DNA of 64,000 nucleotides from Leptolyngbya sp. SIO1E4 (GTDB lineage Bacteria > Cyanobacteriota > Cyanobacteriia > Phormidesmidales > Phormidesmidaceae), in contig JAAHFU020000001.1 in assembly GCA_010672825.2 (NCBI GenBank), forward strand, positions 310,001-374,000, in the 5' to 3' direction. The position numbers and the translations under genes are program-made. The notes beneath the pieces are model-generated. The model had not been told where the DNA came from. It saw only the letters and a program-made list of their open reading frames with translations, and searched no databases. Of the stretch, positions 1 through 64,000 are shown piece after piece (within the stretch, counting starts at the first letter, position 1; every line of letters begins with the position of its first letter).

Positions 1-1
1 C

Positions 2-631
2 CCCTTCTCACCGCCAGGGGAAACTCATTACTACAGCAATACAAACTATCTCTTGTTGGGAGAAATCATTGAAACGGCAACCGATTCAACGCTTGCTGAC
101 CTACTCCAGGCCCGTATTTTTGAACCACTCGGCATGAAAAATAGCGTCTTCTCACCCCAAGCGCCAGTACCTGGCGGCTATACCCGTGGCTACTTGGATG
201 CTGAAAGCAATGGCATGCCAAGCCTTGACGTGAGTGCCCTCAACCCAGCCTTTGACGGAGACGGTGGCCACGCCGGGGTCGTCTCAACAGCCGAGGAGGT
301 AGCCCGCTTTGCTCAAGGGCTGTTTACAGGAGAATTATTAGCGCCTGAAACCCTCAAGCAAATGACAACGGATTTGGTTCCAAGCGATGACGACACGTTT
401 TATGGATTAGGCATCAATTGGACGCCCCAGGGCTATACGGCTCTCTTTCACGGTGGTAGCTGGCTGGGTTGGTCTAGCCAGATGGTTTATTTCCCTGAGC
501 AAAACACAACCGTGTCAATCATGACAAATATGCAGAGCCGTCTCGAGCCACGGCCAAGTAATCAAATGTTTGAGGCGATCGCCTCAAGTCTGATAGATAA
601 CTTTCAAGACGATTTTGTAGACGCTTCCTGA
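2..631 (+). CDS. Serine hydrolase, beta-lactamase class C-like (5' truncated by window edge)
   Basis: The reading frame is open from base 2 and starts outside the window, so only the C-terminal part (about 209 residues) is present. It belongs to the beta-lactamase/penicillin-binding-protein-like serine hydrolases. The Tyr-Ser-Asn motif (YSNTNY, bases 32-49) is the second active-site motif of the family, followed by the typical phrase FEPLGMKNS. A FHGG segment near the C-terminus stands where KTG or HxG is expected. The catalytic SxxK must lie upstream and is not visible. Such proteins act as peptidases or esterases, often secreted, and the substrate cannot be deduced. A TTG at 53 could be mistaken for a start but lies after the YSN motif, so it is internal. 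Confidence is high for the family, low for function. Confidence 0.85.
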   Translation, partial: PFSPPGETHYYSNTNYLLLGEIIETATDSTLADLLQARIFEPLGMKNSVFSPQAPVPGGYTRGYLDAESNGMPSLDVSALNPAFDGDGGHAGVVSTAEEVARFAQGLFTGELLAPETLKQMTTDLVPSDDDTFYGLGINWTPQGYTALFHGGSWLGWSSQMVYFPEQNTTVSIMTNMQSRLEPRPSNQMFEAIASSLIDNFQDDFVDAS

Positions 632-1066
632 GGCGACCTTCTGAATGGGCTGTTTGGTCATCAACGCACATCCTTTCTTAAAGAATCGAGGTGCTTCAAG
701 CTGCCGAGCATGAGGTCATCGAGGCCTCTCATTGGATGGTTCAATTTTCCAGCCACCCTCAAGAGATAATTTGACAGAGTTGGGGCTCCTGGGGGTGGCG
801 TTTGATCACACCCTCCGCCGTTACCTTCTGCCCCTGCTTTTTGCCTCTGCCTTTTTTGCTCTCTGCCCTTCACTACAGCAGGTTAAAACCTCCATAACCC
901 TGTGTTAACAGCATCATAGGCGCAGTTACCTATGCTGGTAATAGAGAAATAAAAAAAAGATTAAGTCTCTTGAGGCTCAATAGAATCTGTGCTGCCCATA
1001 TCTGTGGGTCGGCGGTAACCCTGCATCTGCGAGTGCTACTGGATTATTGCCATCTCAATATGACCA
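632..1066. other. Intergenic spacer with a pyrimidine-rich repeat
   Basis: This 435-base spacer contains no convincing gene. A minus-strand frame at 661-873 is the antisense of a low-complexity pyrimidine tract at about 822-876 (annotated separately) and has no family resemblance. The rest is AT-rich close to the following gene, with no clear promoter or hairpin that I could support. Confidence 0.5.
822..876 (+). repeat. Dispersed CTTCTGCC pyrimidine-rich element, copy 1
   Basis: The tract runs from TACCTTCTGCC through alternating TTCTGC / TTTTGC / CTCTGCC words to CACTACAG. Two further members lie at 30071-30108 (same orientation) and 34033-34090 (inverted). All three are bounded by TACC-like and CTAC-like ends or their complements, which suggests a definite element rather than random low complexity. 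All three are intergenic. Confidence 0.6.
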
Positions 1067-1624
1067 ATGCCGAAATTTATTGTGTATGCTTGCCCGGTTG
1101 GTGAACTAGCGCACCAGTTAGCGATGTATTTTGAAAAAAGTCGGCGGATGTGTGGCCACAATAGTGCCCACGACTATATGCCTCACTGCACCCTCACAGG
1201 CTTTTTTGAAGATAAGGTGAGTGCGGCCCCTGCTTATACTCAAAAGCTAGCACGGTCCTATAAACGGTTGAAGCGATCGCAACCTCATCCAGCCATTGAA
1301 ATTAAAGGGCTTGCTTTTCGACCTGACTGGCAAGGCTTAGAGCTGGCTTCCGATTGGCTAAAAAAGGTCATGGTTGACTTTGCCTGCACCGCCACCTCCC
1401 CAACCCGAACCTCCCCTTTACGGTTGAAAGAATGGCTGCACCTAAGTCTGGCGTATGACTTTCAGCCCGATCAAGCAGAAACCCTAGAAATTCTGGCCCA
1501 AGAGCTGGTTGATCCAACCGCTCTTGTAGGGTGGGAACTCCGCTTTTATCAACAAAATCCTGGCAATCACTGGATTTGCCATCAGCGGTTGAAGCTAGAG
1601 AGCGCCGAGCCAAAATCTGACTAG
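1067..1624 (+). CDS. 2H phosphoesterase superfamily protein
   Basis: The 185-residue protein carries the two signature His-x-Thr/Ser motifs of the 2H phosphoesterase fold: HCTL at residues 40-43 and HLSL at 125-128, spaced as in LigT/cyclic phosphodiesterase-like enzymes. Members hydrolyse or form 2',3'-cyclic or 2',5' phosphodiester bonds in RNA or nucleotides; the substrate is not predictable here. No signal peptide is visible, so it should be cytoplasmic. The ATG at 1067 directly precedes a typical first beta strand (MPKFIVYACP). The gene stands alone and converges on carA with about 50 bases between stops. The family call rests on the two motifs and the overall length. A role in RNA repair or cyclic nucleotide turnover is inference. 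Confidence 0.75.
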   Translation: MPKFIVYACPVGELAHQLAMYFEKSRRMCGHNSAHDYMPHCTLTGFFEDKVSAAPAYTQKLARSYKRLKRSQPHPAIEIKGLAFRPDWQGLELASDWLKKVMVDFACTATSPTRTSPLRLKEWLHLSLAYDFQPDQAETLEILAQELVDPTALVGWELRFYQQNPGNHWICHQRLKLESAEPKSD

Positions 1625-1645
1625 TGCCCGGTAAAGAGAGGAGGA

Positions 1646-1690
1646 ACACCCTAGACCCCAACCCCCAAACCCTAGCCCCTATCTAGACCC
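1646..1690 (-). repeat. GGGTTTAGGG-type dispersed repeat, divergent copy
   Basis: The minus strand reads GGGTCTAGAT, then GGGGCTAGGGTTTGGGGG and GGGTCTAGGGTGT. It resembles the second half of the elements at 3893-3947, 13819-13880 and 29787-29834 but lacks their AGTACATCTGG head, so it is a partial or related copy. It overlaps the last codons of carA and fills the gap between the convergent genes. Confidence 0.4.
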
Positions 1691-2854
1691 AGTAGAGGCA
1701 GAAACAGATGTAGAGGGCTGTTGACGCATCAGGGCAACGAATTCCCGAAAGAGGTAATCGGCATCATGGGGGCCAGGACTGGCTTCTGGGTGGTATTGCA
1801 CCGAGAAGAGAGGCAGGGTTTTGTGTCGCATACCGGCAACAGTGCGATCGTTCAAATTGAGATGGGTAATCTCAACATCGGCATCAGGGATAGAGTCGGC
1901 ATCCAGTGCAAAACCGTGATTTTGGCTCGTAATCTCTACCCGATGCGTCAAGCCACAGGGCTGATTGAGCCCCCGGTGTCCAAACTTGAGCTTGAAGGTC
2001 TTGGCCCCGAGAGAGAGCCCTAAAATCTGGTGCCCCATACAGATACCAAAGGTGGGGATTTGGTTTTCTAACAGGGATTGGATGATCGGCGGAGCTTCGG
2101 CAACGGCAGCCGGGTCTCCAGGCCCATTAGAAAGAAAGATGCCGTCGGGTTGATAGCTCAAAATAGTATCCGCAGGGGTATCAGCAGGAACCACAATTAC
2201 CCGGCAACCGTAGCGGGTAAGCCGCCGCAAAATATTCCGTTTGATGCCGAAGTCGATGGCAACAACCGTCAGGGGTGAACCCGTTGCTTCGTCTGCCTCT
2301 GGGAAACACTCCCAGGGGCCATCGGTAACTGTCTCCCATTCGTAAGGTTCAGGGGTGGTGACTTCACTCACCAAATTCAACCCGGCCATACTCGGGGTGT
2401 CTTGCAGCTGCCGCAGCAGCTCATCAGAATCTAGCACCTCCGTTGAAATGGCTCCATTCATCACACCAACGCTACGGAGCTTGCGGGTTAAGTTGCGGGT
2501 ATCAATGCCGAAAATGCCTGGAATGTCGTGCTGCTTGAGATAGTCTGATAGGGTTTGCGTCAGGCGCCAGTTGTTGGGGTGCTCACAAATATTGCGTGCG
2601 ATCGCCCCTCGAATATGCGGTCTTTCGGATTCTTCATCTTCGGGGTTGACCCCGGTGTTACCCAGTTCAGGATACGTAAACGTAACAATTTGCCCGTAAT
2701 AGCTAGGATCCGTCAGAACCTCCTGATACCCCGTCATCCCGGTATTAAAAACAACCTCTCCCATAACCGTTCCTGGGGCACCAAAAGCCCACCCCCGGTA
2801 AACAGACCCATCAGCTAATACCAATAAAGCGGGGGCACGGTTGTCAGGAAACAT
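1679..2854 (-). CDS. carA: Carbamoyl-phosphate synthase small subunit
   Basis: CarA is the glutaminase subunit of carbamoyl-phosphate synthase. It releases ammonia from glutamine for the large subunit (CarB), feeding arginine and pyrimidine synthesis in the cytoplasm. The N-terminal domain shows the family phrases [18 protein letters not shown] and [12 protein letters not shown]. The C-terminal class I glutamine amidotransferase domain has the nucleophile Cys in FGICMGHQ (about residue 272) and the His/Glu of the triad in YHPEASPGP (about 355 and 357), so it looks catalytically intact. The start is placed at the ATG at 2854 (MFPDNRAP). An in-frame ATG 30 bases upstream is possible but would add residues not usual for the family. 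The divergent neighbour starts 114 bases away. carB is not in the window, as is common when the two genes are unlinked. Confidence 0.95.
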
Positions 2855-2968
2855 AGGCGTTACATGTGTAGGTTTAAAGTGCAAGGCATCCGCCGGGCAC
2901 TCTTTAGAATAACGGACAGCGCTAAGTCCAAGTCAGTATTCTCTATCATTTCACTCTTCAAAAATCTC

Positions 2969-3844
2969 ATGTCTGCCCCCTCTTCCATACGTCCTTTTGC
3001 CCTAGTCTTAGTTAGTTTTTGTGCGCTCTCAGGCTGCTCATTGTTGCCCATGTTAGAGACAACACCAGATGATCAGCCTGCTGCCCAAGCAGAGGCTGCC
3101 GAGACCGAAGCGGCTGAAACCGAGGAAACAACAGACACTGACGCTACAGATAACGCTGAGGCAGCCCAAGAGTCTGAGACTGCTGAGGCACTGGCCTCAC
3201 CCCAGCGAGACTTTTTCCGAGAAGCCGTTAACCGGGCCCAGAGCGCTGTGGCTATTGGCCAGTCAGCACAATCCCAAGATGACTGGACGCTCGCTGAGAG
3301 TCGGTGGAAACAGGCGGTTTTGTTGATGCAGCAAGTTCCCACCTCAGACCCTAACCACACCACAGCCCAGCAAAAAGTACAGGAATATCAACAAAACGCC
3401 TCTCAAGCCGCTCGTAGAGCTTCAGGAGAGGTAGCGCCAGCTGGGGCTACCGTAGCCAATACCAGCCGCCCAGATGGGTTAGTGGCTCAAATTCCCATCG
3501 TTAACCGCATGGGGGGAACCCCCGTTGTCTCTGTCACCCTGACCGGGAATAGTACGACCCAGCAGTTCCGCATGCTGTTTGATACCGGTGCCACTTTCAC
3601 ACTGATTACCCCTGCGATGGCACGGGAGATTGGGGTTCTGATTGTAGATGAGGCCACGGTAACCGTAGCCGATGGGCGGCGCGTACAAATGCCCATTGGT
3701 TATGTAGATACTTTGGAAGTAGGGGGGCTCGTTGTCCGAGATCTTTTGGTTGGGATTGGCGGCGACGTTGCCCTCTTAGGGCAAGACGTGTACGGCCCCT
3801 ACGGAATTTCTGCTGGGGGTAGCAGCATCAACCTCTACGAGTAA
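2969..3844 (+). CDS. Lipoprotein with retropepsin-like aspartic protease domain
   Basis: The 291-residue protein begins with a lipoprotein signal (hydrophobic ALVLVSFCALSGCS, lipobox LSGC), so it should be membrane-anchored outside the cytoplasm. An Ala/Glu/Thr-rich acidic linker follows, then a helical segment resembling one TPR-like hairpin (residues about 80-140), then a C-terminal single retropepsin-like domain with the catalytic motif FDTGAT and downstream LLGQDVYG. Single-domain clan AA proteases work as homodimers. The frame is open upstream to 2864, but the ATG at 2969 immediately precedes the signal peptide and is preferred. It is divergent from carA. Substrate unknown; periplasmic proteolysis is inferred. 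Family confidence is good because DTGA and the second-half glycine motif are both present. Confidence 0.75.
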   Translation: MSAPSSIRPFALVLVSFCALSGCSLLPMLETTPDDQPAAQAEAAETEAAETEETTDTDATDNAEAAQESETAEALASPQRDFFREAVNRAQSAVAIGQSAQSQDDWTLAESRWKQAVLLMQQVPTSDPNHTTAQQKVQEYQQNASQAARRASGEVAPAGATVANTSRPDGLVAQIPIVNRMGGTPVVSVTLTGNSTTQQFRMLFDTGATFTLITPAMAREIGVLIVDEATVTVADGRRVQMPIGYVDTLEVGGLVVRDLLVGIGGDVALLGQDVYGPYGISAGGSSINLYE

Positions 3845-3892
3845 CCGGGCCAAGACTGGTGCAGGCAAGCATCTATAGCCTTGTTTAGGTGA

Positions 3893-3947
3893 GTCCAGTA
3901 CATCTGGGTCAAGGCAGGGTCTAGGGTTTGGGGTTTAGGGTGTGCTT
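3893..3947 (+). repeat. Dispersed AGTACATCTGGGT / GGGTTTAGGG repeat, copy B
   Basis: This intergenic element reads GTCCAGTACATCTGGGTC, a short AAGG linker, then AGGGTCTAGGGTTTGGGG and TTTAGGGTGTGCTTG. It matches 13819-13880 closely in the same orientation and 29787-29834 in the opposite orientation. It sits just past the protease stop codon, before the converging trpD end. Confidence 0.7.
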
Positions 3948-4003
3948 GATTAGCCTGCATACCGCAATAACAGTAGCAAAACCGATGCTTAAGGTCGCAA
4001 GCA

Positions 4004-5116
4004 TTAAGACTGCAAGAATTTCACCAAAGCTTCTAGCTTTTCCCAGGCAGCCCCGCTGTTGAGAATGTCACGGGCCTGGTCAATCCCGTTTGCGATCGCG
4101 GCTGTAAAGGTATCGCCCTGGGCAATATTGGCAACCTTTAAAGCCAGAGCAGCATTCAGCGCCACCACATCTCGCTGGGCCGGGGAGCCTTTGCCCTGCA
4201 GCACCCCCTGCAAAATCGCTGCATTTTCTGCAACTTCTCCCCCGCGCAAAGCTGCCTTATCGGCTGCAGTCAGGCCAAACTGCCGGGGGTCTAATACCAG
4301 AGGCTGAACTTGCCCCTGATCCAAAAGAGCCAAATCGGTGCTATCCCCCAAACCAGCTTCATCCAGCCGCTCACGACCATGCAGCACAATTGCCTGGGGC
4401 ATCTCAAGCTGATTGAGGGCTTGGGCCATGGGAGTAATCACCGCCGGATCAAACACTCCAATCACCTGCCCCGTTGGGCGCAGAGGATTGACCAATGGCC
4501 CCAGCAAATTGAACACGGTACGCACTTTCAAGGTTCCCCGCAATGGTGCCACCGCTTTCATCGCCGGGTGCCAGCCCCGGGCGAACAAAAACGTGATGCC
4601 AACTTCTTTGACGGCTGCCTTGACCTGCTCTGGAGCAGCACTCAGATTGACCCCCAATGCTTCTAGAACATCTGCAGAACCAACCTTACTAGATGCAGAG
4701 CGATTACCGTGTTTGGCAACCGCGACGCCAGCGGCCGCCGCAACGAAGGCAACGGCTGTGGAAATATTGAAGGTATGTGAGCCGTCTCCACCGGTGCCGC
4801 ACGTATCAATCATGGGGACGGGCATATCAGAATCTGCGGTGGCCCCCCCTAAAGACTGCGCCTGCAAAACCCGCGCCATACCGGCGAGTTCATCAGCAGA
4901 GACTCCTTTGGCCTGAATGGCTGCCAAAATTGCCCCCGACAGCACAGGGGGAATCGCTTCCGTAAGCCATCCCTGCATCAAGGCTTCTGCCTCAGACATT
5001 GTCAAGGATTGCTGGTCGATGAGCTGCTGAAGGAGGGCTGACCAGTCATAGGTCGGCACGTCTGCGATCGCGGTAGTCACGGCAATTAATGGGGGGATGT
5101 GCAAAGTCAACAACAA
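4004..5116 (-). CDS. trpD: Anthranilate phosphoribosyltransferase
   Basis: TrpD transfers phosphoribose from PRPP to anthranilate, the second committed step of tryptophan synthesis. The family signature [17 protein letters not shown] (residues about 104-120) supplies the PRPP-binding loop, and [21 protein letters not shown] is the conserved anthranilate/PRPP region. The downstream phrases [19 protein letters not shown] and [12 protein letters not shown]-like (here [12 protein letters not shown]) complete the fold. The length of 370 residues is slightly long because of about 25 extra N-terminal residues. A GTG inside the segment LIAVTTA could be the true start, and nothing upstream decides it. 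No other trp gene is adjacent, which is normal in cyanobacteria where trp genes are scattered. Confidence 0.95.
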
Positions 5117-5223
5117 ACCGCAGCCAACCAGATAGGTTTGGCTGCGCGTCTAAGGAGAGATCCTAAACACCTGCTTGGGTGTATCTAGCTCTCTGGTGTC
5201 CTTGGGGGCTGTTAAAGCGATTT

Positions 5224-5520
5224 CTAAAAAGCAGACATCGCAATCGTTGTTGCAACTTGGTTAGCACCGTCGGCAACGATTCTCAAAACCAAGAAAGCCA
5301 AGATAGGAGAAAAATCAATGCCGCCCAGGGGAGGAATGAGGGAGCGGAAAAGATTCAGGTAAGGATCGGTCAGCTGGCTCAATGTTGCGAAAGGCTGACT
5401 GAACCAATCCACATTGGGAAACCAGCTCAGCAGAATACGGATGATTAACAAAACAAAGTAGATATTAAGGAAAATTGCGAATGCCTGTGCGAACATTCCT
5501 AAAACGGAAGAACCCATCAT
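5224..5520 (-). CDS. YggT/Ycf19-family membrane protein
   Basis: A small integral membrane protein of about 98 residues with two hydrophobic segments and the family phrase ILLSWFPNVDWFSQPF, then LTDPYLNLFRSLIPPLGGIDFSPILAF. This is the YggT/YlmG/Ycf19 family, implicated in cyanobacteria and plastids in nucleoid organisation, division or thylakoid biogenesis; the precise biochemical role is not established. The start is placed at the ATG at 5520 (second ATG at 5517) because a strong GGAGG lies about 11 bases upstream. The longer GTG-initiated frame (5547) would place that Shine-Dalgarno inside the gene. It follows trpD's start on the same strand by about 100 bases, with no obvious functional link. 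Confidence 0.85.
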   Translation of the reverse strand: MMGSSVLGMFAQAFAIFLNIYFVLLIIRILLSWFPNVDWFSQPFATLSQLTDPYLNLFRSLIPPLGGIDFSPILAFLVLRIVADGANQVATTIAMSAF

Positions 5521-5792
5521 CGCTTTAACTGCCTCCTTCCAAATCACAGAGAGCTTTTCTGCATTCTAGTGTACTGGATGATCTGGGGTCACTTTCAATC
5601 AAGAAGACCTAACATCTTTGGTTCGGAAATCCTGTCTTCAAACCTGGGTGACAGCTTTTTCAAGTCTGGGAACCTGCTTTGGCAAAACCGTTACCCAGCG
5701 GCAACCGCTTTCTTAGCATTGCTCCACTGCACCGCCTGCCGCACGTTGCTGCTGGGCTGACATCTGTTGTTCGGACAGCCCACCGTAGCCCG

Positions 5793-6230
5793 CTAAGCGG
5801 TTTCTCCGAGAAGATTACTGAAAACATCAAACACTTGCCGACAGCACCCTTTGAGGCGATCGCCCGCCACCTTTTCAGGCACGATGTCGCCTGCAAACGT
5901 CCATTGGTGAATGGTTGAAAAGGTCCACTGCTTACCCCGGTGGTCAAACCCTCCCACCTCAATCCCAATCACACGCTTAATGCGGCTTTCGGGATCATCA
6001 TGAAACCGAATTTGAACCAAGAGACTGCGGCACCGAAAGAGTCGGCTGATACCAGGAAAGTGAAACCCTAGATCCACAGAATCGGGGTCAACCAGCGATC
6101 GCGTGTCTTGATCGTTAGTCCAAGGCTTCAGGTCGACCCGTAAATCCGGAAACTCTGTCTTAAAGAGCCGGACAACGGTGGCAATCTTATTGGCGAATTC
6201 AATGCTCGTAGCCTGTTCGGCTGCGTTCAC
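5793..6230 (-). CDS. Conserved hypothetical protein
   Basis: The protein has about 145 residues if started at the GTG at 6230, which has a good Shine-Dalgarno (GGGAAGG about 7 bases upstream). The frame continues upstream to an ATG at 6284, which lacks one. It shows no membrane segment or signal peptide. The sequence features a central run FHFPGISRLFRCRSLLVQIRF and then IGIEVGGFDHRGKQWTFSTI and ends with a cysteine-containing CCRQVFDVFSNLLGE helix. I recall similar proteins only as uncharacterised cyanobacterial ones and cannot assign a fold or function. Codon use and the placement between annotated genes support it being real. Confidence 0.65.
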   Translation of the reverse strand: MNAAEQATSIEFANKIATVVRLFKTEFPDLRVDLKPWTNDQDTRSLVDPDSVDLGFHFPGISRLFRCRSLLVQIRFHDDPESRIKRVIGIEVGGFDHRGKQWTFSTIHQWTFAGDIVPEKVAGDRLKGCCRQVFDVFSNLLGETA

Positions 6231-6436
6231 GCTGCACCTTCCCTGTAAACGCGGCTTATAGACTAAGATATCTGATGCCCACATACAGTCAATTCTGTAA
6301 CGAAGTCAGCGAGAGAATAGCCACAAAAGTTAACAAACCGTTAAAAGATCGCCTTAGGTAACAGATTTGTTAATGTCTCGCTTCAACCTGAATAAAACAC
6401 CCGCTGAATACAGGCCTCAATTTCCAACCCAGATTG

Positions 6437-7024
6437 CTACTGCAAATCAGCCTGACACGTAGCAAGAATGGATAGTTCAGCATCTCTGGCAGCACCCAGG
6501 TCAAAGAACCCATCTAACTCAATGGGAACCGGAGCATTGCCGATAGTGGCGATCGGTTCATCTATTGGGGTGATTGCGATCGCGTAATCGTATGTTTCCT
6601 GGGTGTAGCTGTTTGTAATGTTCAGCGCCAGCTCGCTGCCATCAACCCGGCCTTGAAAACAATCGAAGGAGGAGTGTGGCATAAACATTGCCCCAACCAC
6701 CTGAGCCCCTTGGGCTTCAAAAACCATGTAGGCAGCACCAATTTCGTCAGGTTGAGGAGCTTGACCATAAAAGTAGATGCCTTCCTCAACTATCGGGCTC
6801 TGCGCTACTTCGCTCGCGACTCGCTCGCTCACTGTAAAAAAAGGTTCGCCCTTTTCTAGCGGTAGAGGCTTAGCTTGCGTTGAAGTGCTTAATAAAAAGA
6901 CGCCTAAAACACCCCCTAACAGAATGTTTAAACGCCTAAGGCCGCCCTGATTTTGTACTCGGTCAGAATCACCTAACCCAGACTTCAACCCAGAAGTCTT
7001 GAACAATGCACCAGCACCAGCCAC
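6437..7024 (-). CDS. Conserved cyanobacterial secreted protein of unknown function
   Basis: About 195 residues when started at the GTG at 7024, which has AAGGAG seven bases upstream; the longer frame to 7144 is less likely. An N-terminal hydrophilic stretch is followed by a hydrophobic segment (ILLGGVLGVFLLSTSTQA) with an Ala-x-Ala-like signal peptidase site before KPLPLEKG. The mature part contains YFYGQAPQPDEIGAAYMVFE and VGAMFMPHSSFDCFQGRV, phrases that recur in cyanobacterial proteins of unknown function, and ends with a second cysteine (ATCQADLQ) that may pair with the one in DCFQG. No enzymatic motif is evident. It is most likely periplasmic or lumenal. Export is inferred from the signal; the role is unknown. 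Confidence 0.7.
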   Translation of the reverse strand: MAGAGALFKTSGLKSGLGDSDRVQNQGGLRRLNILLGGVLGVFLLSTSTQAKPLPLEKGEPFFTVSERVASEVAQSPIVEEGIYFYGQAPQPDEIGAAYMVFEAQGAQVVGAMFMPHSSFDCFQGRVDGSELALNITNSYTQETYDYAIAITPIDEPIATIGNAPVPIELDGFFDLGAARDAELSILATCQADLQ

Positions 7025-7644
7025 ACCTGCACTCCTTATTATTGTGAATTTTTTATCGATGTTATTAAAGGATGTGAATACCTTGTATTCCACTTTAGAG
7101 GACAGTTCAATTGGCGTGCCCTTAACGGGCTCAGAGCGTAACATCTCTTTGTAAGGCCCTTACGAACTTCATCTCTCAAGGAGGCAGCAATGCTTAGAGC
7201 GCGTTGCCTGCATTCCCCTTATATATAGAGTTACCGTTGATGCACAAAAATAACCTCAGGTGTCGTGACAGCTCTTAAAGTGACCCATTCCCCTGATAGG
7301 GCAATTTACAGGGCGCATTCTGTCCCTGGCGTTTACATATCCCTAAAATCTAGACATTCTGATGGATGACTGAATGAGGCATGAGATGCTTAAGGGGTGT
7401 GAGGCAATGATTTTTACCCCCACATTCCGCACTTTGAAGTGTCACATCTGAGCAGATAAATTCTCTATGCTTATCGTTTAGAACGTTCGCTACAGTCACA
7501 GCGATCGCGCAATTCATCCAGGCGAAATCGCTTTTTGCCTCAATGTCTTTAGACGACATTGCTAATTGTTAACAACAGCTAGCCGCAGGTTGATAGTGAA
7601 AATCAACCATGAGATCTGGGCAGAGTGGGGTCTGTCCCAATGTT
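7025..7644. other. Intergenic spacer, no supported gene
   Basis: The 620-base spacer separates the secreted protein gene from the decayed TPR gene. One minus-strand frame (7350-7559, 69 codons) lacks a Shine-Dalgarno and any recognisable feature and is not annotated. One HIP1-like GCGATCGC occurs near 7501. No hairpin or promoter is strong enough to report. Confidence 0.5.
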
Positions 7645-9475
7645 CTAGGGTTGCTGCGAAATATCCACACCGTTAGCCTGCAGTACCCGAACAGCTGTTT
7701 CTGCATAGCGCACCACAATGGGGATTTCCTGAAAATCCTGAAAAATCTCAAGCACTTCCACTGCCATACCAACAGACCGATCTGTATCAGGCACAGCCTG
7801 CAAATAAAAAATGCTTAAGTTAATCAACGTCTTCGCCACATCGGGCAAATAGGTCCGCGGGTTCTCTGCCGCTAAGTCGCGACGGATCTCCAACGCTTCT
7901 TCATAGTTCGCCTGGGCACTCTCTACGTTATTTTGAGCCTTTTGCAAATTCGCCAAATTGTTCAACGTTGCCGCCACATCCGGCAAATAGGTCCGCGGGT
8001 TCTCTGTCGCTAAGTCGCGACGGATCTCCAACGCTTCTTCATAGTTTGCCTGGGCACTCTCTACGTTATTTTGATCCGATTGCAAAACCGCCAAATTGTT
8101 CAACGTCATCGCCACATCCGGCAAATAGATCCGCGGGTTCTCTGCCGCTAAGTCGCGATAACTCTGCAACGCTTCTTCATAGTTCGCCTGGGCACTCTCT
8201 ACATCATTTTGATCCGATTGCAAAATCGCCAAATTGTTCAACGTCATCGCCACATCCGGCAAATAGGTCCGCGGGTTCTCTGCCGCTAAGTCGCGACGGA
8301 TCTCCAACGCTTCTTCATAGTTCGCCTGGGCACTCTCTACGTTATTTGGCCTTTTGCAAAATCGCCAAATTGTTCAACGTCATCGCCACATCCGGCAAAT
8401 AGGTCCGCGGGTTCTCTGCCGCTAAGTCGCGACGGATCTCCAACGCTTCTTCATAGTTCGCCTGGGCACTCTCTACGTTATTTTGATCCGATTGCAAAAT
8501 CGCCAAATTGTTCAACGTCATCGCCACACCCGGCAAATAGGTCCGCGGGTTCTCTGCCGCTAAGTCGCGACGGATCTCCAACGCTTCTTCATAGTTCGCC
8601 TGGGCACTCTCTACGTTATTTTGAGCCTTTTGCAAATTCGCCAAATTGTTCAACGTTGTCGCCACATCCGGCAAATAGGTTCGCGGGTTCTCTGCCGCTA
8701 AGTCGCGATAACTCTGCAACGCTTCTTCATAGTTCGCCTGGGCATTCTCTACGTTATTTTGAGCCTTTTGCAAAATCGCCAAATTGTTCAACGTCATCGC
8801 CACACCCGGCAAATAGGTCCGCGGGTTCTCTGCCGCTAAGTCGCGACGGATCTCCAACGCTTCTTCATAGTTCGCCTGGGCACTCTCTACGTTATTTTGA
8901 TCCGATTGCAAAACCGCCAAATTGTTCAACGTTGTCGCCACATCCGGCAAATAGATCCGCGGGTTCTCTGCCGCTAAGTCGCGACGGATCTCCAACGCTT
9001 CTTCATAGTTCGCCTGGGCATTCTCTACGTTATTTTGAGCCTTTTGCAAAATCGCCAAATTGTTCAACGTTGTCGCCACATCCGGCAAATAGATCCGCGG
9101 GTTCTCTGCCGCTAAGTCGCGACAGATTTGCAACGCTTCTTCACAGTTCGCCTGAGCACTCTCTACGTTATTTTGAGCCTTTTGCAAAATCGCCAAATTG
9201 CTCAACGTCATCGCCACATCTGGCAAATAGGTCCGCGGGTTCTCTGCCGCTAAGTCACGACGGATCTCCAACGCTTCTTCATAGTTCGCCTGGGCATTCT
9301 CTACGTTATTTTGATCCTTTTGCAAATTCGCCAAATTGTTCAACGTCGTCGCCACATCCGGCAAATAGGTTCGCGGGTTCTCTGCCGCTAAGTCGCGATA
9401 ACTCTGCAACGCTTCTTCATAGTTCGCCTGGGCACTCTCTACGTTATTTTGATCCGATTGCAAATTCGCCAAATT
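7645..9475 (-). pseudogene. TPR-repeat protein gene, 5'-truncated and frameshifted
   Basis: The minus strand encodes about twelve 46-residue tetratricopeptide units of the pattern LANLQ..QNNVESAQANYEEAL.IRRDLAAENPRTYLPDVA.TLNN, followed by a degenerate C-terminal unit ending DISQQP. Two defects are visible. Near 8345 one unit reads GTTATTTGGCC where its sister units read GTTATTTTGAGCC, a two-base loss. This stops the upstream frame (8342-9472) and shifts translation to the downstream frame (7645-8307). At 9475/9476 the repeat stops in mid-unit against foreign sequence carrying a transposase remnant, so the start and any N-terminal effector domain are missing. Related arrays in cyanobacteria often follow CHAT, NACHT or similar domains, but nothing here shows which was present. 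It is probably non-functional unless the shift is a sequencing or assembly error in the repeat. Confidence 0.8.
7815..9475 (-). repeat. Tandem array of 138-bp TPR-encoding units
   Basis: The word GGTCCGCGGGTTCTCT (or ATCCGCGGG) recurs every 138 bases from about 7851 to 9360, giving roughly twelve near-identical units. Variation is confined to a few blocks (CTCTGCAACGC versus ATCTCCAACGC; GAGCCTTTTG versus GATCCGATTG) that are shuffled between units. This pattern suggests recombination or gene conversion within the array. Confidence 0.9.
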
Positions 9476-10054
9476 AAACCTCTTGAAAATTAGGGCAAGC
9501 GCGTTCTACCAAAATGAGGAAACGTCAGGATATTCAAACAGAAACCGCTCCTGATGATGGATTACACCATAGCGCAAACCCTTTCAGCCAAGCACTTTAA
9601 GCGTCGGTTTGGGGTAGAACGTAAAACCTTTCAACAGATAATGAAGACCCTTGAAACGGAGTGGAGACCCCACCCGACGCCCGGTGCCCAACCCAAGTTA
9701 ACCTTGGAGAACCGAGTATTGGTCACTTTGGAATATTGGCGGGAGTATCGCACCTATTTTCACATTGGCAGCAGTTGGGGGGTCAGCGAGTCCACGGTCT
9801 GTCGCATTGTTCATTGGGTCGAGGATACCTTGATGCGTTCCCGTCAGTTCCACTTACCCGGTAAAAAGGCATTGCTCCGGGGCTTTGGTCGTCCTGAGGT
9901 AGTGGTCATGGATGTGACCGAAACGCTGATTGAGCGTCCCAAACGCCGACAACGGCAGTTTTACTCAGGCAAAAAGAAGCGACATACCCTCAAATGCCAA
10001 CTGGTGATTGAGGCGACAACAGGACACACCAGGCTTTGCACTTGCGATAAATAA
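9476..10054 (+). mobile_element. Truncated IS5-like insertion sequence remnant
   Basis: The left edge is defined by the abrupt end of the TPR repeat after CCAAATT at 9475. The remnant holds the first 166 codons of a transposase and then loses similarity before the catalytic domain is complete, so at least the right third and right terminal repeat are gone. I could not recognise terminal inverted repeats. A deletion running from the IS into the neighbouring DNA would explain both the missing IS end and the missing TPR gene start. Confidence 0.6.
9554..10054 (+). pseudogene. IS5-family transposase, C-terminally truncated
   Basis: The 166-residue product resembles IS5-family (ISL2/IS1031-like) transposases with a helix-turn-helix N-terminal domain (HTH_Tnp_4 type; VSESTVCRIVHWVED) and the start of a DDE_Tnp_4 domain. 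The first catalytic Asp lies in VVMDVTETLIERP, followed by the typical RQRQFYSGKKKRHTLKCQLVIEA. Full-length relatives are about 260-280 residues. Here the family pattern ends after IEATTGH, and the frame closes in unrelated RLCTCDK. The second Asp and the Glu of the triad are missing, so the protein should be inactive. Start ATG at 9554 or 9557. Confidence 0.8.
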
Positions 10055-10416
10055 AAATCTCAAACTGTTCTCTATCTATTTTCAGCTCTGAAGAAGACGC
10101 GAGGAATAACCGTATCTTTTTCATTGATGTTAGGCCCGTAGGACTTTGCTATTGGTTATAGCCTACGAATTCATACAGACACCAGAATCACCCTTCCGAC
10201 AATCCTGCCTGTGATTTTGACACCACGTCAGGAACGACCTTGGATGGAGCAGCCAGAACGCCCTCAATGAAGAAAACATGTCGGCCAAATTACCCTCGAG
10301 CCGTGAACGCAATACGGTGAACGCAATACGGTGAACGCAAAGAACTCTCAGCAGCTTAAAAGAGCATTCTTTCTGTGAGTGCGGCAGCATAGAGATAGAA
10401 CGCTCTCAGGTCAGTC
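10055..10416. other. Intergenic spacer with a 14-bp tandem repeat
   Basis: The 362 bases between the transposase remnant and the TspO-like gene contain no supported gene; a minus-strand frame at 10163-10390 has no family features. A short tandem repeat lies at 10303-10340. This spacer may contain the far side of an IS-associated deletion, but no TPR or IS sequence was recognisable in it. Confidence 0.5.
10303..10340 (+). repeat. 14-bp tandem repeat, 2.7 copies
   Basis: GTGAACGCAATACG occurs at 10303-10316 and 10317-10330, with a partial third copy to 10340. It is intergenic, upstream of the TspO-like gene. Confidence 0.9.
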
Positions 10417-11217
10417 ATGAATGCCCCCAAGCCCACCGCATCACCCGGGTTAACACTTGCGATCGCCACCCTGGCTGCTATCATCGGCACCCTTGTGGTC
10501 AATACTCTGTCCAATTTCTTAGCCCCCGATGGCCAAAACGTGGGCGAAATTGCCAACACGATTTTGTCTGGGGTGCTCATTACCCCCGCCAACTACGCCT
10601 TCGCCATTTGGGGCCTGATTTACCTGGGCCTAATTGCCTACGGCACCTATCAGCTCAAACCCAACCAACGGCAAACTCCCACCATCCAGCGAGTGAACCA
10701 GCTGCTCATTATTGCCTGTGTCGCTCAAATGCTCTGGATTTTCCTGTTCACGCTGCAGTACTTTAGCCTGTCAATTTTGGCAATGCTGGGGATTTTGCTG
10801 CCGCTGATGGGTGCCTATCTTGCCTTAGGCATCGGCCAACAGCGCGCAAATCGTCAGCGGCGATGGCTGGCCCACTATCCCTTTAGCATCTATCTCGCCT
10901 GGATTTCAGTCGCCACGGTGGTGAATGTGGCCTCAGCCCTCTACGCTGCTGGCTGGAGTGGGTGGGGGTTAAGTGGCACTGCTTGGACAAGCGTGATGAT
11001 TGTCGTTAGCGCCGCGATCGCCGCCCTCGTGATTTTCACCCGCAGCGACATTCCCTTTACCTTGATTTTTCTGTGGGCCTATGGAGCGATCGCCGCTCGC
11101 CATGGAGACGTTCCCTCCATTTGGATCACCGCTGCGGGGGCAGCCCTGGTGTTGCTAGTCTTGCTCGGGATCCGACGCTGGCAACAAACCCCGCCCTCAA
11201 AACAAGCTGAGCTGTGA
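10417..11217 (+). CDS. TspO/MBR-like tryptophan-rich membrane protein
   Basis: The 266-residue hydrophobic protein has about eight predicted membrane segments. It shows the family-like phrases NYAFAIWGLIYLGLIAYGTYQ and FSIYLAWISVATVVNVASALYAAGW found in the larger TspO/tryptophan-rich sensory protein relatives of cyanobacteria. Classical TspO has five helices and about 160 residues; this one is longer, as in the extended branch of the family. TspO proteins bind tetrapyrroles and act in stress responses; whether this branch does is unknown. The ATG at 10417 follows an AGGTCA. The gene overlaps the 3' end of the convergent DUF72 gene by about 20 bases. Family assignment is good, biochemical role uncertain. 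Confidence 0.75.
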   Translation: MNAPKPTASPGLTLAIATLAAIIGTLVVNTLSNFLAPDGQNVGEIANTILSGVLITPANYAFAIWGLIYLGLIAYGTYQLKPNQRQTPTIQRVNQLLIIACVAQMLWIFLFTLQYFSLSILAMLGILLPLMGAYLALGIGQQRANRQRRWLAHYPFSIYLAWISVATVVNVASALYAAGWSGWGLSGTAWTSVMIVVSAAIAALVIFTRSDIPFTLIFLWAYGAIAARHGDVPSIWITAAGAALVLLVLLGIRRWQQTPPSKQAEL

Positions 11218-12060
11218 AGCGGGTGGGGCGATCGCATCCCACGGCAGCGACGGCAGGGATGGATCAGTCACCTTAAGCGCCTCGTAAAAGTGACGGGCCA
11301 TACCAGGCGAGCGGGCCTCATCAGGGCAGTGAATAAACAGATAAACCGTTTTGCCCGACTGCAGCCATGAGTGAAGTCGCGGCACCCACTCCATCAGATA
11401 CGGCTCATTGAAATTGAGATCAGGGTGGCTGATGTAGCGCACCAAGCAAAAGGAAGCCGTGACCACAGGCTGCAGCGGCACCTTGGGTTTACGCCGTTCC
11501 GAGGCCAGCTGAGGGTCGTCTAAACCGTCTACTTGCCCGTCATACATAGGGCGAGTATCTAACAAGGCCCGCCCAACCCCCAGACGATTCAATAAACCGT
11601 TGAGTTGGTTGGCATAGGGAGCCTGAAACCAATTTAAATGGCGCACTTCGACAGCAATGGGGGCTTCATCACGGGGCCAGCCAGTCAAGAACTGGGCCAG
11701 ATCAGATAACCTGTCTGGGCCATAGCTGGGGGGCAGCTGTAGAAAGACAGGGCCTAGCCGGGGACCCAGCTGCTGCAAGGTTTTCAGAAACATCACGGCA
11801 TCTTTCAAGTGAGGCACTAAAGCCCCGTTATGGGAATAGATGCGGGGAATTTTTGGGCAAAAGCGAAACGTTTCCGGGGTTTGAGTGGCCCAGCGATCTA
11901 CCGTAGCGGCATCGGGAATGGAATAGAACGTTGTATTGCCTTCTACAGCCGTTAGCCGCTCTCCATAAAGCTGCAAAAAGTCACCCGATTTTGCCCCGAC
12001 TGGGTAAAAATCACCCACCCAGTCTCGAAATGCCCACACGGCACAGCCTAAATAAAACAT
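11197..12060 (-). CDS. DUF72 (YecE-like) TIM-barrel protein
   Basis: About 287 residues from the ATG at 12060, which begins MFYLGCAVWAFRDWVGDFYP, the canonical DUF72 opening. The upstream extension to 12087 adds nothing conserved. Other hallmarks are VEGNTTFYSIP, FCPKIPR.YSH, GPVFLQLPPSY, VEVRHLNWF and the C-terminal VYLFIHCPDEARSPGMARHFYE. DUF72 proteins fold as TIM barrels, with no firmly known reaction. Cytoplasmic. Its 3' end overlaps the convergent TspO-like gene; its start is divergent from msrP with about 80 bases between. Confidence 0.9.
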   Translation of the reverse strand: MFYLGCAVWAFRDWVGDFYPVGAKSGDFLQLYGERLTAVEGNTTFYSIPDAATVDRWATQTPETFRFCPKIPRIYSHNGALVPHLKDAVMFLKTLQQLGPRLGPVFLQLPPSYGPDRLSDLAQFLTGWPRDEAPIAVEVRHLNWFQAPYANQLNGLLNRLGVGRALLDTRPMYDGQVDGLDDPQLASERRKPKVPLQPVVTASFCLVRYISHPDLNFNEPYLMEWVPRLHSWLQSGKTVYLFIHCPDEARSPGMARHFYEALKVTDPSLPSLPWDAIAPPASQLSLF

Positions 12061-12138
12061 TGCTGTCTCCAAACACCCGCCAAGCAACGTGTGAAAAGTG
12101 TAACAATCAGTAAGCGATGGTCTCTATGCGATCGCCCA

Positions 12139-13128
12139 ATGGCTTTTATCCACATTCCGAAGTCCTGGCAACTGCCCGAAAGTGCTGCCACCCCTGAGTC
12201 TGCTTTTTGGAACCGCCGTAAATTTCTCAAGACCCTGGTGGGGGCCGGGATTGGCACCTCAGCCTTGTCTTTAGGAGCCTGTCAGCAGGCTGGTGACATT
12301 GCCCCTGATCTCCGCAAAACTCTAGGTCGCTCATTAGAGCGTGTCACCCCCAACCCCGACTTTCGAGATGCGGGGCGTCCGATTACGGATCAAGCCTACG
12401 CTAGCAGCTATAACAACTTCTACGAATTTGGGGGTACGAAAAATATTTGGGCCAATGCCCAGAAGTTACCCACCGATCCCTGGACGTTGGAAGTCACCGG
12501 ATTGGTGAAGAATCCTCGCACCTATGACCTGGATGATCTGACCCAACGATTTCCTTTAGAAGAGCGCGTTTATCGGTTTCGCTGCGTAGAAGCCTGGGCC
12601 ATGGTGGTGCCATGGGTTGGGTTCCCCATGCGATCGCTCATAAAAGAGGTTGAACCCACCAGTGCTGCCAAGTTTGTCCGCTTGACGTCTTTTTATGACT
12701 CTAAAATCACCTCTGGGCCAGCCTGGGAGTTTGCCTTAAACCTGCCCTGGCCTTATGTCGAAGGGTTACGCATTGAGGAAATGGCGAACGAATTGGCCTT
12801 TTTTGCCGTCGGGATCTATGGCCGCACGCTACCCAAACAGCATGGCGCCCCAATTCGTATGGTGATTCCCTGGAAATACGGCTTTAAGGGCGGCAAATCC
12901 ATCGTCAAGATTGAGTTTCTTGACCAACAGCCCGCAACGTACTGGAATACGATTTCACCCAATGAATATGGATTTGAGGCCAACGTTAATCCAGACGTTC
13001 CGCATCCCCGCTGGTCACAAGCGACGGAAAAAATTGTGGGCACCAACACGAATCCATTCAACTGGGAAAGACAGCCTACGGTGATTTACAACGGGTATGG
13101 CGACTACGTGGCCGATTTGTACGCATAA
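12139..13128 (+). CDS. msrP: Protein-methionine-sulfoxide reductase catalytic subunit, molybdopterin-dependent
   Basis: MsrP (YedY) repairs oxidised methionines in periplasmic proteins using a molybdenum cofactor. From the ATG at 12139 the protein has 329 residues with a twin-arginine signal (NRRKFLKTLVGAG, residues 25-37), so it is exported folded. The molybdenum-ligating cysteine is in YRFRCVEAWAMVVPW (about Cys149). The phrases ITSGPAWEF, GLRIEEM, KQHGAPIRMVIPWKYGFK and WERQPTVIYNGYGDYVADLY are typical of the sulfite-oxidase-like fold. The frame extends 16 codons upstream to 12091, but the shorter start matches the family. The membrane haem partner msrQ is not adjacent, and the next gene starts 17 bases downstream and is unrelated. 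Confidence 0.92.
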   Translation: MAFIHIPKSWQLPESAATPESAFWNRRKFLKTLVGAGIGTSALSLGACQQAGDIAPDLRKTLGRSLERVTPNPDFRDAGRPITDQAYASSYNNFYEFGGTKNIWANAQKLPTDPWTLEVTGLVKNPRTYDLDDLTQRFPLEERVYRFRCVEAWAMVVPWVGFPMRSLIKEVEPTSAAKFVRLTSFYDSKITSGPAWEFALNLPWPYVEGLRIEEMANELAFFAVGIYGRTLPKQHGAPIRMVIPWKYGFKGGKSIVKIEFLDQQPATYWNTISPNEYGFEANVNPDVPHPRWSQATEKIVGTNTNPFNWERQPTVIYNGYGDYVADLYA

Positions 13129-13144
13129 CGGAGTCCCATTCAGC

Positions 13145-13792
13145 ATGGCATCGGATATGGCAGGGTTGCTGAGCGCACTCAAACAATGGAAAAAGGGGGT
13201 CAAAAAGCTTAAGAAGAAAGGGGTTCCTGCCCAAACAAGAACCCAAGCAGTTGAGCAAGCTCGACAGGCAGTGCTCGACTATTTGGCAGCTGATCCGATC
13301 GCAGATGAACTTGATGAGTTAATTCAGCGAGCAGTTGCCCCAGACAGTCCATCCGTCAAAGACGTTCGAGAAACGTTAGTAAAACACCCACACCCAATTG
13401 TGGCGGTCGAGTTGAAGACTGTGCAGCCCTTAGCCGTGAGTCACAAAGATCTCGAAACGCTAATTGGTACTTTTTTGCAGACCCCCGATGAGGAGAAACC
13501 CATTGCCAGTACCCAGGAGCTCAAAGACATGATTCTGCACCTCAGCCTGGTCATCCCTCAGGAATACCAAGCTGCCACAGAACTAAGTCGCAAGCCCAAA
13601 AAGCGCCGCAAGCGTGATCTGACCTTAGGGACGCTGCAGACAGCTTTAGGGCTAGGATTACTCGCGGGCAACAGCCAGTTAGAGTCTGCGATCGCAGGCT
13701 ATTCATATATTCTGGGCGGCAATGCCCTGATTCTCGCCATGCAAAACCTGGTTGGAACCCTGAAAACCCAATCTGACCACGATGCTGAATAA
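13145..13792 (+). CDS. Hypothetical protein, possibly cotranscribed with msrP
   Basis: The 215-residue protein starts at the ATG at 13145, only 17 bases after the msrP stop, so cotranscription is likely. The N-terminal half is strongly basic (WKKGVKKLKKKGVP) and helical with charged residues. The middle has VKDVRETLVKHPHPIVAVELKTVQPL. After a basic KPKKRRKRD stretch, the C-terminus is hydrophobic and glycine-rich (LGLGLLAGNSQLESAIAGYSYILGGNALIL), which could be one or two membrane-associated helices. I do not recognise a family. Proximity to msrP does not by itself give a function. Confidence 0.6.
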   Translation: MASDMAGLLSALKQWKKGVKKLKKKGVPAQTRTQAVEQARQAVLDYLAADPIADELDELIQRAVAPDSPSVKDVRETLVKHPHPIVAVELKTVQPLAVSHKDLETLIGTFLQTPDEEKPIASTQELKDMILHLSLVIPQEYQAATELSRKPKKRRKRDLTLGTLQTALGLGLLAGNSQLESAIAGYSYILGGNALILAMQNLVGTLKTQSDHDAE

Positions 13793-13818
13793 CCTCAGCC
13801 AATAAGGCCTGAGGTTAA

Positions 13819-13880
13819 GTCCAGTACATCTGGGTTAAGAAAGGGTTTAGGGTCTGGGGTTTAGGGTCTAGGGTGTGCTT
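13819..13880 (+). repeat. Dispersed AGTACATCTGGGT / GGGTTTAGGG repeat, copy C
   Basis: The sequence starts GTCCAGTACATCTGGGTT, continues with AAGAAAGGGTTTAGGG and ends TCTAGGGTGTGCTT. It matches 3893-3947 in order and orientation with one extra GGGTTTAGGG-type word. Intergenic. Confidence 0.7.
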
Positions 13881-14037
13881 TATGTGAATGCAAACTGCTA
13901 TTGCACCTGAAGTGCTGGTTAGGACAGTCGGATTTTCTGGAATCCTTATTCAGCAAGGTTTTGATTTCTGACTTTTGCTATATCAGCGACATTCGCTCCT
14001 GATTACCCAACCTCTTTTCCCAAACACTTGCAAAAAA

Positions 14038-14069
14038 CTGTAGGGACAGCAAGTTTGCTGTCCCTACAG
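14038..14069. repeat. Long perfect palindrome
   Basis: Arms CTGTAGGGACAGCAA and TTGCTGTCCCTACAG are exact reverse complements around a 2-base centre. The palindrome sits between a plus-strand gene ending at 13792 and minus-strand gene ending at 14109. It lacks a flanking T-run, so it may be a mobile palindromic repeat rather than a standard terminator, though it could stop transcription from both sides. Confidence 0.75.
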
Positions 14070-14108
14070 TCGCAATCATAAGAAAATTCGTATCAGCCCA
14101 GACAATGC

Positions 14109-14438
14109 CTAGACGTCTGTACTGCCGACATTACGAGGTTTACGGGGGTTCGTCACGACCAATTCAAACACCCATCCTGGAATGTGCTTAACTGTTTCTG
14201 CAATCCGGCGTAAGTCTTCCAAACCTTTCAGAGTGAGGCTTTCACGGGTTCTTACTTCAACTGCGATCACGCTATCTTCTCCCCGTGCGACCAAATCCAC
14301 AGGGCATTTAGATAGAGGCTCTGGAAGCTCCTTCGCATCCGGATAGACGGTCACGTCATACCCCTCGCTACGGTACTCTCGAGCCAGGGTCAAAACCCGA
14401 CGATGCTCCAATAGAGACTGGTGTTTGTGATAACTCAT
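14109..14438 (-). CDS. PD-(D/E)XK-like restriction-endonuclease-fold protein (AHJR-like)
   Basis: About 109 residues from the ATG at 14438 (MSYHKHQSLLEHRRVL). A TTG at 14456 in the same frame is less likely. The central segment PVDLVARGEDSVIAVEVRTRESL has the Asp...Glu-x-basic pattern (D in VDLVA, then EVR thirteen residues later) of the PD-(D/E)XK nuclease fold, with Arg in place of the usual Lys. The sequence resembles the small REase_AHJR-like proteins found in cyanobacteria and other bacteria. It lies directly downstream of a RusA-like gene, separated by about 20 bases, so the two probably form one transcript. The function of this family is not known to me. DNA binding or cleavage is inferred from the fold; loss of Lys might alter activity. 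Confidence 0.65.
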   Translation of the reverse strand: MSYHKHQSLLEHRRVLTLAREYRSEGYDVTVYPDAKELPEPLSKCPVDLVARGEDSVIAVEVRTRESLTLKGLEDLRRIAETVKHIPGWVFELVVTNPRKPRNVGSTDV

Positions 14439-14459
14439 AGAAGCAACAACTTTCAAGAA

Positions 14460-14879
14460 CTAGCTTAAGTCAGCCGGATCCGGGGCTATTTCGATCCTAA
14501 CATGGACAAATTCTACTCCCTGAATAAAGCCTTCCGCCAGTATAGGAGACATGCCTTTGACTCTGAACGAACCATTGAGATTGCGGCGACGGCTGACGAC
14601 ATCTGTCACCTGATAATCAGAGTGATACACGATATCCACCAGGGCTTCCCGAATCGGTTTTACAACATTGTCGCTATCGGGTACATTATCCTCTTTACCA
14701 CTGGGGGCTTCGAAGTAGTAGGTTAGTTTCATCCGCACAGACTCTTCGCAGGGGCAGTCGCGTTCCCACATGCGGGCTGCTACATGGCGTACCTTCGCTT
14801 GCCATGCCTTAAGGCGAGTCTTGTCTTTAGTTTGGTTGGAAACGGGTCGACCGGGCAGGATGAACTCGAAAGGTAGCAC
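14460..14879 (-). CDS. RusA-like crossover junction endodeoxyribonuclease
   Basis: The 139-residue protein resembles RusA, a dimeric metal-dependent nuclease that resolves Holliday junctions and is often phage-derived. The acidic motif PDSDNVVKPIREAL followed by VYHSDYQV gives Asp68, Asp70, Lys74 and Asp88, matching the spacing of the RusA catalytic Asp/Asp/Lys/Asp set. The N-terminus FEFILPGRPVSNQTKDK is the typical opening strand and basic loop. The start codon is GTG at 14879, with no strong Shine-Dalgarno. It is followed at once by the PD-(D/E)XK-like gene. No phage structural genes are nearby, so the pair looks like a stand-alone module. The nuclease assignment is good; the physiological role is unknown. 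Confidence 0.75.
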   Translation of the reverse strand: MLPFEFILPGRPVSNQTKDKTRLKAWQAKVRHVAARMWERDCPCEESVRMKLTYYFEAPSGKEDNVPDSDNVVKPIREALVDIVYHSDYQVTDVVSRRRNLNGSFRVKGMSPILAEGFIQGVEFVHVRIEIAPDPADLS

Positions 14880-14915
14880 AGGATTTAGGGGGAAATTAAT
14901 ACCAAAGGGGCATCG

Positions 14916-14957
14916 CGGAAAACGGAGCGATGATGTCTCGGAAAACGGAGCGATGAT
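14916..14957 (+). repeat. 19-bp direct repeat upstream of the rusA-like gene
   Basis: CGGAAAACGGAGCGATGAT occurs at 14916-14934 and again at 14939-14957, separated by GTCT. It lies 37 bases before the rusA-like start (on the opposite strand), where an operator could be expected. The role is unknown. Confidence 0.8.
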
Positions 14958-15073
14958 AAAGCCGACAGGACACTCAGCTGCGACATAAGCGCTTACTAGT
15001 AAATCTGTCCTGGTCTATATTTATTTGACGACACCTCATCTTAAAAAGTTTGCATATCAAAAAAGTTTGCATC

Positions 15074-15367
15074 ATGTTTCCTTTTCACAACACCAATACC
15101 AGCCCTCTGCCCGACGCCAATGATATCGAACGAGAGATGTTAGGACCACAGGCGCAGATCATCGACCCCTCGGATTACACGGCTGCGATGGATGACAAAA
15201 GCAGGCAACGCTTCGAAGCAGATAAGCGGAAACTTCGCAACTTTATCGTGGGGCTCCTCGTGATGGGCCTGTTAACCGGTGGGGTTCTCGCATTCGGGCT
15301 TGTCTGGGCCATGGGTCGCCTCAGCCTAATTGAAACCCCTCCCCTTGAGCAGCAACACGATGAGTGA
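15074..15367 (+). CDS. Small single-pass membrane protein
   Basis: About 97 residues from the ATG at 15074 (MFPFHNTNTSP). An in-frame ATG at 15050 lies within a duplicated AAAAAGTTTGCAT word and is less likely. The N-terminal half is hydrophilic with an acidic patch (ANDIEREMLGP), then a basic segment (RFEADKRKLRNF) leads into one membrane helix (IVGLLVMGLLTGGVLAFGLVWAM). A short C-terminal tail follows. The basic-before-helix pattern suggests the N-terminus faces the cytoplasm. I do not recognise the family. It reads divergently from the RusA-like module. Confidence 0.55.
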   Translation: MFPFHNTNTSPLPDANDIEREMLGPQAQIIDPSDYTAAMDDKSRQRFEADKRKLRNFIVGLLVMGLLTGGVLAFGLVWAMGRLSLIETPPLEQQHDE

Positions 15368-16124
15368 TCCCACCGCTCAGCTCACCCCTGTCTTAACTTA
15401 GAGAGGACTCATATTCATCGTGGTAAACAGCAATATCGGCAAACGCCAGCTATTCTGTTTAAAGACCTTGTTGGCGCTGGCCAGACTTTCTCAAAGCCTG
15501 AGAGTCTAACAGCGAGGCATAAATTTAGAAATTTTCCTTAAAAGCTTCAATAAAAAACCTTACGCTTCAAAATACGGGTTTAGCCCAGTCCTGCCTCGAC
15601 AATCTTTTCTCAACACCCTTAATTATCATCAGCAAATACCCTCGTTAATTGTTGGATAGCCGCCTCGATTGATTGGTCTAGAAATAGTGTCAAGAAATCG
15701 CAACTCACGGACTATACCCATCTCGTTTATCTGTACACAGACAGAAGAACCGACCTAATAAGGAAATATTAGAGGAGGGCTAGATCCCTTCTCTGACAAC
15801 ACCAGGGTTTGTGTATGCTGAGTCGCTATTTTTAGGAGAAGAGATTAGAGCCTACAGGCGCTTGGACAACGCCCCAAAGCATGAAACTTTTGAAAAAGTG
15901 GAATATCTTCCAGCAATCAAGCTGGAAATCTCGGAGCCTTGCTCACCGTCCTTGGTTTAAATAAGCCTTTCAGCCTTGTGCTTGCAAACAGTGTCTTATT
16001 TACAAAGGTTTCGATTTATGAATCAATCATCCAGTGCCTAGAGACTCATAATTGGTCTCGTCAGAATTCACGAATGGAACTGTTTAGAGGATAATTGTAA
16101 TAATACCGTTGAGTCTGCATTGAA
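15368..16124. other. Long intergenic region, no gene recognised
   Basis: This 757-base AT-rich region has no supported reading frame. A perfect 7-bp hairpin TTCCAGC-AATCAA-GCTGGAA lies at 15908-15927. The size leaves room for a small RNA, but I see no known RNA family. Confidence 0.5.
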
Positions 16125-17966
16125 GTGAGGGATTTGGCATTGAGAGAAGTGTTACATCGGGCTCAAGAGCCTGTGTCTAAAACGACGCGATCGCCCCAAA
16201 ATACCGTGTTACTGATATCACTTTTTTTGATGCTGGGGTTGGGGCTGAGAATCTTTAACTTAGATCTAAAGCCCGCCTGGATGGACGAAGTCAGCACTGT
16301 CATTTTCAGCTTGGGTAATAGCAGCTATTTTATACCCGTAGAGAGAATTGTTGATCTGGATGCTTTGCTCCGTCCACTGATGCTCACCCCTGAGGCAACA
16401 CCCTTAGATTCAGCACGTTATTTGCTTCAAGAAAACAATCATCCCCCCGCTTACTTTGCTCTAGCACATCTATGGATGGATCTGTTTCCCACTGAAGATG
16501 GTGTCGCCTCCATTACAGTAGCCCGTTTATTATCTGCTTGCTTAGGATCCCTGTCGATTCCCCTTGTATTTTGGGCGTCGAAATTGGCGTTTCAATCTGC
16601 CTTAGCAGGGGTGATCAGTGCGGCTTTTATGGCAGTCTCTCCTCTGGGAGTCTTCTTAGCCCAAGAAGCTCGTCATTATGGCCTTGCCATCACCATGATT
16701 ACCGCAGCATTGGGCTGCTTTGTGGTTGCGACCCGGGCTATTTTGCAACAGAAAACAACGCCCTGGGGGATATGTTTAGGCTGGATCGTGATCAACGGTT
16801 TAGCGGTTGCCAATCACTATTTCTCAGTCTTGACTTTGGCAGCCCAGGCAATCATGATCGGGGCGATCGCAGGGCAGCAGGTTCGACACCATAGTTGGGC
16901 AGTTCTTTGGAAATCTCACTGGCAACGCCTCTACATCGTCACCCTTGGAACCCTTGCCAGCATCCTAGTCTGGTTGCCCATTCTCCTCAACTTTTATGGC
17001 AGTCCTCAGTCAAGTTTTCTACAGAGTGACGGCAGCATCTTAGGATGGATTAATCCAATTGCCCATACCCTAGGAGCAACTATTTTCACCCTGGTTACAC
17101 CGGCGGTCTTCTTTGCAAAAACGCCGTTTGACATTGGCTTAATGTTAGGGTCTACGCTCTTAGTACTGTTACTGATTGTCCGCTGGATACCGATTTTACG
17201 GAACGGGGTAAAGCAGCTATATACAACACCTCAAGGGCGCATTGGGGTCATGATTGTCGGGTGTTTTTGGCTAACAGTACTGGCCCTGTTTGCACTGATT
17301 TGTTACGGCTATGGGGCGGACATTACACGGGGGCTGCGGTATAAATTTTCCTACTACCCTGCCCTGATTATCTTGATAGGCGGTATTTTCTCTGTCTATT
17401 GGCCCCAGCGATCGCCGACTGGCCCTCTCAGTATGGCCATTCCTTTTAGCCGACATCGTCTATCAGGTCGACGTATCGTTCAACTCACCTGGCTCATTAG
17501 CCTAATCAGCACGCTCCTTGTAGTCAACGATTTTGCCTTTTCTAAGTTCTATGCCCCCGATCGCTTCATTCCGTTTGTGCAGCAACATTCATCTAACCCG
17601 GTGGTGTTTGCAACCACCGAAAAAATTGCGGCTCAACCAACTGTGATTGGTGCCAAGTTCCTCAGCATTGGCTGGGAAATCCAGCGACACTATCTTCCGG
17701 GGGTTGACGCTAGTGGGTGGGTAGCTGAACCTAAGTTTCTGGTTCTCCGTGAAGGCTATGGAATTGAGGAACCCGTTACCCAACGCCTTGAGGAGATGGT
17801 GAAGCAAATTCCTCAACCCTTTGACCTGTGGTTCATCCGCTCGAATGTGCGCCTAGATGATCCGTTGCTTAGCTCAATACCGACAACGTGTGCGCTGGCC
17901 CCCCAAGCTCCACACGGCAATAAAGGGGGATACGCCTACATCCATTACCAATGCCACCCTCAATAG
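16125..17966 (+). CDS. GT39-like membrane glycosyltransferase
   Basis: The 613-residue polytopic protein has about ten or more hydrophobic segments. It resembles ArnT/PMT-type (GT39 / PF13231-like) glycosyltransferases that transfer a sugar from a polyprenyl-phosphate donor to a lipid or protein outside the cytoplasmic membrane. The first extracytoplasmic loop holds the acidic motif PAWMDEVSTVIFSLG (residues about 50-64), in which the Asp-Glu is characteristic. The phrases NNHPPAYFALAHLWMDLF and FLAQEARHYGLAITM are also typical. A soluble C-terminal portion contains several Trp/Pro motifs. The start is a GTG at 16125, chosen as the first reasonable codon. The gene overlaps the 3' end of the convergent TolC-like gene by 7 bases. 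The substrate is unknown. Confidence 0.75.
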   Translation: MRDLALREVLHRAQEPVSKTTRSPQNTVLLISLFLMLGLGLRIFNLDLKPAWMDEVSTVIFSLGNSSYFIPVERIVDLDALLRPLMLTPEATPLDSARYLLQENNHPPAYFALAHLWMDLFPTEDGVASITVARLLSACLGSLSIPLVFWASKLAFQSALAGVISAAFMAVSPLGVFLAQEARHYGLAITMITAALGCFVVATRAILQQKTTPWGICLGWIVINGLAVANHYFSVLTLAAQAIMIGAIAGQQVRHHSWAVLWKSHWQRLYIVTLGTLASILVWLPILLNFYGSPQSSFLQSDGSILGWINPIAHTLGATIFTLVTPAVFFAKTPFDIGLMLGSTLLVLLLIVRWIPILRNGVKQLYTTPQGRIGVMIVGCFWLTVLALFALICYGYGADITRGLRYKFSYYPALIILIGGIFSVYWPQRSPTGPLSMAIPFSRHRLSGRRIVQLTWLISLISTLLVVNDFAFSKFYAPDRFIPFVQQHSSNPVVFATTEKIAAQPTVIGAKFLSIGWEIQRHYLPGVDASGWVAEPKFLVLREGYGIEEPVTQRLEEMVKQIPQPFDLWFIRSNVRLDDPLLSSIPTTCALAPQAPHGNKGGYAYIHYQCHPQ

Positions 17967-19942
17967 GGCAACGCTTCGTAGTAGTTTTCAGCGATATTGC
18001 TGACAGCCCGCTCTAGTTCGGCCAGCGAGCGGTTGTAGCCCACGACCGCCTGCACCAAATTCACTTCGGCATCCGTCAACTCAGATTGAGCCTCCAGAAT
18101 TTCAAGCTGAGTGCCCACGCCCGCATCAAATCGAAGAATCGCCAAATCGAGCGCCTCCTGAGCCTGGTCAGCCGCTAAGCGAGCGGTTTCAATATTGGTG
18201 AAATTAGACTGTAGGTTAAAGTAAGCGCTCTCAACCCCCAATCGAATGGTGTTTCGGGTCTCTTCAAAGTTGCTCTCGGCGATTTCAATTTCTAACGCTC
18301 GCTGCTGGGCACGGGCACGAGCCGCTCCTCCTTCATACAAGGTCCAGGCCACCCGCGCGCCAAACTGGTAGTTATCCTCAAACCCACCATCCTGGGTCAG
18401 GATGTCACTGGTTTGGTAGGTCGCAAAGAGATCCACTTGAGGCCCCAAAACGGATAGCTCTGAACGGCGGAGCTGCTCATTAATATCGCGCTGGGCTAGT
18501 TGCTGTTCTAACTCGGCCCGATTTTGATAAGCCAAGACAATACTTTCTTCTAAGGTGAGGGGCCAGTTGCCGGCCACTTCAACAGGAACCGTTGTGATGG
18601 TCAAAGAAGGGGGCACATTCAGGCGACGGGCTAGCGTTCTTTGGGCCACCTGGCGATCGCGCTGCGCATTGACCAGATCCTGTCGGGCATTAGCAACCTG
18701 CACTTCAGCTCGTAAGACATCAAATCGTGTCCCTACACCCACTTCTTCCCGCAGGCTGGTGTCCCTTAGGTTTCGCTCTGCCTCTTCTAAAAAAGCCTGG
18801 TTAATCCGAATCGACTCAATGGCGGTCTGCAAATCGTAATACTCGTTCGCGGTATTGACGCGCAAGTCTTCACGGCGACGTTCTACATCGAGTTCATTGA
18901 ACTTGACTTGTTCTTCCGCCGCCCGGATAGAAGCTGCCCGCCCACCGGAGGAAAAGAGGTTGTAGACAACATCGATTTGAGCAGACAGGGAAGCGCCTAA
19001 GCTCTCACTGGATTCGGTTTGCAGAACCCCTCCTACAAACGAAGAACTGGTTTCGGTCGTATCTTGCCCCTGCAGCGTACCGTTCACTGAAACCGTGGGC
19101 AATCTATCGGCCTGGGCTTCTCGCAGCGCGGCTTGGCTTTGTTGTAGCTCTAACTCAGCCACCTGCAAGTCAGGATTGTTGCGATAGGCGAGTTCAACGG
19201 CCTCTTCTAAAGAAATGGGCTGTGTTCCAATAATCTCAACTTCTTCAGGCTGAGTTTGGATGAGCAGCGGGTTGGGGTCTGGGTCGAGGTATTCCAACTC
19301 GTCAAGGACAGTATCCTCAGGAATTGGCACCGCGTCCCCTGGCATGGTCTCTTCGGCTGCAGGCATTTCTTCTTCTGCCTCGGGAGCAGCCTCCTCTTCT
19401 TCTTCTTCTTCGGGAGCAGACTCTTCTTCTTCGGGAGCAGACTCTTCTTCAGAAGCTTCTTCGCCGGACGTGTCGTCACCCGCTTCAGTCTCAGCGGATT
19501 CTTCTAGCTCGTCCACCGTCGGGGGCTGATCGTCTGATGGGGGCGGTGATTCAGGATCCTCAGGAGATTCGTCCTGCGGCAAAGGGCTGAAGGTGTCATC
19601 GTCAGAAGCATCAGTTGGTTCCGAGGGTTCTGCTTGCCCCAAAAGAACGGTCTCTTCCGGAGCATCCCCGGTTGGGGGGGAAGTCCTGACTAGGGCTAGG
19701 GTATCCCCCAGGGCGAGATCGATCGCACCATCCCTGTTGCGCGAAAATAGAACACCTGAGGGGCTAGATTTTGATGCGTCACTGTCGGGTCGAGAAAGCG
19801 ATGCTGGCTTGAGCGGGGATAGATATACACCTGCCATTGCTTTGGCGGGTAGAGTCAACCAAAGCAGGCTCACGGAGGGCAAGGCGATCGCAGCACTCAA
19901 CTTGAAGCGAGTCGACCAAGAATGGGGCATACCTTTCTGCAT
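17960..19942 (-). CDS. TolC-family outer membrane efflux/secretion channel
   Basis: The 660-residue protein has a signal peptide (IALPSVSLLWLTLPAKAMA), then about 180 residues of acidic low-complexity linker rich in Glu/Ser/Pro, then two tandem outer-membrane-efflux-protein repeats. The first opens with SLEEAVELAYRNNPDLQVAELELQQSQAALREAQADRLP and the second with TLEESIVLAYQNRAELEQQLAQRDINEQLRRSE, as expected for TolC. The channel would form a trimer spanning the outer membrane and serve type I secretion or drug efflux. Cyanobacterial TolC homologues such as HgdD take part in glycolipid and protein export. The long acidic insert, encoded by a TTC/TCT microsatellite at about 19381-19450, is an unusual extension. 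No pump or adaptor gene is adjacent. Confidence 0.9.
   Translation of the reverse strand: MQKGMPHSWSTRFKLSAAIALPSVSLLWLTLPAKAMAGVYLSPLKPASLSRPDSDASKSSPSGVLFSRNRDGAIDLALGDTLALVRTSPPTGDAPEETVLLGQAEPSEPTDASDDDTFSPLPQDESPEDPESPPPSDDQPPTVDELEESAETEAGDDTSGEEASEEESAPEEEESAPEEEEEEEAAPEAEEEMPAAEETMPGDAVPIPEDTVLDELEYLDPDPNPLLIQTQPEEVEIIGTQPISLEEAVELAYRNNPDLQVAELELQQSQAALREAQADRLPTVSVNGTLQGQDTTETSSSFVGGVLQTESSESLGASLSAQIDVVYNLFSSGGRAASIRAAEEQVKFNELDVERRREDLRVNTANEYYDLQTAIESIRINQAFLEEAERNLRDTSLREEVGVGTRFDVLRAEVQVANARQDLVNAQRDRQVAQRTLARRLNVPPSLTITTVPVEVAGNWPLTLEESIVLAYQNRAELEQQLAQRDINEQLRRSELSVLGPQVDLFATYQTSDILTQDGGFEDNYQFGARVAWTLYEGGAARARAQQRALEIEIAESNFEETRNTIRLGVESAYFNLQSNFTNIETARLAADQAQEALDLAILRFDAGVGTQLEILEAQSELTDAEVNLVQAVVGYNRSLAELERAVSNIAENYYEALPY
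19381..19450. repeat. Coding microsatellite in the tolC-like gene
   Basis: On the plus strand CTTCTTCTTCGGGAGCAGA-type words repeat with TTC runs of differing length, encoding Glu-Glu-Ser-Ala-Pro-Glu-Glu-Glu blocks in the acidic linker of the TolC-like protein. Such trinucleotide tracts may vary in length between strains while keeping frame. Confidence 0.8.
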
Positions 19943-20047
19943 ACAGTCTCTGGAGCTTAGTAGGAAATGGATTGGGCGGATTTTGGATAATACCGTTCCT
20001 AGAATACTTTACTAACCGGTTTAGTGCGTAAAGTCACTCAATGAGTT

Positions 20048-21406
20048 TCAAGGTGAGGCAAATTGCCCACAGGCTTGAATTAATCCGTCAACCCCCTCTA
20101 CAGGACGGATAGGCACCTGTAAGGTTGCACTCACTGCAGCCACGCTTTGATCATCTAAAAACAGCCACTTTTGGGGATTGCCAGGATCCGTTGGCTTGAG
20201 CATGATAGTGGGCAGCAAAAGACCGTCGCCCAACGGGCGATCGCGTAAGTGCTGCTGCAAATCATGGGCTGTGAGCAACCCCGTCACCGTGATTGCTTGC
20301 CCCCAATAGTCGCTGTTGATAGCCGCCATCTCAACCGTCAGATTTTTGACCTGATTCAGCCGCTGCAAAATGGGTTGAAAGGCATGTTCAACGGCATTGC
20401 CAACAACCCAGGTAAGCCGATGGGGCGATGGCAGCGCCGCTGGTAACCCTGCCGCAGCTTGCTCAAAAGCACCAACAAACTGCCGAATAGAGCCGACTCC
20501 ATTGCCTAGTTGGGGGTAGCTCTCATAGGCTTCAGCAGCGGGCAAAGGCCGCCCTGCAATCAGAAACCATTCATCCGCTAGCCAGGCAAAGGTTGTCCCC
20601 AATTCTTTGCGAAACTGGGCTTGCCAGGGCGTCACCTGATCGATCACTTCTTGGGCCTTTTCCGGCGTCACGGGGACTAACTCATCCTGATCAGGCCGGA
20701 AACGGGTTAGCCCCACCGGAACCACGGCTACCGATGCTACCGCAGGCACCTCCCCTTGATGAAACTGAGCCAGATCGCGCAGCGTTTGCGCGAGGTGAAT
20801 GCCATCATTGATTCCAGGACACACCACCACCTGGGCATGGATTTGCAGGCGCTGCTCTTGAAACCAAGCCAGCTGACTCAGCAATTCCCCAGCCCGAGGA
20901 TTTTTGAGCAGGCGCGATCGCACAGCCGGTTCTGTCGCATGAACCGATACAAATAACGGCGAAAGTCGGAGCCGAGCAATGCGATCCCACTCTGGCTGAG
21001 TCAGGTTTGTCAGCGTCAAATAGCTGCCATATAGAAAGCTCAGTCGGTAGTCATCATCTTTTAAATAGAGCGTCTCCCGTTTACCAGGGGGCTGTTGATC
21101 AATAAAACAGAAGGGGCAGCGATTATTGCACTGCATCAGCCCATCAAACAAGGCCGTCTCAAATTCCAGACCTAAGTCATCGTCGTAGTCTTTCTCAAGC
21201 TCAACGATATGGGTTGCCCCCCGCGCATCTAATACCTCCAGCGTCAATTCCTCGTCGGCACAAAGAAACTGATAGTCAATCAAATCGCGGGGAGGTTGGC
21301 CATTAATGCTTACCAGACAATCACCGGTCTCAAACCCCAACTCAGCTGCAATGGAGTGGGGGGCAACGCGAGTAACCACAGCAGGGCGAATGGATGACTG
21401 GCTCAT
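20048..21406 (-). CDS. PDZ/radical-SAM/DUF512 protein, TIGR03279-type
   Basis: The 452-residue protein begins with a PDZ-like domain (VVTRVAPHSIAAELGFETGDCLVSINGQPPRDLID), followed by an FeS-binding CNNRCPFCFIDQ segment (Cys-x3-Cys-x2-Cys, the radical SAM pattern; residues about 92-102) and the DUF512 C-terminal region. The phrases LRETLYLKDDDYRLSFLYGSYLTLTNL (here KRETLYLKDDDYRLSF) and SPLFVSVHAT are those of the cyanobacterial TIGR03279 family. The reaction is not known; a SAM-dependent oxidoreductase or maturation role is generally assumed. Cytoplasmic. The ATG at 21406 is the natural start. It precedes no obvious partner; uppP upstream on the same strand is separated by 55 bases, so the two could share a transcript. 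Confidence 0.92.
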   Translation of the reverse strand: MSQSSIRPAVVTRVAPHSIAAELGFETGDCLVSINGQPPRDLIDYQFLCADEELTLEVLDARGATHIVELEKDYDDDLGLEFETALFDGLMQCNNRCPFCFIDQQPPGKRETLYLKDDDYRLSFLYGSYLTLTNLTQPEWDRIARLRLSPLFVSVHATEPAVRSRLLKNPRAGELLSQLAWFQEQRLQIHAQVVVCPGINDGIHLAQTLRDLAQFHQGEVPAVASVAVVPVGLTRFRPDQDELVPVTPEKAQEVIDQVTPWQAQFRKELGTTFAWLADEWFLIAGRPLPAAEAYESYPQLGNGVGSIRQFVGAFEQAAAGLPAALPSPHRLTWVVGNAVEHAFQPILQRLNQVKNLTVEMAAINSDYWGQAITVTGLLTAHDLQQHLRDRPLGDGLLLPTIMLKPTDPGNPQKWLFLDDQSVAAVSATLQVPIRPVEGVDGLIQACGQFASP

Positions 21407-21461
21407 AAAAATCAGGCTGTAAAGACGCGATAAATTGCGCCTTTACATCATGCCTTATCGG

Positions 21462-22346
21462 TTAAGCACTAGGCATGTTTTGGGTTGCGATCGCCCACAA
21501 AATCGCCAGCCCTAGCCCAATGCGATAGAACACAAATACCCAGGTAGTATGACTTTTCAGAAATCGGATGAGCCAATAAATAGCTAAGTAAGAAGACACC
21601 ACAGACGCCAACACGCCTGCGATTAAAGCCACCATGCCCACCGAAGATTGGGGTTTAAAGAGCTCATTTATCTCTGCCAATCCAGAAATTAAAATGGCTG
21701 GAATCCCCATTAATAAGGAAAACCGCGCCGCCGTTTCCCGGTTCAACCCCATAAACAGCCCAGCGGTAATAGTGGAACCGGAGCGAGAGACCCCCGGAAT
21801 CAGGGCCAAGGCTTGGGCCATCCCCATGCCAATACCATCCCACAACCCCACGGCATCATAGCCGCGCTTACGGCTACCCATGACCTCTGCCAATCCGAGA
21901 AAGATGGCCAACCCAATCGAGGTCAGGCCAATGACCAAAGAACTCCGAGCAAAGCTGTCATACGCCTCCCGTAATCCAAACTTGATGATCAGCCCTAAAA
22001 CAACGATGGGAACGGTGCCAATGAGAATGCCCAGGCCTAAACGGAAATCAGGGGTTTCGTAGTCTCGCTGGGCGATCGCCTGCTGAATGCCTACTAATAA
22101 TTGCCGCACATCCTGCCAAAAATAGCCCACAATCGCGACAATACTCCCCAGCTGCACAATTGCCGTGAATGTAACACCTGGATCCCCCCAGCCTAAAATA
22201 ACGGGCACAATCTTGACGTGGGCTGTACTGCTGATGGGTAAAAACTCTGTCAATCCCTGAACGATACCGATCACAATCGCCTGTACCAGAGATATGGGTT
22301 CAGCCGCTTCAACACTTAATATCAGCGGTGTGATGAATGCATCCAC
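21462..22346 (-). CDS. uppP: Undecaprenyl-diphosphatase
   Basis: UppP (BacA) recycles undecaprenyl pyrophosphate to the monophosphate carrier used in peptidoglycan and polysaccharide synthesis, at the cytoplasmic membrane. The first signature (E/Q)GxTEFLPISSTAH appears as QGLTEFLPISSTAHV, with catalytic Glu and His, and the second as GVSRSGSTITAGL with its conserved Arg. About eight membrane helices are predicted. I place the start at the GTG at 22346 because GGGGAG lies eight bases upstream; longer starts at 22370 or 22409 are open but lack a ribosome site. Divergent from the DUF3120 gene, with about 100 bases between starts. Confidence 0.93.
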   Translation of the reverse strand: MDAFITPLILSVEAAEPISLVQAIVIGIVQGLTEFLPISSTAHVKIVPVILGWGDPGVTFTAIVQLGSIVAIVGYFWQDVRQLLVGIQQAIAQRDYETPDFRLGLGILIGTVPIVVLGLIIKFGLREAYDSFARSSLVIGLTSIGLAIFLGLAEVMGSRKRGYDAVGLWDGIGMGMAQALALIPGVSRSGSTITAGLFMGLNRETAARFSLLMGIPAILISGLAEINELFKPQSSVGMVALIAGVLASVVSSYLAIYWLIRFLKSHTTWVFVFYRIGLGLAILWAIATQNMPSA

Positions 22347-22449
22347 AATCAGTTCTCCCCAAAAGGTCATTAAAAAAGTGTGGTCGCACCGAAGATAGAG
22401 CCGCTCCAACAGGAGCGCACTCAGCTAGAATGCCCCGGTAAAGCATCCT

Positions 22450-23217
22450 ATGCTATGTTACGAACAGTTAATTAAACTGAGAAACCAGTTGTCTTTTTTC
22501 AGCCCATCTACTGACCTGCCCGCTAAGCTACCCGTCAGGGTCGACACATCTTTAGAAAAGTTTGCTTTTCCATCATCTGTGATTGCGCAGCCCGTACAAG
22601 TGTTGGCAGCGTCAATCTTCTTGGTGGTTGTTCCGGTATTTTTTCAAGCGCCGCTCGTGCGATCGCTGCCCTGGTTGAGCCTGACCCTGACTGGCACATG
22701 GCTGATGGCTGGCATCAGCTTGATCTCTCGCAGCAACAGTAAATTGTGGGGAGATTTACTCATCGGCTTTACCTGGACCTGGTTGGCAGGGTCAATTTAT
22801 TGGGGCTGGTTTCGTTGGGAACCCTTTATACATTTACCGATTGAAGCGTTGGGAATTCCTATCGTATTAGGGTTGCTGATACGCGGTCGAGGTCGAGTAG
22901 GCAGTTACTTTTACCTGGGATCTTTACTGGGCACAGCGGTCACTGATCTTTATGTATATTGGGTTGATCTGCTGCCTCTTTGGCGACAGGTCATGGTGGT
23001 GGATCCTGATTGGGCTCCTGTACTTTTGCGAGAGGCCGCCATTGCCCTGCAAAATCCTGTGGCTTTTAGCCGAGGGCTGCTGCTAGCCGTAGGACTACTG
23101 ACGGTTGGCTTGATTCCACTGAAATCCAAGCAACCCTGCTGGTGGGCATTTAGCGGAGCCGTCTTAAGTACGCTGATCGTGGATCTTCTGTTCTTAACCA
23201 GTGCCTTCTTGGTGTAG
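22450..23217 (+). CDS. DUF3120 cyanobacterial membrane protein
   Basis: The 255-residue protein has a hydrophilic N-terminus of about 50 residues and then six or more membrane helices. The phrases QAPLVRSLPWLSLTLT, DLLIGFTWTWLAGSIYWGWFRWEPFIHLPIEALG and GSYFYLGSLLGTAVTDLYVYWVDL are those of the DUF3120 family, which is essentially confined to cyanobacteria and has no assigned function. The start at the ATG at 22450 is tentative; shorter starts would still keep all helices. Divergent from uppP. Confidence 0.85.
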   Translation: MLCYEQLIKLRNQLSFFSPSTDLPAKLPVRVDTSLEKFAFPSSVIAQPVQVLAASIFLVVVPVFFQAPLVRSLPWLSLTLTGTWLMAGISLISRSNSKLWGDLLIGFTWTWLAGSIYWGWFRWEPFIHLPIEALGIPIVLGLLIRGRGRVGSYFYLGSLLGTAVTDLYVYWVDLLPLWRQVMVVDPDWAPVLLREAAIALQNPVAFSRGLLLAVGLLTVGLIPLKSKQPCWWAFSGAVLSTLIVDLLFLTSAFLV

Positions 23218-23393
23218 ACCGAGATCACAGGGTGAAACAATACTGAGGGATCGAAAGTAAACTTTAAAGCACGACGCCAACAGTGCTTATTTGGCATAAT
23301 GATTTAAGAGATTTCGAGGCGTTTCAGAATTTGTGCGCTATGTTTTTTCTTAGCTCACGGTCTTTACGTTGTGTTGTTTTGTGAGCTTCTACC

Positions 23394-24395
23394 TTGGCTT
23401 TTGCAGCTCAGAATACAGTGACTGAACAATCAGGGCCTTACGTGGTGCTCCATACGGAGTCTGGCAACCGTCAATTGTCCCTGGGGGGTAGCAATTGCTG
23501 GACGGTCGGTCGCAGTGATGATAACAACTTGGTGCTGCCCGATCGATGGATCTCTCGTAATCACGCCATGATCCAGATCATGGAAACTGGGGAGTTTTAT
23601 CTTATTGATTTGGGCAGCCGTAATGGCTCTTTCGTCAATAGTCGCCGGGTTAGTGTGCCAGTCACCTTACGCGATGGGGATTTGCTGACGTTTGGTCAAA
23701 CAGAGCTGCGGTTTTATTGCCCAGCTCACAACAACGCCATCGCCCCTGAACAGGCCAAGAGCAATGATCTGACCGCAACTGCAACACTGCACCTGCGGCG
23801 TTTAATCTCTGTCATGGTGGTCGATATTCGCGATTTCACCGTGATGACTCGACAAATCGAAGAGAAGCTGCTGTCTGAGTCGATTGGAACCTGGTTTCGG
23901 TGTGCCGGTGAAATCATTGGCGAACACGGTAGCTGGGTTGACAAATACATTGGCGACGCCGTCATGGCCGTTTGGATTCATGGCCCTCAGGGGGTCGAAT
24001 CCCAGGAGATGCTGCAGATTGTGCAGGCCGTCAGTGCTTTAGCTAAAATGACCAGCCAGCTACATAAGCAGTTTCCGCTGCCCTTTCCGCTACGGATTGG
24101 GGCCGGAGTTAATACGGGATATGCCATGGTCGGCAATACCGGTACGGGCGATCGCCCTGATTACACGGCTATTGGCGATACTGTCAATGCGGCCTTTCGG
24201 TTTGAATCTTCGACCAAGCAGTTAGGCTTGGATGTAGCGGTGGGCGAGACGACATATCAGTACTTAATGCAGCTGGGCGCAACTGATGGGCTATTCAAGC
24301 GCTACACTGTCGACATGAAAGGGTATGAGACACCCATTGTCACCCACGCAACAACCTTCTCGGACTTAAATCGCTTTATCCAACTGCAGGTGTGA
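23394..24395 (+). CDS. FHA-domain class III adenylate cyclase
   Basis: The 333-residue soluble protein has an N-terminal forkhead-associated domain (residues about 15-110; VGRSDDN, SRNHAMI and GSRNGSFVN form the phosphothreonine-binding loops) followed by a class III nucleotide cyclase domain (about 135-325). Metal-binding aspartates are in VVDIRDFT (D144) and YIGDAVMAVW (D188). The substrate-specifying Lys (DKYIGD, K184) and Asp (RPDYTAIGD, D256), with Asn265 and Arg269 in DTVNAAFR, predict ATP rather than GTP as substrate. FHA would couple cAMP output to a phosphorylated partner. The start shown is a TTG, and a GTG at 23418 in the same frame is an equally plausible start since neither has a clear ribosome site. 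cAMP regulates motility in some cyanobacteria. Confidence 0.88.
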   Translation: MAFAAQNTVTEQSGPYVVLHTESGNRQLSLGGSNCWTVGRSDDNNLVLPDRWISRNHAMIQIMETGEFYLIDLGSRNGSFVNSRRVSVPVTLRDGDLLTFGQTELRFYCPAHNNAIAPEQAKSNDLTATATLHLRRLISVMVVDIRDFTVMTRQIEEKLLSESIGTWFRCAGEIIGEHGSWVDKYIGDAVMAVWIHGPQGVESQEMLQIVQAVSALAKMTSQLHKQFPLPFPLRIGAGVNTGYAMVGNTGTGDRPDYTAIGDTVNAAFRFESSTKQLGLDVAVGETTYQYLMQLGATDGLFKRYTVDMKGYETPIVTHATTFSDLNRFIQLQV

Positions 24396-24681
24396 TTTGG
24401 CTTTCTCCACTGCTGCTGTCGCAGGCAACAGGTAGAAAAGGGGTTAACATCGGCAGAGGAAAACATCACAACGGCTTTGAGATTCCGCGAAGTTAACGGC
24501 CAAAGCGACGGACGATAGTCCCATGAGGCGGTCAAACTCTCCTCAGTGCCAGCGCCGCTTCCCGACTTTTCAAGAAACTCGTTTTCCCAAGCTGGAATTA
24601 GACGGTGAACGGCAGATGAGATGATAGTCTCTAATAAATGGCTGTGTTGATTCTTCTTTATTTAATGAGAGGATTGAGTAG

Positions 24682-25110
24682 ATGAAACAACTGTTGTTGG
24701 GCCTGGTAGTAACGCTAGGAATATTAGTCAGTAGCTGGTTTGGGTGGGATGTTAGTCCGGCAACGGCGGCAACCCTTAATGCCCCTTCTTGGAATATGCC
24801 TGTTTTGGCTGAAGAGTCTATCCGCAATGCGGTTGACGACAAGTTAGGGACTGAATACGGCTCCAAGCTTGATCTCAATAACGCAAACGTTCAGGCATTT
24901 GTGAAGTATCGGGGCTTGTATCCTACGATTGCTCGCAAAATCCTGATGAATGCTCCTTATACTTCGGTCGATGAGGTGTTGAAGATTTCTAATCTGAGCG
25001 ATCGTGAACGTGACATTGTTGAGTCAAATCTTGACAACTTTACGGTTACACCACCTGATCCCGCTCTGGTCGAGGGGGCTGACCGCTATAACAACGGTGT
25101 ATACCGCTAG
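24682..25110 (+). CDS. psbU: Photosystem II 12 kDa extrinsic protein
   Basis: PsbU is a lumenal subunit of the oxygen-evolving complex that stabilises the manganese cluster and PSII against heat and chloride loss. The 142-residue precursor has a signal peptide ending ATAA before TLNAPSW. The mature protein shows the conserved double helix-hairpin-helix core KLDLNNANVQAFVKYRGLYPTIARKILMNAPYTSVDEVL and the terminal ERDIVESNLDNFTVTPPDPALVEGADRYNNGVYR. A GAGAGG about nine bases before the ATG supports the start. It is a single gene, with a strong rho-independent terminator (25168-25203). Confidence 0.97.
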   Translation: MKQLLLGLVVTLGILVSSWFGWDVSPATAATLNAPSWNMPVLAEESIRNAVDDKLGTEYGSKLDLNNANVQAFVKYRGLYPTIARKILMNAPYTSVDEVLKISNLSDRERDIVESNLDNFTVTPPDPALVEGADRYNNGVYR

Positions 25111-25167
25111 TTTTTTTAGCATTAACACCTCTGTTAAAAAATCATTTCACATCAACTTGTGATTCAG

Positions 25168-25204
25168 GTCGGCAGGGAGTCAGTCAACTTCCTGTCGGCT
25201 TTTA
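25168..25204 (+). terminator. Rho-independent terminator after psbU
   Basis: Arm GTCGGCAGGGAG (25168-25179), loop of eight bases, arm CTTCCTGTCGGC (25188-25199), then TTTT. All twelve positions pair if three G-U wobbles are allowed. It lies about 60 bases after the psbU stop and just before the nadB start. Confidence 0.75.
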
Positions 25205-25234
25205 GTCTTGAGGATTAGAACTGAGGAACTTATC

Positions 25235-26881
25235 TTGCCAGCATCCCCCTTTGATGTGTTAGTCGTCGGCAGCGGAGCGGCTGGCTTGTATGCAGCACTC
25301 TGCATTCCTTCAAAGTACCAAGTTGGCTTGATTACGAAAGATATCCTCAGCCAATCGGCGAGTGATTGGGCCCAGGGAGGCATTGCAGCGGCGATCGCCC
25401 CGGAGGATTCCCCCAGCCTACATAAAGAAGACACCCTGCAGGCGGGTGTCGGGCTGTGTAACCCCCTCGCTGTAGATCAGCTAGTCGAACAGGCAAATCC
25501 TTGTATTAAAGCTTTGGTGGGGCTAGGGGTTCCCTTTGATCAGCATCAAGGCCAGTTGGCCCTCACCCTAGAGGCAGCCCACTCACAGCAGCGGGTCCTG
25601 CATGCGGCTGATGCCACCGGGCGTGCGGTAGTAAGCACGTTGGCCAAAACCGTTCAGCAACAGCCTAATATCACGGTCTTTGAGCAGACACTGATCCTTG
25701 ATCTTTGGATGCAAGATCACCGGTGTCAAGGAATTGTGACTGTCCATAACCAGGCAGTGGAATGGTGGTCGGCAGGGGCAGTGGTGCTGGCAACTGGGGG
25801 CGGGGGTCAAGTGTTTTCTCATACGACAAACCCCCCTGCCAGCACAGGGGACGGCGTGGCGATGGCCTGGCGAGCAGGGGCTCAGTTACGAGACTTGGAA
25901 TTTTTTCAGTTTCATCCTACGGCCTTACAGGTAGAGGGGGCACCTCGATTCTTAATCAGCGAGGCCGTGAGAGGAGAGGGCGCCCACCTGATTGATAGTG
26001 CCGGTCGGCGATTTGTGTTTGACTACCATCCCCGAGGAGAACTGGCTCCTCGCGATGTCGTTAGTCGTGCCATCTATAGTCACTTGAAGGCGAGGGAATC
26101 GGATATCCCCGACTGGGTCTGGCTTGATCTCAGGCCGATTCCTCCCGAGAAGATTCAGTATCGATTTCCTAATATTCTGGCAGTCTGCCAACGCTGGGGG
26201 GTTGACCCATTTCAGCAGCCGATTCCGGTGTCCCCGGCAGCCCATTACTGGATGGGGGGCATCATCACGAACCTCACCAGCCAAACCACCTTGCCTCAGC
26301 TATATGCCGTCGGGGAAACAGCCAGTACAGGCGTACATGGGGCTAACCGCCTCGCCAGTAACTCGCTGTTGGAATGTCTGGTGTATGGTCGGCAGCTTCA
26401 GTATTTACAGGTAGAGTCGCCGATCGCCGATCCCCCTAAGTTAACTGCTGCCGCACCTTCCCCTTCTCTCTACTTATCTCCAGAAGAAGCTGGTACATTA
26501 GCCCACATTCGGGCTGAGCTTCCTGAATGGGTTTGGCAAGGGGCTGGCATCAGCCGTCATGAGGAGGGGATGACAGCGGCGATCGCCCAAATCGCCCACC
26601 AGAGATCGCGCTTTGATAGCCTCATGATTAGCCAGGCGCTCTATCAGGTGCTCACACAAGCTGCCCCACAGCCCCTCGGCATTGCCGTCGATGACTTGCG
26701 GGTGTGGGCAGAAACTCGGAATCTGCTAGATTTGGCGGGGTTAATTTTGAAGAGCGCTCTCTTTCGCCAAGAGAGTCGGGGCGGCCATTACCGAGCCGAC
26801 TATCCTAAAACAGACCCAGCTTGGCAGGCACATACTCTGGTTCAAGGCGATCGCTGGTGGCGATCGGAAATGTTGCCGTAG
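25235..26881 (+). CDS. nadB: L-aspartate oxidase
   Basis: NadB oxidises L-aspartate to iminoaspartate with FAD, the first step of de novo NAD synthesis with NadA. The FAD-binding motif VLVVGSGAAGLYAAL opens the protein. SQSASDWAQGGIAAAIAPEDSP, GDGVAMAWRAGAQLRDLEFFQFHPTAL, SEAVRGEGAHLI and GVHGANRLASNSLLE complete the FAD- and substrate-binding regions, including the conserved arginines. The C-terminal helical domain is present, and total length of about 548 residues is normal. I prefer the TTG at 25235 because GAGGA lies seven bases upstream; an alternative TTG at 25208 would add nine residues. Convergent with sasA, with 17 bases between stops. Confidence 0.93.
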   Translation: MPASPFDVLVVGSGAAGLYAALCIPSKYQVGLITKDILSQSASDWAQGGIAAAIAPEDSPSLHKEDTLQAGVGLCNPLAVDQLVEQANPCIKALVGLGVPFDQHQGQLALTLEAAHSQQRVLHAADATGRAVVSTLAKTVQQQPNITVFEQTLILDLWMQDHRCQGIVTVHNQAVEWWSAGAVVLATGGGGQVFSHTTNPPASTGDGVAMAWRAGAQLRDLEFFQFHPTALQVEGAPRFLISEAVRGEGAHLIDSAGRRFVFDYHPRGELAPRDVVSRAIYSHLKARESDIPDWVWLDLRPIPPEKIQYRFPNILAVCQRWGVDPFQQPIPVSPAAHYWMGGIITNLTSQTTLPQLYAVGETASTGVHGANRLASNSLLECLVYGRQLQYLQVESPIADPPKLTAAAPSPSLYLSPEEAGTLAHIRAELPEWVWQGAGISRHEEGMTAAIAQIAHQRSRFDSLMISQALYQVLTQAAPQPLGIAVDDLRVWAETRNLLDLAGLILKSALFRQESRGGHYRADYPKTDPAWQAHTLVQGDRWWRSEMLP

Positions 26882-26897
26882 CGTCTGCGAATGTCGG

Positions 26898-28076
26898 CTA
26901 AGCGCGATAAACCGGCAGGGTGAAAAAGAACTGGCTGCCTTCTCCGGGGAGAGACTCTACCCAGATTTGACCATAGTGGGCACGGATAATACGACGACAG
27001 AGGGCTAGCCCCAGGCCGTAACCGTCTTTTTCTTCATCTCGCTGCAGGCGAAAGCTTTCTTCAAAAATCTTTTCGCATTTCTCCTCAGGAATGCCAAGGC
27101 CGGTATCTTTCACGCTGACCTGAATTTTTTGGGTGGTTCGGTGCAGTGCCGAAACGTGTAGCTTGCCCCCTTCCGGCGTGTACTTGATGGCATTGTCTAA
27201 CAAGTTAAACAACACCCGCTGAATTTGCCCAGGATCGACATAAACATGGGGTAAATCTTGAGGAATATCCACCTCTACCTGCTGCGATCGAGCCTCTAAT
27301 TTGTTGCGCATTGAGGCCAGAGCTCCTGCAAACAGATTATTGAAGGAGACATCTTGAGGCTGAATGTGTAAATCTGCCGCCGCTCCCTTAGCCGTCTGCA
27401 AAATGTCAGCAATCATGTGATCGATGGCGCGGATCTGGGTCTTAGCATGATGGAGGAGTTGAGCAGTTAACTTGGCAGACAGGTGCGTTCCCCGTTGAGA
27501 AGACTTTTCCCCATACCCCAATTCCAGCGTTTCCACCGCAATAGAAGCCGCTGTTAAAGGATTTCGCAAATCATGGGCCAGCATCGCCACGATTCGATTT
27601 TTGAATTGAAGTTGGGCTTCTAAGTCTTCTTTGCTCTGCTTAAGGCGAAAGATTTCATCTGAAAGCTTCATCACCTCTACGGAATGAGCCAGTTCGCCTG
27701 AGGCGGGTAGCGTGCCATTAAGGACATCATCTAGATTATCTGAAGAAGCGGAATCCCAAGCAGCGTCAGCTTCTTGTCGCCAATGAGGCCACCACTGATC
27801 TAACTGCGACAAAATATCGCTGCCTGTAATCACCTGCTGCTTACCCGGCGAAAACTTCACCAGGGCAGGGGTTGCAATCAGCCGGAAGTGCTCAACTAAG
27901 TATGGCTGCTCGCTGAGATCTACAACATCTAGGGAAAACGTATGTTCACTGTCAAGCTGCTTAAGATGATGTCTGAGTTGCTGCGCATACTCCCCAGAAC
28001 TGGGGCGCTTATCAATAAACAGCAGCAGCTTAATTGGAACTGGAGCTGCGTCGAATGTATGGGTGAGTTCTGCCAT
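26898..28076 (-). CDS. sasA: Adaptive-response histidine kinase of circadian clock output
   Basis: SasA senses the KaiC phosphorylation state through a KaiB-like N-terminal domain and phosphorylates RpaA, driving circadian gene expression. Residues 14-100 (KLLLFIDKRPSSGEYAQQL ... IATPALVKFSPG) form the thioredoxin-like KaiB-homologous domain. A coiled linker (about 133-158) leads to the H-box MLAHDLRNPLTAA with phosphoacceptor His168. The N-box NLLDNAIKYTP, the G1 motif DTGLGIP and the G2 motif GYGLGLAL form the ATP-binding domain. The length of 392 residues is typical. No transmembrane segment. kai genes are not in the window. Confidence 0.95.
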   Translation of the reverse strand: MAELTHTFDAAPVPIKLLLFIDKRPSSGEYAQQLRHHLKQLDSEHTFSLDVVDLSEQPYLVEHFRLIATPALVKFSPGKQQVITGSDILSQLDQWWPHWRQEADAAWDSASSDNLDDVLNGTLPASGELAHSVEVMKLSDEIFRLKQSKEDLEAQLQFKNRIVAMLAHDLRNPLTAASIAVETLELGYGEKSSQRGTHLSAKLTAQLLHHAKTQIRAIDHMIADILQTAKGAAADLHIQPQDVSFNNLFAGALASMRNKLEARSQQVEVDIPQDLPHVYVDPGQIQRVLFNLLDNAIKYTPEGGKLHVSALHRTTQKIQVSVKDTGLGIPEEKCEKIFEESFRLQRDEEKDGYGLGLALCRRIIRAHYGQIWVESLPGEGSQFFFTLPVYRA

Positions 28077-28327
28077 CCCGGTTTCTCACGTCAGCCTATA
28101 CGCTACATCCCTATAGCCTAGCCTGAAGCCGCTCATGGCGCAGCTTTCAACACGGAGTTCTAGAGAAACCAGTACAAATCACCTAGAAGCTGTTCACTTT
28201 GCTGGAAAAGGGTAGATTGGGAGAACACTCACGTAAGGGCAGGGGGCGGTACCCAGCCTCGACAATATCAAGGGTTTCACTCGTTCGTTCATACCAGGCT
28301 TGAGCCAGTGATATACAGGCATCTGCA

Positions 28328-29527
28328 TTATGATTCTGGATCAATCGTGGCCTCAGGTAAGGTCGTGGCTAAGAGGGCCTGTTTCTCAACATCAATTTGG
28401 TGCCAGTCATCCAGCAAGATGCCGCCAGTATCAGCACTGTTGGGGTTCCAGCTCCAATAGGCAAAGCTGAGGTCATTTTCGTTGATGTAGTCAACTAACT
28501 GCCGCTGCCAAATGCCTTCCGTTGAGTCGGGGTCTGTTTGCCGTCCACCAAATTCTCCGATCAAAATGGGCGCAATCTCTTCGCTCGCGAGGTAATGGAA
28601 TCCAATCTCCCAGCGATCGCGCAAGTTGTCTGGAAACTCAGATTCAGAGAACCAAGGCTGATCGAAAACACCGGAACCATACTCATGGGGAGAGTAGACC
28701 AGCTTGTTGGCCACTGAGAGCCTGACCGGATAGCGACCTGCGCCCTCTAAATTACCGCCCTGCCAATGGATATCAAGTTGCTGATCAGGGACGTTATTCT
28801 CAACCCCTTGCACCAAAATTAGCCAGTCAGGATTGATGCTTAAAATAGCATTTCCAGCCCGTTCTGCAGCTAAGCGCCAATCAGTTTCAAGCACGTCAGT
28901 GCCCCAGCTCGCCTGTCCATGGGGCTCATTTTGCAGATCTGCGCCTAAAACATTGGGCCATCCTTGATACCGTTGAGCGAGCATTGTCCAGGTTCCAATC
29001 CAGTCGGCTTCGCTATACTCGTCGTCGTACCAGAGTTCTGGAATATATTGATCGTTGAGCTGATGACTATCTAGCAGAATTAAAAGACCCTGTCGCTCAG
29101 CTTCTTGAATGACAATATCTAAAATTTCTAGCGGAGATTTATCCCAAAATTCGGCATTCTCTCCAATTGAAAAATCAATACCGGTCGCTTCTTCAGATCG
29201 TAGTGATGTGATCGAAAAAGGGACGCGAATGAAGTTATAGCCTAACCCTTTAATCTCGGCTAGCATATCTTTATAGTCGCGAGCCCAGAGACCGTGAGGG
29301 GCATGGGTTTCAGTTTCAATCCCGAACCAGTTAACGCCTCGCAATAAGACTGGGTTCCCTTCAGCATCAATAATCTGAGCCCCTTGGGTCGATAGCGGCA
29401 TCGGCGGCAAGGCCAGGGTATCACGGGCGATCGCACCCTGAGGCGCGCTGCCAAACGCCAGACAAAGTGCAGAGATCGCCCCTAAAACGGCATAGGTTAT
29501 GAAGCGCATTAATCGGTGATGAAGCAT
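28328..29527 (-). CDS. Glycoside hydrolase family 5 (cellulase-like), secreted
   Basis: About 399 residues from the ATG at 29527 (a TTG at 29557 is also in frame). A signal peptide (FITYAVLGAISALCLAFGSAPQGAIA) directs export. The catalytic TIM-barrel shows RGVNWFGIETE, YNFIRVPFS, the general acid in LGADLQNEPHG and the nucleophile in ILIGEFGGR, as in GH5 endoglucanases. YSPHEYG and FAYWSWNPNSADTGG contribute substrate-binding residues. Both catalytic glutamates are present, so activity on beta-1,4-glucan is plausible. It lies on the same strand as the cellulose synthesis genes about 4 kb away. bcs loci commonly contain a cellulase (BcsZ, GH8); a GH5 enzyme could fill that role here, which is inference. 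Confidence 0.88.
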   Translation of the reverse strand: MLHHRLMRFITYAVLGAISALCLAFGSAPQGAIARDTLALPPMPLSTQGAQIIDAEGNPVLLRGVNWFGIETETHAPHGLWARDYKDMLAEIKGLGYNFIRVPFSITSLRSEEATGIDFSIGENAEFWDKSPLEILDIVIQEAERQGLLILLDSHQLNDQYIPELWYDDEYSEADWIGTWTMLAQRYQGWPNVLGADLQNEPHGQASWGTDVLETDWRLAAERAGNAILSINPDWLILVQGVENNVPDQQLDIHWQGGNLEGAGRYPVRLSVANKLVYSPHEYGSGVFDQPWFSESEFPDNLRDRWEIGFHYLASEEIAPILIGEFGGRQTDPDSTEGIWQRQLVDYINENDLSFAYWSWNPNSADTGGILLDDWHQIDVEKQALLATTLPEATIDPES

Positions 29528-29786
29528 CGTAATAGCAGATATGTTTTGACTCTTCAAAAATTATTGAATGGCGGATGTCACCCATCACTTGAGTTCAACA
29601 TTGCTGATTTCCGAGATCCATCAGAGTTGTTTACGTGAATGGCCTCTGTTGTGGACTAATAAAGGAGACTAGAGGGTAAGGTGAAGGTTCCCCTCAAAGC
29701 TCAAAAATCTTCATGTGCTAATCGTATTTTGATCGCTTGAGGGCGTTTCATTGAATGAGTTACTGATGGCAACTTGTGTTTGGATT

Positions 29787-29834
29787 AAGCACACCCTAAA
29801 TTCCAACCCTATCTTGACCAAGATGTACTAAACC
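29787..29834 (-). repeat. Dispersed AGTACATCTGGGT / GGGTTTAGGG repeat, copy D
   Basis: Read on the minus strand it gives TTTAGTACATCTTGGTCAAG, then ATAGGGTTGG and TTTAGGGTGTGCTT, matching copies B and C in order with substitutions. Intergenic. Confidence 0.65.
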
Positions 29835-30070
29835 CAACTGAAAAAAGCTATCAATTACAAAATCCGTAAAATAAAAGATTAAGACATCGAGTAAAAATTC
29901 ACTTAACCAGCGATCGCCGTCAGCGTCTTTCAAAGATTCATTGACCTTCAACCCCCGTTAGACTTCACCCTAATTGCTGCACTGGTAGCGTCAGTGCAGC
30001 TTTGTCCAGGCTGTTACACCCTTTCTTCGTCAGGCCCCTGTAGCAACGTCAAGATGCGCGAGGTTTTGAT

Positions 30071-30108
30071 TTCTACCTTCTGCCTTCTGCTTTCTGCCTT
30101 TTGCTACA
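30071..30108 (+). repeat. Dispersed CTTCTGCC pyrimidine-rich element, copy 2
   Basis: It begins CTACCTTCTGCC, continues TTCTGCTTTCTGCC and ends TTTTGCTACAG, directly abutting the stop codon of the pentapeptide gene. Same family as 822-876 and the inverted copy at 34033-34090. Confidence 0.65.
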
Positions 30109-30109
30109 G

Positions 30110-31132
30110 TTAACCGACGGCAATCTGTTCTGCATCGGCATTGTTCAGAATTGCTGGAGTCAAATCAACCCCCTGCAAAGACGTTTCAGTCAGGATGGCA
30201 TTGCGCAGGTCAGTTTCCTCCAGGCAAGTTCCCCACAGCATTGCTTGAGACAAGTTCGCGCCACTAAGATCCGCCTGGGTCAAGTTCGCCCCCCACAGAT
30301 CCGCCTGCGTCAAATTCGCCCCCATTAAGACCGCACCACTCAAATCAGCGCCTGCTAAACAGGCTCCACTCAAGTCAGCATGCCAAAGACAGGCGCCTGG
30401 CCCGATCCAAAGCATCCCTGATGACTGGGGGTCAAAATCTTCTGGAAATTGGGTGGTCTCATCATAAAGAGCCTGCTGCAAATTCGTCCCCTGCAGCTCA
30501 GCCCCCGTCAGATTCGCTCCCATCAGATTCGCCTTATGCAGATCGGCATAACTTAAATCTGTATGGGTTAGGTCAGCCCCCTTCAGGTTAGTGGAGCGCA
30601 GGTCTACCTCTGATAAATTCGCTTGCTGCAAGTTAGCGCCCATCAGTTGAGCCTGTTTCAAACAAGCCCCAAACAGACTACTCGACTGCAGGTCAGCATT
30701 ACTTAAAGTGGCTTCAGCGAGATCAGCCCCTTCTAAGCGAGCATGGCTGAGTTGAGCATTGGCCAAGTTGGCTGAGGGGCCGATGTAGTAAGCGTGCGCC
30801 TGCCAAGGCCCAGTTTCGGCTGGGAACTGCGTCGTACAGTCATAGATAGCTGCTCGAAAAATCGTGTCGTCGAGCTGAGCTGCGATAAGGTTGGCTCCCC
30901 GTAGATTGGCGCCACTTAAATCAGCTTGACTCAAATCAGCATTTTCTAGCACGGCACTTCTGAGATCGGCCCCGGCTAAGATCGTCTCTTTACAGTCAGT
31001 GTCGCTCAGGTTAGCTCGCCACAGGTTGGCGTTACGAAGATTGCGCTGACTCAAGTCAAATTCGCGCAATGACAGATTACAAAAGTTTCTTTCTCCTGCT
31101 TGATATCGATACCAAAATTCCTCGGCTTTCAT
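30110..31132 (-). CDS. Pentapeptide-repeat protein
   Basis: The 340-residue protein consists almost wholly of A(D/N)Lxx pentapeptide repeats (for example ANLWRANLSD, ADLSGANLRGANL, ADLTHTDLSYADL), which fold into a right-handed quadrilateral beta helix. The array is interrupted twice by a similar short non-repeat insert, YDCTTQFPAETG and YDETTQFPEDFD, each leading into a Gly-Pro-containing turn (YIGPSA, WIGPGA). The N-terminus FWYRYQAGERNF is non-repetitive. No signal peptide or membrane segment. The family is abundant in cyanobacteria and mostly of unknown function; some members mimic DNA or scaffold other proteins. Separated from the upstream minus-strand gene by 75 bases, so cotranscription is possible. 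Confidence 0.9.
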   Translation of the reverse strand: MKAEEFWYRYQAGERNFCNLSLREFDLSQRNLRNANLWRANLSDTDCKETILAGADLRSAVLENADLSQADLSGANLRGANLIAAQLDDTIFRAAIYDCTTQFPAETGPWQAHAYYIGPSANLANAQLSHARLEGADLAEATLSNADLQSSSLFGACLKQAQLMGANLQQANLSEVDLRSTNLKGADLTHTDLSYADLHKANLMGANLTGAELQGTNLQQALYDETTQFPEDFDPQSSGMLWIGPGACLWHADLSGACLAGADLSGAVLMGANLTQADLWGANLTQADLSGANLSQAMLWGTCLEETDLRNAILTETSLQGVDLTPAILNNADAEQIAVG

Positions 31133-31207
31133 AGCTTTTCATCCGAAAGGTTATCTACGGTGATGATTGATAGCATGGGCCGACTGGGTGTCATGAGGTC
31201 TGTGCAC

Positions 31208-31996
31208 CTAGGCCGCCGACACTAATTCAGCTTGGGACTCTAGTACCCAAACGGCATACCCTTGGTTCATCCGGGTAAGAATGGCCACACAATTTTCTTG
31301 ATTGAGCTGCCTGATTGCGGCAAGGGCCTGATCTTTAGCCATACCGGCATTCAGCAAGCGATAAAACTGTTCATTAAACTCGATGGCATAGAGCTGCTCT
31401 GGCAAATGTGGCACCTGAATCCGGCAGCGTTGATATTGACCCGGAAAAACCACAACCGTGTCGTCAGTCTCTAAGTCAGCTTCAGTAGAAGCCTTAGAAT
31501 CTGGGGACTCTGGCCAAGCAGCGTTCGCCATCGTTAGCGGAAACTCATAGCTCAGTGGCGTTTCATCAGCAGAAGATGTCGCGGCGGCGCGTTCAGTCGT
31601 GGGCCATTCAAAGGTGGAATCCGCTAGGGGCAGTGCTGATAGCGGCGAAGGTCCGGTTTCAGCGGCAGCATTACTCAGCGAGTTACCAGTGACACCGGAA
31701 ATTTCAATGGCTTGCATCACCATTTTTTTCTGCGCCGCGTAGCGCTTGCGCATAAGTTCGGCGGTCACAATCCCAGCGCCAGCGCTCAGGACAATGGTGG
31801 TGCCAATGTAGGGAATTGCAATATCTTTGTGCACCTGATTCAAGACTACCTGGGTCGATTGACCTAAAACAGGCAGGGCATTACCCATATTTTGAGTTGA
31901 CTGTTGCAAAACAATGGGTAAGGTGAGGCCTGAAAAAACAGCGCTTGCGGCCAAGGCTGCCGGGAGAAAAATATTACGAACAGGAAACTCTTTCAT
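31208..31996 (-). CDS. Cyanobacterial membrane protein of unknown function
   Basis: The 262-residue protein has two N-terminal hydrophobic segments (NIFLPAALAASAVFSGLTLPIVL and AIPYIGTTIVLSAGAGIVTAEL) followed by a basic MRKRYAAQKK and a long low-complexity linker. The C-terminal part (about residue 185 onward) has the conserved-looking QYQRCRIQVPHLPEQLYAIEFNEQFYRLLNAGMAKDQALAAIRQL and a short beta-rich end (GYAVWVLESQAELV). I cannot assign a family. Topology suggests a hairpin anchor with a soluble C-terminal domain. The divergent neighbour is a second pentapeptide protein across a 394-base gap. Confidence 0.65.
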   Translation of the reverse strand: MKEFPVRNIFLPAALAASAVFSGLTLPIVLQQSTQNMGNALPVLGQSTQVVLNQVHKDIAIPYIGTTIVLSAGAGIVTAELMRKRYAAQKKMVMQAIEISGVTGNSLSNAAAETGPSPLSALPLADSTFEWPTTERAAATSSADETPLSYEFPLTMANAAWPESPDSKASTEADLETDDTVVVFPGQYQRCRIQVPHLPEQLYAIEFNEQFYRLLNAGMAKDQALAAIRQLNQENCVAILTRMNQGYAVWVLESQAELVSAA

Positions 31997-32390
31997 AATT
32001 CAGTCTGCCTACTGAAAACTCAACGTGGACTCAAACCGTCAACTACCCAAAATGTCGAAACCCGTATTTAATGGGTTGCTACAGGCTCACTAGCTTTTTA
32101 ATATCTTTACTTCGGCCTGCTCTATGTAAATTCTTTGAAGAGCTAACGGAGTTGCTTACATCAACTCAACGTAGATTTACTTTATTATACATATCTTCCC
32201 AACTGTTAGGATTATGCAAATTTAAAAGTTGGGCGAAGTTTACTTTTAATTATCTAGAGTCTCAGCCATTAAATTCACAATAACTTCAAAGTGAATATGC
32301 GGAAAATGCTGAGAAAGTACGAAGAAGATATTAATCTGCATCAAGCAGACATAAGGTATCGAAACGGCTCTAACATTCAGCCTTGAATCC
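31997..32390. other. Divergent promoter region, no gene
   Basis: An AT-rich 394-base gap lies between two divergently transcribed genes. A TATTATAC word near 32182 could be a -10 element. An inverted repeat CCCAACT...AGTTGGG (7 bp arms, 22-base loop) lies near 32200-32235. Neither is decisive. Confidence 0.4.
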
Positions 32391-33137
32391 ATGAATTTCA
32401 ACACAATTTTATTAGGCATGCTGGTGTTTGCAGCGATCGCACCGACTGCGGCATATATGCTATACGCTACGGACAAAACCGCTGAATCGGAGACGACCAC
32501 GACCACGGTAACGAAGGCGATTCCAGACATCACAAATATCCCACAGCATCAAGATAATCCCCTTAAGCAGCTAAAAGAAGCGAATCAATGCATTGCGTGT
32601 AATCTGGCTAATGCAGATCTCAGTGACTTAGATCTGAGTCGCGCTAATTTGAGCCAGGCCGATTTAGTTGAGGCTAATTTTTCCGGTAGTCAGCTCATTA
32701 ATACGATTTTTCAGCAGGCTCAACTTGAGGCAGCTCAGCTAATTGAAGTGAATGCCAGTGGTGCTGATTTTAATAACGCAAATTTAAACTTGGCTGATTT
32801 AACGCGATCGCAACTTATGCAGATCAGTCTGATTCAGGCCAACTTAGATAATGCTGTCTTGACAGGGGTCGAATTGCGCGAGGCAGCCCTGAACGAAGCA
32901 ACGTTACACCAGGCAGAATTGTCAGAGGCAAGTCTCTATGGCGCTATTTTGAGGGAAGCAGATTTGTCAGAAGCAAATTTGCAAGGTGCTGACTTACGCT
33001 ACACAGATTTAACCAATGCAAATTTTAACGGAGCCAATCTAGAAGGGATTCAACTAGAGGGCGCGATTTTACCGGATGGTAGCAACTATAGCGGCAGCGA
33101 CGACATTATTATCTTGTCGGGTGATGGCCAATCATGA
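32391..33137 (+). CDS. Membrane-anchored pentapeptide-repeat protein
   Basis: The 248-residue protein starts with a hydrophobic segment (TILLGMLVFAAIAPTAAYMLYA, residues 5-26), either an uncleaved anchor or a signal peptide, then a Thr/Glu-rich linker and a CIAC cysteine pair just before the repeats. From about residue 70 onward the sequence is a pentapeptide array (ANLADADLSDLDLSRANLSQ-like; ADLSEANLQGADLRYTDL). The repeats are therefore likely outside the cytoplasm or on a membrane surface, unlike the soluble homologue at 30110-31132. A perfect 23-bp-stem terminator follows nine bases after the stop. Function unknown. Confidence 0.85.
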   Translation: MNFNTILLGMLVFAAIAPTAAYMLYATDKTAESETTTTTVTKAIPDITNIPQHQDNPLKQLKEANQCIACNLANADLSDLDLSRANLSQADLVEANFSGSQLINTIFQQAQLEAAQLIEVNASGADFNNANLNLADLTRSQLMQISLIQANLDNAVLTGVELREAALNEATLHQAELSEASLYGAILREADLSEANLQGADLRYTDLTNANFNGANLEGIQLEGAILPDGSNYSGSDDIIILSGDGQS

Positions 33138-33145
33138 ATACTGAG

Positions 33146-33198
33146 AAAATAAAAAAGGGGTTTTTAGGCATTAAACCTAAAAACCCCTTTTTTATTTT
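33146..33198. terminator. Perfect bidirectional rho-independent terminator
   Basis: Arm AAAATAAAAAAGGGG plus TTTTTAGG (33146-33168), 7-base loop CATTAAA, and the exact complement CCTAAAAACCCC plus TTTTTTATTTT (33176-33198), making a 23-bp perfect stem with A- and T-rich outer arms. It separates convergent genes ending at 33137 and 33252 and should terminate both. Confidence 0.9.
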
Positions 33199-33204
33199 TT
33201 TGGA

Positions 33205-33241
33205 TGGATGCGCTTGATGGATGCGCTTGATGGATGCCTGA
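33205..33241. repeat. 13-bp tandem repeat
   Basis: TGGATGCGCTTGA repeats at 33205-33217 and 33218-33230, with a degenerate third copy TGGATGCCTGA. It lies between the bidirectional terminator and the minus-strand lipoprotein's stop codon. Confidence 0.85.
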
Positions 33242-33251
33242 TCGATAGGGT

Positions 33252-34025
33252 TCAGTACAATAGCTCTCCACGAGAGACAGGCGCATTGGTTTGGCGCTGT
33301 TCAGGAAAGTCAAGCTGACGGGTATTGGGTAAATCAGGTAGCGGTAAATAGCGATTTCCCCAGCCACCGTTGAGATCCTCAGGCGGCGGTTCGGTGGGGG
33401 TGGTGGCGCCCGTGGGCAACTCAATAGTCAATGATTGCCCTGCTTGCAAATAACGGCTTCCTTCTGCAGTCGTTTGAATAAAGCGACTGGCAAATCGTCG
33501 ATTGTCTCGGGCAAGCTGCCGCTCAATGATCTCCAAATCATCCAGGGGGGACAGCGTTGCGAGAAAAACGACGTCGTCGTCCGGCTCAACGGCTAACTTG
33601 AGGTCCGGTTCGTGGAGTTGCCACGTTTCTTTGAAAGCTCCATCAGGAGCAACTTTCCAGAGTGATAGTTGCGTTTCCCAGCGATCGCCATCAACTTCAA
33701 CCGTGTCGTAAGCCAGGATTGAGTAGGTGGGCGGGGGGTCGCCAGCTTTCAAGGGCGATTGATTTAGATGCAGATAGCGAATGGCCATCACGGTCAGCTC
33801 TACCCCTCTGGGGAGATCGGCAACCCCTGAAACCGCATACTGCCCTGGCTCAGTCGTAGGCTCTATCTGAATGGCAAGAATGGCCCTATCAAAATTGGGC
33901 TGAGACCGAAACATCTGTAAGGGTGCTGAAGCGCAACTCGCAGTGGTTGCAGCCAGTATCCCCCCGATGGTGAGGGTTCTCAATCGTCTCCAGTAAATGC
34001 GCATCGTTTGCCAAGGGTAAGTCAT
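33252..34025 (-). CDS. Lipoprotein of unknown function downstream of bcsA
   Basis: About 257 residues from the ATG at 34025 (alternative 34004). A basic N-terminus, a hydrophobic stretch (TLTIGGILAATTASC) and a Cys form a lipoprotein signal. The open frame continues upstream to 34073, but that extension is just translation of the CTTCTGCC repeat and is rejected. The mature domain has beta-rich phrases such as YAVSGVADLPRGVELTVMAIRYL and DGDRWETQLSLWKVAPDGAFKETWQ, followed by a proline-rich tail. I do not recognise the family. It is the last gene of the cellulose cluster, 150 bases after bcsA on the same strand, and may be an envelope accessory; that is inference. Confidence 0.65.
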   Translation of the reverse strand: MTYPWQTMRIYWRRLRTLTIGGILAATTASCASAPLQMFRSQPNFDRAILAIQIEPTTEPGQYAVSGVADLPRGVELTVMAIRYLHLNQSPLKAGDPPPTYSILAYDTVEVDGDRWETQLSLWKVAPDGAFKETWQLHEPDLKLAVEPDDDVVFLATLSPLDDLEIIERQLARDNRRFASRFIQTTAEGSRYLQAGQSLTIELPTGATTPTEPPPEDLNGGWGNRYLPLPDLPNTRQLDFPEQRQTNAPVSRGELLY

Positions 34026-34032
34026 GGTTCTG

Positions 34033-34090
34033 GTAGCAAAGGGCAAAAGCAGAAGGCAGAAGGCAAAAGGCAAAAGGCAGAAGAAAAGGC
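34033..34090 (-). repeat. Dispersed CTTCTGCC pyrimidine-rich element, copy 3 (inverted)
   Basis: The plus strand reads GTAGCAAAGGGCAAAAGC and then alternates AGAAGGC and AAAAGGC words, the complement of the elements at 822-876 and 30071-30108. It lies between bcsA and the lipoprotein gene. Confidence 0.65.
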
Positions 34091-34175
34091 TGGATTAGAG
34101 GGCGGTTTAGTGATCGGGTGATCCAACATGAAGGCATATTGCGATCCTTGATCGGGGGGAGGGGTCAGGGGTGAG

Positions 34176-36797
34176 TTAGCCCAGCGATCGCAGTAACTGT
34201 TTGATTTTGGAGTGTTGTTTGGCCTTCATGGAGTCGGGAAAGCGTAGTTCTAGCGCCACTCGTTGTCTAAAGGTTTCTTCTGGCTCTATCGTTGGGGCCA
34301 CTAGCGGCAGGGCTTCAACCTGCACCACCTGAGCTAGCAAGCTTTGAGCATGGGGGTCAGCAGCGGAGTGACCAATCAAAAGCCCGAGTAAAGACTGGGA
34401 TTGCTCTAGGTGGGCTAGGTGCAAATCCACCTCGGTTTCCAGCTCAACTCGCAGCTCCTGAGAGCTGATTTCAATCACCCGAGCTGGTAGGGCCTGCTCA
34501 TCCCACCCTTCCCAGTAAAGCTCTACCGCTGCATTGACCTGTTTGCGGACTTTGACGCCGCGTTCTGGCTGAAACTCTTTGAAGGCTCGTTTTAAACTCG
34601 TGATGATGAACCCTAACGACTGCAACGGGTGATCGCGCTCGGTTCGATTTTGCGAATACCACTCTTCCACATCGGAGTAGATGACCACAACCAAATCATC
34701 CATCTGGGTGCGGTTCAGATTCACAAAGTTCAGGGATAGCAGCGTTTGTAACTTTGGCGTGGCGATCGCGCGCACCACCGCCGCCTCTAGTAAAACCCGA
34801 GCCCCATAATCCCCTACCAGCTCTACCTTCACCTGATCTGCAATATTGGGCCAAACATCCATACAAATTTGCACGCCACTTTCGCTGACGTTGACGGTTT
34901 GACCCGACCAACTCTGGCCCTCACTGTGAACAATCGCCTTCAGTTTGCGAGGCATGCGGTGGGCCTGCCGGAGTTGGGGTTGCTCAAATGCGGCTAAACA
35001 AGCCGCCACCACCAGCAGTAGATTAAACACACACCACAGCGCATTCACCAATACCGCCTGCGTATCTGCTGGACTCAGAATGAGCCAAAAGGGAATGGTC
35101 AGCAAAGAAGTACCTGTAATGACCCCCAAAATCACCAGATAGCGGACGGTGTCTAAGTCAAAGCTCCGCGTCTCTACCGTCAACCCTTTATCGGTCACGT
35201 TGAACGACCCCAGCCGCGGATTAATCAGCGCTAACAGCGTGACAATGCCCGCCTGAAACGACAGCGCAAACTCATAGATCTCATTCCAGAACGAAAACCG
35301 TACATGCTTATAGGGAATGTGATTGGCCTGCATCGACAGCGCAATGTGCGGCAGAGCATAAAACAGCGTCTCCAGACCCAGCCCTTTAACCGCGCTAATA
35401 CCAAAGAGCAAAAACAGATTGGGGGCGATGGCATACATCAGGCGCGGAAAGCCAAAAAAGAAGTGCGACGTCGCACTAAAGTAGCAGAGACGCTGGGGCA
35501 GCCTTAGCTTGAGCTTGCGATTCAGCAGGGGGTTTTCTAGGCGCAAAATTTGCGCCATGCCTCGTGCCCAGCGCACCTGCTGACCGACAAATGCAGAAAA
35601 CTTTTCGGGCGCTAGCCCCGCCACCATGATTTTGTCGTAGTAAACGGTTTCATACCCAAGCGAATGCAGCCGCAGGGCCGTGTGACAGTCTTCCGTAACG
35701 GTCTCGGTGGCAATACCGCCGACCTGCAGCAGGTGTTGGCGACGAATCACCGCTGCCGAGCCACAGAAAAAAGCCGCATTCCAAAAGTCATTGCCTTTCT
35801 GCAGCACCTTGTAAAACAGCTCATTACCGACGGGCACTCGACCCTCCGTCAACAGGTTGCGTTCAAAGGGGTCAGGATTATAGAACCAGTGGGGAGTCTG
35901 CACCAGCGACACATCAGGATTCTCAAAGAAGCCAACGGTCTCTTTGAGGATGTTGCGGGCCGGGATATGATCACAGTCAAGGATCAGAACCAGGTCACCC
36001 TGCGTGCGCTTAAGGGCCGTGTTGATATTGCCAGCTTTGGCGTGCTCATTATCATCCCGCACCAGCATTTGACAGCCTAATTCTTCGCACATCGCTTGCA
36101 GCTGCGATCGCCGCTCAGGGTATTTACGTCCGTCATCCAGGACGTAAACCTGCTTTTTGTCACGGGCATAGTCAGTTTCCAGGGCTCCGAGCACTGTCTT
36201 GCGGACAATTTCGATATCTTCGTTGTAGGTCGGGATATAGATATCAACGTGCGGCCATGCTTCAGGCGGAAAGGTGGATAGGGGAATAGAACGACGCTCT
36301 TTGATTCTGATGGTCTGAAAATAGGTCAGCACCAGGGTGGAAATCGCATACAGCTCAGCCCCAAATAGCAGCAGGCAGAAAAAGCTTGAGACCCAGTTAT
36401 CAAAGTTCAGGGTGTGCTGGCTGCGGTAATACAGATATCGCCCTGTCGTCAGGAGGCTAAGGGCAATCAGCAACAGGTGCAGGGCCTCTGAAGTGCGCTT
36501 TCTTTTAGCGTGTTCTTCTAGGCGCAGCATCACCTGCCCTACGCCAATCAGCAGCAACGCAATCATCCCCTGCTGCCAGATGCTAGAGCGGGTGGTAATG
36601 AGTGGTAGGCAAAATACCCCAATGGCCCCAGAGAGAACCAGGAGCTGCCGACGGTTGAGCCATTGCAAGACCCAATTGAAGATCGTGGGTAAGCGCTCAA
36701 CCAACCAGGTTTGTACGAAAGCACTCAACCAGGTTTTCCATCGACGGGGATGACGCGTTTTAGCATGACGGTGTTTTTGAGGCAACAGGCTAACCAT
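34176..36797 (-). CDS. bcsA: Cellulose synthase catalytic subunit with PilZ domain
   Basis: BcsA polymerises UDP-glucose into beta-1,4-glucan and extrudes it through its own membrane channel, activated by c-di-GMP. The 873-residue protein has N-terminal membrane helices, then a GT2 domain with the D,D,D,QxxRW set: DDG (about 221-223), DCD (274-276), TED (368-370) and QQVRW (406-410). Further helices follow. A PilZ domain (about 610-720) retains both c-di-GMP-binding elements, RQAHR (RxxxR) and NVSESG (NxSxxG). A C-terminal extension of about 130 residues is less conserved. The whole GT and regulatory set is intact. It is transcribed after bcsB with a 171-base gap. Other GT2 processive synthases are possible, but PilZ and the bcsB neighbour favour cellulose. 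Confidence 0.93.
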   Translation of the reverse strand: MVSLLPQKHRHAKTRHPRRWKTWLSAFVQTWLVERLPTIFNWVLQWLNRRQLLVLSGAIGVFCLPLITTRSSIWQQGMIALLLIGVGQVMLRLEEHAKRKRTSEALHLLLIALSLLTTGRYLYYRSQHTLNFDNWVSSFFCLLLFGAELYAISTLVLTYFQTIRIKERRSIPLSTFPPEAWPHVDIYIPTYNEDIEIVRKTVLGALETDYARDKKQVYVLDDGRKYPERRSQLQAMCEELGCQMLVRDDNEHAKAGNINTALKRTQGDLVLILDCDHIPARNILKETVGFFENPDVSLVQTPHWFYNPDPFERNLLTEGRVPVGNELFYKVLQKGNDFWNAAFFCGSAAVIRRQHLLQVGGIATETVTEDCHTALRLHSLGYETVYYDKIMVAGLAPEKFSAFVGQQVRWARGMAQILRLENPLLNRKLKLRLPQRLCYFSATSHFFFGFPRLMYAIAPNLFLLFGISAVKGLGLETLFYALPHIALSMQANHIPYKHVRFSFWNEIYEFALSFQAGIVTLLALINPRLGSFNVTDKGLTVETRSFDLDTVRYLVILGVITGTSLLTIPFWLILSPADTQAVLVNALWCVFNLLLVVAACLAAFEQPQLRQAHRMPRKLKAIVHSEGQSWSGQTVNVSESGVQICMDVWPNIADQVKVELVGDYGARVLLEAAVVRAIATPKLQTLLSLNFVNLNRTQMDDLVVVIYSDVEEWYSQNRTERDHPLQSLGFIITSLKRAFKEFQPERGVKVRKQVNAAVELYWEGWDEQALPARVIEISSQELRVELETEVDLHLAHLEQSQSLLGLLIGHSAADPHAQSLLAQVVQVEALPLVAPTIEPEETFRQRVALELRFPDSMKAKQHSKIKQLLRSLG

Positions 36798-36968
36798 TGA
36801 GAGCTGAACTCAGATAAGGGTGCGCGCGAGATCGAAACAAGGTTGTGTCAGAGGTTAGAACTCGGGGAAAGGGGCAAGGCAAGGAACCGGATTTCTCGTG
36901 AGAGCCTTCAACAACGTTTGAATATCTGGCACCCGCACCCCATTCCTGTCACAGCGGTCTTGTTGCCC

Positions 36969-39320
36969 CTAAACATCAGAGCCCGGCAAACGTTTGAGGA
37001 ATTGCTGAGCAATGCCGTAAAAAACAAGGGCAGCAATAATGGTGCCAGCCGTGAGAAAGAGCCAGTGACGCTGCAGTCTTAGGAAGAGGCGTTGGGGGCT
37101 CTTATCGAGGGTTGTTTGCTGCTGCTGCGCCTGCTTTAACACCGTCAAGCTGTAAGCGCCAGGGTCATAGGGGTCGGGGGAAGGTTCATTGGCGCTGATT
37201 AAAACCGTATCTCCCTCCAGTTGGTAGAACAAAGAATCTTGATCAAGGAGGCTACGCACATGGTCTAAACCCGACGCATTTTGTCCACTCAGGGCGAGCA
37301 CGACCCGCTCTGGATTCCAGGGAGAGCTTATTTGCTTGATCATGCCTTCATCATCCGGCAGGGTTTGAATCGCCGTTTCCTGCCACCGACGAGAAAAGGC
37401 ACTGCCCAGCTGAAAGCCTGCCTGTTCAAAAGCTTCGGGCAAAGGAAAGGTTTCCTGGGTCCCAATGGCAATGAGGTGATGGTCTTCCTTGATAGCCTCT
37501 GTCACCGCGCTAGCCCGATAGACGCCAAGTTCCACCGATTCGGCTTGGCTGATCCGCCCTAGACGTTCACTGATTTCGAGCAGCAGAAGTAGATCGCTGT
37601 CGGTGGGGGCATCCGGCACCGTAATAGCGGTTTGGGAGAGATCCTGCGGCGCTGAAAATGGAAACCCATGCTGCAGGAGCTTTAGATCCGGGAGCCACGC
37701 ACTTACCTCGCGAGTCAGTTCAAATTGGGTATCCGCATGGATGGTGCCCCAGAGCTGCTGGTCGGTGACGCGGCTGCAGGAGCGACGCTCTCGGGGATCA
37801 AGGCGAAAGTTTACCTGCATTTTGGAGTGCGGCTTGATCAAATCGGGCGGCAGATCCAGCTCGATGCTTTCTCGCATACCCCCATCCTCTGAGCGCAGAC
37901 GTTCACCCCCAATGGCAACATCGTCAATTTTGACTTCCACTTGAGACGTCAGCGGGTTCACTTGCGGGCCATAGCTATAGCTCAACCGCATTGTGCTGCC
38001 GGGTAAGAACCGGTCATCGGGCAAGGCCCTGAAGTCAAATTCTAAAGCGGGGGCTTGCGACCCCCAGACGGTGACATCCTCAAAGGATTGCCGATTAAAT
38101 GTCGTCAGCTCCTGCAGTTGAAACGCTGGTTGGTTGGGCAAATATTCTGGCCATTCGCGTGGTTCTGGTGAAGCAACTGGTTGCAGTTCCTTCACTAAAA
38201 TTGCTTGGCCCGTGCCGATCGCTTCGTCCTGACCTTGCACTAAAAACTGCGCCGCTTTAGCCACGCCTTCGGGGCCGTTGCCCGTCGCCACGAGCACCGG
38301 CACCTGATTCTCTAAAGCTGTTGTCAGCACCAGCACTCCCACATCCGGAGACAGGGGGTTGCCGTCTCCGTCCAGGAACTGATTATTGGCCTTGGCCAAA
38401 GGCAAATCTAGCTCGGCCAAGGCCGGTTGGGTTTCAGGGGTGCCGATGATCACCAGCTGCTCATCGGCAGCCAGCTGAGTCAAATTATCCACCAGTCGAG
38501 TGTTCAGGGGGCGGTAGTCGACGATACGCCCGAGGCTGCCCTGAAGGCGACTGGCTGATGTCAGCCAGTCATCGGTAATGGCAGTGGGTTTGAGATAGGC
38601 CACCTGGTTAGGCTCTAAGCTCAATACATCCACAATGGGATAGGGATATTGCTTAAAGTCGAGGGGAATCGGCTGCGGCTGAAAGTCAAACACCAACTTT
38701 GAATCTGGCAGCACCTCAGACCATAGCGAAGGGTCATAGGGATCTTGGGTGCAGGTTGGCGAATTATTTTGCAAGGCCGCCACCACCACCTCGTTATAAT
38801 CGCGAACTAAGCGGGGCGGAATTTCAAAGACGGCTTCCCCCAGTTCTCCCTGTTTGCGGTTGAGAGGAACGCTGCCGATGCTGGTGCCGTTGACCAGCAC
38901 GGTCATGTTGGAGCGGGTCGCATAGAGCGCCGCTGAATGGCGATAGCGCAGCAGGACTTTAATGGCCTGGGGCTCCCAATCACGGGGGCGGGTAAACCAT
39001 AGGCGGGCTTCATCGTAAATGCCTTCAAACCGCAGCCGGTCTTCAACCACCGGGCTGCGATTAAATTCCAGCACATACTGACCGGCGGGGTCGGCTTTGA
39101 CCACTGCTTGTTCTCCTGCGGTCTCTGGCAGAACCACCGTTGATGAGCCTGGCGCTGCCTCTGAGGACGCTTCAGGCACTGGGGCTGCTTCGCCCTGTCC
39201 ATAAACGGGGCCGATATTTAAAGCAGACTGGAGTAGCAAACAGCTTGCCAGCAAGCCTCGTCGCCAAAGGTGCGATCGCCGAGGAGAAGAAGGCATAGCA
39301 GCGTTTTGAGAAGGCTTCAT
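36969..39320 (-). CDS. bcsB: Cellulose synthase periplasmic subunit
   Basis: BcsB binds BcsA with its C-terminal membrane helix and guides the nascent glucan through the periplasm. The 783-residue protein has a signal peptide (RGLLASCLLLQSALNIGPVYGQG), large beta-rich periplasmic domains with the typical phrases VLVNGTSIGSVPLNRKQGE, NNSPTCTQDPYDPSLWSEV and RERRSCSRVTDQQLWGTI (cysteines conserved in the family), and one C-terminal helix (WLFLTAGTIIAALVFYGIAQQF). Length and order match BcsB. A start at the second ATG (39296) is equally possible. It sits between the TPR protein (87 bases upstream) and bcsA. Confidence 0.92.
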   Translation of the reverse strand: MKPSQNAAMPSSPRRSHLWRRGLLASCLLLQSALNIGPVYGQGEAAPVPEASSEAAPGSSTVVLPETAGEQAVVKADPAGQYVLEFNRSPVVEDRLRFEGIYDEARLWFTRPRDWEPQAIKVLLRYRHSAALYATRSNMTVLVNGTSIGSVPLNRKQGELGEAVFEIPPRLVRDYNEVVVAALQNNSPTCTQDPYDPSLWSEVLPDSKLVFDFQPQPIPLDFKQYPYPIVDVLSLEPNQVAYLKPTAITDDWLTSASRLQGSLGRIVDYRPLNTRLVDNLTQLAADEQLVIIGTPETQPALAELDLPLAKANNQFLDGDGNPLSPDVGVLVLTTALENQVPVLVATGNGPEGVAKAAQFLVQGQDEAIGTGQAILVKELQPVASPEPREWPEYLPNQPAFQLQELTTFNRQSFEDVTVWGSQAPALEFDFRALPDDRFLPGSTMRLSYSYGPQVNPLTSQVEVKIDDVAIGGERLRSEDGGMRESIELDLPPDLIKPHSKMQVNFRLDPRERRSCSRVTDQQLWGTIHADTQFELTREVSAWLPDLKLLQHGFPFSAPQDLSQTAITVPDAPTDSDLLLLLEISERLGRISQAESVELGVYRASAVTEAIKEDHHLIAIGTQETFPLPEAFEQAGFQLGSAFSRRWQETAIQTLPDDEGMIKQISSPWNPERVVLALSGQNASGLDHVRSLLDQDSLFYQLEGDTVLISANEPSPDPYDPGAYSLTVLKQAQQQQTTLDKSPQRLFLRLQRHWLFLTAGTIIAALVFYGIAQQFLKRLPGSDV

Positions 39321-39407
39321 AATGAGTTACGTCAGGGTGTAGAGATGCAGGTCTGAAAGCAACTAAAACGGGGAAAGTCACGTTTCATCGTTAGGGAGCG
39401 ATCGGCG

Positions 39408-41690
39408 TCAATACTGTTCCCAGGGGGGTTGAAACCCTCGGCGCCGCAGGAAATTCAGCCGAATATCTTGAATCCGGTGTTCTGGGGGCTGTTCAAGCTG
39501 GGTCGCATTTTCGTTCTCTGGCAGCTCACTGAACTGCTGCAGCGCAGCCAGGGGATAGTCTTGGGCAACTTGTAATTCTGCTAAGATGCGGCGGGCATTC
39601 CAGTCGTCGGGCTTGAGGGCTAATACCTGCTCGTATAGGGTTTCGGCCTCCCTTAAGCGCCCTTGCTGAAAGCGCACACCGCCCAGGGCCGCAAGGGCAT
39701 CGGTGTTGTCAGGTTCCTGGGCCAAAATGGCCTCGTAGGCTTGGCTGGCCAGGGTTAGCTCACCCAGGATGTTGGCCGCTTCCCCTTGGACAAAATACAG
39801 CGATATCTGCGTCGGGTCTGAGGGGGTCAGCTGTCGCACATAGGCCAGGGCCTGCTCCGGGTCTGAGTCTGCCAGGAGCTGTACATATCGCCGGTTCAAC
39901 CCTAAATGCTCAGGGGCGATCGCCAGCAGAGTTTCATAGAGCCCTTGGCGACTGGTCGCTGGGGGTAGGGTTCCCACCAGATCTAACAGTTCTGGAAAAA
40001 CAACCGCAGGGGTGACGGTAGCGTGATCCGCCAGCCAGTCATTGAGAACCGCTTCTGCCTCGGAGGCGCTGATTTGCTGTAATCGCAGGGCCAGATAGGC
40101 CCGACCAAACTGTGCCCGCTCACTCTGGGGATTGCGGCTCAGCAACTGCTCGTAGGCAGCTAGGGCGTCATCCCAACGCTGCTGGCTTTGGCGAATGCCG
40201 CTGAGCCCTAAGAGGGCGGATTCAACCACTTGAGGAGACTGGGTTTGGCCCAGAATGGTCTGGTACTGCTGGGCGCTGGCCTCCAGGTTGCCCTGGCGTC
40301 GTTCTAGCTCCGCCAGCAATAAATCGGGGGCAAAGTCTTGGGCCCCTGCGGGGGTCGCCTGATAGGCCGCGATCGCCGCTCTCGCTGCAGCCCAGTTGCC
40401 CTCAGTTATCTGCATCTGAGCAACCCGGAAGTGGAGAAAATCAACCGGCGTGTCTGCGGCTAACAGCGCCTCATAGATAGGCAGCAACACGGGGTCAGGA
40501 TCGTCCAAGGGAATCAGCGCTTGCCCGATTTGCTGTTGCACCACCGCGTTCTCTGGCAGTGGCTGCAGTAACGCCAACAACTGTTGGTTTAACGCTGCAC
40601 GAGACAGCTGCCCCAGCGCCGCTGTTAACATCAAACGTTTGGTTTGCAGGGCAGGCTGGTCGGGAGTTTCTGCCAGCAGCTGGTCATAGAGCTGCAGCGC
40701 TTCTGTTTGAGTAGCCGGATCTTCGCTCAACACGTCAGCCACTTCGGTGATAAAGCCCCTGCTGGGGTTAGGCGTGGCGGCTAAGGCCTGCTGATAAAGG
40801 GCAACCGCTTCCCGATACAGGGAGGCGTCCTCCGATTGCCGTGCAATCTGGCTCAAAGCCCGCGCCAGCGGCAGCGTCGCGTCTGGACGATCTCGCAGGG
40901 GGGCAATCGTGCTTAAAGCGGTTTCAGTCTGCTGATTGCTCTGATAGGCCATCGCCAATGCGGCCCGCAGCTGAATTGACTCGGGATCCGCTTGCAGCCT
41001 TGTCTCTAACAACTCAATCGCTTCGGTTGAGCGCCCAGCCGCTTGCAAGGTTTGCGCATAGGCGGTGGCTGCCGCCTCGGAAAGGGGCTCCCCCGTTGCT
41101 AAATAGCGCTCAAACAGCACTAAGCCTTCAGGATAGTTGCCGCTGTAGGTATAGATTTGGGCGGCACCAAGAATCGTCTCGGCAGTGGGGTTAGCCGCCA
41201 ACACAATTTCGTAGTCGGCGATCGCCTCTGTAAAGCGCCCCTGATACCCCAACAGCAGCGCCCGCTGGGCACGGGCCGCCTGGTCTTGCGGCTCCAGCTG
41301 TAAGAGTGTCGTTAGCGCGTTGATGCCAGCAGCCTGCCATTCTGCACGATAGCCCCCCAGTTCACCCACCGCCGCCAGGGCGGAGCGGTTATTGGGGTCG
41401 AGGGCCAGCACTTGTTGATAGCGTTGCCAGGCGTTCGCATCCTGCCCGGCCCGTTGATAGGCGATCGCTAACCCCAGCTGCGCCGAGACTGATTGTGGTT
41501 GCTGCTGCACGGCCTGCTGAAACTGTCGAATTGCATCGTCTACCCAACCCCGCTCTAAAAAGTCATAGCCCGCTTGCACCGCACTGGTCTGTGCCAGTGT
41601 CGGTGGGGCTTCAAAGCTGTGGGCGATGGTCAGGCCTGCTGTCAAACAGAGGGCCTGAAAAGCCATGATAAGTTTGCGTTTTTGAGTCAT
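39408..41690 (-). CDS. TPR-rich periplasmic protein, BcsC scaffold-like
   Basis: The 760-residue protein has a signal peptide (IMAFQALCLTAGLTIAHSFEAPPTLAQ) and then tetratricopeptide repeats along nearly its full length (for example AQLGLAIAYQRAGQDANAWQRYQQVLALDPNN and ALAALGGVRFQQGRLREAETLYEQVLALKPDDWNARRILAELQ). In enterobacterial BcsC such a TPR scaffold of similar length is fused to a C-terminal 16-strand beta barrel. Here the protein ends with RRGFQPPWEQY and no barrel. The gene immediately upstream (15-base gap) encodes a barrel-like protein, so the two together may replace BcsC. The ATG at 41690 has GGAG just upstream. Its role in guiding cellulose export is inferred from context. Confidence 0.82.
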   Translation of the reverse strand: MTQKRKLIMAFQALCLTAGLTIAHSFEAPPTLAQTSAVQAGYDFLERGWVDDAIRQFQQAVQQQPQSVSAQLGLAIAYQRAGQDANAWQRYQQVLALDPNNRSALAAVGELGGYRAEWQAAGINALTTLLQLEPQDQAARAQRALLLGYQGRFTEAIADYEIVLAANPTAETILGAAQIYTYSGNYPEGLVLFERYLATGEPLSEAAATAYAQTLQAAGRSTEAIELLETRLQADPESIQLRAALAMAYQSNQQTETALSTIAPLRDRPDATLPLARALSQIARQSEDASLYREAVALYQQALAATPNPSRGFITEVADVLSEDPATQTEALQLYDQLLAETPDQPALQTKRLMLTAALGQLSRAALNQQLLALLQPLPENAVVQQQIGQALIPLDDPDPVLLPIYEALLAADTPVDFLHFRVAQMQITEGNWAAARAAIAAYQATPAGAQDFAPDLLLAELERRQGNLEASAQQYQTILGQTQSPQVVESALLGLSGIRQSQQRWDDALAAYEQLLSRNPQSERAQFGRAYLALRLQQISASEAEAVLNDWLADHATVTPAVVFPELLDLVGTLPPATSRQGLYETLLAIAPEHLGLNRRYVQLLADSDPEQALAYVRQLTPSDPTQISLYFVQGEAANILGELTLASQAYEAILAQEPDNTDALAALGGVRFQQGRLREAETLYEQVLALKPDDWNARRILAELQVAQDYPLAALQQFSELPENENATQLEQPPEHRIQDIRLNFLRRRGFQPPWEQY

Positions 41691-41705
41691 TGCTCCAGGT
41701 CTCCG

Positions 41706-43223
41706 TTACCAGTCCGCCCGCAGGCGAACGCCGAAAATGGTGTCAGACAGTTCATCTCGACTTTGCAGGCTCACCCCTGCTCGCACGCCGTCGGTAATCG
41801 GCGCATCGTAAAACAGCTCCCACACATCTGGGGTTTTGCCGGTGCGCAGGTCGCTATTAGAGAGCTGCTGACCGTAGGCCAATCCCAAGCGATCGCCCTC
41901 AGTAAAAAGCTCCAGCGCATTCAGGCCCAAGCTAAAGGTGCTGCCACCCCGATCTAAATCTTGGTTTTCATACCAGCCATAGCGGCCAAACAAGCCAAGG
42001 TTGAGCGATTCAATAAAATATTCGGCGTTGAAGCCATAGGCCACTTCTCGGTCATCATCCAACGGCCCAAAGCGGCCATCGCCACGGCCAAACTGAAAGA
42101 TTTCGCTAAAGCCATCGTCACTGCCCGCGTCACGGGCGGTCGCATAGGTTCCGCGCACAATCAGATTCTCAACCCGAAAGCCCACCTCTGCGGCAAAGCC
42201 ATCCAGGGCCAAGTCACCCAGCTCACGGCTAGAAGAGAACGCCGCCGCCTTGAGTTCTAACTGATCCGTCGCGCTCCAGTTCACCAGCAGGCCAGGGCGA
42301 CTAGCAATTCCGGTTGCACTCAAAGCCGGATTCGTCTGAAAAACTGGATTAAAAAATTGCGTCGCCCCATCTTTCGCAAAGCTGTTGCGATCAAAGTAAG
42401 ATGTAAAATCTATAAGCCCCGCAACCACCCTTAAATTGGGGAGGTTCTGAATCGGTGCAGCTGACACATAAAGCTCATTGAGGCTTAAGCCCTCTTCCCG
42501 CGAGTCAACCAGCCCTTCGCCGGTGGCTAAGTCTACAGTGGCTCCAAATAACACTTGCTCGCTAATGGCATAGATACCCGTCGCCCTCAGTCGTCCTGAG
42601 AAATCGTCATCCTGAAAAATTGAGACGGCTTGAAACTCTAGTAAGGGCTGGTAGGTCTGCAGGGGCTCAACGGCGGTAGGTTGAGGTTCCTCAGTGGGGG
42701 CCTCAGCCTCGTCCGTGCCGGTTTCAGAGGCTTGCGCGATCACGGCGGCCTCCGGTTCAAACATCGCCCCGGTCAACTCGTTGGCAGCCTCTGAAAAAGC
42801 AGTAAAGGCAATCCCAACAGAGTCAGCGGAGCCTAATTTGACCCCTGATGCTTTGGGCAAACTTGCCCTTTCCACCGGCACGGTAAAGTCCCCAAAACTC
42901 TGACCCCACTCAGCAGCACTCGACGCTGCGATATCCTCACGGGCTATCGTCGAGTCTGTCCCAACCGCATTAGCCAATTGCAGGTCTTCGGTTGCAGAAG
43001 AAATTTCCGGCGTTGGAGCCGATAACGGCATCGTCAATTCAGCCGTCTTAGGCTGAGGCTTTGTCGTCGCAGCGGCTGTCGACTGGCCGAGGATATTGAG
43101 TCCTACCATCAGCCAAAAGCTCAACCAAAACACCTGAGTTAGGCGACTAGAATAGGCCCAATTACTCAGGGGGTTCCAGATATCAGGATGCAAAATTCTC
43201 ATAGAACTAGAGGGGAAGCTCAT
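41706..43223 (-). CDS. Outer-membrane beta-barrel protein at the head of the cellulose operon
   Basis: The 505-residue protein has an N-terminal hydrophobic signal (VFWLSFWLMVGLNILGQSTAAA), about 150 residues of low-complexity linker and a C-terminal domain (about 190-505) of alternating amphipathic strands (GRLRATGIYAISEQVLFGATVDLAT, NLRVVAGLIDFTSYFDRN, GLLVNWSATDQLELKAAAFSSS, GVRAGVSLQSRDEL) ending in an aromatic C-terminal residue (GVRLRADW), a common outer-membrane barrel signature. I cannot name the porin family. It is the first gene of the cluster, 15 bases before the TPR gene. I infer that it provides the outer-membrane pore missing from the TPR-only BcsC-like protein. Confidence 0.72.
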   Translation of the reverse strand: MSFPSSSMRILHPDIWNPLSNWAYSSRLTQVFWLSFWLMVGLNILGQSTAAATTKPQPKTAELTMPLSAPTPEISSATEDLQLANAVGTDSTIAREDIAASSAAEWGQSFGDFTVPVERASLPKASGVKLGSADSVGIAFTAFSEAANELTGAMFEPEAAVIAQASETGTDEAEAPTEEPQPTAVEPLQTYQPLLEFQAVSIFQDDDFSGRLRATGIYAISEQVLFGATVDLATGEGLVDSREEGLSLNELYVSAAPIQNLPNLRVVAGLIDFTSYFDRNSFAKDGATQFFNPVFQTNPALSATGIASRPGLLVNWSATDQLELKAAAFSSSRELGDLALDGFAAEVGFRVENLIVRGTYATARDAGSDDGFSEIFQFGRGDGRFGPLDDDREVAYGFNAEYFIESLNLGLFGRYGWYENQDLDRGGSTFSLGLNALELFTEGDRLGLAYGQQLSNSDLRTGKTPDVWELFYDAPITDGVRAGVSLQSRDELSDTIFGVRLRADW

Positions 43224-44650
43224 TACAATATCAGCCCTGAATTAGGCCAGATGCGGATGGTGGCAGTCGTCTAGACTCACCCAGCGCCAGAATCCCTAGC
43301 ACGGTAATTGTGCAGAGAGACGGCTTGAGTTAACCGCACCAGAATTTTTGAAATCGACGTGTTGATGTATGGGTAGGCCGTCGCCAGAAATAGACAAAGC
43401 GATCTTGAAATCCACGCTTTCTGGGTGGCCTTAAAATCTATAGGTGCTTGCAATTAAGCAGTCTCCAAAAACTGCCTCAAAACCGTTCAAAAATGCTTAA
43501 TTAAGCCATAGAAACGGCGATCTAGAGCAGTTTTAACCTCACTGCAAAGCGTATCCTGACAGTTCTAGAGCCCAAAAGGCCATGCTAAAAAGCAGGAATG
43601 AGGTTGGGCTAAACGTCGCGATCGCCGTTACCTTTACAGCTTGAGCCAGAAGAATTTTTAAAAGCCACGCCGACTCCACACAAACAAGTGTCCAATCTAT
43701 GGGGAGAAGGCTGACTAGCGCCTAAATCAATACAGTCGAAATAGGGTTCCAGAAGGTTTAATGGATAACGCTTGACTGCAAATGAATGCTGCAAGAGATA
43801 CCTTTAAAAATTTCGACTGTTCTCACAAAAATCCGGAGAGGTTTTTACAAATCAAGATTTAGGACTTTACCCACTGACTGTGTAATCTGCAACAATCCTT
43901 CAAGATGCACCTTCAAAAATTTCAACTCTCTGGGTATCAGTCCGGAAAGTTTTAGCTATGAGGAAGGTATCCTCACTGCCTTAACCACAACACGTTGATA
44001 GAGAGCGTTGATAGAGAGATCTAAGACCGTACTCTGCCATCCACACCCCGGAAGAACCCAAAGGGCTATGTCTCGCCACGGTACAAAACCTCTGAAGACG
44101 GTTGCAAGAGGATTTCAGAGCTTTAACGAAGTCTTTATGAAGTAGCCTGGGTTCTTTCCGTATCTCCTACAAATAGGGGAATTCAAGCTAGAGCCCTCTT
44201 GGTGTCAGCACCTTCAAAATCAGCCATGACCGCCCCTCATCGCTATCTATCGCCACCTCACCGCCTGCGGCACCGTCCCTTGGCAAGGGGCGGTGGAGGG
44301 GGTCTGATCGGTCGCTTTAAAGACGAGAACGGGCATGGCCGGACGACTCCATGAGCGAGCCTCATAAAACGCCCAACCATTGGGCAGCTTTACACACCTC
44401 TCCTTACAGCCTTGAGGGATCTTTCTCAAAACCGAGGGCACCTGTAAACACCCGCAGGGTCTCAAGAGATACTCGGACAGATGGATGACCCGATGTATGA
44501 ACTGACTCACCTAACCTCATCCGGATATCCTCGTAGCTATCATCACTCTCCAGGTAGCCACCGTCACTCTACGGACGCGTATCCAACCAGACATTTGTGG
44601 ATATCCGTCAAACTTCTACACATTAAGCAGCAGAAATATTAAGAAACAGT

Positions 44651-44670
44651 AAATCAATTTATTTTGATTT
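44651..44670. promoter_or_regulatory. Inverted repeat upstream of first pix locus
   Basis: AAATCAATTTATTTTGATTT is an inverted repeat (7-bp arms, 6-base spacer). A related TCAATTTATTTTTTTTGATTT occurs at 54849-54869, at a similar distance (about 1.1-1.2 kb) upstream of the second locus, which suggests a conserved site. The factor is unknown. Confidence 0.35.
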
Positions 44671-45044
44671 GACGTTTCGCAGACTTTTATCTGAATATGA
44701 ATTCATAAGCCCCGCTGCGGTTAAAACAAACCTGGAACCAGCGCTGGACACCCCCTCCAGCGGCCAGGCGCAGCTCCTCAGCAGGAAAAGTTGAAGCGGG
44801 TCTCTTTTTCTAAGTGTCAGTCAGACCTGCATCCACTTTTTCTGATGTGGTTTCCAATTATGGTCTACCGAAGGTTCAGAGTATCTCATTCATTAAGAGT
44901 GCATTGACTTCGCCAAACCTGACTGGGTGCCCCACACAACCAAACACACTCAATCCGTCCCTTTTGAACGTTTTCTTAGAGGCAGCGCGTAATCGTTTGA
45001 CAGGTTCTAAGAGAAAGGCCTGACACGCTTATTCGCCTATTAGC

Positions 45045-45105
45045 AATCAGGGTAATTTCGAAAGTCGAAAACTGTGTTCTACCGCTTCTATTAGAGAAAG
45101 CATTC
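45045..45105 (+). promoter_or_regulatory. Upstream element shared by the two pix loci, copy 1
   Basis: The stretch beginning AGCAATCAGGGTAATTTC and running through AAAACTGTGTTCTACCGC aligns with 55203-55262 (AACAATCAGGGCAATTTT ... GCTGCACTCTACTG) with roughly 60-65 percent identity by eye. Both lie 700-800 bases before the pixG-like starts. Confidence 0.5.
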
Positions 45106-45748
45106 ACAGTGGAATAGCACTGACTCAACCCTTTATGAATTCGCGAAAATCTTGATTTTCGTACGGTGGGTACCGCCCACCGCCTTTACGTCAGTGCCAC
45201 TCATCCACAGCGTTGTCGGTCATTGTCTTCATCTATACAAGGTAGCAAGCGCAACAGGTTTATCGATTATAGAGACCTCTTTAAAGGCGCCCTTCAAGAT
45301 GATCAGATGATTGTCAGACCTTTCTCTCCACAGTACCCACAGGAAATTGATTGGTTCTAACCTACCGTTCTTCAAACCAATTCTTTGAAATAGCTTCATC
45401 TTGCTTTCTGGCTCTTTTCGGCCATAACGGATGGAATCTTGATGCCTTATATAGCTGTGCTCTAATCCCTTAGAGCATTGTTATCGGGCAGCAAAATCAA
45501 CTCAATTCCTGAGTTGAAGCATTCAACATCCTGAGTCCGCACCCAGTTACAGCCTTAAGGAGTTTTGGGATCCCTATCGCGTTTCCCCGTTGGTGCAGTC
45601 CATTCTAGGCCTTAATCTCTTGCCCCTGCCTCAACCAGGGTGTACTGCAACTGACTGAAACAGACGATATCTCACTCATCGATTCAGTCGTTGAGGCGAT
45701 GAAGCTTGTTTATCTGACCATTCCGTTGTTAACGCAAATAAGGCTGAA

Positions 45749-46927
45749 ATGCGCACAGAATTAGGACCTCCTGATATGACCCGCTATCGTTATCGCTCGC
45801 CCCAAGAGATTCACTTGCTCAGTGTTCTGGCGCAGACAGTCAGTCGACAAGCTAGTGGCTGTTTAAGCGTCACTGATGAAACTCATACCTGGACACTCTA
45901 CCTGGAGCGAGGCCAGCTGATCTATGCCTCCAATTCGCTAGATCCTTTTGGTCGGCTGGATCACCATCTGCGTCGGCTGAGTGCCCAAATTCCGGCACTG
46001 GCCAGCCCGGTGCGAGTACAGGTCAGACTCTTGTTTGAAAAGTCGATGGCAGAGGATATCGGTCGCTGCTGGGACTATGAAGCAATTTGCTGGTTAGTAG
46101 AGCAGCAGTACCTCACACCTCAGCAGGCAGCTGACCTCATCGAAGCATTAGCCAAAGAAGTGTTGGAAACGCTGCTGCCCCTGCATCGAGGAAACTATGA
46201 CTTGTTGGCAAAAGGGCTGCTGGCACAGCTACCTCGGTTCTGTCAGCTAGATTTACGAGTCCTGGTAGAGGCCTGCCATGTCCATCGACTGCGGCAACAG
46301 GCGTCCAATTCAGGCAAGCGTACCGTTAAAGCCCCAGTGCCACCCAGTCCCCCACTGCGGAACCCAAGCGTTCAAGCAAAGCCCGCTCCCTTACAGAACC
46401 CGGCAGCGCAGCCGCAGAGCCCCCCTTTGCAAAACATTGTCGTGCAGCCTGATAAACCGGGGATTCGTCGCTGGAGCCCTCCTGCAGCCCCTGCTTCGAT
46501 GACGCCTGTGACGCCCGTGACCCCGCCCCCAGCGTTGCGATCTCCCGGCACGTTGTCAAAACCGACCTACACCGTTGCCTGTATTGACGACAGCCCGACT
46601 GTTTTGCAGGCGATCGAGGCCTTTTTAGATGACAAAGCCTTTAAGGTTTTACAGATCGAAAATCCAGTCAGCGCGCTGATGAAGATTATCCGCAACAAGC
46701 CGGATCTGATTTTGCTGGACGTAACCATGCCCAACCTGGATGGTTATGAGCTGTGCTCACTCCTCCGACGTCACCCTTCTTTCAAACAGACCCCCATCAT
46801 CATGGTGACCGGTAATACGAGTTTGATTAATCGCGCGAAGGCAAAAATAGTCGGCGCTTCGGGTTATCTGACTAAACCCTTCACGCAGCCAGACCTGCTA
46901 AAAATCGTGTTCAAGCACCTGAAATAG
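45749..46927 (+). CDS. pixG: PatA/PixG-type response regulator (PATAN/DUF4388-REC), locus 1
   Basis: The 392-residue protein has an N-terminal DUF4388/PATAN-type domain (about 10-190; ASGCLSVTDETHTWTLYLERGQLIYASN, CWLVEQQYLTPQQAADL), a proline-rich linker (about 195-268) and a C-terminal receiver domain. In the receiver, IDDSPTVL supplies the acidic pocket, the phosphoacceptor Asp is in LILLDVTMPNLDG and the Lys in YLTKPFT. This is the architecture of PixG, PatA and related cyanobacterial regulators, which in phototaxis act on pilus motility. An AAGG five bases before the ATG at 45749 supports the start, and the same context is conserved at the paralogue (56022). First gene of a G-H-I-J-L-ordered cluster. 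The name is given by order and architecture, not by function test. Confidence 0.82.
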   Translation: MRTELGPPDMTRYRYRSPQEIHLLSVLAQTVSRQASGCLSVTDETHTWTLYLERGQLIYASNSLDPFGRLDHHLRRLSAQIPALASPVRVQVRLLFEKSMAEDIGRCWDYEAICWLVEQQYLTPQQAADLIEALAKEVLETLLPLHRGNYDLLAKGLLAQLPRFCQLDLRVLVEACHVHRLRQQASNSGKRTVKAPVPPSPPLRNPSVQAKPAPLQNPAAQPQSPPLQNIVVQPDKPGIRRWSPPAAPASMTPVTPVTPPPALRSPGTLSKPTYTVACIDDSPTVLQAIEAFLDDKAFKVLQIENPVSALMKIIRNKPDLILLDVTMPNLDGYELCSLLRRHPSFKQTPIIMVTGNTSLINRAKAKIVGASGYLTKPFTQPDLLKIVFKHLK

Positions 46928-47030
46928 ACCTCTTTTACACCTGCTTTCAGCCACGATATCAGCGGCTTAAAGCCCCTAGCTCCCAGCTCAACCTCAGTTT
47001 CTTAATCCAATCAGTTCCTTATTCAAACAG

Positions 47031-47417
47031 ATGACACCCATGAGTATTACGTTGACCCAAACCATCTTGATCGTTGAAGATACCCCTTCTGAAATGGAGC
47101 TTATGAGGTGCTACCTCTTAGAGGATGGCTACACCGTTATCGGTGCAGCAACCGCCCAGGAAGCGATCGATAAAGCTGTGGAGCTTAACCCTGCTGCCAT
47201 TGTTACGGATGTTGTGATGCCGGGTATGAGTGGCTTTGAACTTTGTCGCAGCCTCAAGAAGGCTCCGGCGACAGCCAACATCCCAGTCATCATCTGCTCG
47301 TCTAAAAATCAGGAAATTGACCGGCTATGGGGCATGAAGCAAGGGGCAGATGCTTATATCACGAAGCCCTTTACGCAGTCACAACTGGTTCGAGCGGTCA
47401 AGTCGGTCACATTTTAG
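47031..47417 (+). CDS. pixH: CheY-like response regulator, locus 1
   Basis: The 128-residue single-domain receiver has VEDTPSEM for the acidic pocket, the phosphoacceptor Asp in AIVTDVVMPGMSGFELC and the Lys in AYITKPFTQ. The WGMKQGADAYI phrase is typical of the PilH/PixH branch of cyanobacteria. Start ATG at 47031 or 47040. The PixI-like gene begins four bases after its stop, so the two are surely cotranscribed. It would receive phosphate from the PixL kinase. Confidence 0.85.
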   Translation: MTPMSITLTQTILIVEDTPSEMELMRCYLLEDGYTVIGAATAQEAIDKAVELNPAAIVTDVVMPGMSGFELCRSLKKAPATANIPVIICSSKNQEIDRLWGMKQGADAYITKPFTQSQLVRAVKSVTF

Positions 47418-47421
47418 AAGT

Positions 47422-47928
47422 ATGCATACATCAGCCATCGTTAAACTCTCAACTTCAGCCCCCAAAATGGCCGGGGACGCTTACTTAAAGTTCCATCTAG
47501 ACCCTGAGCAAGCGGCCATCTTCTCAATGCAACATGTTCAGGAAGTATTTACCCTGGCTTTACCACAGCTCACACCGATGCCCAATATGCCCCCTTGTAT
47601 GTTGGGCCTCATCAATCACCGTAACCGTGTTTTATGGGTTGTGGATTTAGCACTGCTGCTCAAGCTAAATCCATTAGATACCGCAGCCCAGCAGTACAAC
47701 TTGATTGTGATTCAGGTTGGGACGCTCAGCTTGGCGCTCGCTGTACAGCAAATTGCCGGAATGACTTGGTTTGAAAGTAATCGGATTCAATTGCCCACAG
47801 GAGGAGCCACTGCTGGGGTCATGCCTTACCTACGAGGCTGCATTTGGCAGGACGAAGCCCCCTTGCTGCTGCTAGATACTGCTGCCATTAGCCAGGCTTC
47901 AATGCTTAGAAACTTAGCACCCTCATAG
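47422..47928 (+). CDS. pixI: CheW-like adaptor, locus 1
   Basis: The 168-residue protein is a CheW domain throughout: YLKFHLDPEQAAIFSMQHVQEVFTL at the start, TPMPNMPPCMLGLINHRNRVLWVVDLALLLKL in the middle, and YNLIVIQVGTLSLALAVQQIAGM. CheW couples the chemoreceptor signalling tip to the CheA kinase. The ATG at 47422 is right after the regulator's stop; the longer frame to 47350 overlaps that gene and is rejected. A 271-base gap separates it from the receptor gene and could hold a second promoter. Confidence 0.88.
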   Translation: MHTSAIVKLSTSAPKMAGDAYLKFHLDPEQAAIFSMQHVQEVFTLALPQLTPMPNMPPCMLGLINHRNRVLWVVDLALLLKLNPLDTAAQQYNLIVIQVGTLSLALAVQQIAGMTWFESNRIQLPTGGATAGVMPYLRGCIWQDEAPLLLLDTAAISQASMLRNLAPS

Positions 47929-48199
47929 GCCAGGCATTTCTGACATACCCGACACCCGCTTATTGCAGTCTGTCACCCGCCCATAGATCGAGCAATAGAG
48001 CTAAACCTGAACCGAGGTTCTAGACACCGATTAAGCACTGACTAAGCGCCTGTAAATACCTTTGCAAACCTGGCTATGGGGCTTTGCCCTCTGGTCTAAT
48101 TTCCCCTGCCATTCACACACCTGCTCCCTGCATCTATCTTTCATGACTCGATTGAGTGCTACACCGCAATTTTCTTAATTTTCTCAAGGATGTTTTGCC

Positions 48200-51100
48200 A
48201 TGACTAATAGCGTTAGCCCCTTATCCCCAATGGGTACCGTTGATGTTCAGCCAACCAAGGCTGCCACTGGCCCCAACGACGCTGCAGCAACGACGAAGGT
48301 GGCTCAAACCCAGGCCGTCTCCCGCCCTGGAACTGATGATGCGTCTTGGCAGCTGACTGCCCAGCAGCCGCCTAAAGCCAGCAGTCTGCGCTTTCAACTG
48401 CTACGCGGCGTTCTACCGGCTGTCTTAGTTCCGCTGGCAATCGCAGGGGTCATGGTACAGCGAGTAGCCCACAATCGGTTAATGCAGGAGACCTCTGAGC
48501 AAGTCAGCAGCAAAGCCCTACTGGCAACAACCCTGACGCCCCGCTATATCAATGAGCTAGAAACGGTGCCCACACTCGTCGCTGACGCTGGCAGCTCTCA
48601 GCAGGTGCAGGTAATCGATGTCAACACGGGTAAGGTGCTGAAAACCCTGGACACCCAAGGCAACAGCGATTCGCAACCCGTCACGGGAGGCAACGCTGTG
48701 GCAGACGCAGCTCAGGGCTTAAGCAAGACGCCCTCGACGGAGCTGGCTCGCAATCGTTTCAAGGCTGAACTGACCACAAAATATGGCTTCAAAAATGTTG
48801 CCCTTGAACCCCTCAACATCGATGCTGCCCAACCGGGCGTCATGCTGTCATTCCAGCATAATCAGCGTCACTACTATCTCTCGACTCAGGCTGCAACGGG
48901 TTTAGTGGCGATCGCCTCAATCGAGACCCGCGAACTCGCCACAGCGGGCAATCAGCTAGCGCTGACGTTCTGTTTGGTCATCCTAGTCGCCGCCGGGGTA
49001 TCTACCGCAATTCTGGCCGGGCTAGTCAATCAGATCTCGAATCCACTGCGCTATCTCTCTAAAACAGCCGAACAGGTCACCGCCGGAAATCTTGATGTCT
49101 TGGCCCCGGCCTACGGTGCCCAAGAAACCCAAACCTTAGCCAACACCTTTAACGCCCTCGTCACCCAGGTCAAAGGGTTTGTACAAGAACAGGCCCAGGG
49201 TGTTGATCAAGCTCGACTGCTCTCAGAAATCGCCGGTTCCCGCGTTTACAATCACAAGAACCTCGCAAAAGTTTTCAACAAAGCCCTCATTGAGACTCGG
49301 ACAGCCTTAGCGGTCGATCGCGTCGTCGTTTATCGCTTTAACTCAGACTGGAGCGGCTACATCTCCCACGAATCCGTGGCCACAGGCTGGCCTGAAGCCC
49401 TCAATGACAAAATTGAAGACCCTTGCATTCCCCTAGAGCTGATCGAGGCTTATCAAAAAGACCGGGTTGTGCCCACCAATGATGTCTTTAATGCAGGCTT
49501 TCATCCCGATCACCTGAAGCTGATGGAGCGGCTGCAAATCAAGGCCAATCTGGTGGTTCCCATCTTGAAAGAGGGGCAGCTCTTTGGCTTACTGATTGCC
49601 CATCATTGCGCAGAAACCCACGCTTGGCAGAACTCAGAAGTGACCTTTATGCGCCAGCTGGCGGCCCAGCTCGGCAATATGTTGGATCAGCTCACCTATC
49701 TGCAAGCCCGCGATGCAGAAACAGAACGGGCAGAGTTCTTAAAAGATTTCACCCTAGAAATTACCCGCGCTGAGACCCCCAATGAAGTCTTGAATAAACT
49801 GCCCCTCAGACGGGTTCGCCAGGCCCTGCAGGTGGATCGGGTCCTGGTCTATCGGTTCGATGAAACCTGGAACGGCACCATCACCCACGAGTCGGTTGCC
49901 CCTGAGTGGCCCCAGGCCATTGGGGCTGAGATCTACGACCCTTGTTTTGAAAAAAACTATGTGGAGAAATATCAACAGGGACGCGTACAGGCAACCGCCG
50001 ATATCTATAACGCTGGCTTGACCGCCTGTCACCTCCAGCAGCTAGAACCCTTTGCCGTTAAAGCAAATCTTGTTGCCCCCATCAAACAAGGGGATACCCT
50101 GCTGGGCCTGTTAGTGGCCCACCAATGCACTAGCCCACGTCAGTGGCAGAAACAGGAAGTTGACTTCTTTACTCAGATTGCCACCCAGATCGGGCTGGCG
50201 CTAGATCGCAGCGAACTGTTGATTCAGAGAGAGGCTGCAGCGGCAGAGGCGCGATCGCTTGCAGCCGAACAGCAGCAGCAAAAAGAAGCGCTACAGCTGC
50301 AGTTAGTCAATCTGCTGGGTGAGGTAGAAGGGGCTGCCAGTGGTGATTTGACCGTGCGTGCCGATGTCACAGCCGATGAAATCGGCACCGTGGCTGACTT
50401 CTTTAACTCCATCATTGAAAGTCTGCGGCAAATTGTGACCCAGGTTAAACACTCAGCGCAGCAGGTCAACCAGTCGGTCGGGCAAAACGAAGCTGCCACT
50501 CGCCAACTAGCCGACAAAGCCCTCGGCCAAGCTGAAGACATCTTTTTGACCCTCAGCTCAGTCGAGAAAATGACCCAGTCTATCCACTCAGTGGCGGAAA
50601 GTGCCCACCAGGCGGCTCAGGTCGCTCGCACGGCTTCGGCCACCGCCGAATCTGGCAGTATTGCCATGGAGCGTACGGAGCGCAATATTCTCATGCTGCG
50701 TGAAACCGTTGGCATGACGGCTAAGCAGGTGAAGCGTCTGGGTGAATCTTCCCAGCAAATCTCGCGGGTAGTCTCCCTGATTAATCAAATTGCGGTTCAA
50801 ACCAACCTGCTCGCCATTAACGCTGGCATTGAAGCAGCCCGCGCTGGGGAAGAGGGGCAAGGCTTCGCGGTGGTTGCTGAAGAAGTGGGTGAACTGGCCA
50901 ACCGCTCAGCTTCGGCCACCCAAGAGATTGAAAAAATCGTCGACGTGATTCAGCGCGAAACCGCTCAAGTGGTGGAGGCCATGGAGCAAAGCACCACACA
51001 GGTAGTTGAGGGCACTCGCCTAGTAGAAGACACCAAAACTAGCCTGGGTCAAATCCTCAAGGTTTCTCGCCAGATTGACCAGCTCGTGCAGTCTATTTCA

Positions 51101-51286
51101 AATGCGACGGTCTCTCAGGTAGAAACCTCCGCAGACGTTTCCCACCTGATGCAAATGGTGGCAGAGGTCTCTAAGCAGACCTCCAACTCATCGTTGCAGG
51201 TATCTGATGCCTTACGCTCCACAGTGGTTATTGCTGAAGAGCTGCAGGCATCCGTTGGCACATTCAAAGTTAACGCTGAGGGGTAA
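48200..51286 (+). CDS. pixJ: Methyl-accepting phototaxis receptor with tandem GAF domains, locus 1
   Basis: The 1028-residue receptor has a long hydrophilic N-terminus, TM1 (about 67-90), a periplasmic domain, TM2 (about 252-275), a HAMP domain (to about 330), GAF1 (about 345-500), GAF2 (about 520-680), a second HAMP-like segment (about 700-755) and a methyl-accepting signalling domain with the tip [39 protein letters not shown]2 has DPCF (Cys582) and ACH (Cys610), 28 residues apart, the arrangement of DXCF cyanobacteriochromes. GAF1 keeps DPC (Cys409) but has Asp437 where the chromophore Cys should be. The order resembles PixJ, whose second GAF binds bilin. AAGGA lies about 9 bases before the ATG at 48200. 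The kinase gene follows after five bases. Confidence 0.88.
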   Translation: MTNSVSPLSPMGTVDVQPTKAATGPNDAAATTKVAQTQAVSRPGTDDASWQLTAQQPPKASSLRFQLLRGVLPAVLVPLAIAGVMVQRVAHNRLMQETSEQVSSKALLATTLTPRYINELETVPTLVADAGSSQQVQVIDVNTGKVLKTLDTQGNSDSQPVTGGNAVADAAQGLSKTPSTELARNRFKAELTTKYGFKNVALEPLNIDAAQPGVMLSFQHNQRHYYLSTQAATGLVAIASIETRELATAGNQLALTFCLVILVAAGVSTAILAGLVNQISNPLRYLSKTAEQVTAGNLDVLAPAYGAQETQTLANTFNALVTQVKGFVQEQAQGVDQARLLSEIAGSRVYNHKNLAKVFNKALIETRTALAVDRVVVYRFNSDWSGYISHESVATGWPEALNDKIEDPCIPLELIEAYQKDRVVPTNDVFNAGFHPDHLKLMERLQIKANLVVPILKEGQLFGLLIAHHCAETHAWQNSEVTFMRQLAAQLGNMLDQLTYLQARDAETERAEFLKDFTLEITRAETPNEVLNKLPLRRVRQALQVDRVLVYRFDETWNGTITHESVAPEWPQAIGAEIYDPCFEKNYVEKYQQGRVQATADIYNAGLTACHLQQLEPFAVKANLVAPIKQGDTLLGLLVAHQCTSPRQWQKQEVDFFTQIATQIGLALDRSELLIQREAAAAEARSLAAEQQQQKEALQLQLVNLLGEVEGAASGDLTVRADVTADEIGTVADFFNSIIESLRQIVTQVKHSAQQVNQSVGQNEAATRQLADKALGQAEDIFLTLSSVEKMTQSIHSVAESAHQAAQVARTASATAESGSIAMERTERNILMLRETVGMTAKQVKRLGESSQQISRVVSLINQIAVQTNLLAINAGIEAARAGEEGQGFAVVAEEVGELANRSASATQEIEKIVDVIQRETAQVVEAMEQSTTQVVEGTRLVEDTKTSLGQILKVSRQIDQLVQSISNATVSQVETSADVSHLMQMVAEVSKQTSNSSLQVSDALRSTVVIAEELQASVGTFKVNAEG

Positions 51287-51291
51287 TTACG

Positions 51292-54200
51292 ATGTCTGAT
51301 GCGAGGGAACTAGAAATTAAGCGACAGTTTCTGGATGAAGCCCAGGAATATCTCCGCCCGTTAGAGGCCGCGCTATTAGGGGTTGCCCAGGGCCAAGTAG
51401 AGACTGCAAAAATGAACGGTGCACTGCGGGCCGCCCATTCCATCAAAGGGGGTGCAGGGATGATGGGCTATCCGGTGCTGAATCAGCTAGCCCATAAGCT
51501 AGAGGATTCCTTCAAAGTGTTAAAGCTGCAAAAGCAGCAAATAGAGATAGACGCAGCGTTAGAGCAGCAGTTGCTGGCAGCCGTTGACTGTCTGGGCCAG
51601 GTTATTGCCTGGCACCAACAGCAGAAGCCGGTTCAGCCGTCATGGGTAGAGCGCCATGCCATGCCGATTTTTGAGCAGCTGCACCAGCGTCTGGGCGAAC
51701 CGCAAGCCGAAGACGCTACTTCGATGCTGTCGCCCGAAGATGGCCAGAACATTATCCCGATGCTGTTTGAGACGGAGGTGGAAGGCTGTTTACAGCGCCT
51801 AGAGACGATCTTGGCCGATCCACAACAGCCCTGTCTCAATGAAGAGGTGATCATCCTGGCGCAGGAGTTGGCGGGCCTTGGCGAGATGTTACAGCTCACT
51901 GCGTTTACGACCTTATGCCATTCGGTGGTAGCGCAGTTGGAAGCTGCCCCTGAACAGCAGGAACAGATCGCCCAGCAGGCTGTGGCCGCCTGGCGGCGAT
52001 CGCAGGCCCTGGTGCTGACCGGGCAACTTGAGCTGTTACCCACAGCGATCACGGCAGCGCCTTCCCCAGACAGCCCCACAGCAGAGGCCGTTGCCGCCCC
52101 TCAATTCATCCCAGTCAATGGGGATACCTTTGAGGCCCAGATACCATCCCCCGTGGCGGCATTCCCTGAGGTTTCAGTGGCAGCCGAAGTGGTCACCGAT
52201 GCCCCCACCTTAGCTGAGCCTTCCTTAGCTGAGCCCTCCTTAGCTGAGCCCACGTTAGAAGCCGCAGCACCAAAGGCATCCACTCGTCGCTTTAAGGTGC
52301 TCGCGACTCCCCCTGTTGGCCCATCGTCGGAGGCTGCAGAGCGAAACACCACTGTGCGGGTTTCCGCTCAGCGGCTCAATGCGCTTAACGATCTGATGGG
52401 TGAACTCACCACCGAGCGCAATGGCCTGACACTCAACGTCAACCGGCTGCGCAGCCTCGTAGACATGCTCAAACAGCGAGCCCTAACCCTCGAAACCGCC
52501 AATAGCCAGCTACGAGCTATCTACGATCAAGTCTCTATTGGCCAATCCCTGGCGATGTCAGCGCGGCAACCTGCCACCCCCGCCAAGAACGGCAGCCCTA
52601 ACCACGGGTCACTGCCTGCCCACGACCACACCTTCGATACCCTGGAGATGGATCGCTACAGCGACCTGCATCTGCTCTCCCAGGAGATGATGGAAACTAT
52701 CGTCCAAATTCAGGAAGTCACAACCGACATCGAACTCGAACTGGAAGACACGGAACAAACGGGGCGGAGCTTCAACAAAACGGGCAAGCAGCTACAAAAT
52801 AAACTCACCCAAATGCGGATGCGCCCACTATCTGATGGGCTAGAGCGCTTTCCACGCGCCCTGCGGGAACTGTGCCTGCAACATGGCAAAGAGGCGGAGC
52901 TAAAAGTGGTGGGTGGCCAGACTCTGATTGACCGCAATATCTTAGAAACCCTGACCGACCCGCTGATGCACTTGTTGCGCAACGCTTTTGATCACGGACT
53001 CGAAGATCCCGAAACGCGCATGGCCGCGGGTAAGTCGCGCCAGGGTCTTATTGAGATCAGCGCCACCCATCGCCATAATCGCACCGTCATTACCGTGAAG
53101 GATGATGGTCGTGGCATTCCCCTCGAAAAGATTCGGCAGCGGGCTGAACAAATGGGGCTAGACGCGGATCTGCTGGCCGCAGCCAGCGAGCCAGAACTGC
53201 TGTCACTGATTTTTGAACCGGGCTTTTCGACATCGGCAGCCGTCACCGATCTCTCGGGTCGAGGCGTTGGGATGGATGTCGTGCGCAACAATCTGCAGCA
53301 GGTGCGGGGTGAAATCACGGTGGAGACTGACCCAGGTCAGGGAACCACCTTTACTCTCTCGGTTCCCTTTACCCTCTCGGTCGCTCGCATCCTTTTGGCC
53401 GAAAGCCAGACGATGGCCCTCGCCATTCCTACCGATACGCTGGAAGAAATTTTGGTGCTACCACCAGACGATATTGCCTCCGCCACCCAAAAGAAAACAT
53501 TGAAATGGGGCGATCATGACATTCCGTTGATCCAGCTCTCCCACTGGCTAACTTTTAATGGGGCTCGCCCGACCTACAGGCTCGAACTCCCGCCAACAAT
53601 CGATGCCTTCACGGTTTTGATCGTCAATTATGGGGGGCAGCCGGTGGGGTTACAGGTCGATCGCTGCTGGGGAGAACAAGAAGTCGCAATCCGCCGAGTC
53701 GAGGGAGATTTGCCCTTACCACCGGGCTTTAGCAACTGCACAATTTTGGGAGATGGTCGCGTTGTTCCGCTGGTAAGCATTCCAGAGCTACTGCGCTGGA
53801 TTACTAGTCAGCAGCGATCGTCGCTTGCCGATCCGCCATCTCCCGCCAGCCTCCCTTCCCCGTTTGCAGATCATTTCCATCGACAATCGGGAACGCTGGC
53901 GTCTCAAGTCGCGCCGACTCGGCCTAGCCTGCTGATTGTAGATGACTCCATCAATGTCCGACGGTTCCTGGCCTTGACCCTAGAAAAAGTGGGCTATCGG
54001 GTTGAACAAGCCCGGGACGGACAGGATGCCCTGGACAAATTACACAATGGCCTGTGGCCCCAGGCCATCATCTGCGACATTGAAATGCCCCGGCTCGATG
54101 GCTTTGGGTTTCTGGCAAAAGCAAAAGCCGATACCAACACGGCCCCTATTCCGGTGATCATGCTAACGTCCCGGAATAGTCAGAAGCATCGCCAACTCGC

Positions 54201-54294
54201 GATGGGCCTCGGCGCAACCGCCTATTTCTCTAAACCCTATAACGAACACATCCTCCTGCAGACGCTAGAGCAGTTGGTTGACGCCGCCGCTTAA
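51292..54294 (+). CDS. pixL: CheA-like hybrid histidine kinase, locus 1
   Basis: The 1000-residue kinase starts with an Hpt domain (His49 in RAAHSIKGGAGMMG), then a second region with a degenerate Hpt-like helix bundle (EDGQNIIPMLFETEVEGCLQRLE) and a linker with three AEPSL repeats. Next come the dimerisation helices, the ATP-binding domain (HLLRNAFDHGLED, KDDGRGIPLEK, DLSGRGVGMDVV, GQGTTFTLSVPF), a CheW-like regulatory domain and a C-terminal receiver (Asp in AIICDIEMPRLDG, Lys in YFSKPY). It phosphorylates PixG/PixH-type regulators in response to the receptor. The layout is that of PixL. A strong terminator follows at 54329-54364. Confidence 0.9.
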   Translation: MSDARELEIKRQFLDEAQEYLRPLEAALLGVAQGQVETAKMNGALRAAHSIKGGAGMMGYPVLNQLAHKLEDSFKVLKLQKQQIEIDAALEQQLLAAVDCLGQVIAWHQQQKPVQPSWVERHAMPIFEQLHQRLGEPQAEDATSMLSPEDGQNIIPMLFETEVEGCLQRLETILADPQQPCLNEEVIILAQELAGLGEMLQLTAFTTLCHSVVAQLEAAPEQQEQIAQQAVAAWRRSQALVLTGQLELLPTAITAAPSPDSPTAEAVAAPQFIPVNGDTFEAQIPSPVAAFPEVSVAAEVVTDAPTLAEPSLAEPSLAEPTLEAAAPKASTRRFKVLATPPVGPSSEAAERNTTVRVSAQRLNALNDLMGELTTERNGLTLNVNRLRSLVDMLKQRALTLETANSQLRAIYDQVSIGQSLAMSARQPATPAKNGSPNHGSLPAHDHTFDTLEMDRYSDLHLLSQEMMETIVQIQEVTTDIELELEDTEQTGRSFNKTGKQLQNKLTQMRMRPLSDGLERFPRALRELCLQHGKEAELKVVGGQTLIDRNILETLTDPLMHLLRNAFDHGLEDPETRMAAGKSRQGLIEISATHRHNRTVITVKDDGRGIPLEKIRQRAEQMGLDADLLAAASEPELLSLIFEPGFSTSAAVTDLSGRGVGMDVVRNNLQQVRGEITVETDPGQGTTFTLSVPFTLSVARILLAESQTMALAIPTDTLEEILVLPPDDIASATQKKTLKWGDHDIPLIQLSHWLTFNGARPTYRLELPPTIDAFTVLIVNYGGQPVGLQVDRCWGEQEVAIRRVEGDLPLPPGFSNCTILGDGRVVPLVSIPELLRWITSQQRSSLADPPSPASLPSPFADHFHRQSGTLASQVAPTRPSLLIVDDSINVRRFLALTLEKVGYRVEQARDGQDALDKLHNGLWPQAIICDIEMPRLDGFGFLAKAKADTNTAPIPVIMLTSRNSQKHRQLAMGLGATAYFSKPYNEHILLQTLEQLVDAAA
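52210..52254 (+). repeat. 15-bp coding tandem repeat in pixL locus 1
   Basis: TTAGCTGAGCCTTCC and two near copies (52210-52224, 52225-52239, 52240-52254) encode three Leu-Ala-Glu-Pro-Ser/Thr blocks in the linker before the dimerisation domain. Repeat-number variation would keep frame. Confidence 0.85.
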
Positions 54295-54328
54295 CATCAC
54301 CTTCTTTCAATAGGTTTCCAACACCCTT

Positions 54329-54364
54329 CAAGCTTGCGCCTTCCGGTGCGAGCTTGTTTGTTTT
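54329..54364 (+). terminator. Rho-independent terminator after pixL locus 1
   Basis: Arm CAAGCTTGCGCC, loop TTCC, arm GGTGCGAGCTTG with two G-U wobbles, followed by TTTGTTTT. It lies 35 bases after the kinase stop and probably ends the first pix transcript. Confidence 0.85.
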
Positions 54365-54721
54365 GCGCGCAGCCTTGATCGCATCCACAGCACAAGCTGC
54401 TTGCCTGTCGAACTCACGCCTACCTACGCATCCGCCTTGATCATCCACCAGACGGGTTGTTAAACTTTATACTCTGACTAACCCTAAAATGGAGAGGCAA
54501 CATGCCCACATTTTAAGCTCAGCAAACTAGCATGGAGTTAACTCTCTGACGACAATATAGACGGTAAAATACAGACGACAATTTATACCAATAGGTTCCA
54601 GGGTCAGTTCGCTTCACAGCTCACTTTTCTCGGTGTAATCAAATTTTCTAGGGAAGTGAAACCAAAGAGCCCCTGATAAACAGTAAGTTTTGCAAGTCAA
54701 TTAAAGGGCATCTCCATTTAA

Positions 54722-54763
54722 TTTGATACTGATTGGATATTTTTTGATACTGATTGGATATTT
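54722..54763 (+). repeat. Tandem repeat of 21-bp period
   Basis: TTTGATACTGATTGGATAT occurs at 54722-54740 and 54743-54761, followed by TT. It lies in the spacer between the pix loci, and no function is evident. Confidence 0.85.
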
Positions 54764-55202
54764 AAGTAGGCGTACTTTGTTACTTTGGACAAGGCCATCG
54801 CTTTATATAAAGGAGATATGATCGCTTCAGAATCGTATGCAAATCCAGTCAATTTATTTTTTTTGATTTGTCCAGTCTGTCATCACCTGGATTGATAATG
54901 TTTCAGCATCAATCATCAAAATAGTTTGGTAAAAATTGATTTCAGAACCAAAAATACTCCCAAAAACAACCTCTGATGCAGTTATTTGATTGTTAAGAAA
55001 AGGAAAATTCGCGTCCCTGAATTGACGTCGTATTGACCGTTAACCTAGTATCAGAGTCATAAGCCCCTATGATCAAACTAGCTTTACGGAGCCTAGCTGA
55101 GTAGCCCCATTCAGCTAAAAAGAATTTACCCAGTTTCTTTTTGTAGTCTGTGTCACTATCCAGAAGGTTTTCAGAGAACAACTGAGCCTCGCATTCTACC
55201 GT

Positions 55203-55262
55203 TAACAATCAGGGCAATTTTAGAGATTAAAAGCTGCACTCTACTGTTTTCTTCAGAAAAGT
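55203..55262 (+). promoter_or_regulatory. Upstream element shared by the two pix loci, copy 2
   Basis: Counterpart of 45045-45105: AACAATCAGGGCAATTTT followed by AAAGCTGCACTCTACTG and CTTCAGAAAAG. It lies about 800 bases before the second pixG-like start. Similarity in non-coding DNA between paralogous clusters suggests an old common regulatory or RNA element. Confidence 0.5.
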
Positions 55263-56021
55263 GTCCAAGATTTTTGCAGGAAACAGGCTTCCTCTCTAGA
55301 CGGATTAAAGCGAGCAAAAGTAATTCCTGATTGGCAGCATTTTGGCATCTCCCAAGGATGGCCAGATAGTTGCCTAAGGTGTTCTTAAATACAAAATATA
55401 AGCTAAACACTGATTAGCTTTGCTCAAAGAGTATTTGAATAATAGCCTTATCTATTTTTAGGCTGTTATTTAACCTCTTTTGACTGAGTTTTATGCCTTT
55501 ATGCAGAGGCAGTCTAATGGACAATGTGTCCTGATGGCTGATGCATTTCGCTGAAGTTTTAGGAGCTGGCTGACCCACAAAACACTTGGGCCAAATTAGA
55601 CGGAACGCAGCAAATCCCGACCGTAGACGAAGTCTTGCTGGGGCTGCTAACGCTAAACCGGTTGCCAAAATTTACGAGATCCCACCGTTAAACCTGTCAG
55701 GTTTTGGGTTCTTTGATCAGTCAACCAGACCCTTTAGGGCACCCATCAAAGACTATCAGTCAATGCCGTGTTTAAATCCTTACGGGTTTTAAGCGCTAAC
55801 GATAGTCTCGTCGCTCCTATACGGATCGTTTTAGACCGCCGATCGCAGAAGACCCATTGAGGCAGCTTTTGCCCACACGCGACGACGGACATTCAGGGTT
55901 TCAGCATCTCCTCAAACAACTGTCGAGCGCTTGCATCGACTAGGGGAACAAGTCAGGTCAGTAAGCCTCCCTGACTGCTCCCTTAGCTGACCTTTATGTT
56001 ATTGAGGCGGATAAGGCTGAA

Positions 56022-57125
56022 ATGCGCACAGGATTAGGAACTTCTGATATGACCAGCTACCGTTATCGCTCTCCCCAAGAGCTTCATTTGCTCAGTGTTC
56101 TGGCGCAGACGGTCAGTCGACAAGCCAGTGGCTGTTTAAGCGTCACTGATGCAACCAATACCTGGAAACTCTACCTCGAGCAAGGCCAGCTGGTCTATGC
56201 CTCTAATTCGTTAGATCCCTTTGGTCGACTGGATCGCCATCTGCGTCGGCTGGGTGCCAAAATCCCGGCACTGGCCAGCCCCGTGCGGGTACAGGTAAGA
56301 CTCTTGTTCGAAAAGACAGCCGAAGAAGCAGATGCCAACCATTGTTGGGACTACGAAGCGGTTTGCTGGTTAGTCGAGCAGCAATATCTCACCCCGCCGC
56401 AGGCAGCTGAACTGATTGAAGGATTAGCCAAAGAGGTTTTGGAAACGCTACTGCCCCTGCGCCTGGGGAACTACGATTTGTTAGCCACAGGGCTGCTGGC
56501 ACAGCTACCTCGGTTCTGCCAGCTAGATTTACGGGCGTTGGTAGAGGCGTGTCAGGCGCGTCGGCTCCGGCAACAGACTGCCAATTCGGCCAAGAGCGTC
56601 CCCAAATCTCCCCTATCACGCAGTTCCCGACTGAAACCCTCCATCGTTCAACCCGAGAGCCCCCAACCTCAGAGTGTGAGTCGGCCTTCAGCACCAGCAT
56701 CTGCAGGGCGAGGAACCGCGCCTACGCGAGAGTCGCGATCGCCCCGATTGCGGGAAAAGACCACCTACACCGTTGCCTGCATTGACGACAGCCCGACCGT
56801 CTTGCATGCGATCGAAGCCTTCTTAGAGGACAAAGCCTTCAAGGTTTTGCGCATCGAAGATCCGATTAGCGCGCTGATGAAGATTATCCGCAATAACCCA
56901 GATCTCATCTTGCTAGATGTGACCATGCCCAACTTAGACGGCTATGAGTTGTGCTCACTGCTCCGACGTCATCCCTCCTTCAAACAAACCCCCATCATTA
57001 TGGTGACCGGCAATACAGGTCTGATTAATCGCGCTAAAGCAAAGCTAGTGGGTGCTTCGGGTTATCTGACTAAACCTTTCACGCAATCTGACCTGCTTAA
57101 AACCGTCTTTAAGCATTTGAATTGA
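56022..57125 (+). CDS. pixG: PatA/PixG-type response regulator (PATAN/DUF4388-REC), locus 2
   Basis: The 367-residue paralogue of the 45749 gene is nearly identical in its PATAN part (MRTGLGTSDMTSYRYRSPQE against MRTELGPPDMTRYRYRSPQE) and in the receiver (LILLDVTMPNLDGYELC, GASGYLTKPFTQ), with a shorter and less proline-rich linker. One notable change is an EADANHCWDYEAV insert of a few residues before the middle helices. The same AAGG-CTGAA-ATG context is present. It opens the second G-H-I-J-L cluster and presumably partners with the kinase at 62006. Confidence 0.82.
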   Translation: MRTGLGTSDMTSYRYRSPQELHLLSVLAQTVSRQASGCLSVTDATNTWKLYLEQGQLVYASNSLDPFGRLDRHLRRLGAKIPALASPVRVQVRLLFEKTAEEADANHCWDYEAVCWLVEQQYLTPPQAAELIEGLAKEVLETLLPLRLGNYDLLATGLLAQLPRFCQLDLRALVEACQARRLRQQTANSAKSVPKSPLSRSSRLKPSIVQPESPQPQSVSRPSAPASAGRGTAPTRESRSPRLREKTTYTVACIDDSPTVLHAIEAFLEDKAFKVLRIEDPISALMKIIRNNPDLILLDVTMPNLDGYELCSLLRRHPSFKQTPIIMVTGNTGLINRAKAKLVGASGYLTKPFTQSDLLKTVFKHLN

Positions 57126-57270
57126 ACCCCAGTCTTCATTGAGAGATGAGAGAGTCGTCATTCTGGCCAGCCTCGCTGATTCGTCATCGTTATCTGGGTG
57201 CTGCCAGTCGACAGCCTTGCAGCGTTTTAGTTGCCGTTGCCCAGTTGTCAATACCTTAAGGAAAGAAATT

Positions 57271-57657
57271 ATGCAGACCACTCTGACCGGCACTGTCTTA
57301 GTCGTCGACGATACCCCTTCCGAGATGGCGCTCATGAGCCACTACCTGCGTGAAAGGGGGTGCTTGGTGATTACCACCAACAGCGCCCGAGAGGCTCTGA
57401 CCAAAGCCGCTCAGCAACAGCCCGACGTTATTGTGACGGACGTGGTAATGCCGGGAATGAGCGGGTTTGAACTCTGTCGCAGCCTGAAAAAACATCCTGA
57501 AACAGCCCATGTGCCGATCGTGATCTGTACCTCCAAAAGCAACGATATTGATCGCCTGTGGGGCATGAGACAAGGGGCGGATGCTTACCTCACTAAACCG
57601 TATACCCAAGAACAACTGGTGCAGGTCGTGAGTTCAGTCATGAAGGGGAATCGATGA
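57271..57657 (+). CDS. pixH: CheY-like response regulator, locus 2
   Basis: The 128-residue receiver from the ATG at 57271 (AAGGAAAG upstream; the open frame reaches back to 57139 without conserved content) has VDDTPSEM, the phosphoacceptor Asp in VIVTDVVMPGMSGFELC and the Lys in AYLTKPYTQ, closely matching the locus 1 regulator. Its stop overlaps the start of the CheW-like gene (ATGA), a sign of translational coupling. Confidence 0.85.
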   Translation: MQTTLTGTVLVVDDTPSEMALMSHYLRERGCLVITTNSAREALTKAAQQQPDVIVTDVVMPGMSGFELCRSLKKHPETAHVPIVICTSKSNDIDRLWGMRQGADAYLTKPYTQEQLVQVVSSVMKGNR

Positions 57658-58187
57658 ATTTAACTGACGCTAAATCCCAAGAATCAGGGCAGATTGTCTC
57701 CAGCGTAGGAACGGCTCTGGCCCCTAAGCGGACAGTCCGATATGCCCACAGCTATGTAAAATTCCGCCTCGGCCATCAATGGGCTCTACTGCCGACCCAT
57801 CAAGTGCTGGAAGCGATTACGGTACCTACTGCCAGCGTTACGCCGATGCCCAATATGCCCGCTGCCATATTGGGGCTTATCAATCGCCGGAGTCAGGTGC
57901 TGTGGGTTACAGACCTGACGTTACTCCTTGGAATGCCGGCTGCCTATCTCAACTCTCAACAATACAACCTGGTACTGCTGCAGATTGGTCATGTCCTGAT
58001 AGGGCTACAGGTTCAGGAGATTGAAGGCATTCTGAGCATTCCTCCCGATCAAATTTGTGCTGCCCCGGCCAATATTCCAGCCGGGATAGCCCCGTTTTTA
58101 CAGGGATGCTTTCTCCAAAACAATGACGTGGTGCTAGTGCTGAATGCTGAAGCGGTGCTGCGAGCGCCAGCACTCCAGCCTAGGTAG
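57654..58187 (+). CDS. pixI: CheW-like adaptor, locus 2
   Basis: The 177-residue CheW domain has a short extra N-terminus. The conserved core is VKFRLGHQWALLPTHQVLEAI, TPMPNMPAAILGLINRRSQVLWVTDLTLLLGM, YNLVLLQIGHVLIGLQVQEIEGIL and APFLQGCFLQNNDVVLVLNAEAVL. The start overlaps the preceding stop by four bases. The 161-base gap to the receptor gene resembles the larger gap in locus 1. Confidence 0.88.
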   Translation: MNLTDAKSQESGQIVSSVGTALAPKRTVRYAHSYVKFRLGHQWALLPTHQVLEAITVPTASVTPMPNMPAAILGLINRRSQVLWVTDLTLLLGMPAAYLNSQQYNLVLLQIGHVLIGLQVQEIEGILSIPPDQICAAPANIPAGIAPFLQGCFLQNNDVVLVLNAEAVLRAPALQPR

Positions 58188-58348
58188 ATACCACTCTCGA
58201 TGCTGTGCCCTTGGGTTGAGCCGTCACTCATCTGATCCAGAGTTCATGGTTTCCGCTGAGAACGCTTGTCAAGGTCGCATCTATCTACCCCCAAACCACT
58301 TTACTGCGCGTACACACGACTCTTCCTTATTGTGAGGTTAGCTGACCT

Positions 58349-61300
58349 ATGACTACAGAATTTCCCCCCTCTTCTCGCAATCTGTCTGCCAATGTCACTG
58401 AAGGGACTAGCGAGATAAACGGCACCCGCATCTTTAACGACAACGATACCCATAATACAAACGGGGCGAATGGCAAGATGAGTCGTGACAAAAGCGAGAA
58501 TCTGTTGGCTGTTGATGCTAACCCTACCGCCACCAATGATCGCACCCCCCCCCCTAATACAGACACAGACCCTAAAATGACGGTGACCCAGCCGACCCGC
58601 TTCCGGTGGCTGCAGTGGTTAAGTAACTTCAAACTGGGTCAAAAGCAGTTAATTAGTATCTTGGCCACAGAACTCATCGCAGTCGTCGGTCTGGTGGGGG
58701 CGGGGTCATTTCTAATTATCACGAACGGTCGCAGTGAACTCGCTGAACAGGCAAAATCTGAGCTGGCACTCCAGGAAACTGAATACAACATCAAAATTGA
58801 CCAGATGGGGCTGGGCTTCCGAAACCAGTCGAACAACAGCGCTCTTGTCGATGTCGCCCAACTCTATGCCGAGGGTGAGAGTCCTTCAACCGCAGCGATC
58901 GCGGCTACACGCCAGCTGCTAGAAAACACGCTCGAGACCTATCAAATCGAGTACGCCACCCTGGTAGGGGATGATCTCAGAATTATCGCCAGCGCTAATG
59001 GCGATCGCGCCGGAGAAAAATTCGATCCTCAAGGGCTGGTGGGCACGGTACTTCAAAATCCTCGTCAGGTGAAGGTGAGCGCCATTGTTAGCCAGGCCGA
59101 ACTGCAAAACGAGCAGCCCTCGCTACCCACAAACTTCTCAGGCGAAGACGCTCTGATCCGCTACACGCTGACCCCAATCACCGATCCAACCTCGGGTACC
59201 GCCCTTGGCGTCCTGGTCTCTGGCGATATCGTCAACGGCAAGCCAGCCATTGTTGAAAACACCTTAAACTCCTTTGAAACTGGCTATAGCGCCATCTACC
59301 AGTACCAAGCAGACGGGGGCTTCACCCTCGCCACATCCCTGAATATCCCTGACGGGGGCGCAGCCGCAGCCAACATTTCTTTAGAAACCTCAGATTTGTT
59401 AGAACAGGCCACTGCAGCGGATGGAGAAGTGGTGTCGGGTCGAGCCCCCATCGGGGACGAAACCTATACCCTGGCCGCTAAAGCGATTGAAAACTTCAAC
59501 GGTGAGCCCGTCGCCATCCTCGTACGAGGAACCTCTGAAGCCTCCCTCAACGCCCTGGTGAGCCACAGTCTCAAATTACAGCTGGGGGTCGCTGCGATCG
59601 CCTTAACCGGCAGTATGATTCTGGCCCAGCTGCTGGGTCGCTCTATTTTGAAGCGCGTGAAAAACCTGCATCAAGCAGCCTGGCAATTTGGCATGGGCGA
59701 TCGCAGCGTCCGTGCTGACATTTTCTCGACTGACGAACTAGGCCAGGTCGCCCAGTCCTTTAACCAGCTCGCCGACAACATCACCAACTCAGAAGCTCTG
59801 CTACAGCAGCAAAAGGAGCGCCAGGGGGCCAACGCCAACCGCGCCCGCTTACTCGCTGACCTGACCACCCGCATTCGTCAATCCCTCGACCCCGCAACCA
59901 TCGTCGACACTGCCGTAGAGGGCATTAAAGGGGTTCTGGCCGTTGATCGCGTCCTGTTCTACCGCTTCAACACTGACCTCACCAGCGGCGAGATTACATC
60001 TGAAGCCGTGGATCGTCCCTGGAAACAAGCAAAAGGCTCAACGATTGAAGATCCCCTCACCCCAGAGGCCCTGGCCCGCTACCGGACAGGCCAGGTCACT
60101 TACATGGAAAATCGAGAGCAGGCCAAAATTTCCCACTGCCACTGTGAAATTCTGGAGCGCTTAGAGGTTAAAGCCAACATGGTGGCTCCTCTGTCAGTGG
60201 GAGACGCACTCCTCGGTTTGCTCTGCGTGCACAAATGTTCGGCCCCCCACAAGTGGGAACCCGAAGAAATTGACCTGCTACAGCAGCTGGCCGTTCAAAT
60301 TAGTGCAGCTTTAACCCAAGCGCGTTTGCTAACCGAACAACGCAAAACCGTTGCTCGAGAACGACAGCTGGCTGAAATCACCGGCCTAATCCGTCAGTCC
60401 CTTGACGAAGAAAGCATCTTCGCCACCTCGGTCGAGGGCTTGCGAGAAGTCCTCAACGTCGATCGAATGCTGATTTACCGCTTCAGTTCCGACTTCAAAA
60501 GCGGTGAAATTACAGCCGAATCGGTAGTGGGCGATTGGGTAAGAGCCAAAGGAACGCTGATTGAAGATCCGCTGACGCCGGAAGATTTGGAACGCTACTA
60601 CACCGGCCACGTCACCTACCGAGAAGACCGGAACAACGAACACGAAGCTGGGGCCATCACCCACTGCCACTGCGCCATTTTAGAGCGGCTACAGGTACAG
60701 GCCAACATGGTCGCTCCCCTGTTTGTAGGCGATAACCTCATCGGGTTACTCTGTGCCCACCAATGCTCTGGCCCCCGTCGCTGGGATGAGCTCGAAATCA
60801 ACTTCGTCAAGCAGGTCGCCATCCAACTCGGCTTCGCCGTAGAACAGGCTCGCTTATTTTCTCAAACCCAGGCCCTCTCAGAAGAACATCTGCTGCGAGA
60901 GCAGGAGCTACAGGCCCAGCTCGTACAGTTGCTCACCGATGTAGAAGGGGCGTCCCAGGGTGACCTCACCGTCCGAGCTGATGTGACCGCAGGCGAAATT
61001 GGCACCGTAGCTGACTTCTTTAATGCCATTGTGGAAAGCTTGCGTCAGATCGTCATCAAGGTGAAGCAGTCAGCCGAACTGGTAAACGTCTCGGTCGGAG
61101 AAAACGAAGGCGCCGTCGAAAGCCTGGCCCAAGACGCGCTCAAACAAGCCGAAGAGGTCACCCATATTCTGACACCCTTAGACCAAATGACCCGGTCTAT
61201 TCAGCAAGTGGCAGATAGTGCCCAGCAGACCGCGCTTGTGGCTAACAATGCCTCTAGCACTGCCGAAACGAGCGGTCAGGCGATGGACCTAACGGTGCAG

Positions 61301-61897
61301 AACATCCTCAACCTGCGGGAAATCATTGGCGAAACCTCCAAAAAAGTGAAGCGTCTTGGGGAGTCATCTCAGCAAATTTCTAAGGTGGTGTCCCTGATTA
61401 ATCAAATCGCCATGCAGACTAACTTATTAGCAATTAACGCGGGCATTGAAGCAGCCAGGGCTGGAGAAGAAGGTCAAGGATTTGCAGTAGTGGCTGAAGA
61501 AGTCGGTGAACTGGCCGCCCGTTCTGCCGATGCGACCCAGGAAATTGAGCGGATTGTCGAAACCATTCAGCGGGAAACCGTCGAGGTCGTCGACGCAATG
61601 GAGCAGAGCACAACTGAAGTGGTTGCCGGGACTCGCCTGGTAGAAGACGCCAAGCAAAACCTGAGTCGCATTTTAGAGGTTTCCATGGAGATCGATGAGC
61701 TAGCGCAGTCTGTTTCTGAAGCCACCGTTTCCCAAGTGGAGGTGTCTGAAACAGTCACCTATCTGATGCAGGACATTGCCCAGGTCTCAAGGCGGACCTC
61801 TGAGTCTTCATTGCAAATCTCCGATTCCCTGCGGCAGACCATTAATGTGGCCCGAGCCCTTCAAGAATCTGTCGGGATGTTCAAGACAGGTGAGTAG
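58349..61897 (+). CDS. pixJ: Methyl-accepting receptor with Cache-like and tandem GAF domains, locus 2
   Basis: The 1182-residue receptor has a hydrophilic N-terminus containing a ten-C coding tract, TM1 (about 101-124), a periplasmic Cache-like domain of about 275 residues ([38 protein letters not shown]), TM2 (about 408-430), HAMP (to about 490), GAF1 (about 500-660), GAF2 (about 670-835), a second HAMP-like segment and a methyl-accepting domain with a near-identical tip to locus 1. Both GAF domains have HCHC (Cys597-His598 and Cys773-His774) at the chromophore-Cys position but DPLT instead of DPCF, so they are not DXCF-type. Whether they bind bilin is unknown. The periplasmic domain suggests an additional chemical input. 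Confidence 0.85.
58545..58554 (+). repeat. Homopolymeric C10 tract inside pixJ locus 2
   Basis: Ten consecutive C residues (58545-58554) encode part of Thr-Pro-Pro-Pro in the N-terminal tail before TM1. Slippage would shift the frame early and truncate the receptor. Confidence 0.9.
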
Positions 61898-62005
61898 CGG
61901 CAGGGAGATTGGGAAGTCAGGGGGTAGATTCAACGCTCCCCCGTTTCCCCCTCCCGCTTTTCCCTTGCGTCTTTCCCCTTGCACTGGTCTTCATTGATAT
62001 ACGCT

Positions 62006-64000
62006 ATGGTTGACGACAAAGAGCTTGAAATCCGGCTTCAGTTTCTTGACGAGGCCCAGGAATATTTAAATACCCTGGAAACGCGCCTGATGGGTTTAAC
62101 CCAGGGCTTTGATGGGGAAACAATTAACGATGCCTTGCGGGCAGCCCATTCCATTAAAGGCGGTGCCGCACTGATGGGGCTACAAACCTTAAGTGAGCTG
62201 GCTCACCGGCTAGAAGATGGCCTCAAGGTTCTTAAAATCCAGCGGAGCAAAGTGACCGTTGATGCCAGCCTAGAACAGCAGCTCATGGCTGCTGTTGACT
62301 GTATGGGACAGGTGATGCGGCAGAGTCATCGGCATCTGCTGCAGGGCCAGGATGACCCCACGCCGGTGGATCAAGTCTGGCTGCAGCAGCAGGTAGATCC
62401 CATTTTTGACGAGCTACATCAGCGTTTAGGGGATCCAGAAGAGGAAGATGCCTATTCAATGCTGTCTCCCGAAGACGGTCAAGACATTATTCCCTTGCTG
62501 TTTCAAAGCGAAGTGGAAGGCTGCCTACAGCGCCTGGAATCTGTCCTGGCAGATCGCTCTCCCCGCCTGCGAGAGGAAGTGCAGATTTTAGCTCAAGAGC
62601 TGGGCGGTCTGGGAGAAATGCTACAGCTAGCAGCCTTTAGTCGATTATGTCAGTCCATCGACGACCAGGTCGGAATTGCCACAGATGACCAGTTGCTATC
62701 AGCCTCTCAAGCAGCGCTAGACACCTGGCGGCAGGTTCAAGGATTAGTCCTGAGCGGCAACCTGGGGGCAATTCCAGATCAGTTCATGGGCAGCCAAGAT
62801 GCTGTCGTCGAAGCTGCCTCTGACGCGCCCTCTGACGCACCCTCTGACGCGCAAGTGGTTGAACCTCTGTCTGAAGAGTGGCCAGACTATCCAGACGAAC
62901 TGGAGGTCTTCGACGATGCAGTCGATGAAGACATTGAAGTCGATGAAGACATTACGGAAACGCTATATTCCACTTCACCCATCGCTACCGCTACCCCCGG
63001 GTTCTTCCCCAATTCTTCTGAGACGACAGAGGCAGTTACCCCTGAGAGCATCAATACCGAGGCCTTTAACGCTTTTGATACTGCATCCGAGGCGATCCCT
63101 GATTCAGCTGCAGCGGGTTCAACAGCTCAGATGCCGCCGAGTACAGAAGACCCCTCTCCACCTGAGACAGGCCCTGTCCCCGACAGCACGGTGCGAGTGC
63201 CTGTCAAACAAATCAACCAGCTCAGTGACCTGTTTGGAGAACTGATTATCGAGCGCAACCGCCTGGAACTAGAAGTGAAGCGGTTGCGCCATTTAGTCGG
63301 AACGTTACAGGGTCGAATGCGCACGTTGGATCACGTCAATGGTGATTTGCGGAACGCCTACGACCGAGTCGCTACCCAAAGCGAATCTCCCTTATCACAA
63401 TCCATCAATGTCTCTGGGGAGGAGGATCCAAACCAGCAATTCGATGTTTTGGAATTAGATCGCTACCGAGAACAACATCTGCCATTCCGCGAGATTATTG
63501 AAACCATTGTTCAACTGCAGGAAGTCGGGGATGACATTGATCTGTCCCTAGACCAGACAGAACAAACGACCCGCAGCTTGCGCAAGACCTCCCGTCAGCT
63601 GCAAAAGTATCTGACCCAACTGCGCATGCGTCCCCTTTCTGACGTGTTCGATCGCTTCCCTCGGGCACTACGGCAAATGTCGCTGCAGTACGACAAGCCG
63701 GTAGAACTCCAGTTACAAGGGGAGCGGACGCTGGTGGATCGCAATGTCTTAGAGGCCCTGCAGGAACCGTTGATGCATATCATCCGCAACTGCTTTGACC
63801 ACGGCATTGAAGAGAAGGAAACGCGCCAGCAACGGAATAAATCTGCCACGGGCACGATCGCCATTTCGGCCTATCAGCGGAGTGGCCGCACCATTATCAC
63901 GATTCGAGATGATGGGAGCGGCATTCCCCTCGAGAAAGTTCGCGATCGCGCTTGCCAGATGGGCCTCGATGAAACCCTATTAGCCGCTGCCAGCAAACAA
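62006..64000 (+). CDS. pixL: CheA-like kinase, locus 2 (3' truncated by window end)
   Basis: The frame opens at the ATG at 62006 (MVDDKELEIRLQFLDEAQEY) and stays open for 665 codons to the window end. It contains an Hpt domain (His48 in RAAHSIKGGAALMG), a second degenerate Hpt-like bundle (EDGQDIIPLLFQSEVEGCLQRLE), an acidic linker with a triple SDAP repeat at 62819-62852, the dimerisation segment and the first part of the ATP-binding domain (LMHIIRNCFDHGIEEKETR, IRDDGSGIPLEK). The CheW and receiver domains are expected beyond the window. It is paralogous to the kinase at 51292 and separated from its receptor gene by 108 bases, with no strong terminator. Confidence 0.88.
   Translation, partial: MVDDKELEIRLQFLDEAQEYLNTLETRLMGLTQGFDGETINDALRAAHSIKGGAALMGLQTLSELAHRLEDGLKVLKIQRSKVTVDASLEQQLMAAVDCMGQVMRQSHRHLLQGQDDPTPVDQVWLQQQVDPIFDELHQRLGDPEEEDAYSMLSPEDGQDIIPLLFQSEVEGCLQRLESVLADRSPRLREEVQILAQELGGLGEMLQLAAFSRLCQSIDDQVGIATDDQLLSASQAALDTWRQVQGLVLSGNLGAIPDQFMGSQDAVVEAASDAPSDAPSDAQVVEPLSEEWPDYPDELEVFDDAVDEDIEVDEDITETLYSTSPIATATPGFFPNSSETTEAVTPESINTEAFNAFDTASEAIPDSAAAGSTAQMPPSTEDPSPPETGPVPDSTVRVPVKQINQLSDLFGELIIERNRLELEVKRLRHLVGTLQGRMRTLDHVNGDLRNAYDRVATQSESPLSQSINVSGEEDPNQQFDVLELDRYREQHLPFREIIETIVQLQEVGDDIDLSLDQTEQTTRSLRKTSRQLQKYLTQLRMRPLSDVFDRFPRALRQMSLQYDKPVELQLQGERTLVDRNVLEALQEPLMHIIRNCFDHGIEEKETRQQRNKSATGTIAISAYQRSGRTIITIRDDGSGIPLEKVRDRACQMGLDETLLAAASKQ

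Follow-up and report, generated by a model that had tools for sequence, protein, structure and literature searches.

Tandem pix-type loci of different ancestry share a probably exchanged pixG in Leptolyngbya sp. SIO1E4

Leptolyngbya sp. SIO1E4 carries two GHIJL (pix/tax1-type) loci arranged head to tail. That their histories differ, locus 2 being native and locus 1 belonging to another lineage, is well supported, and PixG alone has been shared between them recently. With function read from sequence, we think it probable that two xenologous, color-separated inputs are joined here at one exchangeable output regulator, PixG. How related signaling pathways in one cell avoid or exploit cross-talk is a long-standing question, and this region is a direct test of it: three or four components are apart, one has been made alike, and the photoreceptor types are split to match.

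Results

The window, as we call the whole 64,000-nucleotide stretch analyzed, had been annotated initially as containing two pix-type systems in tandem with the gene order G-H-I-J-L in both. Open reading frames and Pfam domains bear this out, each locus encoding a PATAN-REC protein, a CheY, a CheW, an MCP receptor, and a hybrid CheA in one operon-like run (Table 1). Locus 2 extends beyond the window, with pixL2 ending at contig position 375089 (65089 on the window scale). Directly after it, at 65099-65638 on the same scale, lies an extra CheW-like gene, W2, that the initial annotation had not named. The pixI1 ORF is listed from 47350, and by eye the ATG near 47422 is the likelier start; pixH2, listed from 57139, was likewise trimmed to an ATG. 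The genes divergent from pixG1 are ones we take, from similarity, to be bcsA, bcsB, TPR, and porin genes.

Table 1. Features of the two pix-type loci and the upstream block (window coordinates).
Feature	Position	Strand	Description
bcsA, bcsB, TPR, porin block, cellulose-synthase-like	34176..43223	-	Divergent from pixG1
pixG1	45749..46927	+	PATAN-REC response regulator (output); Pfam DUF4388 + Response_reg; shared tract 45710-46927
pixH1	47031..47417	+	CheY-like REC; with RM1_1_2 in tree, support 97
pixI1	47422..47928	+	CheW; with RM1_1_2 in tree, support 99
pixJ1	48200..51286	+	Receptor: periplasmic part, HAMP, 2 GAF, MCP
pixL1	51292..54294	+	CheA: Hpt, HATPase, CheW, REC; with RM1_1_2 in tree, support 100
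pixG2	56022-57125 (ORF)	+	Shared tract 55983..57125, including about 39 bp upstream
pixH2	about 57271..57657	+	CheY-like REC
pixI2	57654..58187	+	CheW
pixJ2	58349..61897	+	dCache_3 periplasmic domain, HAMP, two CHC-type GAFs, MCP
pixL2	62006..64000	+	CheA, cut by window end; full gene to 65089

All components are homologous between the loci, as expected from the paralogy initially described for every one of them, but its degree is very uneven, with amino acid identities of 79% for G, 64% for H, 36% for I, 43% for J, and 54% for L. Within PixG the REC domains are 90% and the PATAN domains 83% identical; the REC domains of PixH are 64% identical. The description of the receptor tips and CheA Hpt domains as very similar holds for the MCP tips of J1 and J2 (96% identity over 45 residues, against 69% with the genome's remaining, third MCP) but was overstated for Hpt, which at 61.5% identity between L1 and L2 is not above the kinase domain (65.6%).

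At fourfold-degenerate sites pixG1 and pixG2 are identical at 90 of 144 positions (62%), and at 81% over the first 60 codons. The corresponding counts for H, I, J, and L are 14/44, 6/31, 88/241, and 101/280, i.e. 19-37%, where chance is 0.26-0.30. For reference, rpoB compared with that of the nearest relative, CS-180, gives 183/518 (35%), while L1 against RM1_1_2 gives 35% and L2 against CS-180 34%. The MCP tip served as an internal control; it is 87% identical in amino acid sequence, yet 38% identical at fourfold sites.

A single local tandem duplication of the entire pix locus would account for the identical gene order and for the homology of all components, if receptor, kinase, and CheW had then diverged quickly while PixG remained under strong selection. 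However, selection acting on the protein cannot lift identity at fourfold sites, where the MCP tip, just as conserved, shows no such rise. The initial annotation had implied local duplication and had named paralogue-by-paralogue trees as the check, with separate orthologous lineages as the outcome that would speak against it. Such lineages were found. In locus 1, PixH, I, J, and L cluster with one remote relative, RM1_1_2, a metagenome bin, whereas those of locus 2 cluster with CS-180, a sister genus, and G013, in agreement with the species (rpoB) tree. Trees constrained to make the two copies sisters were rejected for L (p = 5.85e-6), I (p = 7.2e-19), and J (p = 3.4e-5), and only weakly so for H (p = 0.04). 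PixG alone has two copies that group together as nearest relatives, and we regard duplication of the whole locus in place as highly improbable.

The locus trees comprise loci that passed length and score limits, with split or truncated ORFs dropped (G, 56 then 72 rows; H, 56; I, 56; J, 51; L, 51 then 70). Duplicate fetches (L017, L060, and L061), an empty flank (L062), and the second G-H pair of genome G168, which is without I, J, and L (L041), were excluded. Larger H, I, J, and W sets were also built, and only that for J was reused, for the GAF table. The rpoB tree holds 29 of 30 rows, G005 (in two pieces) being omitted.

In the upstream flank, the bcsB genes of SIO1E4, RM1_1_2, and CS-180 form one clade (support 100), separate from the clade native to the family. 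All three genomes also have the bcs block and pixG in the same divergent arrangement on the porin side. The order is bcs-G-HIJLW2 in CS-180 and bcs-G-HIJL1 in RM1_1_2; the downstream flanks of the compared loci have no neighbors in common. In the trees the locus-1-type components fall within a wide clade made up of other families, a pattern that could also arise by differential loss if the HIJL lineages were ancient cyanobacterial paralogues, lost from most genomes without any transfer. This is rather improbable, as RM1_1_2 is far from SIO1E4 in the rpoB tree, yet near it in bcsB, PixG, and HIJL1, and the 62 other family genomes searched contain no locus pair within 20 kb. A class-wide PixL search scored 2 candidates per genome, a depth that may overlook double loci beyond the family.

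In the PixG tree, made from 35 hand-picked rows of the 72, PixG1 and PixG2 are sisters (support 99/96), joined by RM1_1_2 and CS-180 in a clade with support 100/100. PATAN and REC analyzed separately each recover this G1/G2/RM1_1_2/CS-180 clade (support 99). Constraining G2 and CS-180 to the native locus-2 PixG was rejected (p = 1.75e-5); locus 2 is without its native pixG, having lost it, and carries the locus-1 type in its place. The constraint uniting G1 with RM1_1_2 was not rejected (p = 0.105), and PixG may therefore have been inherited in part vertically within locus 1. An apparent absence of pixG from one genus was dismissed, as the gene is present there and had been hidden by a strict E-value limit.

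The recently shared tract consists of pixG plus about 39 bp (blastn limits in Table 1) and is bordered by the pixG stop at one end and by the position 39 bp before the start at the other. Its ends are sharp, and the pixG copies are closer to each other at silent sites than to any orthologue, as expected of gene conversion. Past the 39 bp no promoter likeness was found upstream of the two genes, the best local match being at chance level (10 of 200 shuffles equal). Since both loci occur together in 1 of 63 family genomes, SIO1E4 alone, repeated PixG exchange is not demonstrable by comparing double-locus genomes.

PixG2 might instead be a by-product of the arrival of locus 1, if a pixG-HIJL1 circle or fragment recombined at the pixG of bcs-pixG-HIJLW2. 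The resulting bcs-G-HIJL1-G-HIJLW2 is the structure seen here, the arrangements of CS-180 and RM1_1_2 are those of the two partners, and the shared tract is pixG only. However, this route requires a donor pixG already near the resident one, and a copy supplied by an RM1_1_2-like donor would be expected to lie closest to RM1_1_2, whereas G1 is nearest G2 (the unrejected constraint above tempers this point). The separation of the GAF types would also be a coincidence. We consider such an insertion unlikely, though a serious contender; if it took place, two pixG flank HIJL1, their likeness is without functional meaning, and the systems may be insulated.

The receptor inputs differ, as initially proposed. 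Cyanobacteriochrome GAFs with the canonical Cys are present in both receptors, as GAF2 of J1 and as GAF1 and GAF2 of J2. J1 GAF2 combines DPCF (DXCF) with this Cys and is the only DXCF (blue/green-type) GAF of the two receptors; both J2 GAFs are HCHC (CHC type). By sequence, the best solved-structure matches of J1 GAF2 are 3vv4, 6p58, 2m7u, and 4fof, and J2 GAF1 has PDB sequence matches too. J1 GAF1 lacks the canonical Cys; its interpretation as a decayed CHC GAF was rejected, as it is a distinct Cys-less type common to RM1_1_2 and five other long PixJ. In our table of 134 GAFs from 69 PixJ, GAF2 carries DPCF in 14/14 other locus-2 PixJ; PixJ2 has lost its DXCF GAF and has a CHC type in exchange. 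Placement of J2 GAF2 among DXCF GAFs was rejected (p = 7.9e-5), and the two J2 GAFs are sisters in the GAF tree at a support of only 83. The Cache-like domain reported in J2 is a dCache_3 (E = 5.1e-7, above the Pfam cut-off). For the periplasmic part of J1, which by eye spans about 165 residues, Pfam gives no sensor match.

Discussion

We propose that locus 2 (H-I-J-L-W) is the native system of the family, and that locus 1 (G-H-I-J-L), together with the bcs block that diverges from it upstream, belongs to another lineage. In this scenario, the arrival of the foreign block beside the native one led to a locus-1-type pixG taking the place of the original gene in locus 2, and the pixG copies exchanged sequence again after SIO1E4 split from its sampled relatives. 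In PixJ2 a copy of the receptor's own CHC GAF probably took the place of the DXCF GAF, leaving DXCF to PixJ1 alone. The analysis itself shows the separate histories, the pixG tract, the GAF exchange, and a single PilB-like gene; the flow of phosphate, the colors, and the convergence on the pilus are predicted from these.

In the predicted circuit, PixJ1 would send a blue/green light signal to PixI1-PixL1. PixJ2 would relay a different light signal, together with one from the periplasm, to PixI2(W2)-PixL2. Each locus would keep its own receptor, adaptor, kinase, and PixH, but both kinases would pass phosphate to a practically common PixG pool acting on one pilus extension motor. As to the type IV pili that pix/tax1-type systems steer, the genome has one PilB-like gene together with PilT-like genes. 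Synechocystis PixG binds PilC and PilB1, and PixH is antagonistic (PMC12288463, in its available part). The near-identity of the PixG copies suggests two separate light inputs into one pilus motor, although identity alone is no proof of cross-phosphorylation. More tentatively, and at less than even confidence, the region may be a natural two-color, one-output circuit in which operons of different descent were joined, GAF types were split, and conversion keeps PixG common. Evolution would then part the pathways at receptor, kinase, and CheW while actively holding them together at the regulator that faces the motor.

The two circuits could also be envisaged as insulated, each with its own output, the PixG copies being apart in time or place of expression and locus 2 perhaps not serving pilus direction. 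The unlike promoter regions and the strong differences in PixH, I, J, and L are consistent with this, but separate targets are unlikely for proteins as alike in REC and PATAN as the PixG copies, and a single PilB-like gene was found. On this evidence we judge insulation unlikely. Cross-talk or insulation between the loci, raised in the initial annotation, is a real question, and a sharper one now that PixG alone proves recently shared, with exchange at PixG and separation elsewhere. The two-locus arrangement predicts which phosphotransfers should pass between the loci and which should stay within one, as well as how two light inputs could be balanced by a filament at a single pilus motor.

Our literature search, made up mostly of titles and abstract openings and leaving subscription papers largely uncovered, found no description of tandem pix loci or PixG conversion, which does not prove their absence. 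Among known systems, tax1 (pixGHIJL) of Synechocystis, as described in the available text of PMC5812497, resembles the loci here in gene content, with a PATAN-CheY PixG and a CheY PixH, and in a receptor with two TM segments, two GAFs, and an MCP domain. In its PixJ1 the second GAF alone binds chromophore, as predicted for J1 here. The same text gives Synechocystis a single such locus with one cyanobacteriochrome receptor, the tax2 and tax3 receptors being without cyanobacteriochrome domains. SIO1E4, in contrast, has cyanobacteriochrome-type GAFs in both tandem receptors and a recently shared PixG. The ptx system of Nostoc punctiforme likewise pairs a multi-bilin-GAF MCP receptor, PtxD, with CheY, CheW, and CheA homologues in phototaxis (PMC5812497, same portion). 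PtxD gathers several colors in one receptor of seven GAFs, whereas SIO1E4 distributes GAF types over two receptors and two operons. Duplicated two-component systems of alpha-proteobacteria pose the same cross-talk question for related pathways in one cell; there, in the accessible part of PMC9208753, paralogues became insulated after duplication, whereas in SIO1E4 the lineages would have met late, with the regulator made alike and the rest kept apart.

Two tandem pix-type loci and their distribution

The source assembly is a cyanobacterial genome of 8.22 Mb in 12 contigs, of which the window covers C1:310001-374000. The initial annotation had described two tandem pix-type loci, and both proved to be real, with the expected Pfam domains in every component. 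In each locus PixG consists of PATAN and REC domains, PixH of REC, PixI of CheW, PixJ of HAMP, GAF and MCP, and PixL of Hpt, HATPase, CheW and REC. PixL2 crosses the window edge, and after it comes an additional CheW-like gene, W2. This gene type is also found in the locus-2 loci of Oscillatoria CS-180, the nearest sampled relative of SIO1E4, and of genus g12, with a more diverged form in other families; none was present after PixL1 or in RM1_1_2, a remote Leptolyngbyaceae metagenome bin. A family search with PixL1 and PixL2 returned matches at E ≤ 1e-150 in 38 of 63 genomes, many of them drafts, with only 12-13 candidates scored per genome. Two such genes less than 20 kb apart occurred in SIO1E4 only (1/63), and no second genome with both pix loci was found in this family set.

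Coordinates of the pix loci and other features (C1, contig JAAHFU020000001.1; L010, L127 and L130, fetched loci)
Feature	Position	Strand	Remark
bcs block	window 34176-43223	-	cellulose-synthase-like genes upstream of pixG1
Locus 1, pixG1-H1-I1-J1-L1	window 45749-54294	+	
Locus 2, pixG2-H2-I2-J2-L2	from window 56022	+	pixL2 ends at C1:375089
W2	L010:3099-3638 = C1:375099-375638		3' of PixL2
SIO1E4 chemosensory system	C1:2156521-2157728		
SIO1E4 chemosensory system	C2:1827017-1828767		
CheA-type gene, genome G331	L127:179 onward		directly 5' of pixG
CheA-type gene, genome G159	L130:11438		directly 5' of pixG

The two loci differ in ancestry

In the rpoB tree SIO1E4 adjoins the CS-180 genus, followed by G010 and then by G013 with g12, and RM1_1_2 is remote. 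Trees of PixL (also enlarged), PixI, PixH and PixJ group locus 2 with CS-180, g12 and G013, and pair locus 1 with RM1_1_2 (support of 100, 99, 97 and 100, respectively). The W2 tree unites locus 2, CS-180 and g12 at 99, with the G013 copy outside. As the rpoB order matches the relatives of locus 2 and not those of locus 1, only locus 2 tracks descent. Constraining the copies of both loci to one group was rejected for PixL (p = 5.85e-6), PixI (p = 7.2e-19) and PixJ (p = 3.4e-5), and weakly for the short PixH (p = 0.04). For most of the locus these results therefore overturn the proposed origin by local duplication in favor of a separate orthologous lineage for each locus, firmly for J, I and L and weakly for H.

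pixG has been shared recently

Amino-acid identity between the loci is 79% for G, 64% for H, 36% for I, 43% for J and 54% for L. DNA likeness runs from 39 bp upstream of the pixG start to the pixG end, with far lower likeness in the interdomain linker than in the rest of PixG. Fourfold-degenerate sites are free of protein selection; they are identical at 90/144 positions in pixG (62%; 21/26 in the first 60 codons), and at 14/44 in H, 6/31 in I, 88/241 in J and 101/280 in L, near the base-composition expectation of 0.26-0.30. As a control, a 60-codon stretch of the MCP tip with 87% protein identity had 38% fourfold identity. On the same scale, rpoB of SIO1E4 and CS-180 gave 183/518 (35%), PixL1 against RM1_1_2 35%, and PixL2 against CS-180 34%. 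The last common sequence of PixG1 and PixG2 therefore postdates the split from any sampled relative, and the other parts of the loci are saturated.

In the PixG tree, PixG1 and PixG2 are sisters (99/96), joined by RM1_1_2 and then CS-180, the order of the latter two being weakly supported (86/38). This four-member clade (100/100; 99 in separate trees of the PATAN and REC halves) lies beside PixG of family f24 and away from that of g12 and G013; quick trees were also built. Forcing PixG2 and CS-180 to the native locus-2 PixG was rejected, jointly (p = 1.75e-5) and singly (p = 3.1e-5 and 3.1e-4, respectively). Grouping PixG2 with CS-180 was weakly rejected (p = 0.034), and PixG1 with RM1_1_2 was not rejected (p = 0.105). 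Together these trees and tests indicate that a locus-1-type pixG took the place of the native locus-2 pixG in SIO1E4 and CS-180.

The bcs neighborhood agrees with this history. A cellulose-synthase-like block lies 5' of pixG in many genomes, with bcsA upstream on the same strand at 33 of 82 probed loci, native relatives included, a count containing duplicate fetches and truncated contigs. The block runs divergently from pixG in SIO1E4, RM1_1_2 and CS-180, where its porin gene adjoins pixG, as in three loci of f24 (L032, L034 and L036). The bcsB sequences of SIO1E4, RM1_1_2 and CS-180 form a single clade (100) separate from the native family clade. The gene order is bcs-G-HIJL1 in RM1_1_2, bcs-G-HIJLW2 in CS-180 and bcs-G-HIJL1-G-HIJLW2 in SIO1E4. 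Either a foreign and a native block recombined at pixG, after which CS-180 lost HIJL1 between its pixG copies, or both single-locus forms are older than the double form. Across cyanobacteria bcsA often adjoins pixG, which may point to motility and polysaccharide being controlled together.

Receptor GAF types are split between PixJ1 and PixJ2

We surveyed 134 GAF domains from 69 PixJ. The second GAF is DXCF in 14/14 other locus-2-type PixJ and the first is CHC in 12 of these; both are CHC in PixJ2 of SIO1E4, which also carries a dCache_3 domain. GAF2 of PixJ2 groups with its own GAF1 (83) within the locus-2 first-GAF clade (97), and forcing it among DXCF GAFs was rejected (p = 7.9e-5). PixJ1 and the RM1_1_2 PixJ have a Cys-less first GAF followed by a DXCF GAF; the best matches of PixJ1 GAF2 among solved structures are 3vv4, 6p58, 2m7u and 4fof, which we take to be the Thermosynechococcus PixJ GAF. 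Thus in SIO1E4 DXCF occurs in PixJ1 only and CHC in PixJ2 only, while relatives hold both types in one receptor. Mirroring the DXCF loss of PixJ2, the CHC cysteine is lost from PixJ GAF1 in two g12 genomes (G011, L075; G034, L079).

Proposed working of the paired loci

In Synechocystis the leading pole is where phosphorylated PixG meets PilC and PilB1, and PixH acts against it (PMC12288463); PixJ1 of that species is blue/green, and the second is the only one of its GAFs to bind a chromophore (PMC5812497). We found one PilB-like gene in SIO1E4. Between the loci, identity is 90% for the PixG REC and 83% for PATAN, with 64% for PixH and 61.5% for Hpt. We infer the function of both loci throughout: two light inputs, each with a separate adaptor, kinase and PixH, would converge on an exchangeable PixG and then on one motor. 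It is rather unlikely that the PixG likeness is a side effect of the way in which the two loci came together, as opposed to selection for a shared PixG, and identity by itself cannot separate the two. Because the MCP tips of the two loci are 96% alike, against 69% with the third MCP of SIO1E4, their sequences make mixed receptor arrays possible, which would weaken the upstream separation of the two systems.

Of the two further chemosensory systems in the SIO1E4 genome, one has adjoining MCP and Hpt genes and the other has three Hpt domains in a single frame. In G331 and G159 the CheA-type gene beside pixG is of a different type, so that chemosensory systems adjoin. An additional PixG-PixH pair, with no I, J or L in the fetched 20 kb, occurs in G168 (L041), which has a full pix locus on a different contig.

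What the first reader, a model, noticed from the sequence alone, without database searches (positions are those of the whole stretch)
49757..50230. Predicted DXCF-type cyanobacteriochrome GAF in a phototaxis receptor
GAF2 of the locus 1 receptor has DPCF (Cys582) and ACH (Cys610-His611). The 28-residue spacing equals that between the DXCF cysteine and the canonical chromophore cysteine in TePixJ (Cys494 and Cys522). Together with the surrounding FEKNYVEKYQQGRV and YNAGLTACHLQQL pattern, this predicts a phycoviolobilin-type blue/green photosensor feeding a CheA pathway. The motifs are seen directly; the photochemistry is inference.
Basis: partly seen in the sequence, partly recalled or inferred. 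Interest (0 to 1): 0.72.

Follow-up and report, generated by a model that had tools for sequence, protein, structure and literature searches.

The report
Two-sensor cyanobacterial phototaxis light receptor
The flagged stretch encodes an ordinary blue/green light-sensing domain of a known type (DXCF cyanobacteriochrome) in a cyanobacterial phototaxis receptor, and the domain just before it, not flagged, looks like a second and rarer type of bilin light sensor, so one receptor may read two colour channels.

Summary
Window 49757-50230 is residues 520-677 of a 1028-aa receptor (48200-51286, +) with two predicted TM helices, HAMP, GAF1, GAF2 and an MCP domain. GAF2 has D580-P-C582-F583 and C610-H611, is 52.5% identical to TePixJ over 141 residues without gaps, groups with TePixJ in a tree, and its AlphaFold model matches blue-absorbing TePixJ at 1.0 A. 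The five genes are a textbook pixGHIJL/tax1 set: PATAN-CheY, CheY, CheW, PixJ, CheA. The genome also has heme oxygenase, PcyA and PilT. Blue/green colours and phycoviolobilin are inferred, not shown. The 28-residue Cys spacing is weak evidence on its own (209 of 219 two-Cys relatives have it).

It keeps the second Cys (DPCIP, C409), has Asp where the chromophore Cys should be, and keeps the neighbouring His. It falls in a strongly supported clade of such domains that matches the published DXCIP lineage, which binds bilin through that Cys alone. DXCIP GAF1 followed by DXCF GAF2 recurs in many cyanobacteria. The receptor is probably a two-bilin sensor. Both kinds are known; the pairing is a modest, testable point.

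The parts
45749..46927 (+). pixG-like gene: PATAN (DUF4388)-receiver protein
   Evidence: Pfam PF14332 1.4e-14 and PF00072 2.2e-27
47031..47417 (+). pixH-like gene: single-domain CheY receiver
   Evidence: PF00072 1.7e-25
47422..47928 (+). pixI-like gene: CheW (ORF listed from 47350; ATG at 47422, 4 bases after the CheY stop, is the likelier start)
   Evidence: PF01584 3.5e-25; sequence read
48200..51286 (+). pixJ-like gene: MCP-type photoreceptor, 1028 aa
   Evidence: two hydrophobic helices near residues 65-90 and 246-279; HAMP, GAF x2, MCPsignal
49022..49171 (+). HAMP domain, residues 275-324
   Evidence: PF00672 6.6e-13
49262..49678 (+). GAF1, residues 355-493: DXCIP-type cyanobacteriochrome GAF (second Cys only)
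   Evidence: PF01590; 99* clade of lone-second-Cys GAFs; model pLDDT 87 matching TePixJ
49424..49426 (+). Cys409 of GAF1 (DPCIP motif), the predicted sole bilin-attachment Cys
49508..49513 (+). Asp437-His438 of GAF1: Asp in place of the canonical chromophore Cys, conserved His kept
49757..50230 (+). GAF2, residues 520-677: DXCF-type cyanobacteriochrome GAF (the finding)
49943..49945 (+). Cys582, second Cys in DPCF (equivalent of TePixJ Cys494)
50027..50032 (+). Cys610-His611, canonical chromophore Cys and following His (equivalents of TePixJ Cys522-His523)
50699..51169 (+). MCP signalling domain, residues 834-990
   Evidence: PF00015 2.6e-40
51292..54294 (+). pixL-like gene: CheA (Hpt with AHSIKG at residue 48, HATPase_c, CheW) with C-terminal receiver
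   Evidence: PF01627, PF02518, PF01584, PF00072; H-box
54329..54356 (+). terminator-like stem-loop 35 bases after cheA, possible end of operon
   Evidence: 12-bp stem then TTTGTTTT; the scan found no more sites than shuffles (11 vs 11.1), but this is the longest stem

Best explanation
The gene is a pixJ-type phototaxis receptor in a pixGHIJL (tax1-like) operon. GAF2 is a DXCF cyanobacteriochrome. It most likely binds phycocyanobilin at Cys610, isomerises it to phycoviolobilin, forms a second thioether from Cys582 to C10 in the blue-absorbing dark state, and breaks it after 15Z/15E photoisomerisation to give a green-absorbing state. GAF1 is a DXCIP cyanobacteriochrome that most likely carries its own bilin on Cys409 alone, with a green-absorbing dark state and a slightly blue-shifted photoproduct. 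The two states act through the MCP domain on CheW/CheA, which phosphorylates the CheY and PATAN-CheY regulators that act on type IV pili. Shown here: sequence, homology, predicted fold, operon content, presence of HO/PcyA/PilT genes. Inferred: chromophores, colours, signalling direction and the motility output. The confidence given is for GAF2 as a DXCF photosensor in a PixJ receptor; bilin on GAF1 is put lower, at about 0.6 to 0.7.
For: GAF2: TePixJ E = 2.6e-46 and 52.5% identity over 141 aligned residues; D580, C582, F583, Y591, R595, C610, H611 and Q614 match TePixJ, and the equivalents of P581, C582, Y591, G594 and C610 are invariant in 50 close relatives (both Cys were selection criteria there). 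The tree puts GAF2 with TePixJ in a 14-row set (SH-aLRT 93). The model (pLDDT 90) superposes on Pb TePixJ 4fof at 1.0 A over 145 columns. GAF1: C and I of DxCI invariant in 24 of 24 (C was a selection criterion, I was not); 99* clade; 28 such domains among the 30 loci fetched from a search of 194 genomes of the class; DXCIP lineage described as using the second Cys only, with a green dark state (PMC5578081; PMC6628166). Operon matches the tax1 set described in PMC5812497. HO x2, one bilin reductase that is PcyA at 367.8 bits against a cut-off of 206, and two PilT-family genes over cut-off.
Against: No biochemical evidence of any chromophore. The TePixJ B-ring propionate contacts H498 and W499 are N586 and Y587 here, although Tyr is the family norm (201 of 212) and Trp the exception (5 of 212). 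In SyPixJ1 only the second of two GAFs binds bilin (PMC5812497), so GAF1 could be silent; SyPixJ1 was not available for alignment. DXCF GAFs with teal or orange photoproducts exist (PMC5578081), so the green photoproduct is not guaranteed.
Confidence: 0.85

Rival explanations
1. GAF2 is a DXCF photosensor but not blue/green: it keeps phycocyanobilin instead of making phycoviolobilin, or has a teal, yellow or orange photoproduct.
For: DXCF GAFs with teal, green or orange photoproducts are described (PMC5578081) and blue to green, teal, yellow or orange tuning is summarised in PMC5240096. Chromophore-contact residues differ from TePixJ at two positions.
Against: It groups with TePixJ, a proven PVB blue/green sensor, at 52.5% identity, and SyPixJ1 is also blue/green (PMC5812497).
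Confidence: 0.15
2. Only GAF2 is a light sensor; GAF1 is a structural or dimerisation GAF without chromophore, as reported for SyPixJ1 GAF1.
For: GAF1 lacks the canonical Cys. SyPixJ1 binds bilin only in its second GAF (PMC5812497).
Against: GAF1 keeps Asp, Cys, Tyr, Arg and His of the pocket, and the lone Cys with the following Ile is conserved throughout a 99* clade. The DXCIP lineage with this motif binds bilin through that Cys.
Confidence: 0.3
3. The receptor senses light but its output is not directional phototaxis: it sets the sensitivity of photophobotaxis or another pilus-linked behaviour.
For: PixJ of Phormidium lacuna acts as a negative regulator of photophobotaxis (PMC13383048).
Against: tax1 and ptx loci with similar gene content are needed for positive phototaxis in Synechocystis and Nostoc (PMC5812497).
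Confidence: 0.3
4. GAF2 is degenerate and binds no bilin.
For: None found.
Against: Every listed DXCF pocket residue is present and the protein is intact in one frame.
Confidence: 0.03

Closest known systems
TePixJ GAF (Thermosynechococcus elongatus; PDB 3vv4, 4glq, 4fof, 2m7u, 6p58)
   Same: GAF2: DPCF and CH motifs, 28-residue spacing, 52.5% identity without gaps, same predicted fold (1.0 A to 4fof), MCP receptor
   Different: N586-Y587 in place of H498-W499; two GAF domains here, with a DXCIP GAF before the DXCF GAF
SyPixJ1 / tax1 (pixGHIJL) locus of Synechocystis PCC 6803
   Same: Gene content PATAN-CheY, CheY, CheW, MCP receptor, CheA; two TM, two GAF, MCP; the second GAF is the bilin sensor
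   Different: SyPixJ1 GAF1 is reported not to bind bilin; the sequence was not at hand, so GAF1 types could not be compared
DXCIP cyanobacteriochromes (Fushimi et al. 2016, Biochemistry 55:6981, as summarised in PMC5578081 and PMC6628166)
   Same: GAF1: DPCIP motif, no canonical Cys
   Different: The characterised proteins were not available for alignment; here the domain sits in front of a DXCF GAF in a PixJ receptor, an arrangement also found in relatives
PtxD of Nostoc punctiforme
   Same: Multi-GAF cyanobacteriochrome MCP in a CheY/CheW/CheA locus for phototaxis

Membership tests
DXCF cyanobacteriochrome (GAF2) | Asp-Xaa-Cys-Phe with the second Cys | tested here: met
   D580-P581-C582-F583; aligns with TePixJ Cys494
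DXCF cyanobacteriochrome (GAF2) | Canonical Cys followed by His | tested here: met
   C610-H611; aligns with TePixJ Cys522-His523
DXCF cyanobacteriochrome (GAF2) | Phylogenetic placement with DXCF GAFs | tested here: met
   In a set of 14 rows with TePixJ, SH-aLRT 93, quick tree
DXCF cyanobacteriochrome (GAF2) | Cyanobacteriochrome GAF fold | tested here: met
   AlphaFold pLDDT 90.4; top PDB match TePixJ 4fof, 1.0 A
DXCF cyanobacteriochrome (GAF2) | Covalent bilin, PCB to PVB isomerisation, reversible C10 adduct, blue/green photocycle | not testable with these tools
   Needs expression and spectroscopy
DXCIP cyanobacteriochrome (GAF1) | Asp-Xaa-Cys-Ile-Pro in place of DXCF | tested here: met
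   DPCIP at residues 407-411
DXCIP cyanobacteriochrome (GAF1) | No canonical Cys | tested here: met
   Asp437 at that position
DXCIP cyanobacteriochrome (GAF1) | Clade with the characterised DXCIP proteins | tested here: inconclusive
   One 99* clade of such GAFs, but the characterised proteins were not in the set
DXCIP cyanobacteriochrome (GAF1) | Bilin bound through the second Cys, green dark state | not testable with these tools
   Needs expression and spectroscopy
PixJ / tax1 phototaxis system | PATAN-CheY, CheY, CheW, MCP photoreceptor and CheA in one cluster | tested here: met
   Pfam hits in order on one strand, 45749-54294
PixJ / tax1 phototaxis system | Controls directional movement by type IV pili | not testable with these tools
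   PilT genes are in the genome; behaviour unknown

The most novel reading that the evidence does not exclude
One phototaxis receptor carries two bilins attached in different ways, a DXCIP sensor (second Cys only, green and slightly blue-shifted states) and a DXCF sensor (two Cys, blue and green states). The pair then works as a two-channel colour comparator on one CheA, an arrangement conserved in many cyanobacteria.
Probability: 0.5. Interest if true: 0.4.

Novelty: new member of a known kind. Interest (0 to 1): 0.27.

Why it matters
It confirms a standard blue/green phototaxis sensor in a cyanobacterium with an 8.2-Mb genome. It also points to a recurrent DXCIP-DXCF pair in PixJ receptors. 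If both domains carry bilin, the receptor compares two overlapping colour channels before one CheA, which bears on the open question of how PixJ-type receptors respond to many colours. That is directly testable with purified domains.

Tried and rejected
The 28-residue spacing as special evidence: rejected, because 209 of 219 two-Cys GAFs have it. N586-Y587 against TePixJ H498-W499 as a sign of odd photochemistry: rejected, because Tyr is the family norm. Assigning the photoproduct colour from trapped-twist residues: left open; the paper read deals with insert-Cys GAFs and reference sequences were not at hand. Reading the DXCF lineage papers: those of Rockwell 2012 and 2015 and Fushimi 2016 were met only as citations in the papers read, and Rockwell and Lagarias 2023 is not held. 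Rfam on 42000-64000: no matches. The Foldseek matches to phytochromes and miRFP proteins are the same superfamily at lower rank and add nothing.

Full report
Check of the observation. The ORF at 48200-51286 (+) encodes 1028 residues. The flagged stretch 49757-50230 is residues 520-677. DPCF lies at 580-583 and CH at 610-611; Cys582 and Cys610 are both TGT codons, at 49943 and 50027, 28 residues apart. The match is far beyond chance: TePixJ (3vv4) is the best PDB sequence hit at E = 2.6e-46, with 74 of 141 aligned residues identical and no gap.

What GAF2 is. GAF domains were collected from loci of the own genome, 59 relatives and named cyanobacterial genomes and aligned, 279 rows. Of the rows with both the Asp-Xaa-Cys and the canonical Cys (212), 203 have Phe after the Cys and 201 have Tyr at the Y587 position. 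TePixJ has His498-Trp499 there, which contact the B-ring propionate (PMC6955287); so TePixJ is the exception and this protein is typical. A tree of 76 representatives puts GAF2 in a 14-row set with TePixJ at SH-aLRT 93 (a quick tree without bootstrap, many inner branches weak). The AlphaFold model (pLDDT 90.4) has blue-absorbing TePixJ 4fof as its best PDB match, rmsd 1.0 A over 145 columns. The 28-residue spacing is shared by 209 of 219 two-Cys GAFs, so it supports the fold but says nothing more about colour.

Surroundings. Upstream on the same strand are a PATAN (DUF4388)-receiver protein (45749-46927), a CheY (47031-47417) and a CheW (likely start 47422, 4 bases after the CheY stop). Downstream is a CheA with Hpt, ATPase, CheW and receiver domains (51292-54294). 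A 12-bp stem-loop with a T-rich tail follows at 54329-54356 (terminator-like sites are no more common here than in shuffled sequence, so this is suggestive only). This is the gene content of the Synechocystis tax1 locus (PixG, PixH, PixI, PixJ, PixL) as described in PMC5812497. The receptor has two hydrophobic helices, near residues 65-90 and 246-279, then HAMP, GAF1, GAF2 and the MCP domain. Elsewhere in the genome are two heme oxygenases, one ferredoxin-dependent bilin reductase that scores as PcyA (367.8 bits against a cut-off of 206), and two PilT-family genes over cut-off. So the chromophore precursor and a pilus motor are available.

GAF1 (residues 355-493) keeps Asp407 and Cys409 but in the form DPCIP, has Asp437 at the position of the canonical Cys, and keeps the next residue, His438. 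The same pattern was found in 24 other domains of the first collection. In the tree, 19 of these form a clade of 20 rows supported at 99 (starred), whose sister is a normal DXCF domain of Nostoc sp. T09 (L125). In an alignment of 24 of them, Cys and Ile of DxCI are invariant; Cys was a selection criterion, Ile was not. A profile search of 194 genomes of the class gave 30 fetched loci, among which 28 lone-second-Cys domains were counted. This fits the DXCIP lineage, reported to lack the canonical Cys, to bind bilin by the second Cys only, and to have a green-absorbing dark state and a slightly blue-shifted photoproduct (PMC5578081; PMC6628166, both citing Fushimi et al. 2016). I could not align the characterised DXCIP proteins themselves. 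The order DXCI GAF then DXCF GAF before an MCP domain recurs in many loci, for example L060, L062, L069, L070, L073, L083, L113, L117, L120 and L123, and further genomes show the two GAFs in the same order. In Moorena and Gloeocapsa the two types sit on neighbouring MCP genes.

Mechanism. Most likely GAF2 binds phycocyanobilin at Cys610, converts it to phycoviolobilin, and switches between a blue state with Cys582 bound to C10 and a green state without that bond, as shown for TePixJ. GAF1 most likely binds bilin at Cys409 alone and adds a second, green channel. Both would act through HAMP/MCP on CheW and CheA, then on CheY and PATAN-CheY. Shown here: sequence, homology, fold prediction, gene content. 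Inferred: chromophores, colours, direction of signalling, phototaxis. The main doubt is GAF1: in SyPixJ1 only the second GAF was found to carry bilin (PMC5812497). The motility role is also uncertain, since PixJ of Phormidium lacuna modulates photophobotaxis (PMC13383048).

Verdict. The finding is correct and ordinary: a new member of a known kind in a known operon type. The added point, a DXCIP sensor next to the DXCF sensor, joins two known kinds in one receptor and raises interest slightly.

Noticed in passing
56022-64000 (continues past the window end): A second, paralogous taxis cluster: PATAN-CheY, CheY, CheW, MCP receptor with two GAFs, and a CheA starting near 61979 that runs off the window. 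PATAN-CheY proteins of the two clusters are 73.5% identical, and stretches of DNA are 82-85% identical, suggesting a duplication or later gene conversion of that end.
   Followed up: partly
59885-60314 and the following GAF of the receptor 58349-61897: Both GAFs of the second receptor have DPLTP in place of DXCF and HCHC around the canonical Cys; they fall in a 98* clade of mostly canonical-Cys-only GAFs from the same family. Their colour type is unclear.
   Followed up: partly
49262-49678: GAF1 of the same receptor is a DXCIP-type GAF (lone second Cys), not mentioned in the finding.
   Followed up: yes
L125 (Nostoc sp. T09), GAF starting at residue 386 of the reading frame: A normal DXCF GAF (DPCF and CH) that is sister to the DXCIP clade at 97*; a possible stand-in for the state before loss of the canonical Cys.
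   Followed up: no
L084: A record titled Candidatus Gracilibacteria carries a cyanobacterial-type receptor with a DXCIP GAF; probably a misassigned cyanobacterial contig.
   Followed up: no
43224-45748: About 2.5 kb before the first taxis gene with no ORF of 90 aa or more; no Rfam match in it.
   Followed up: partly
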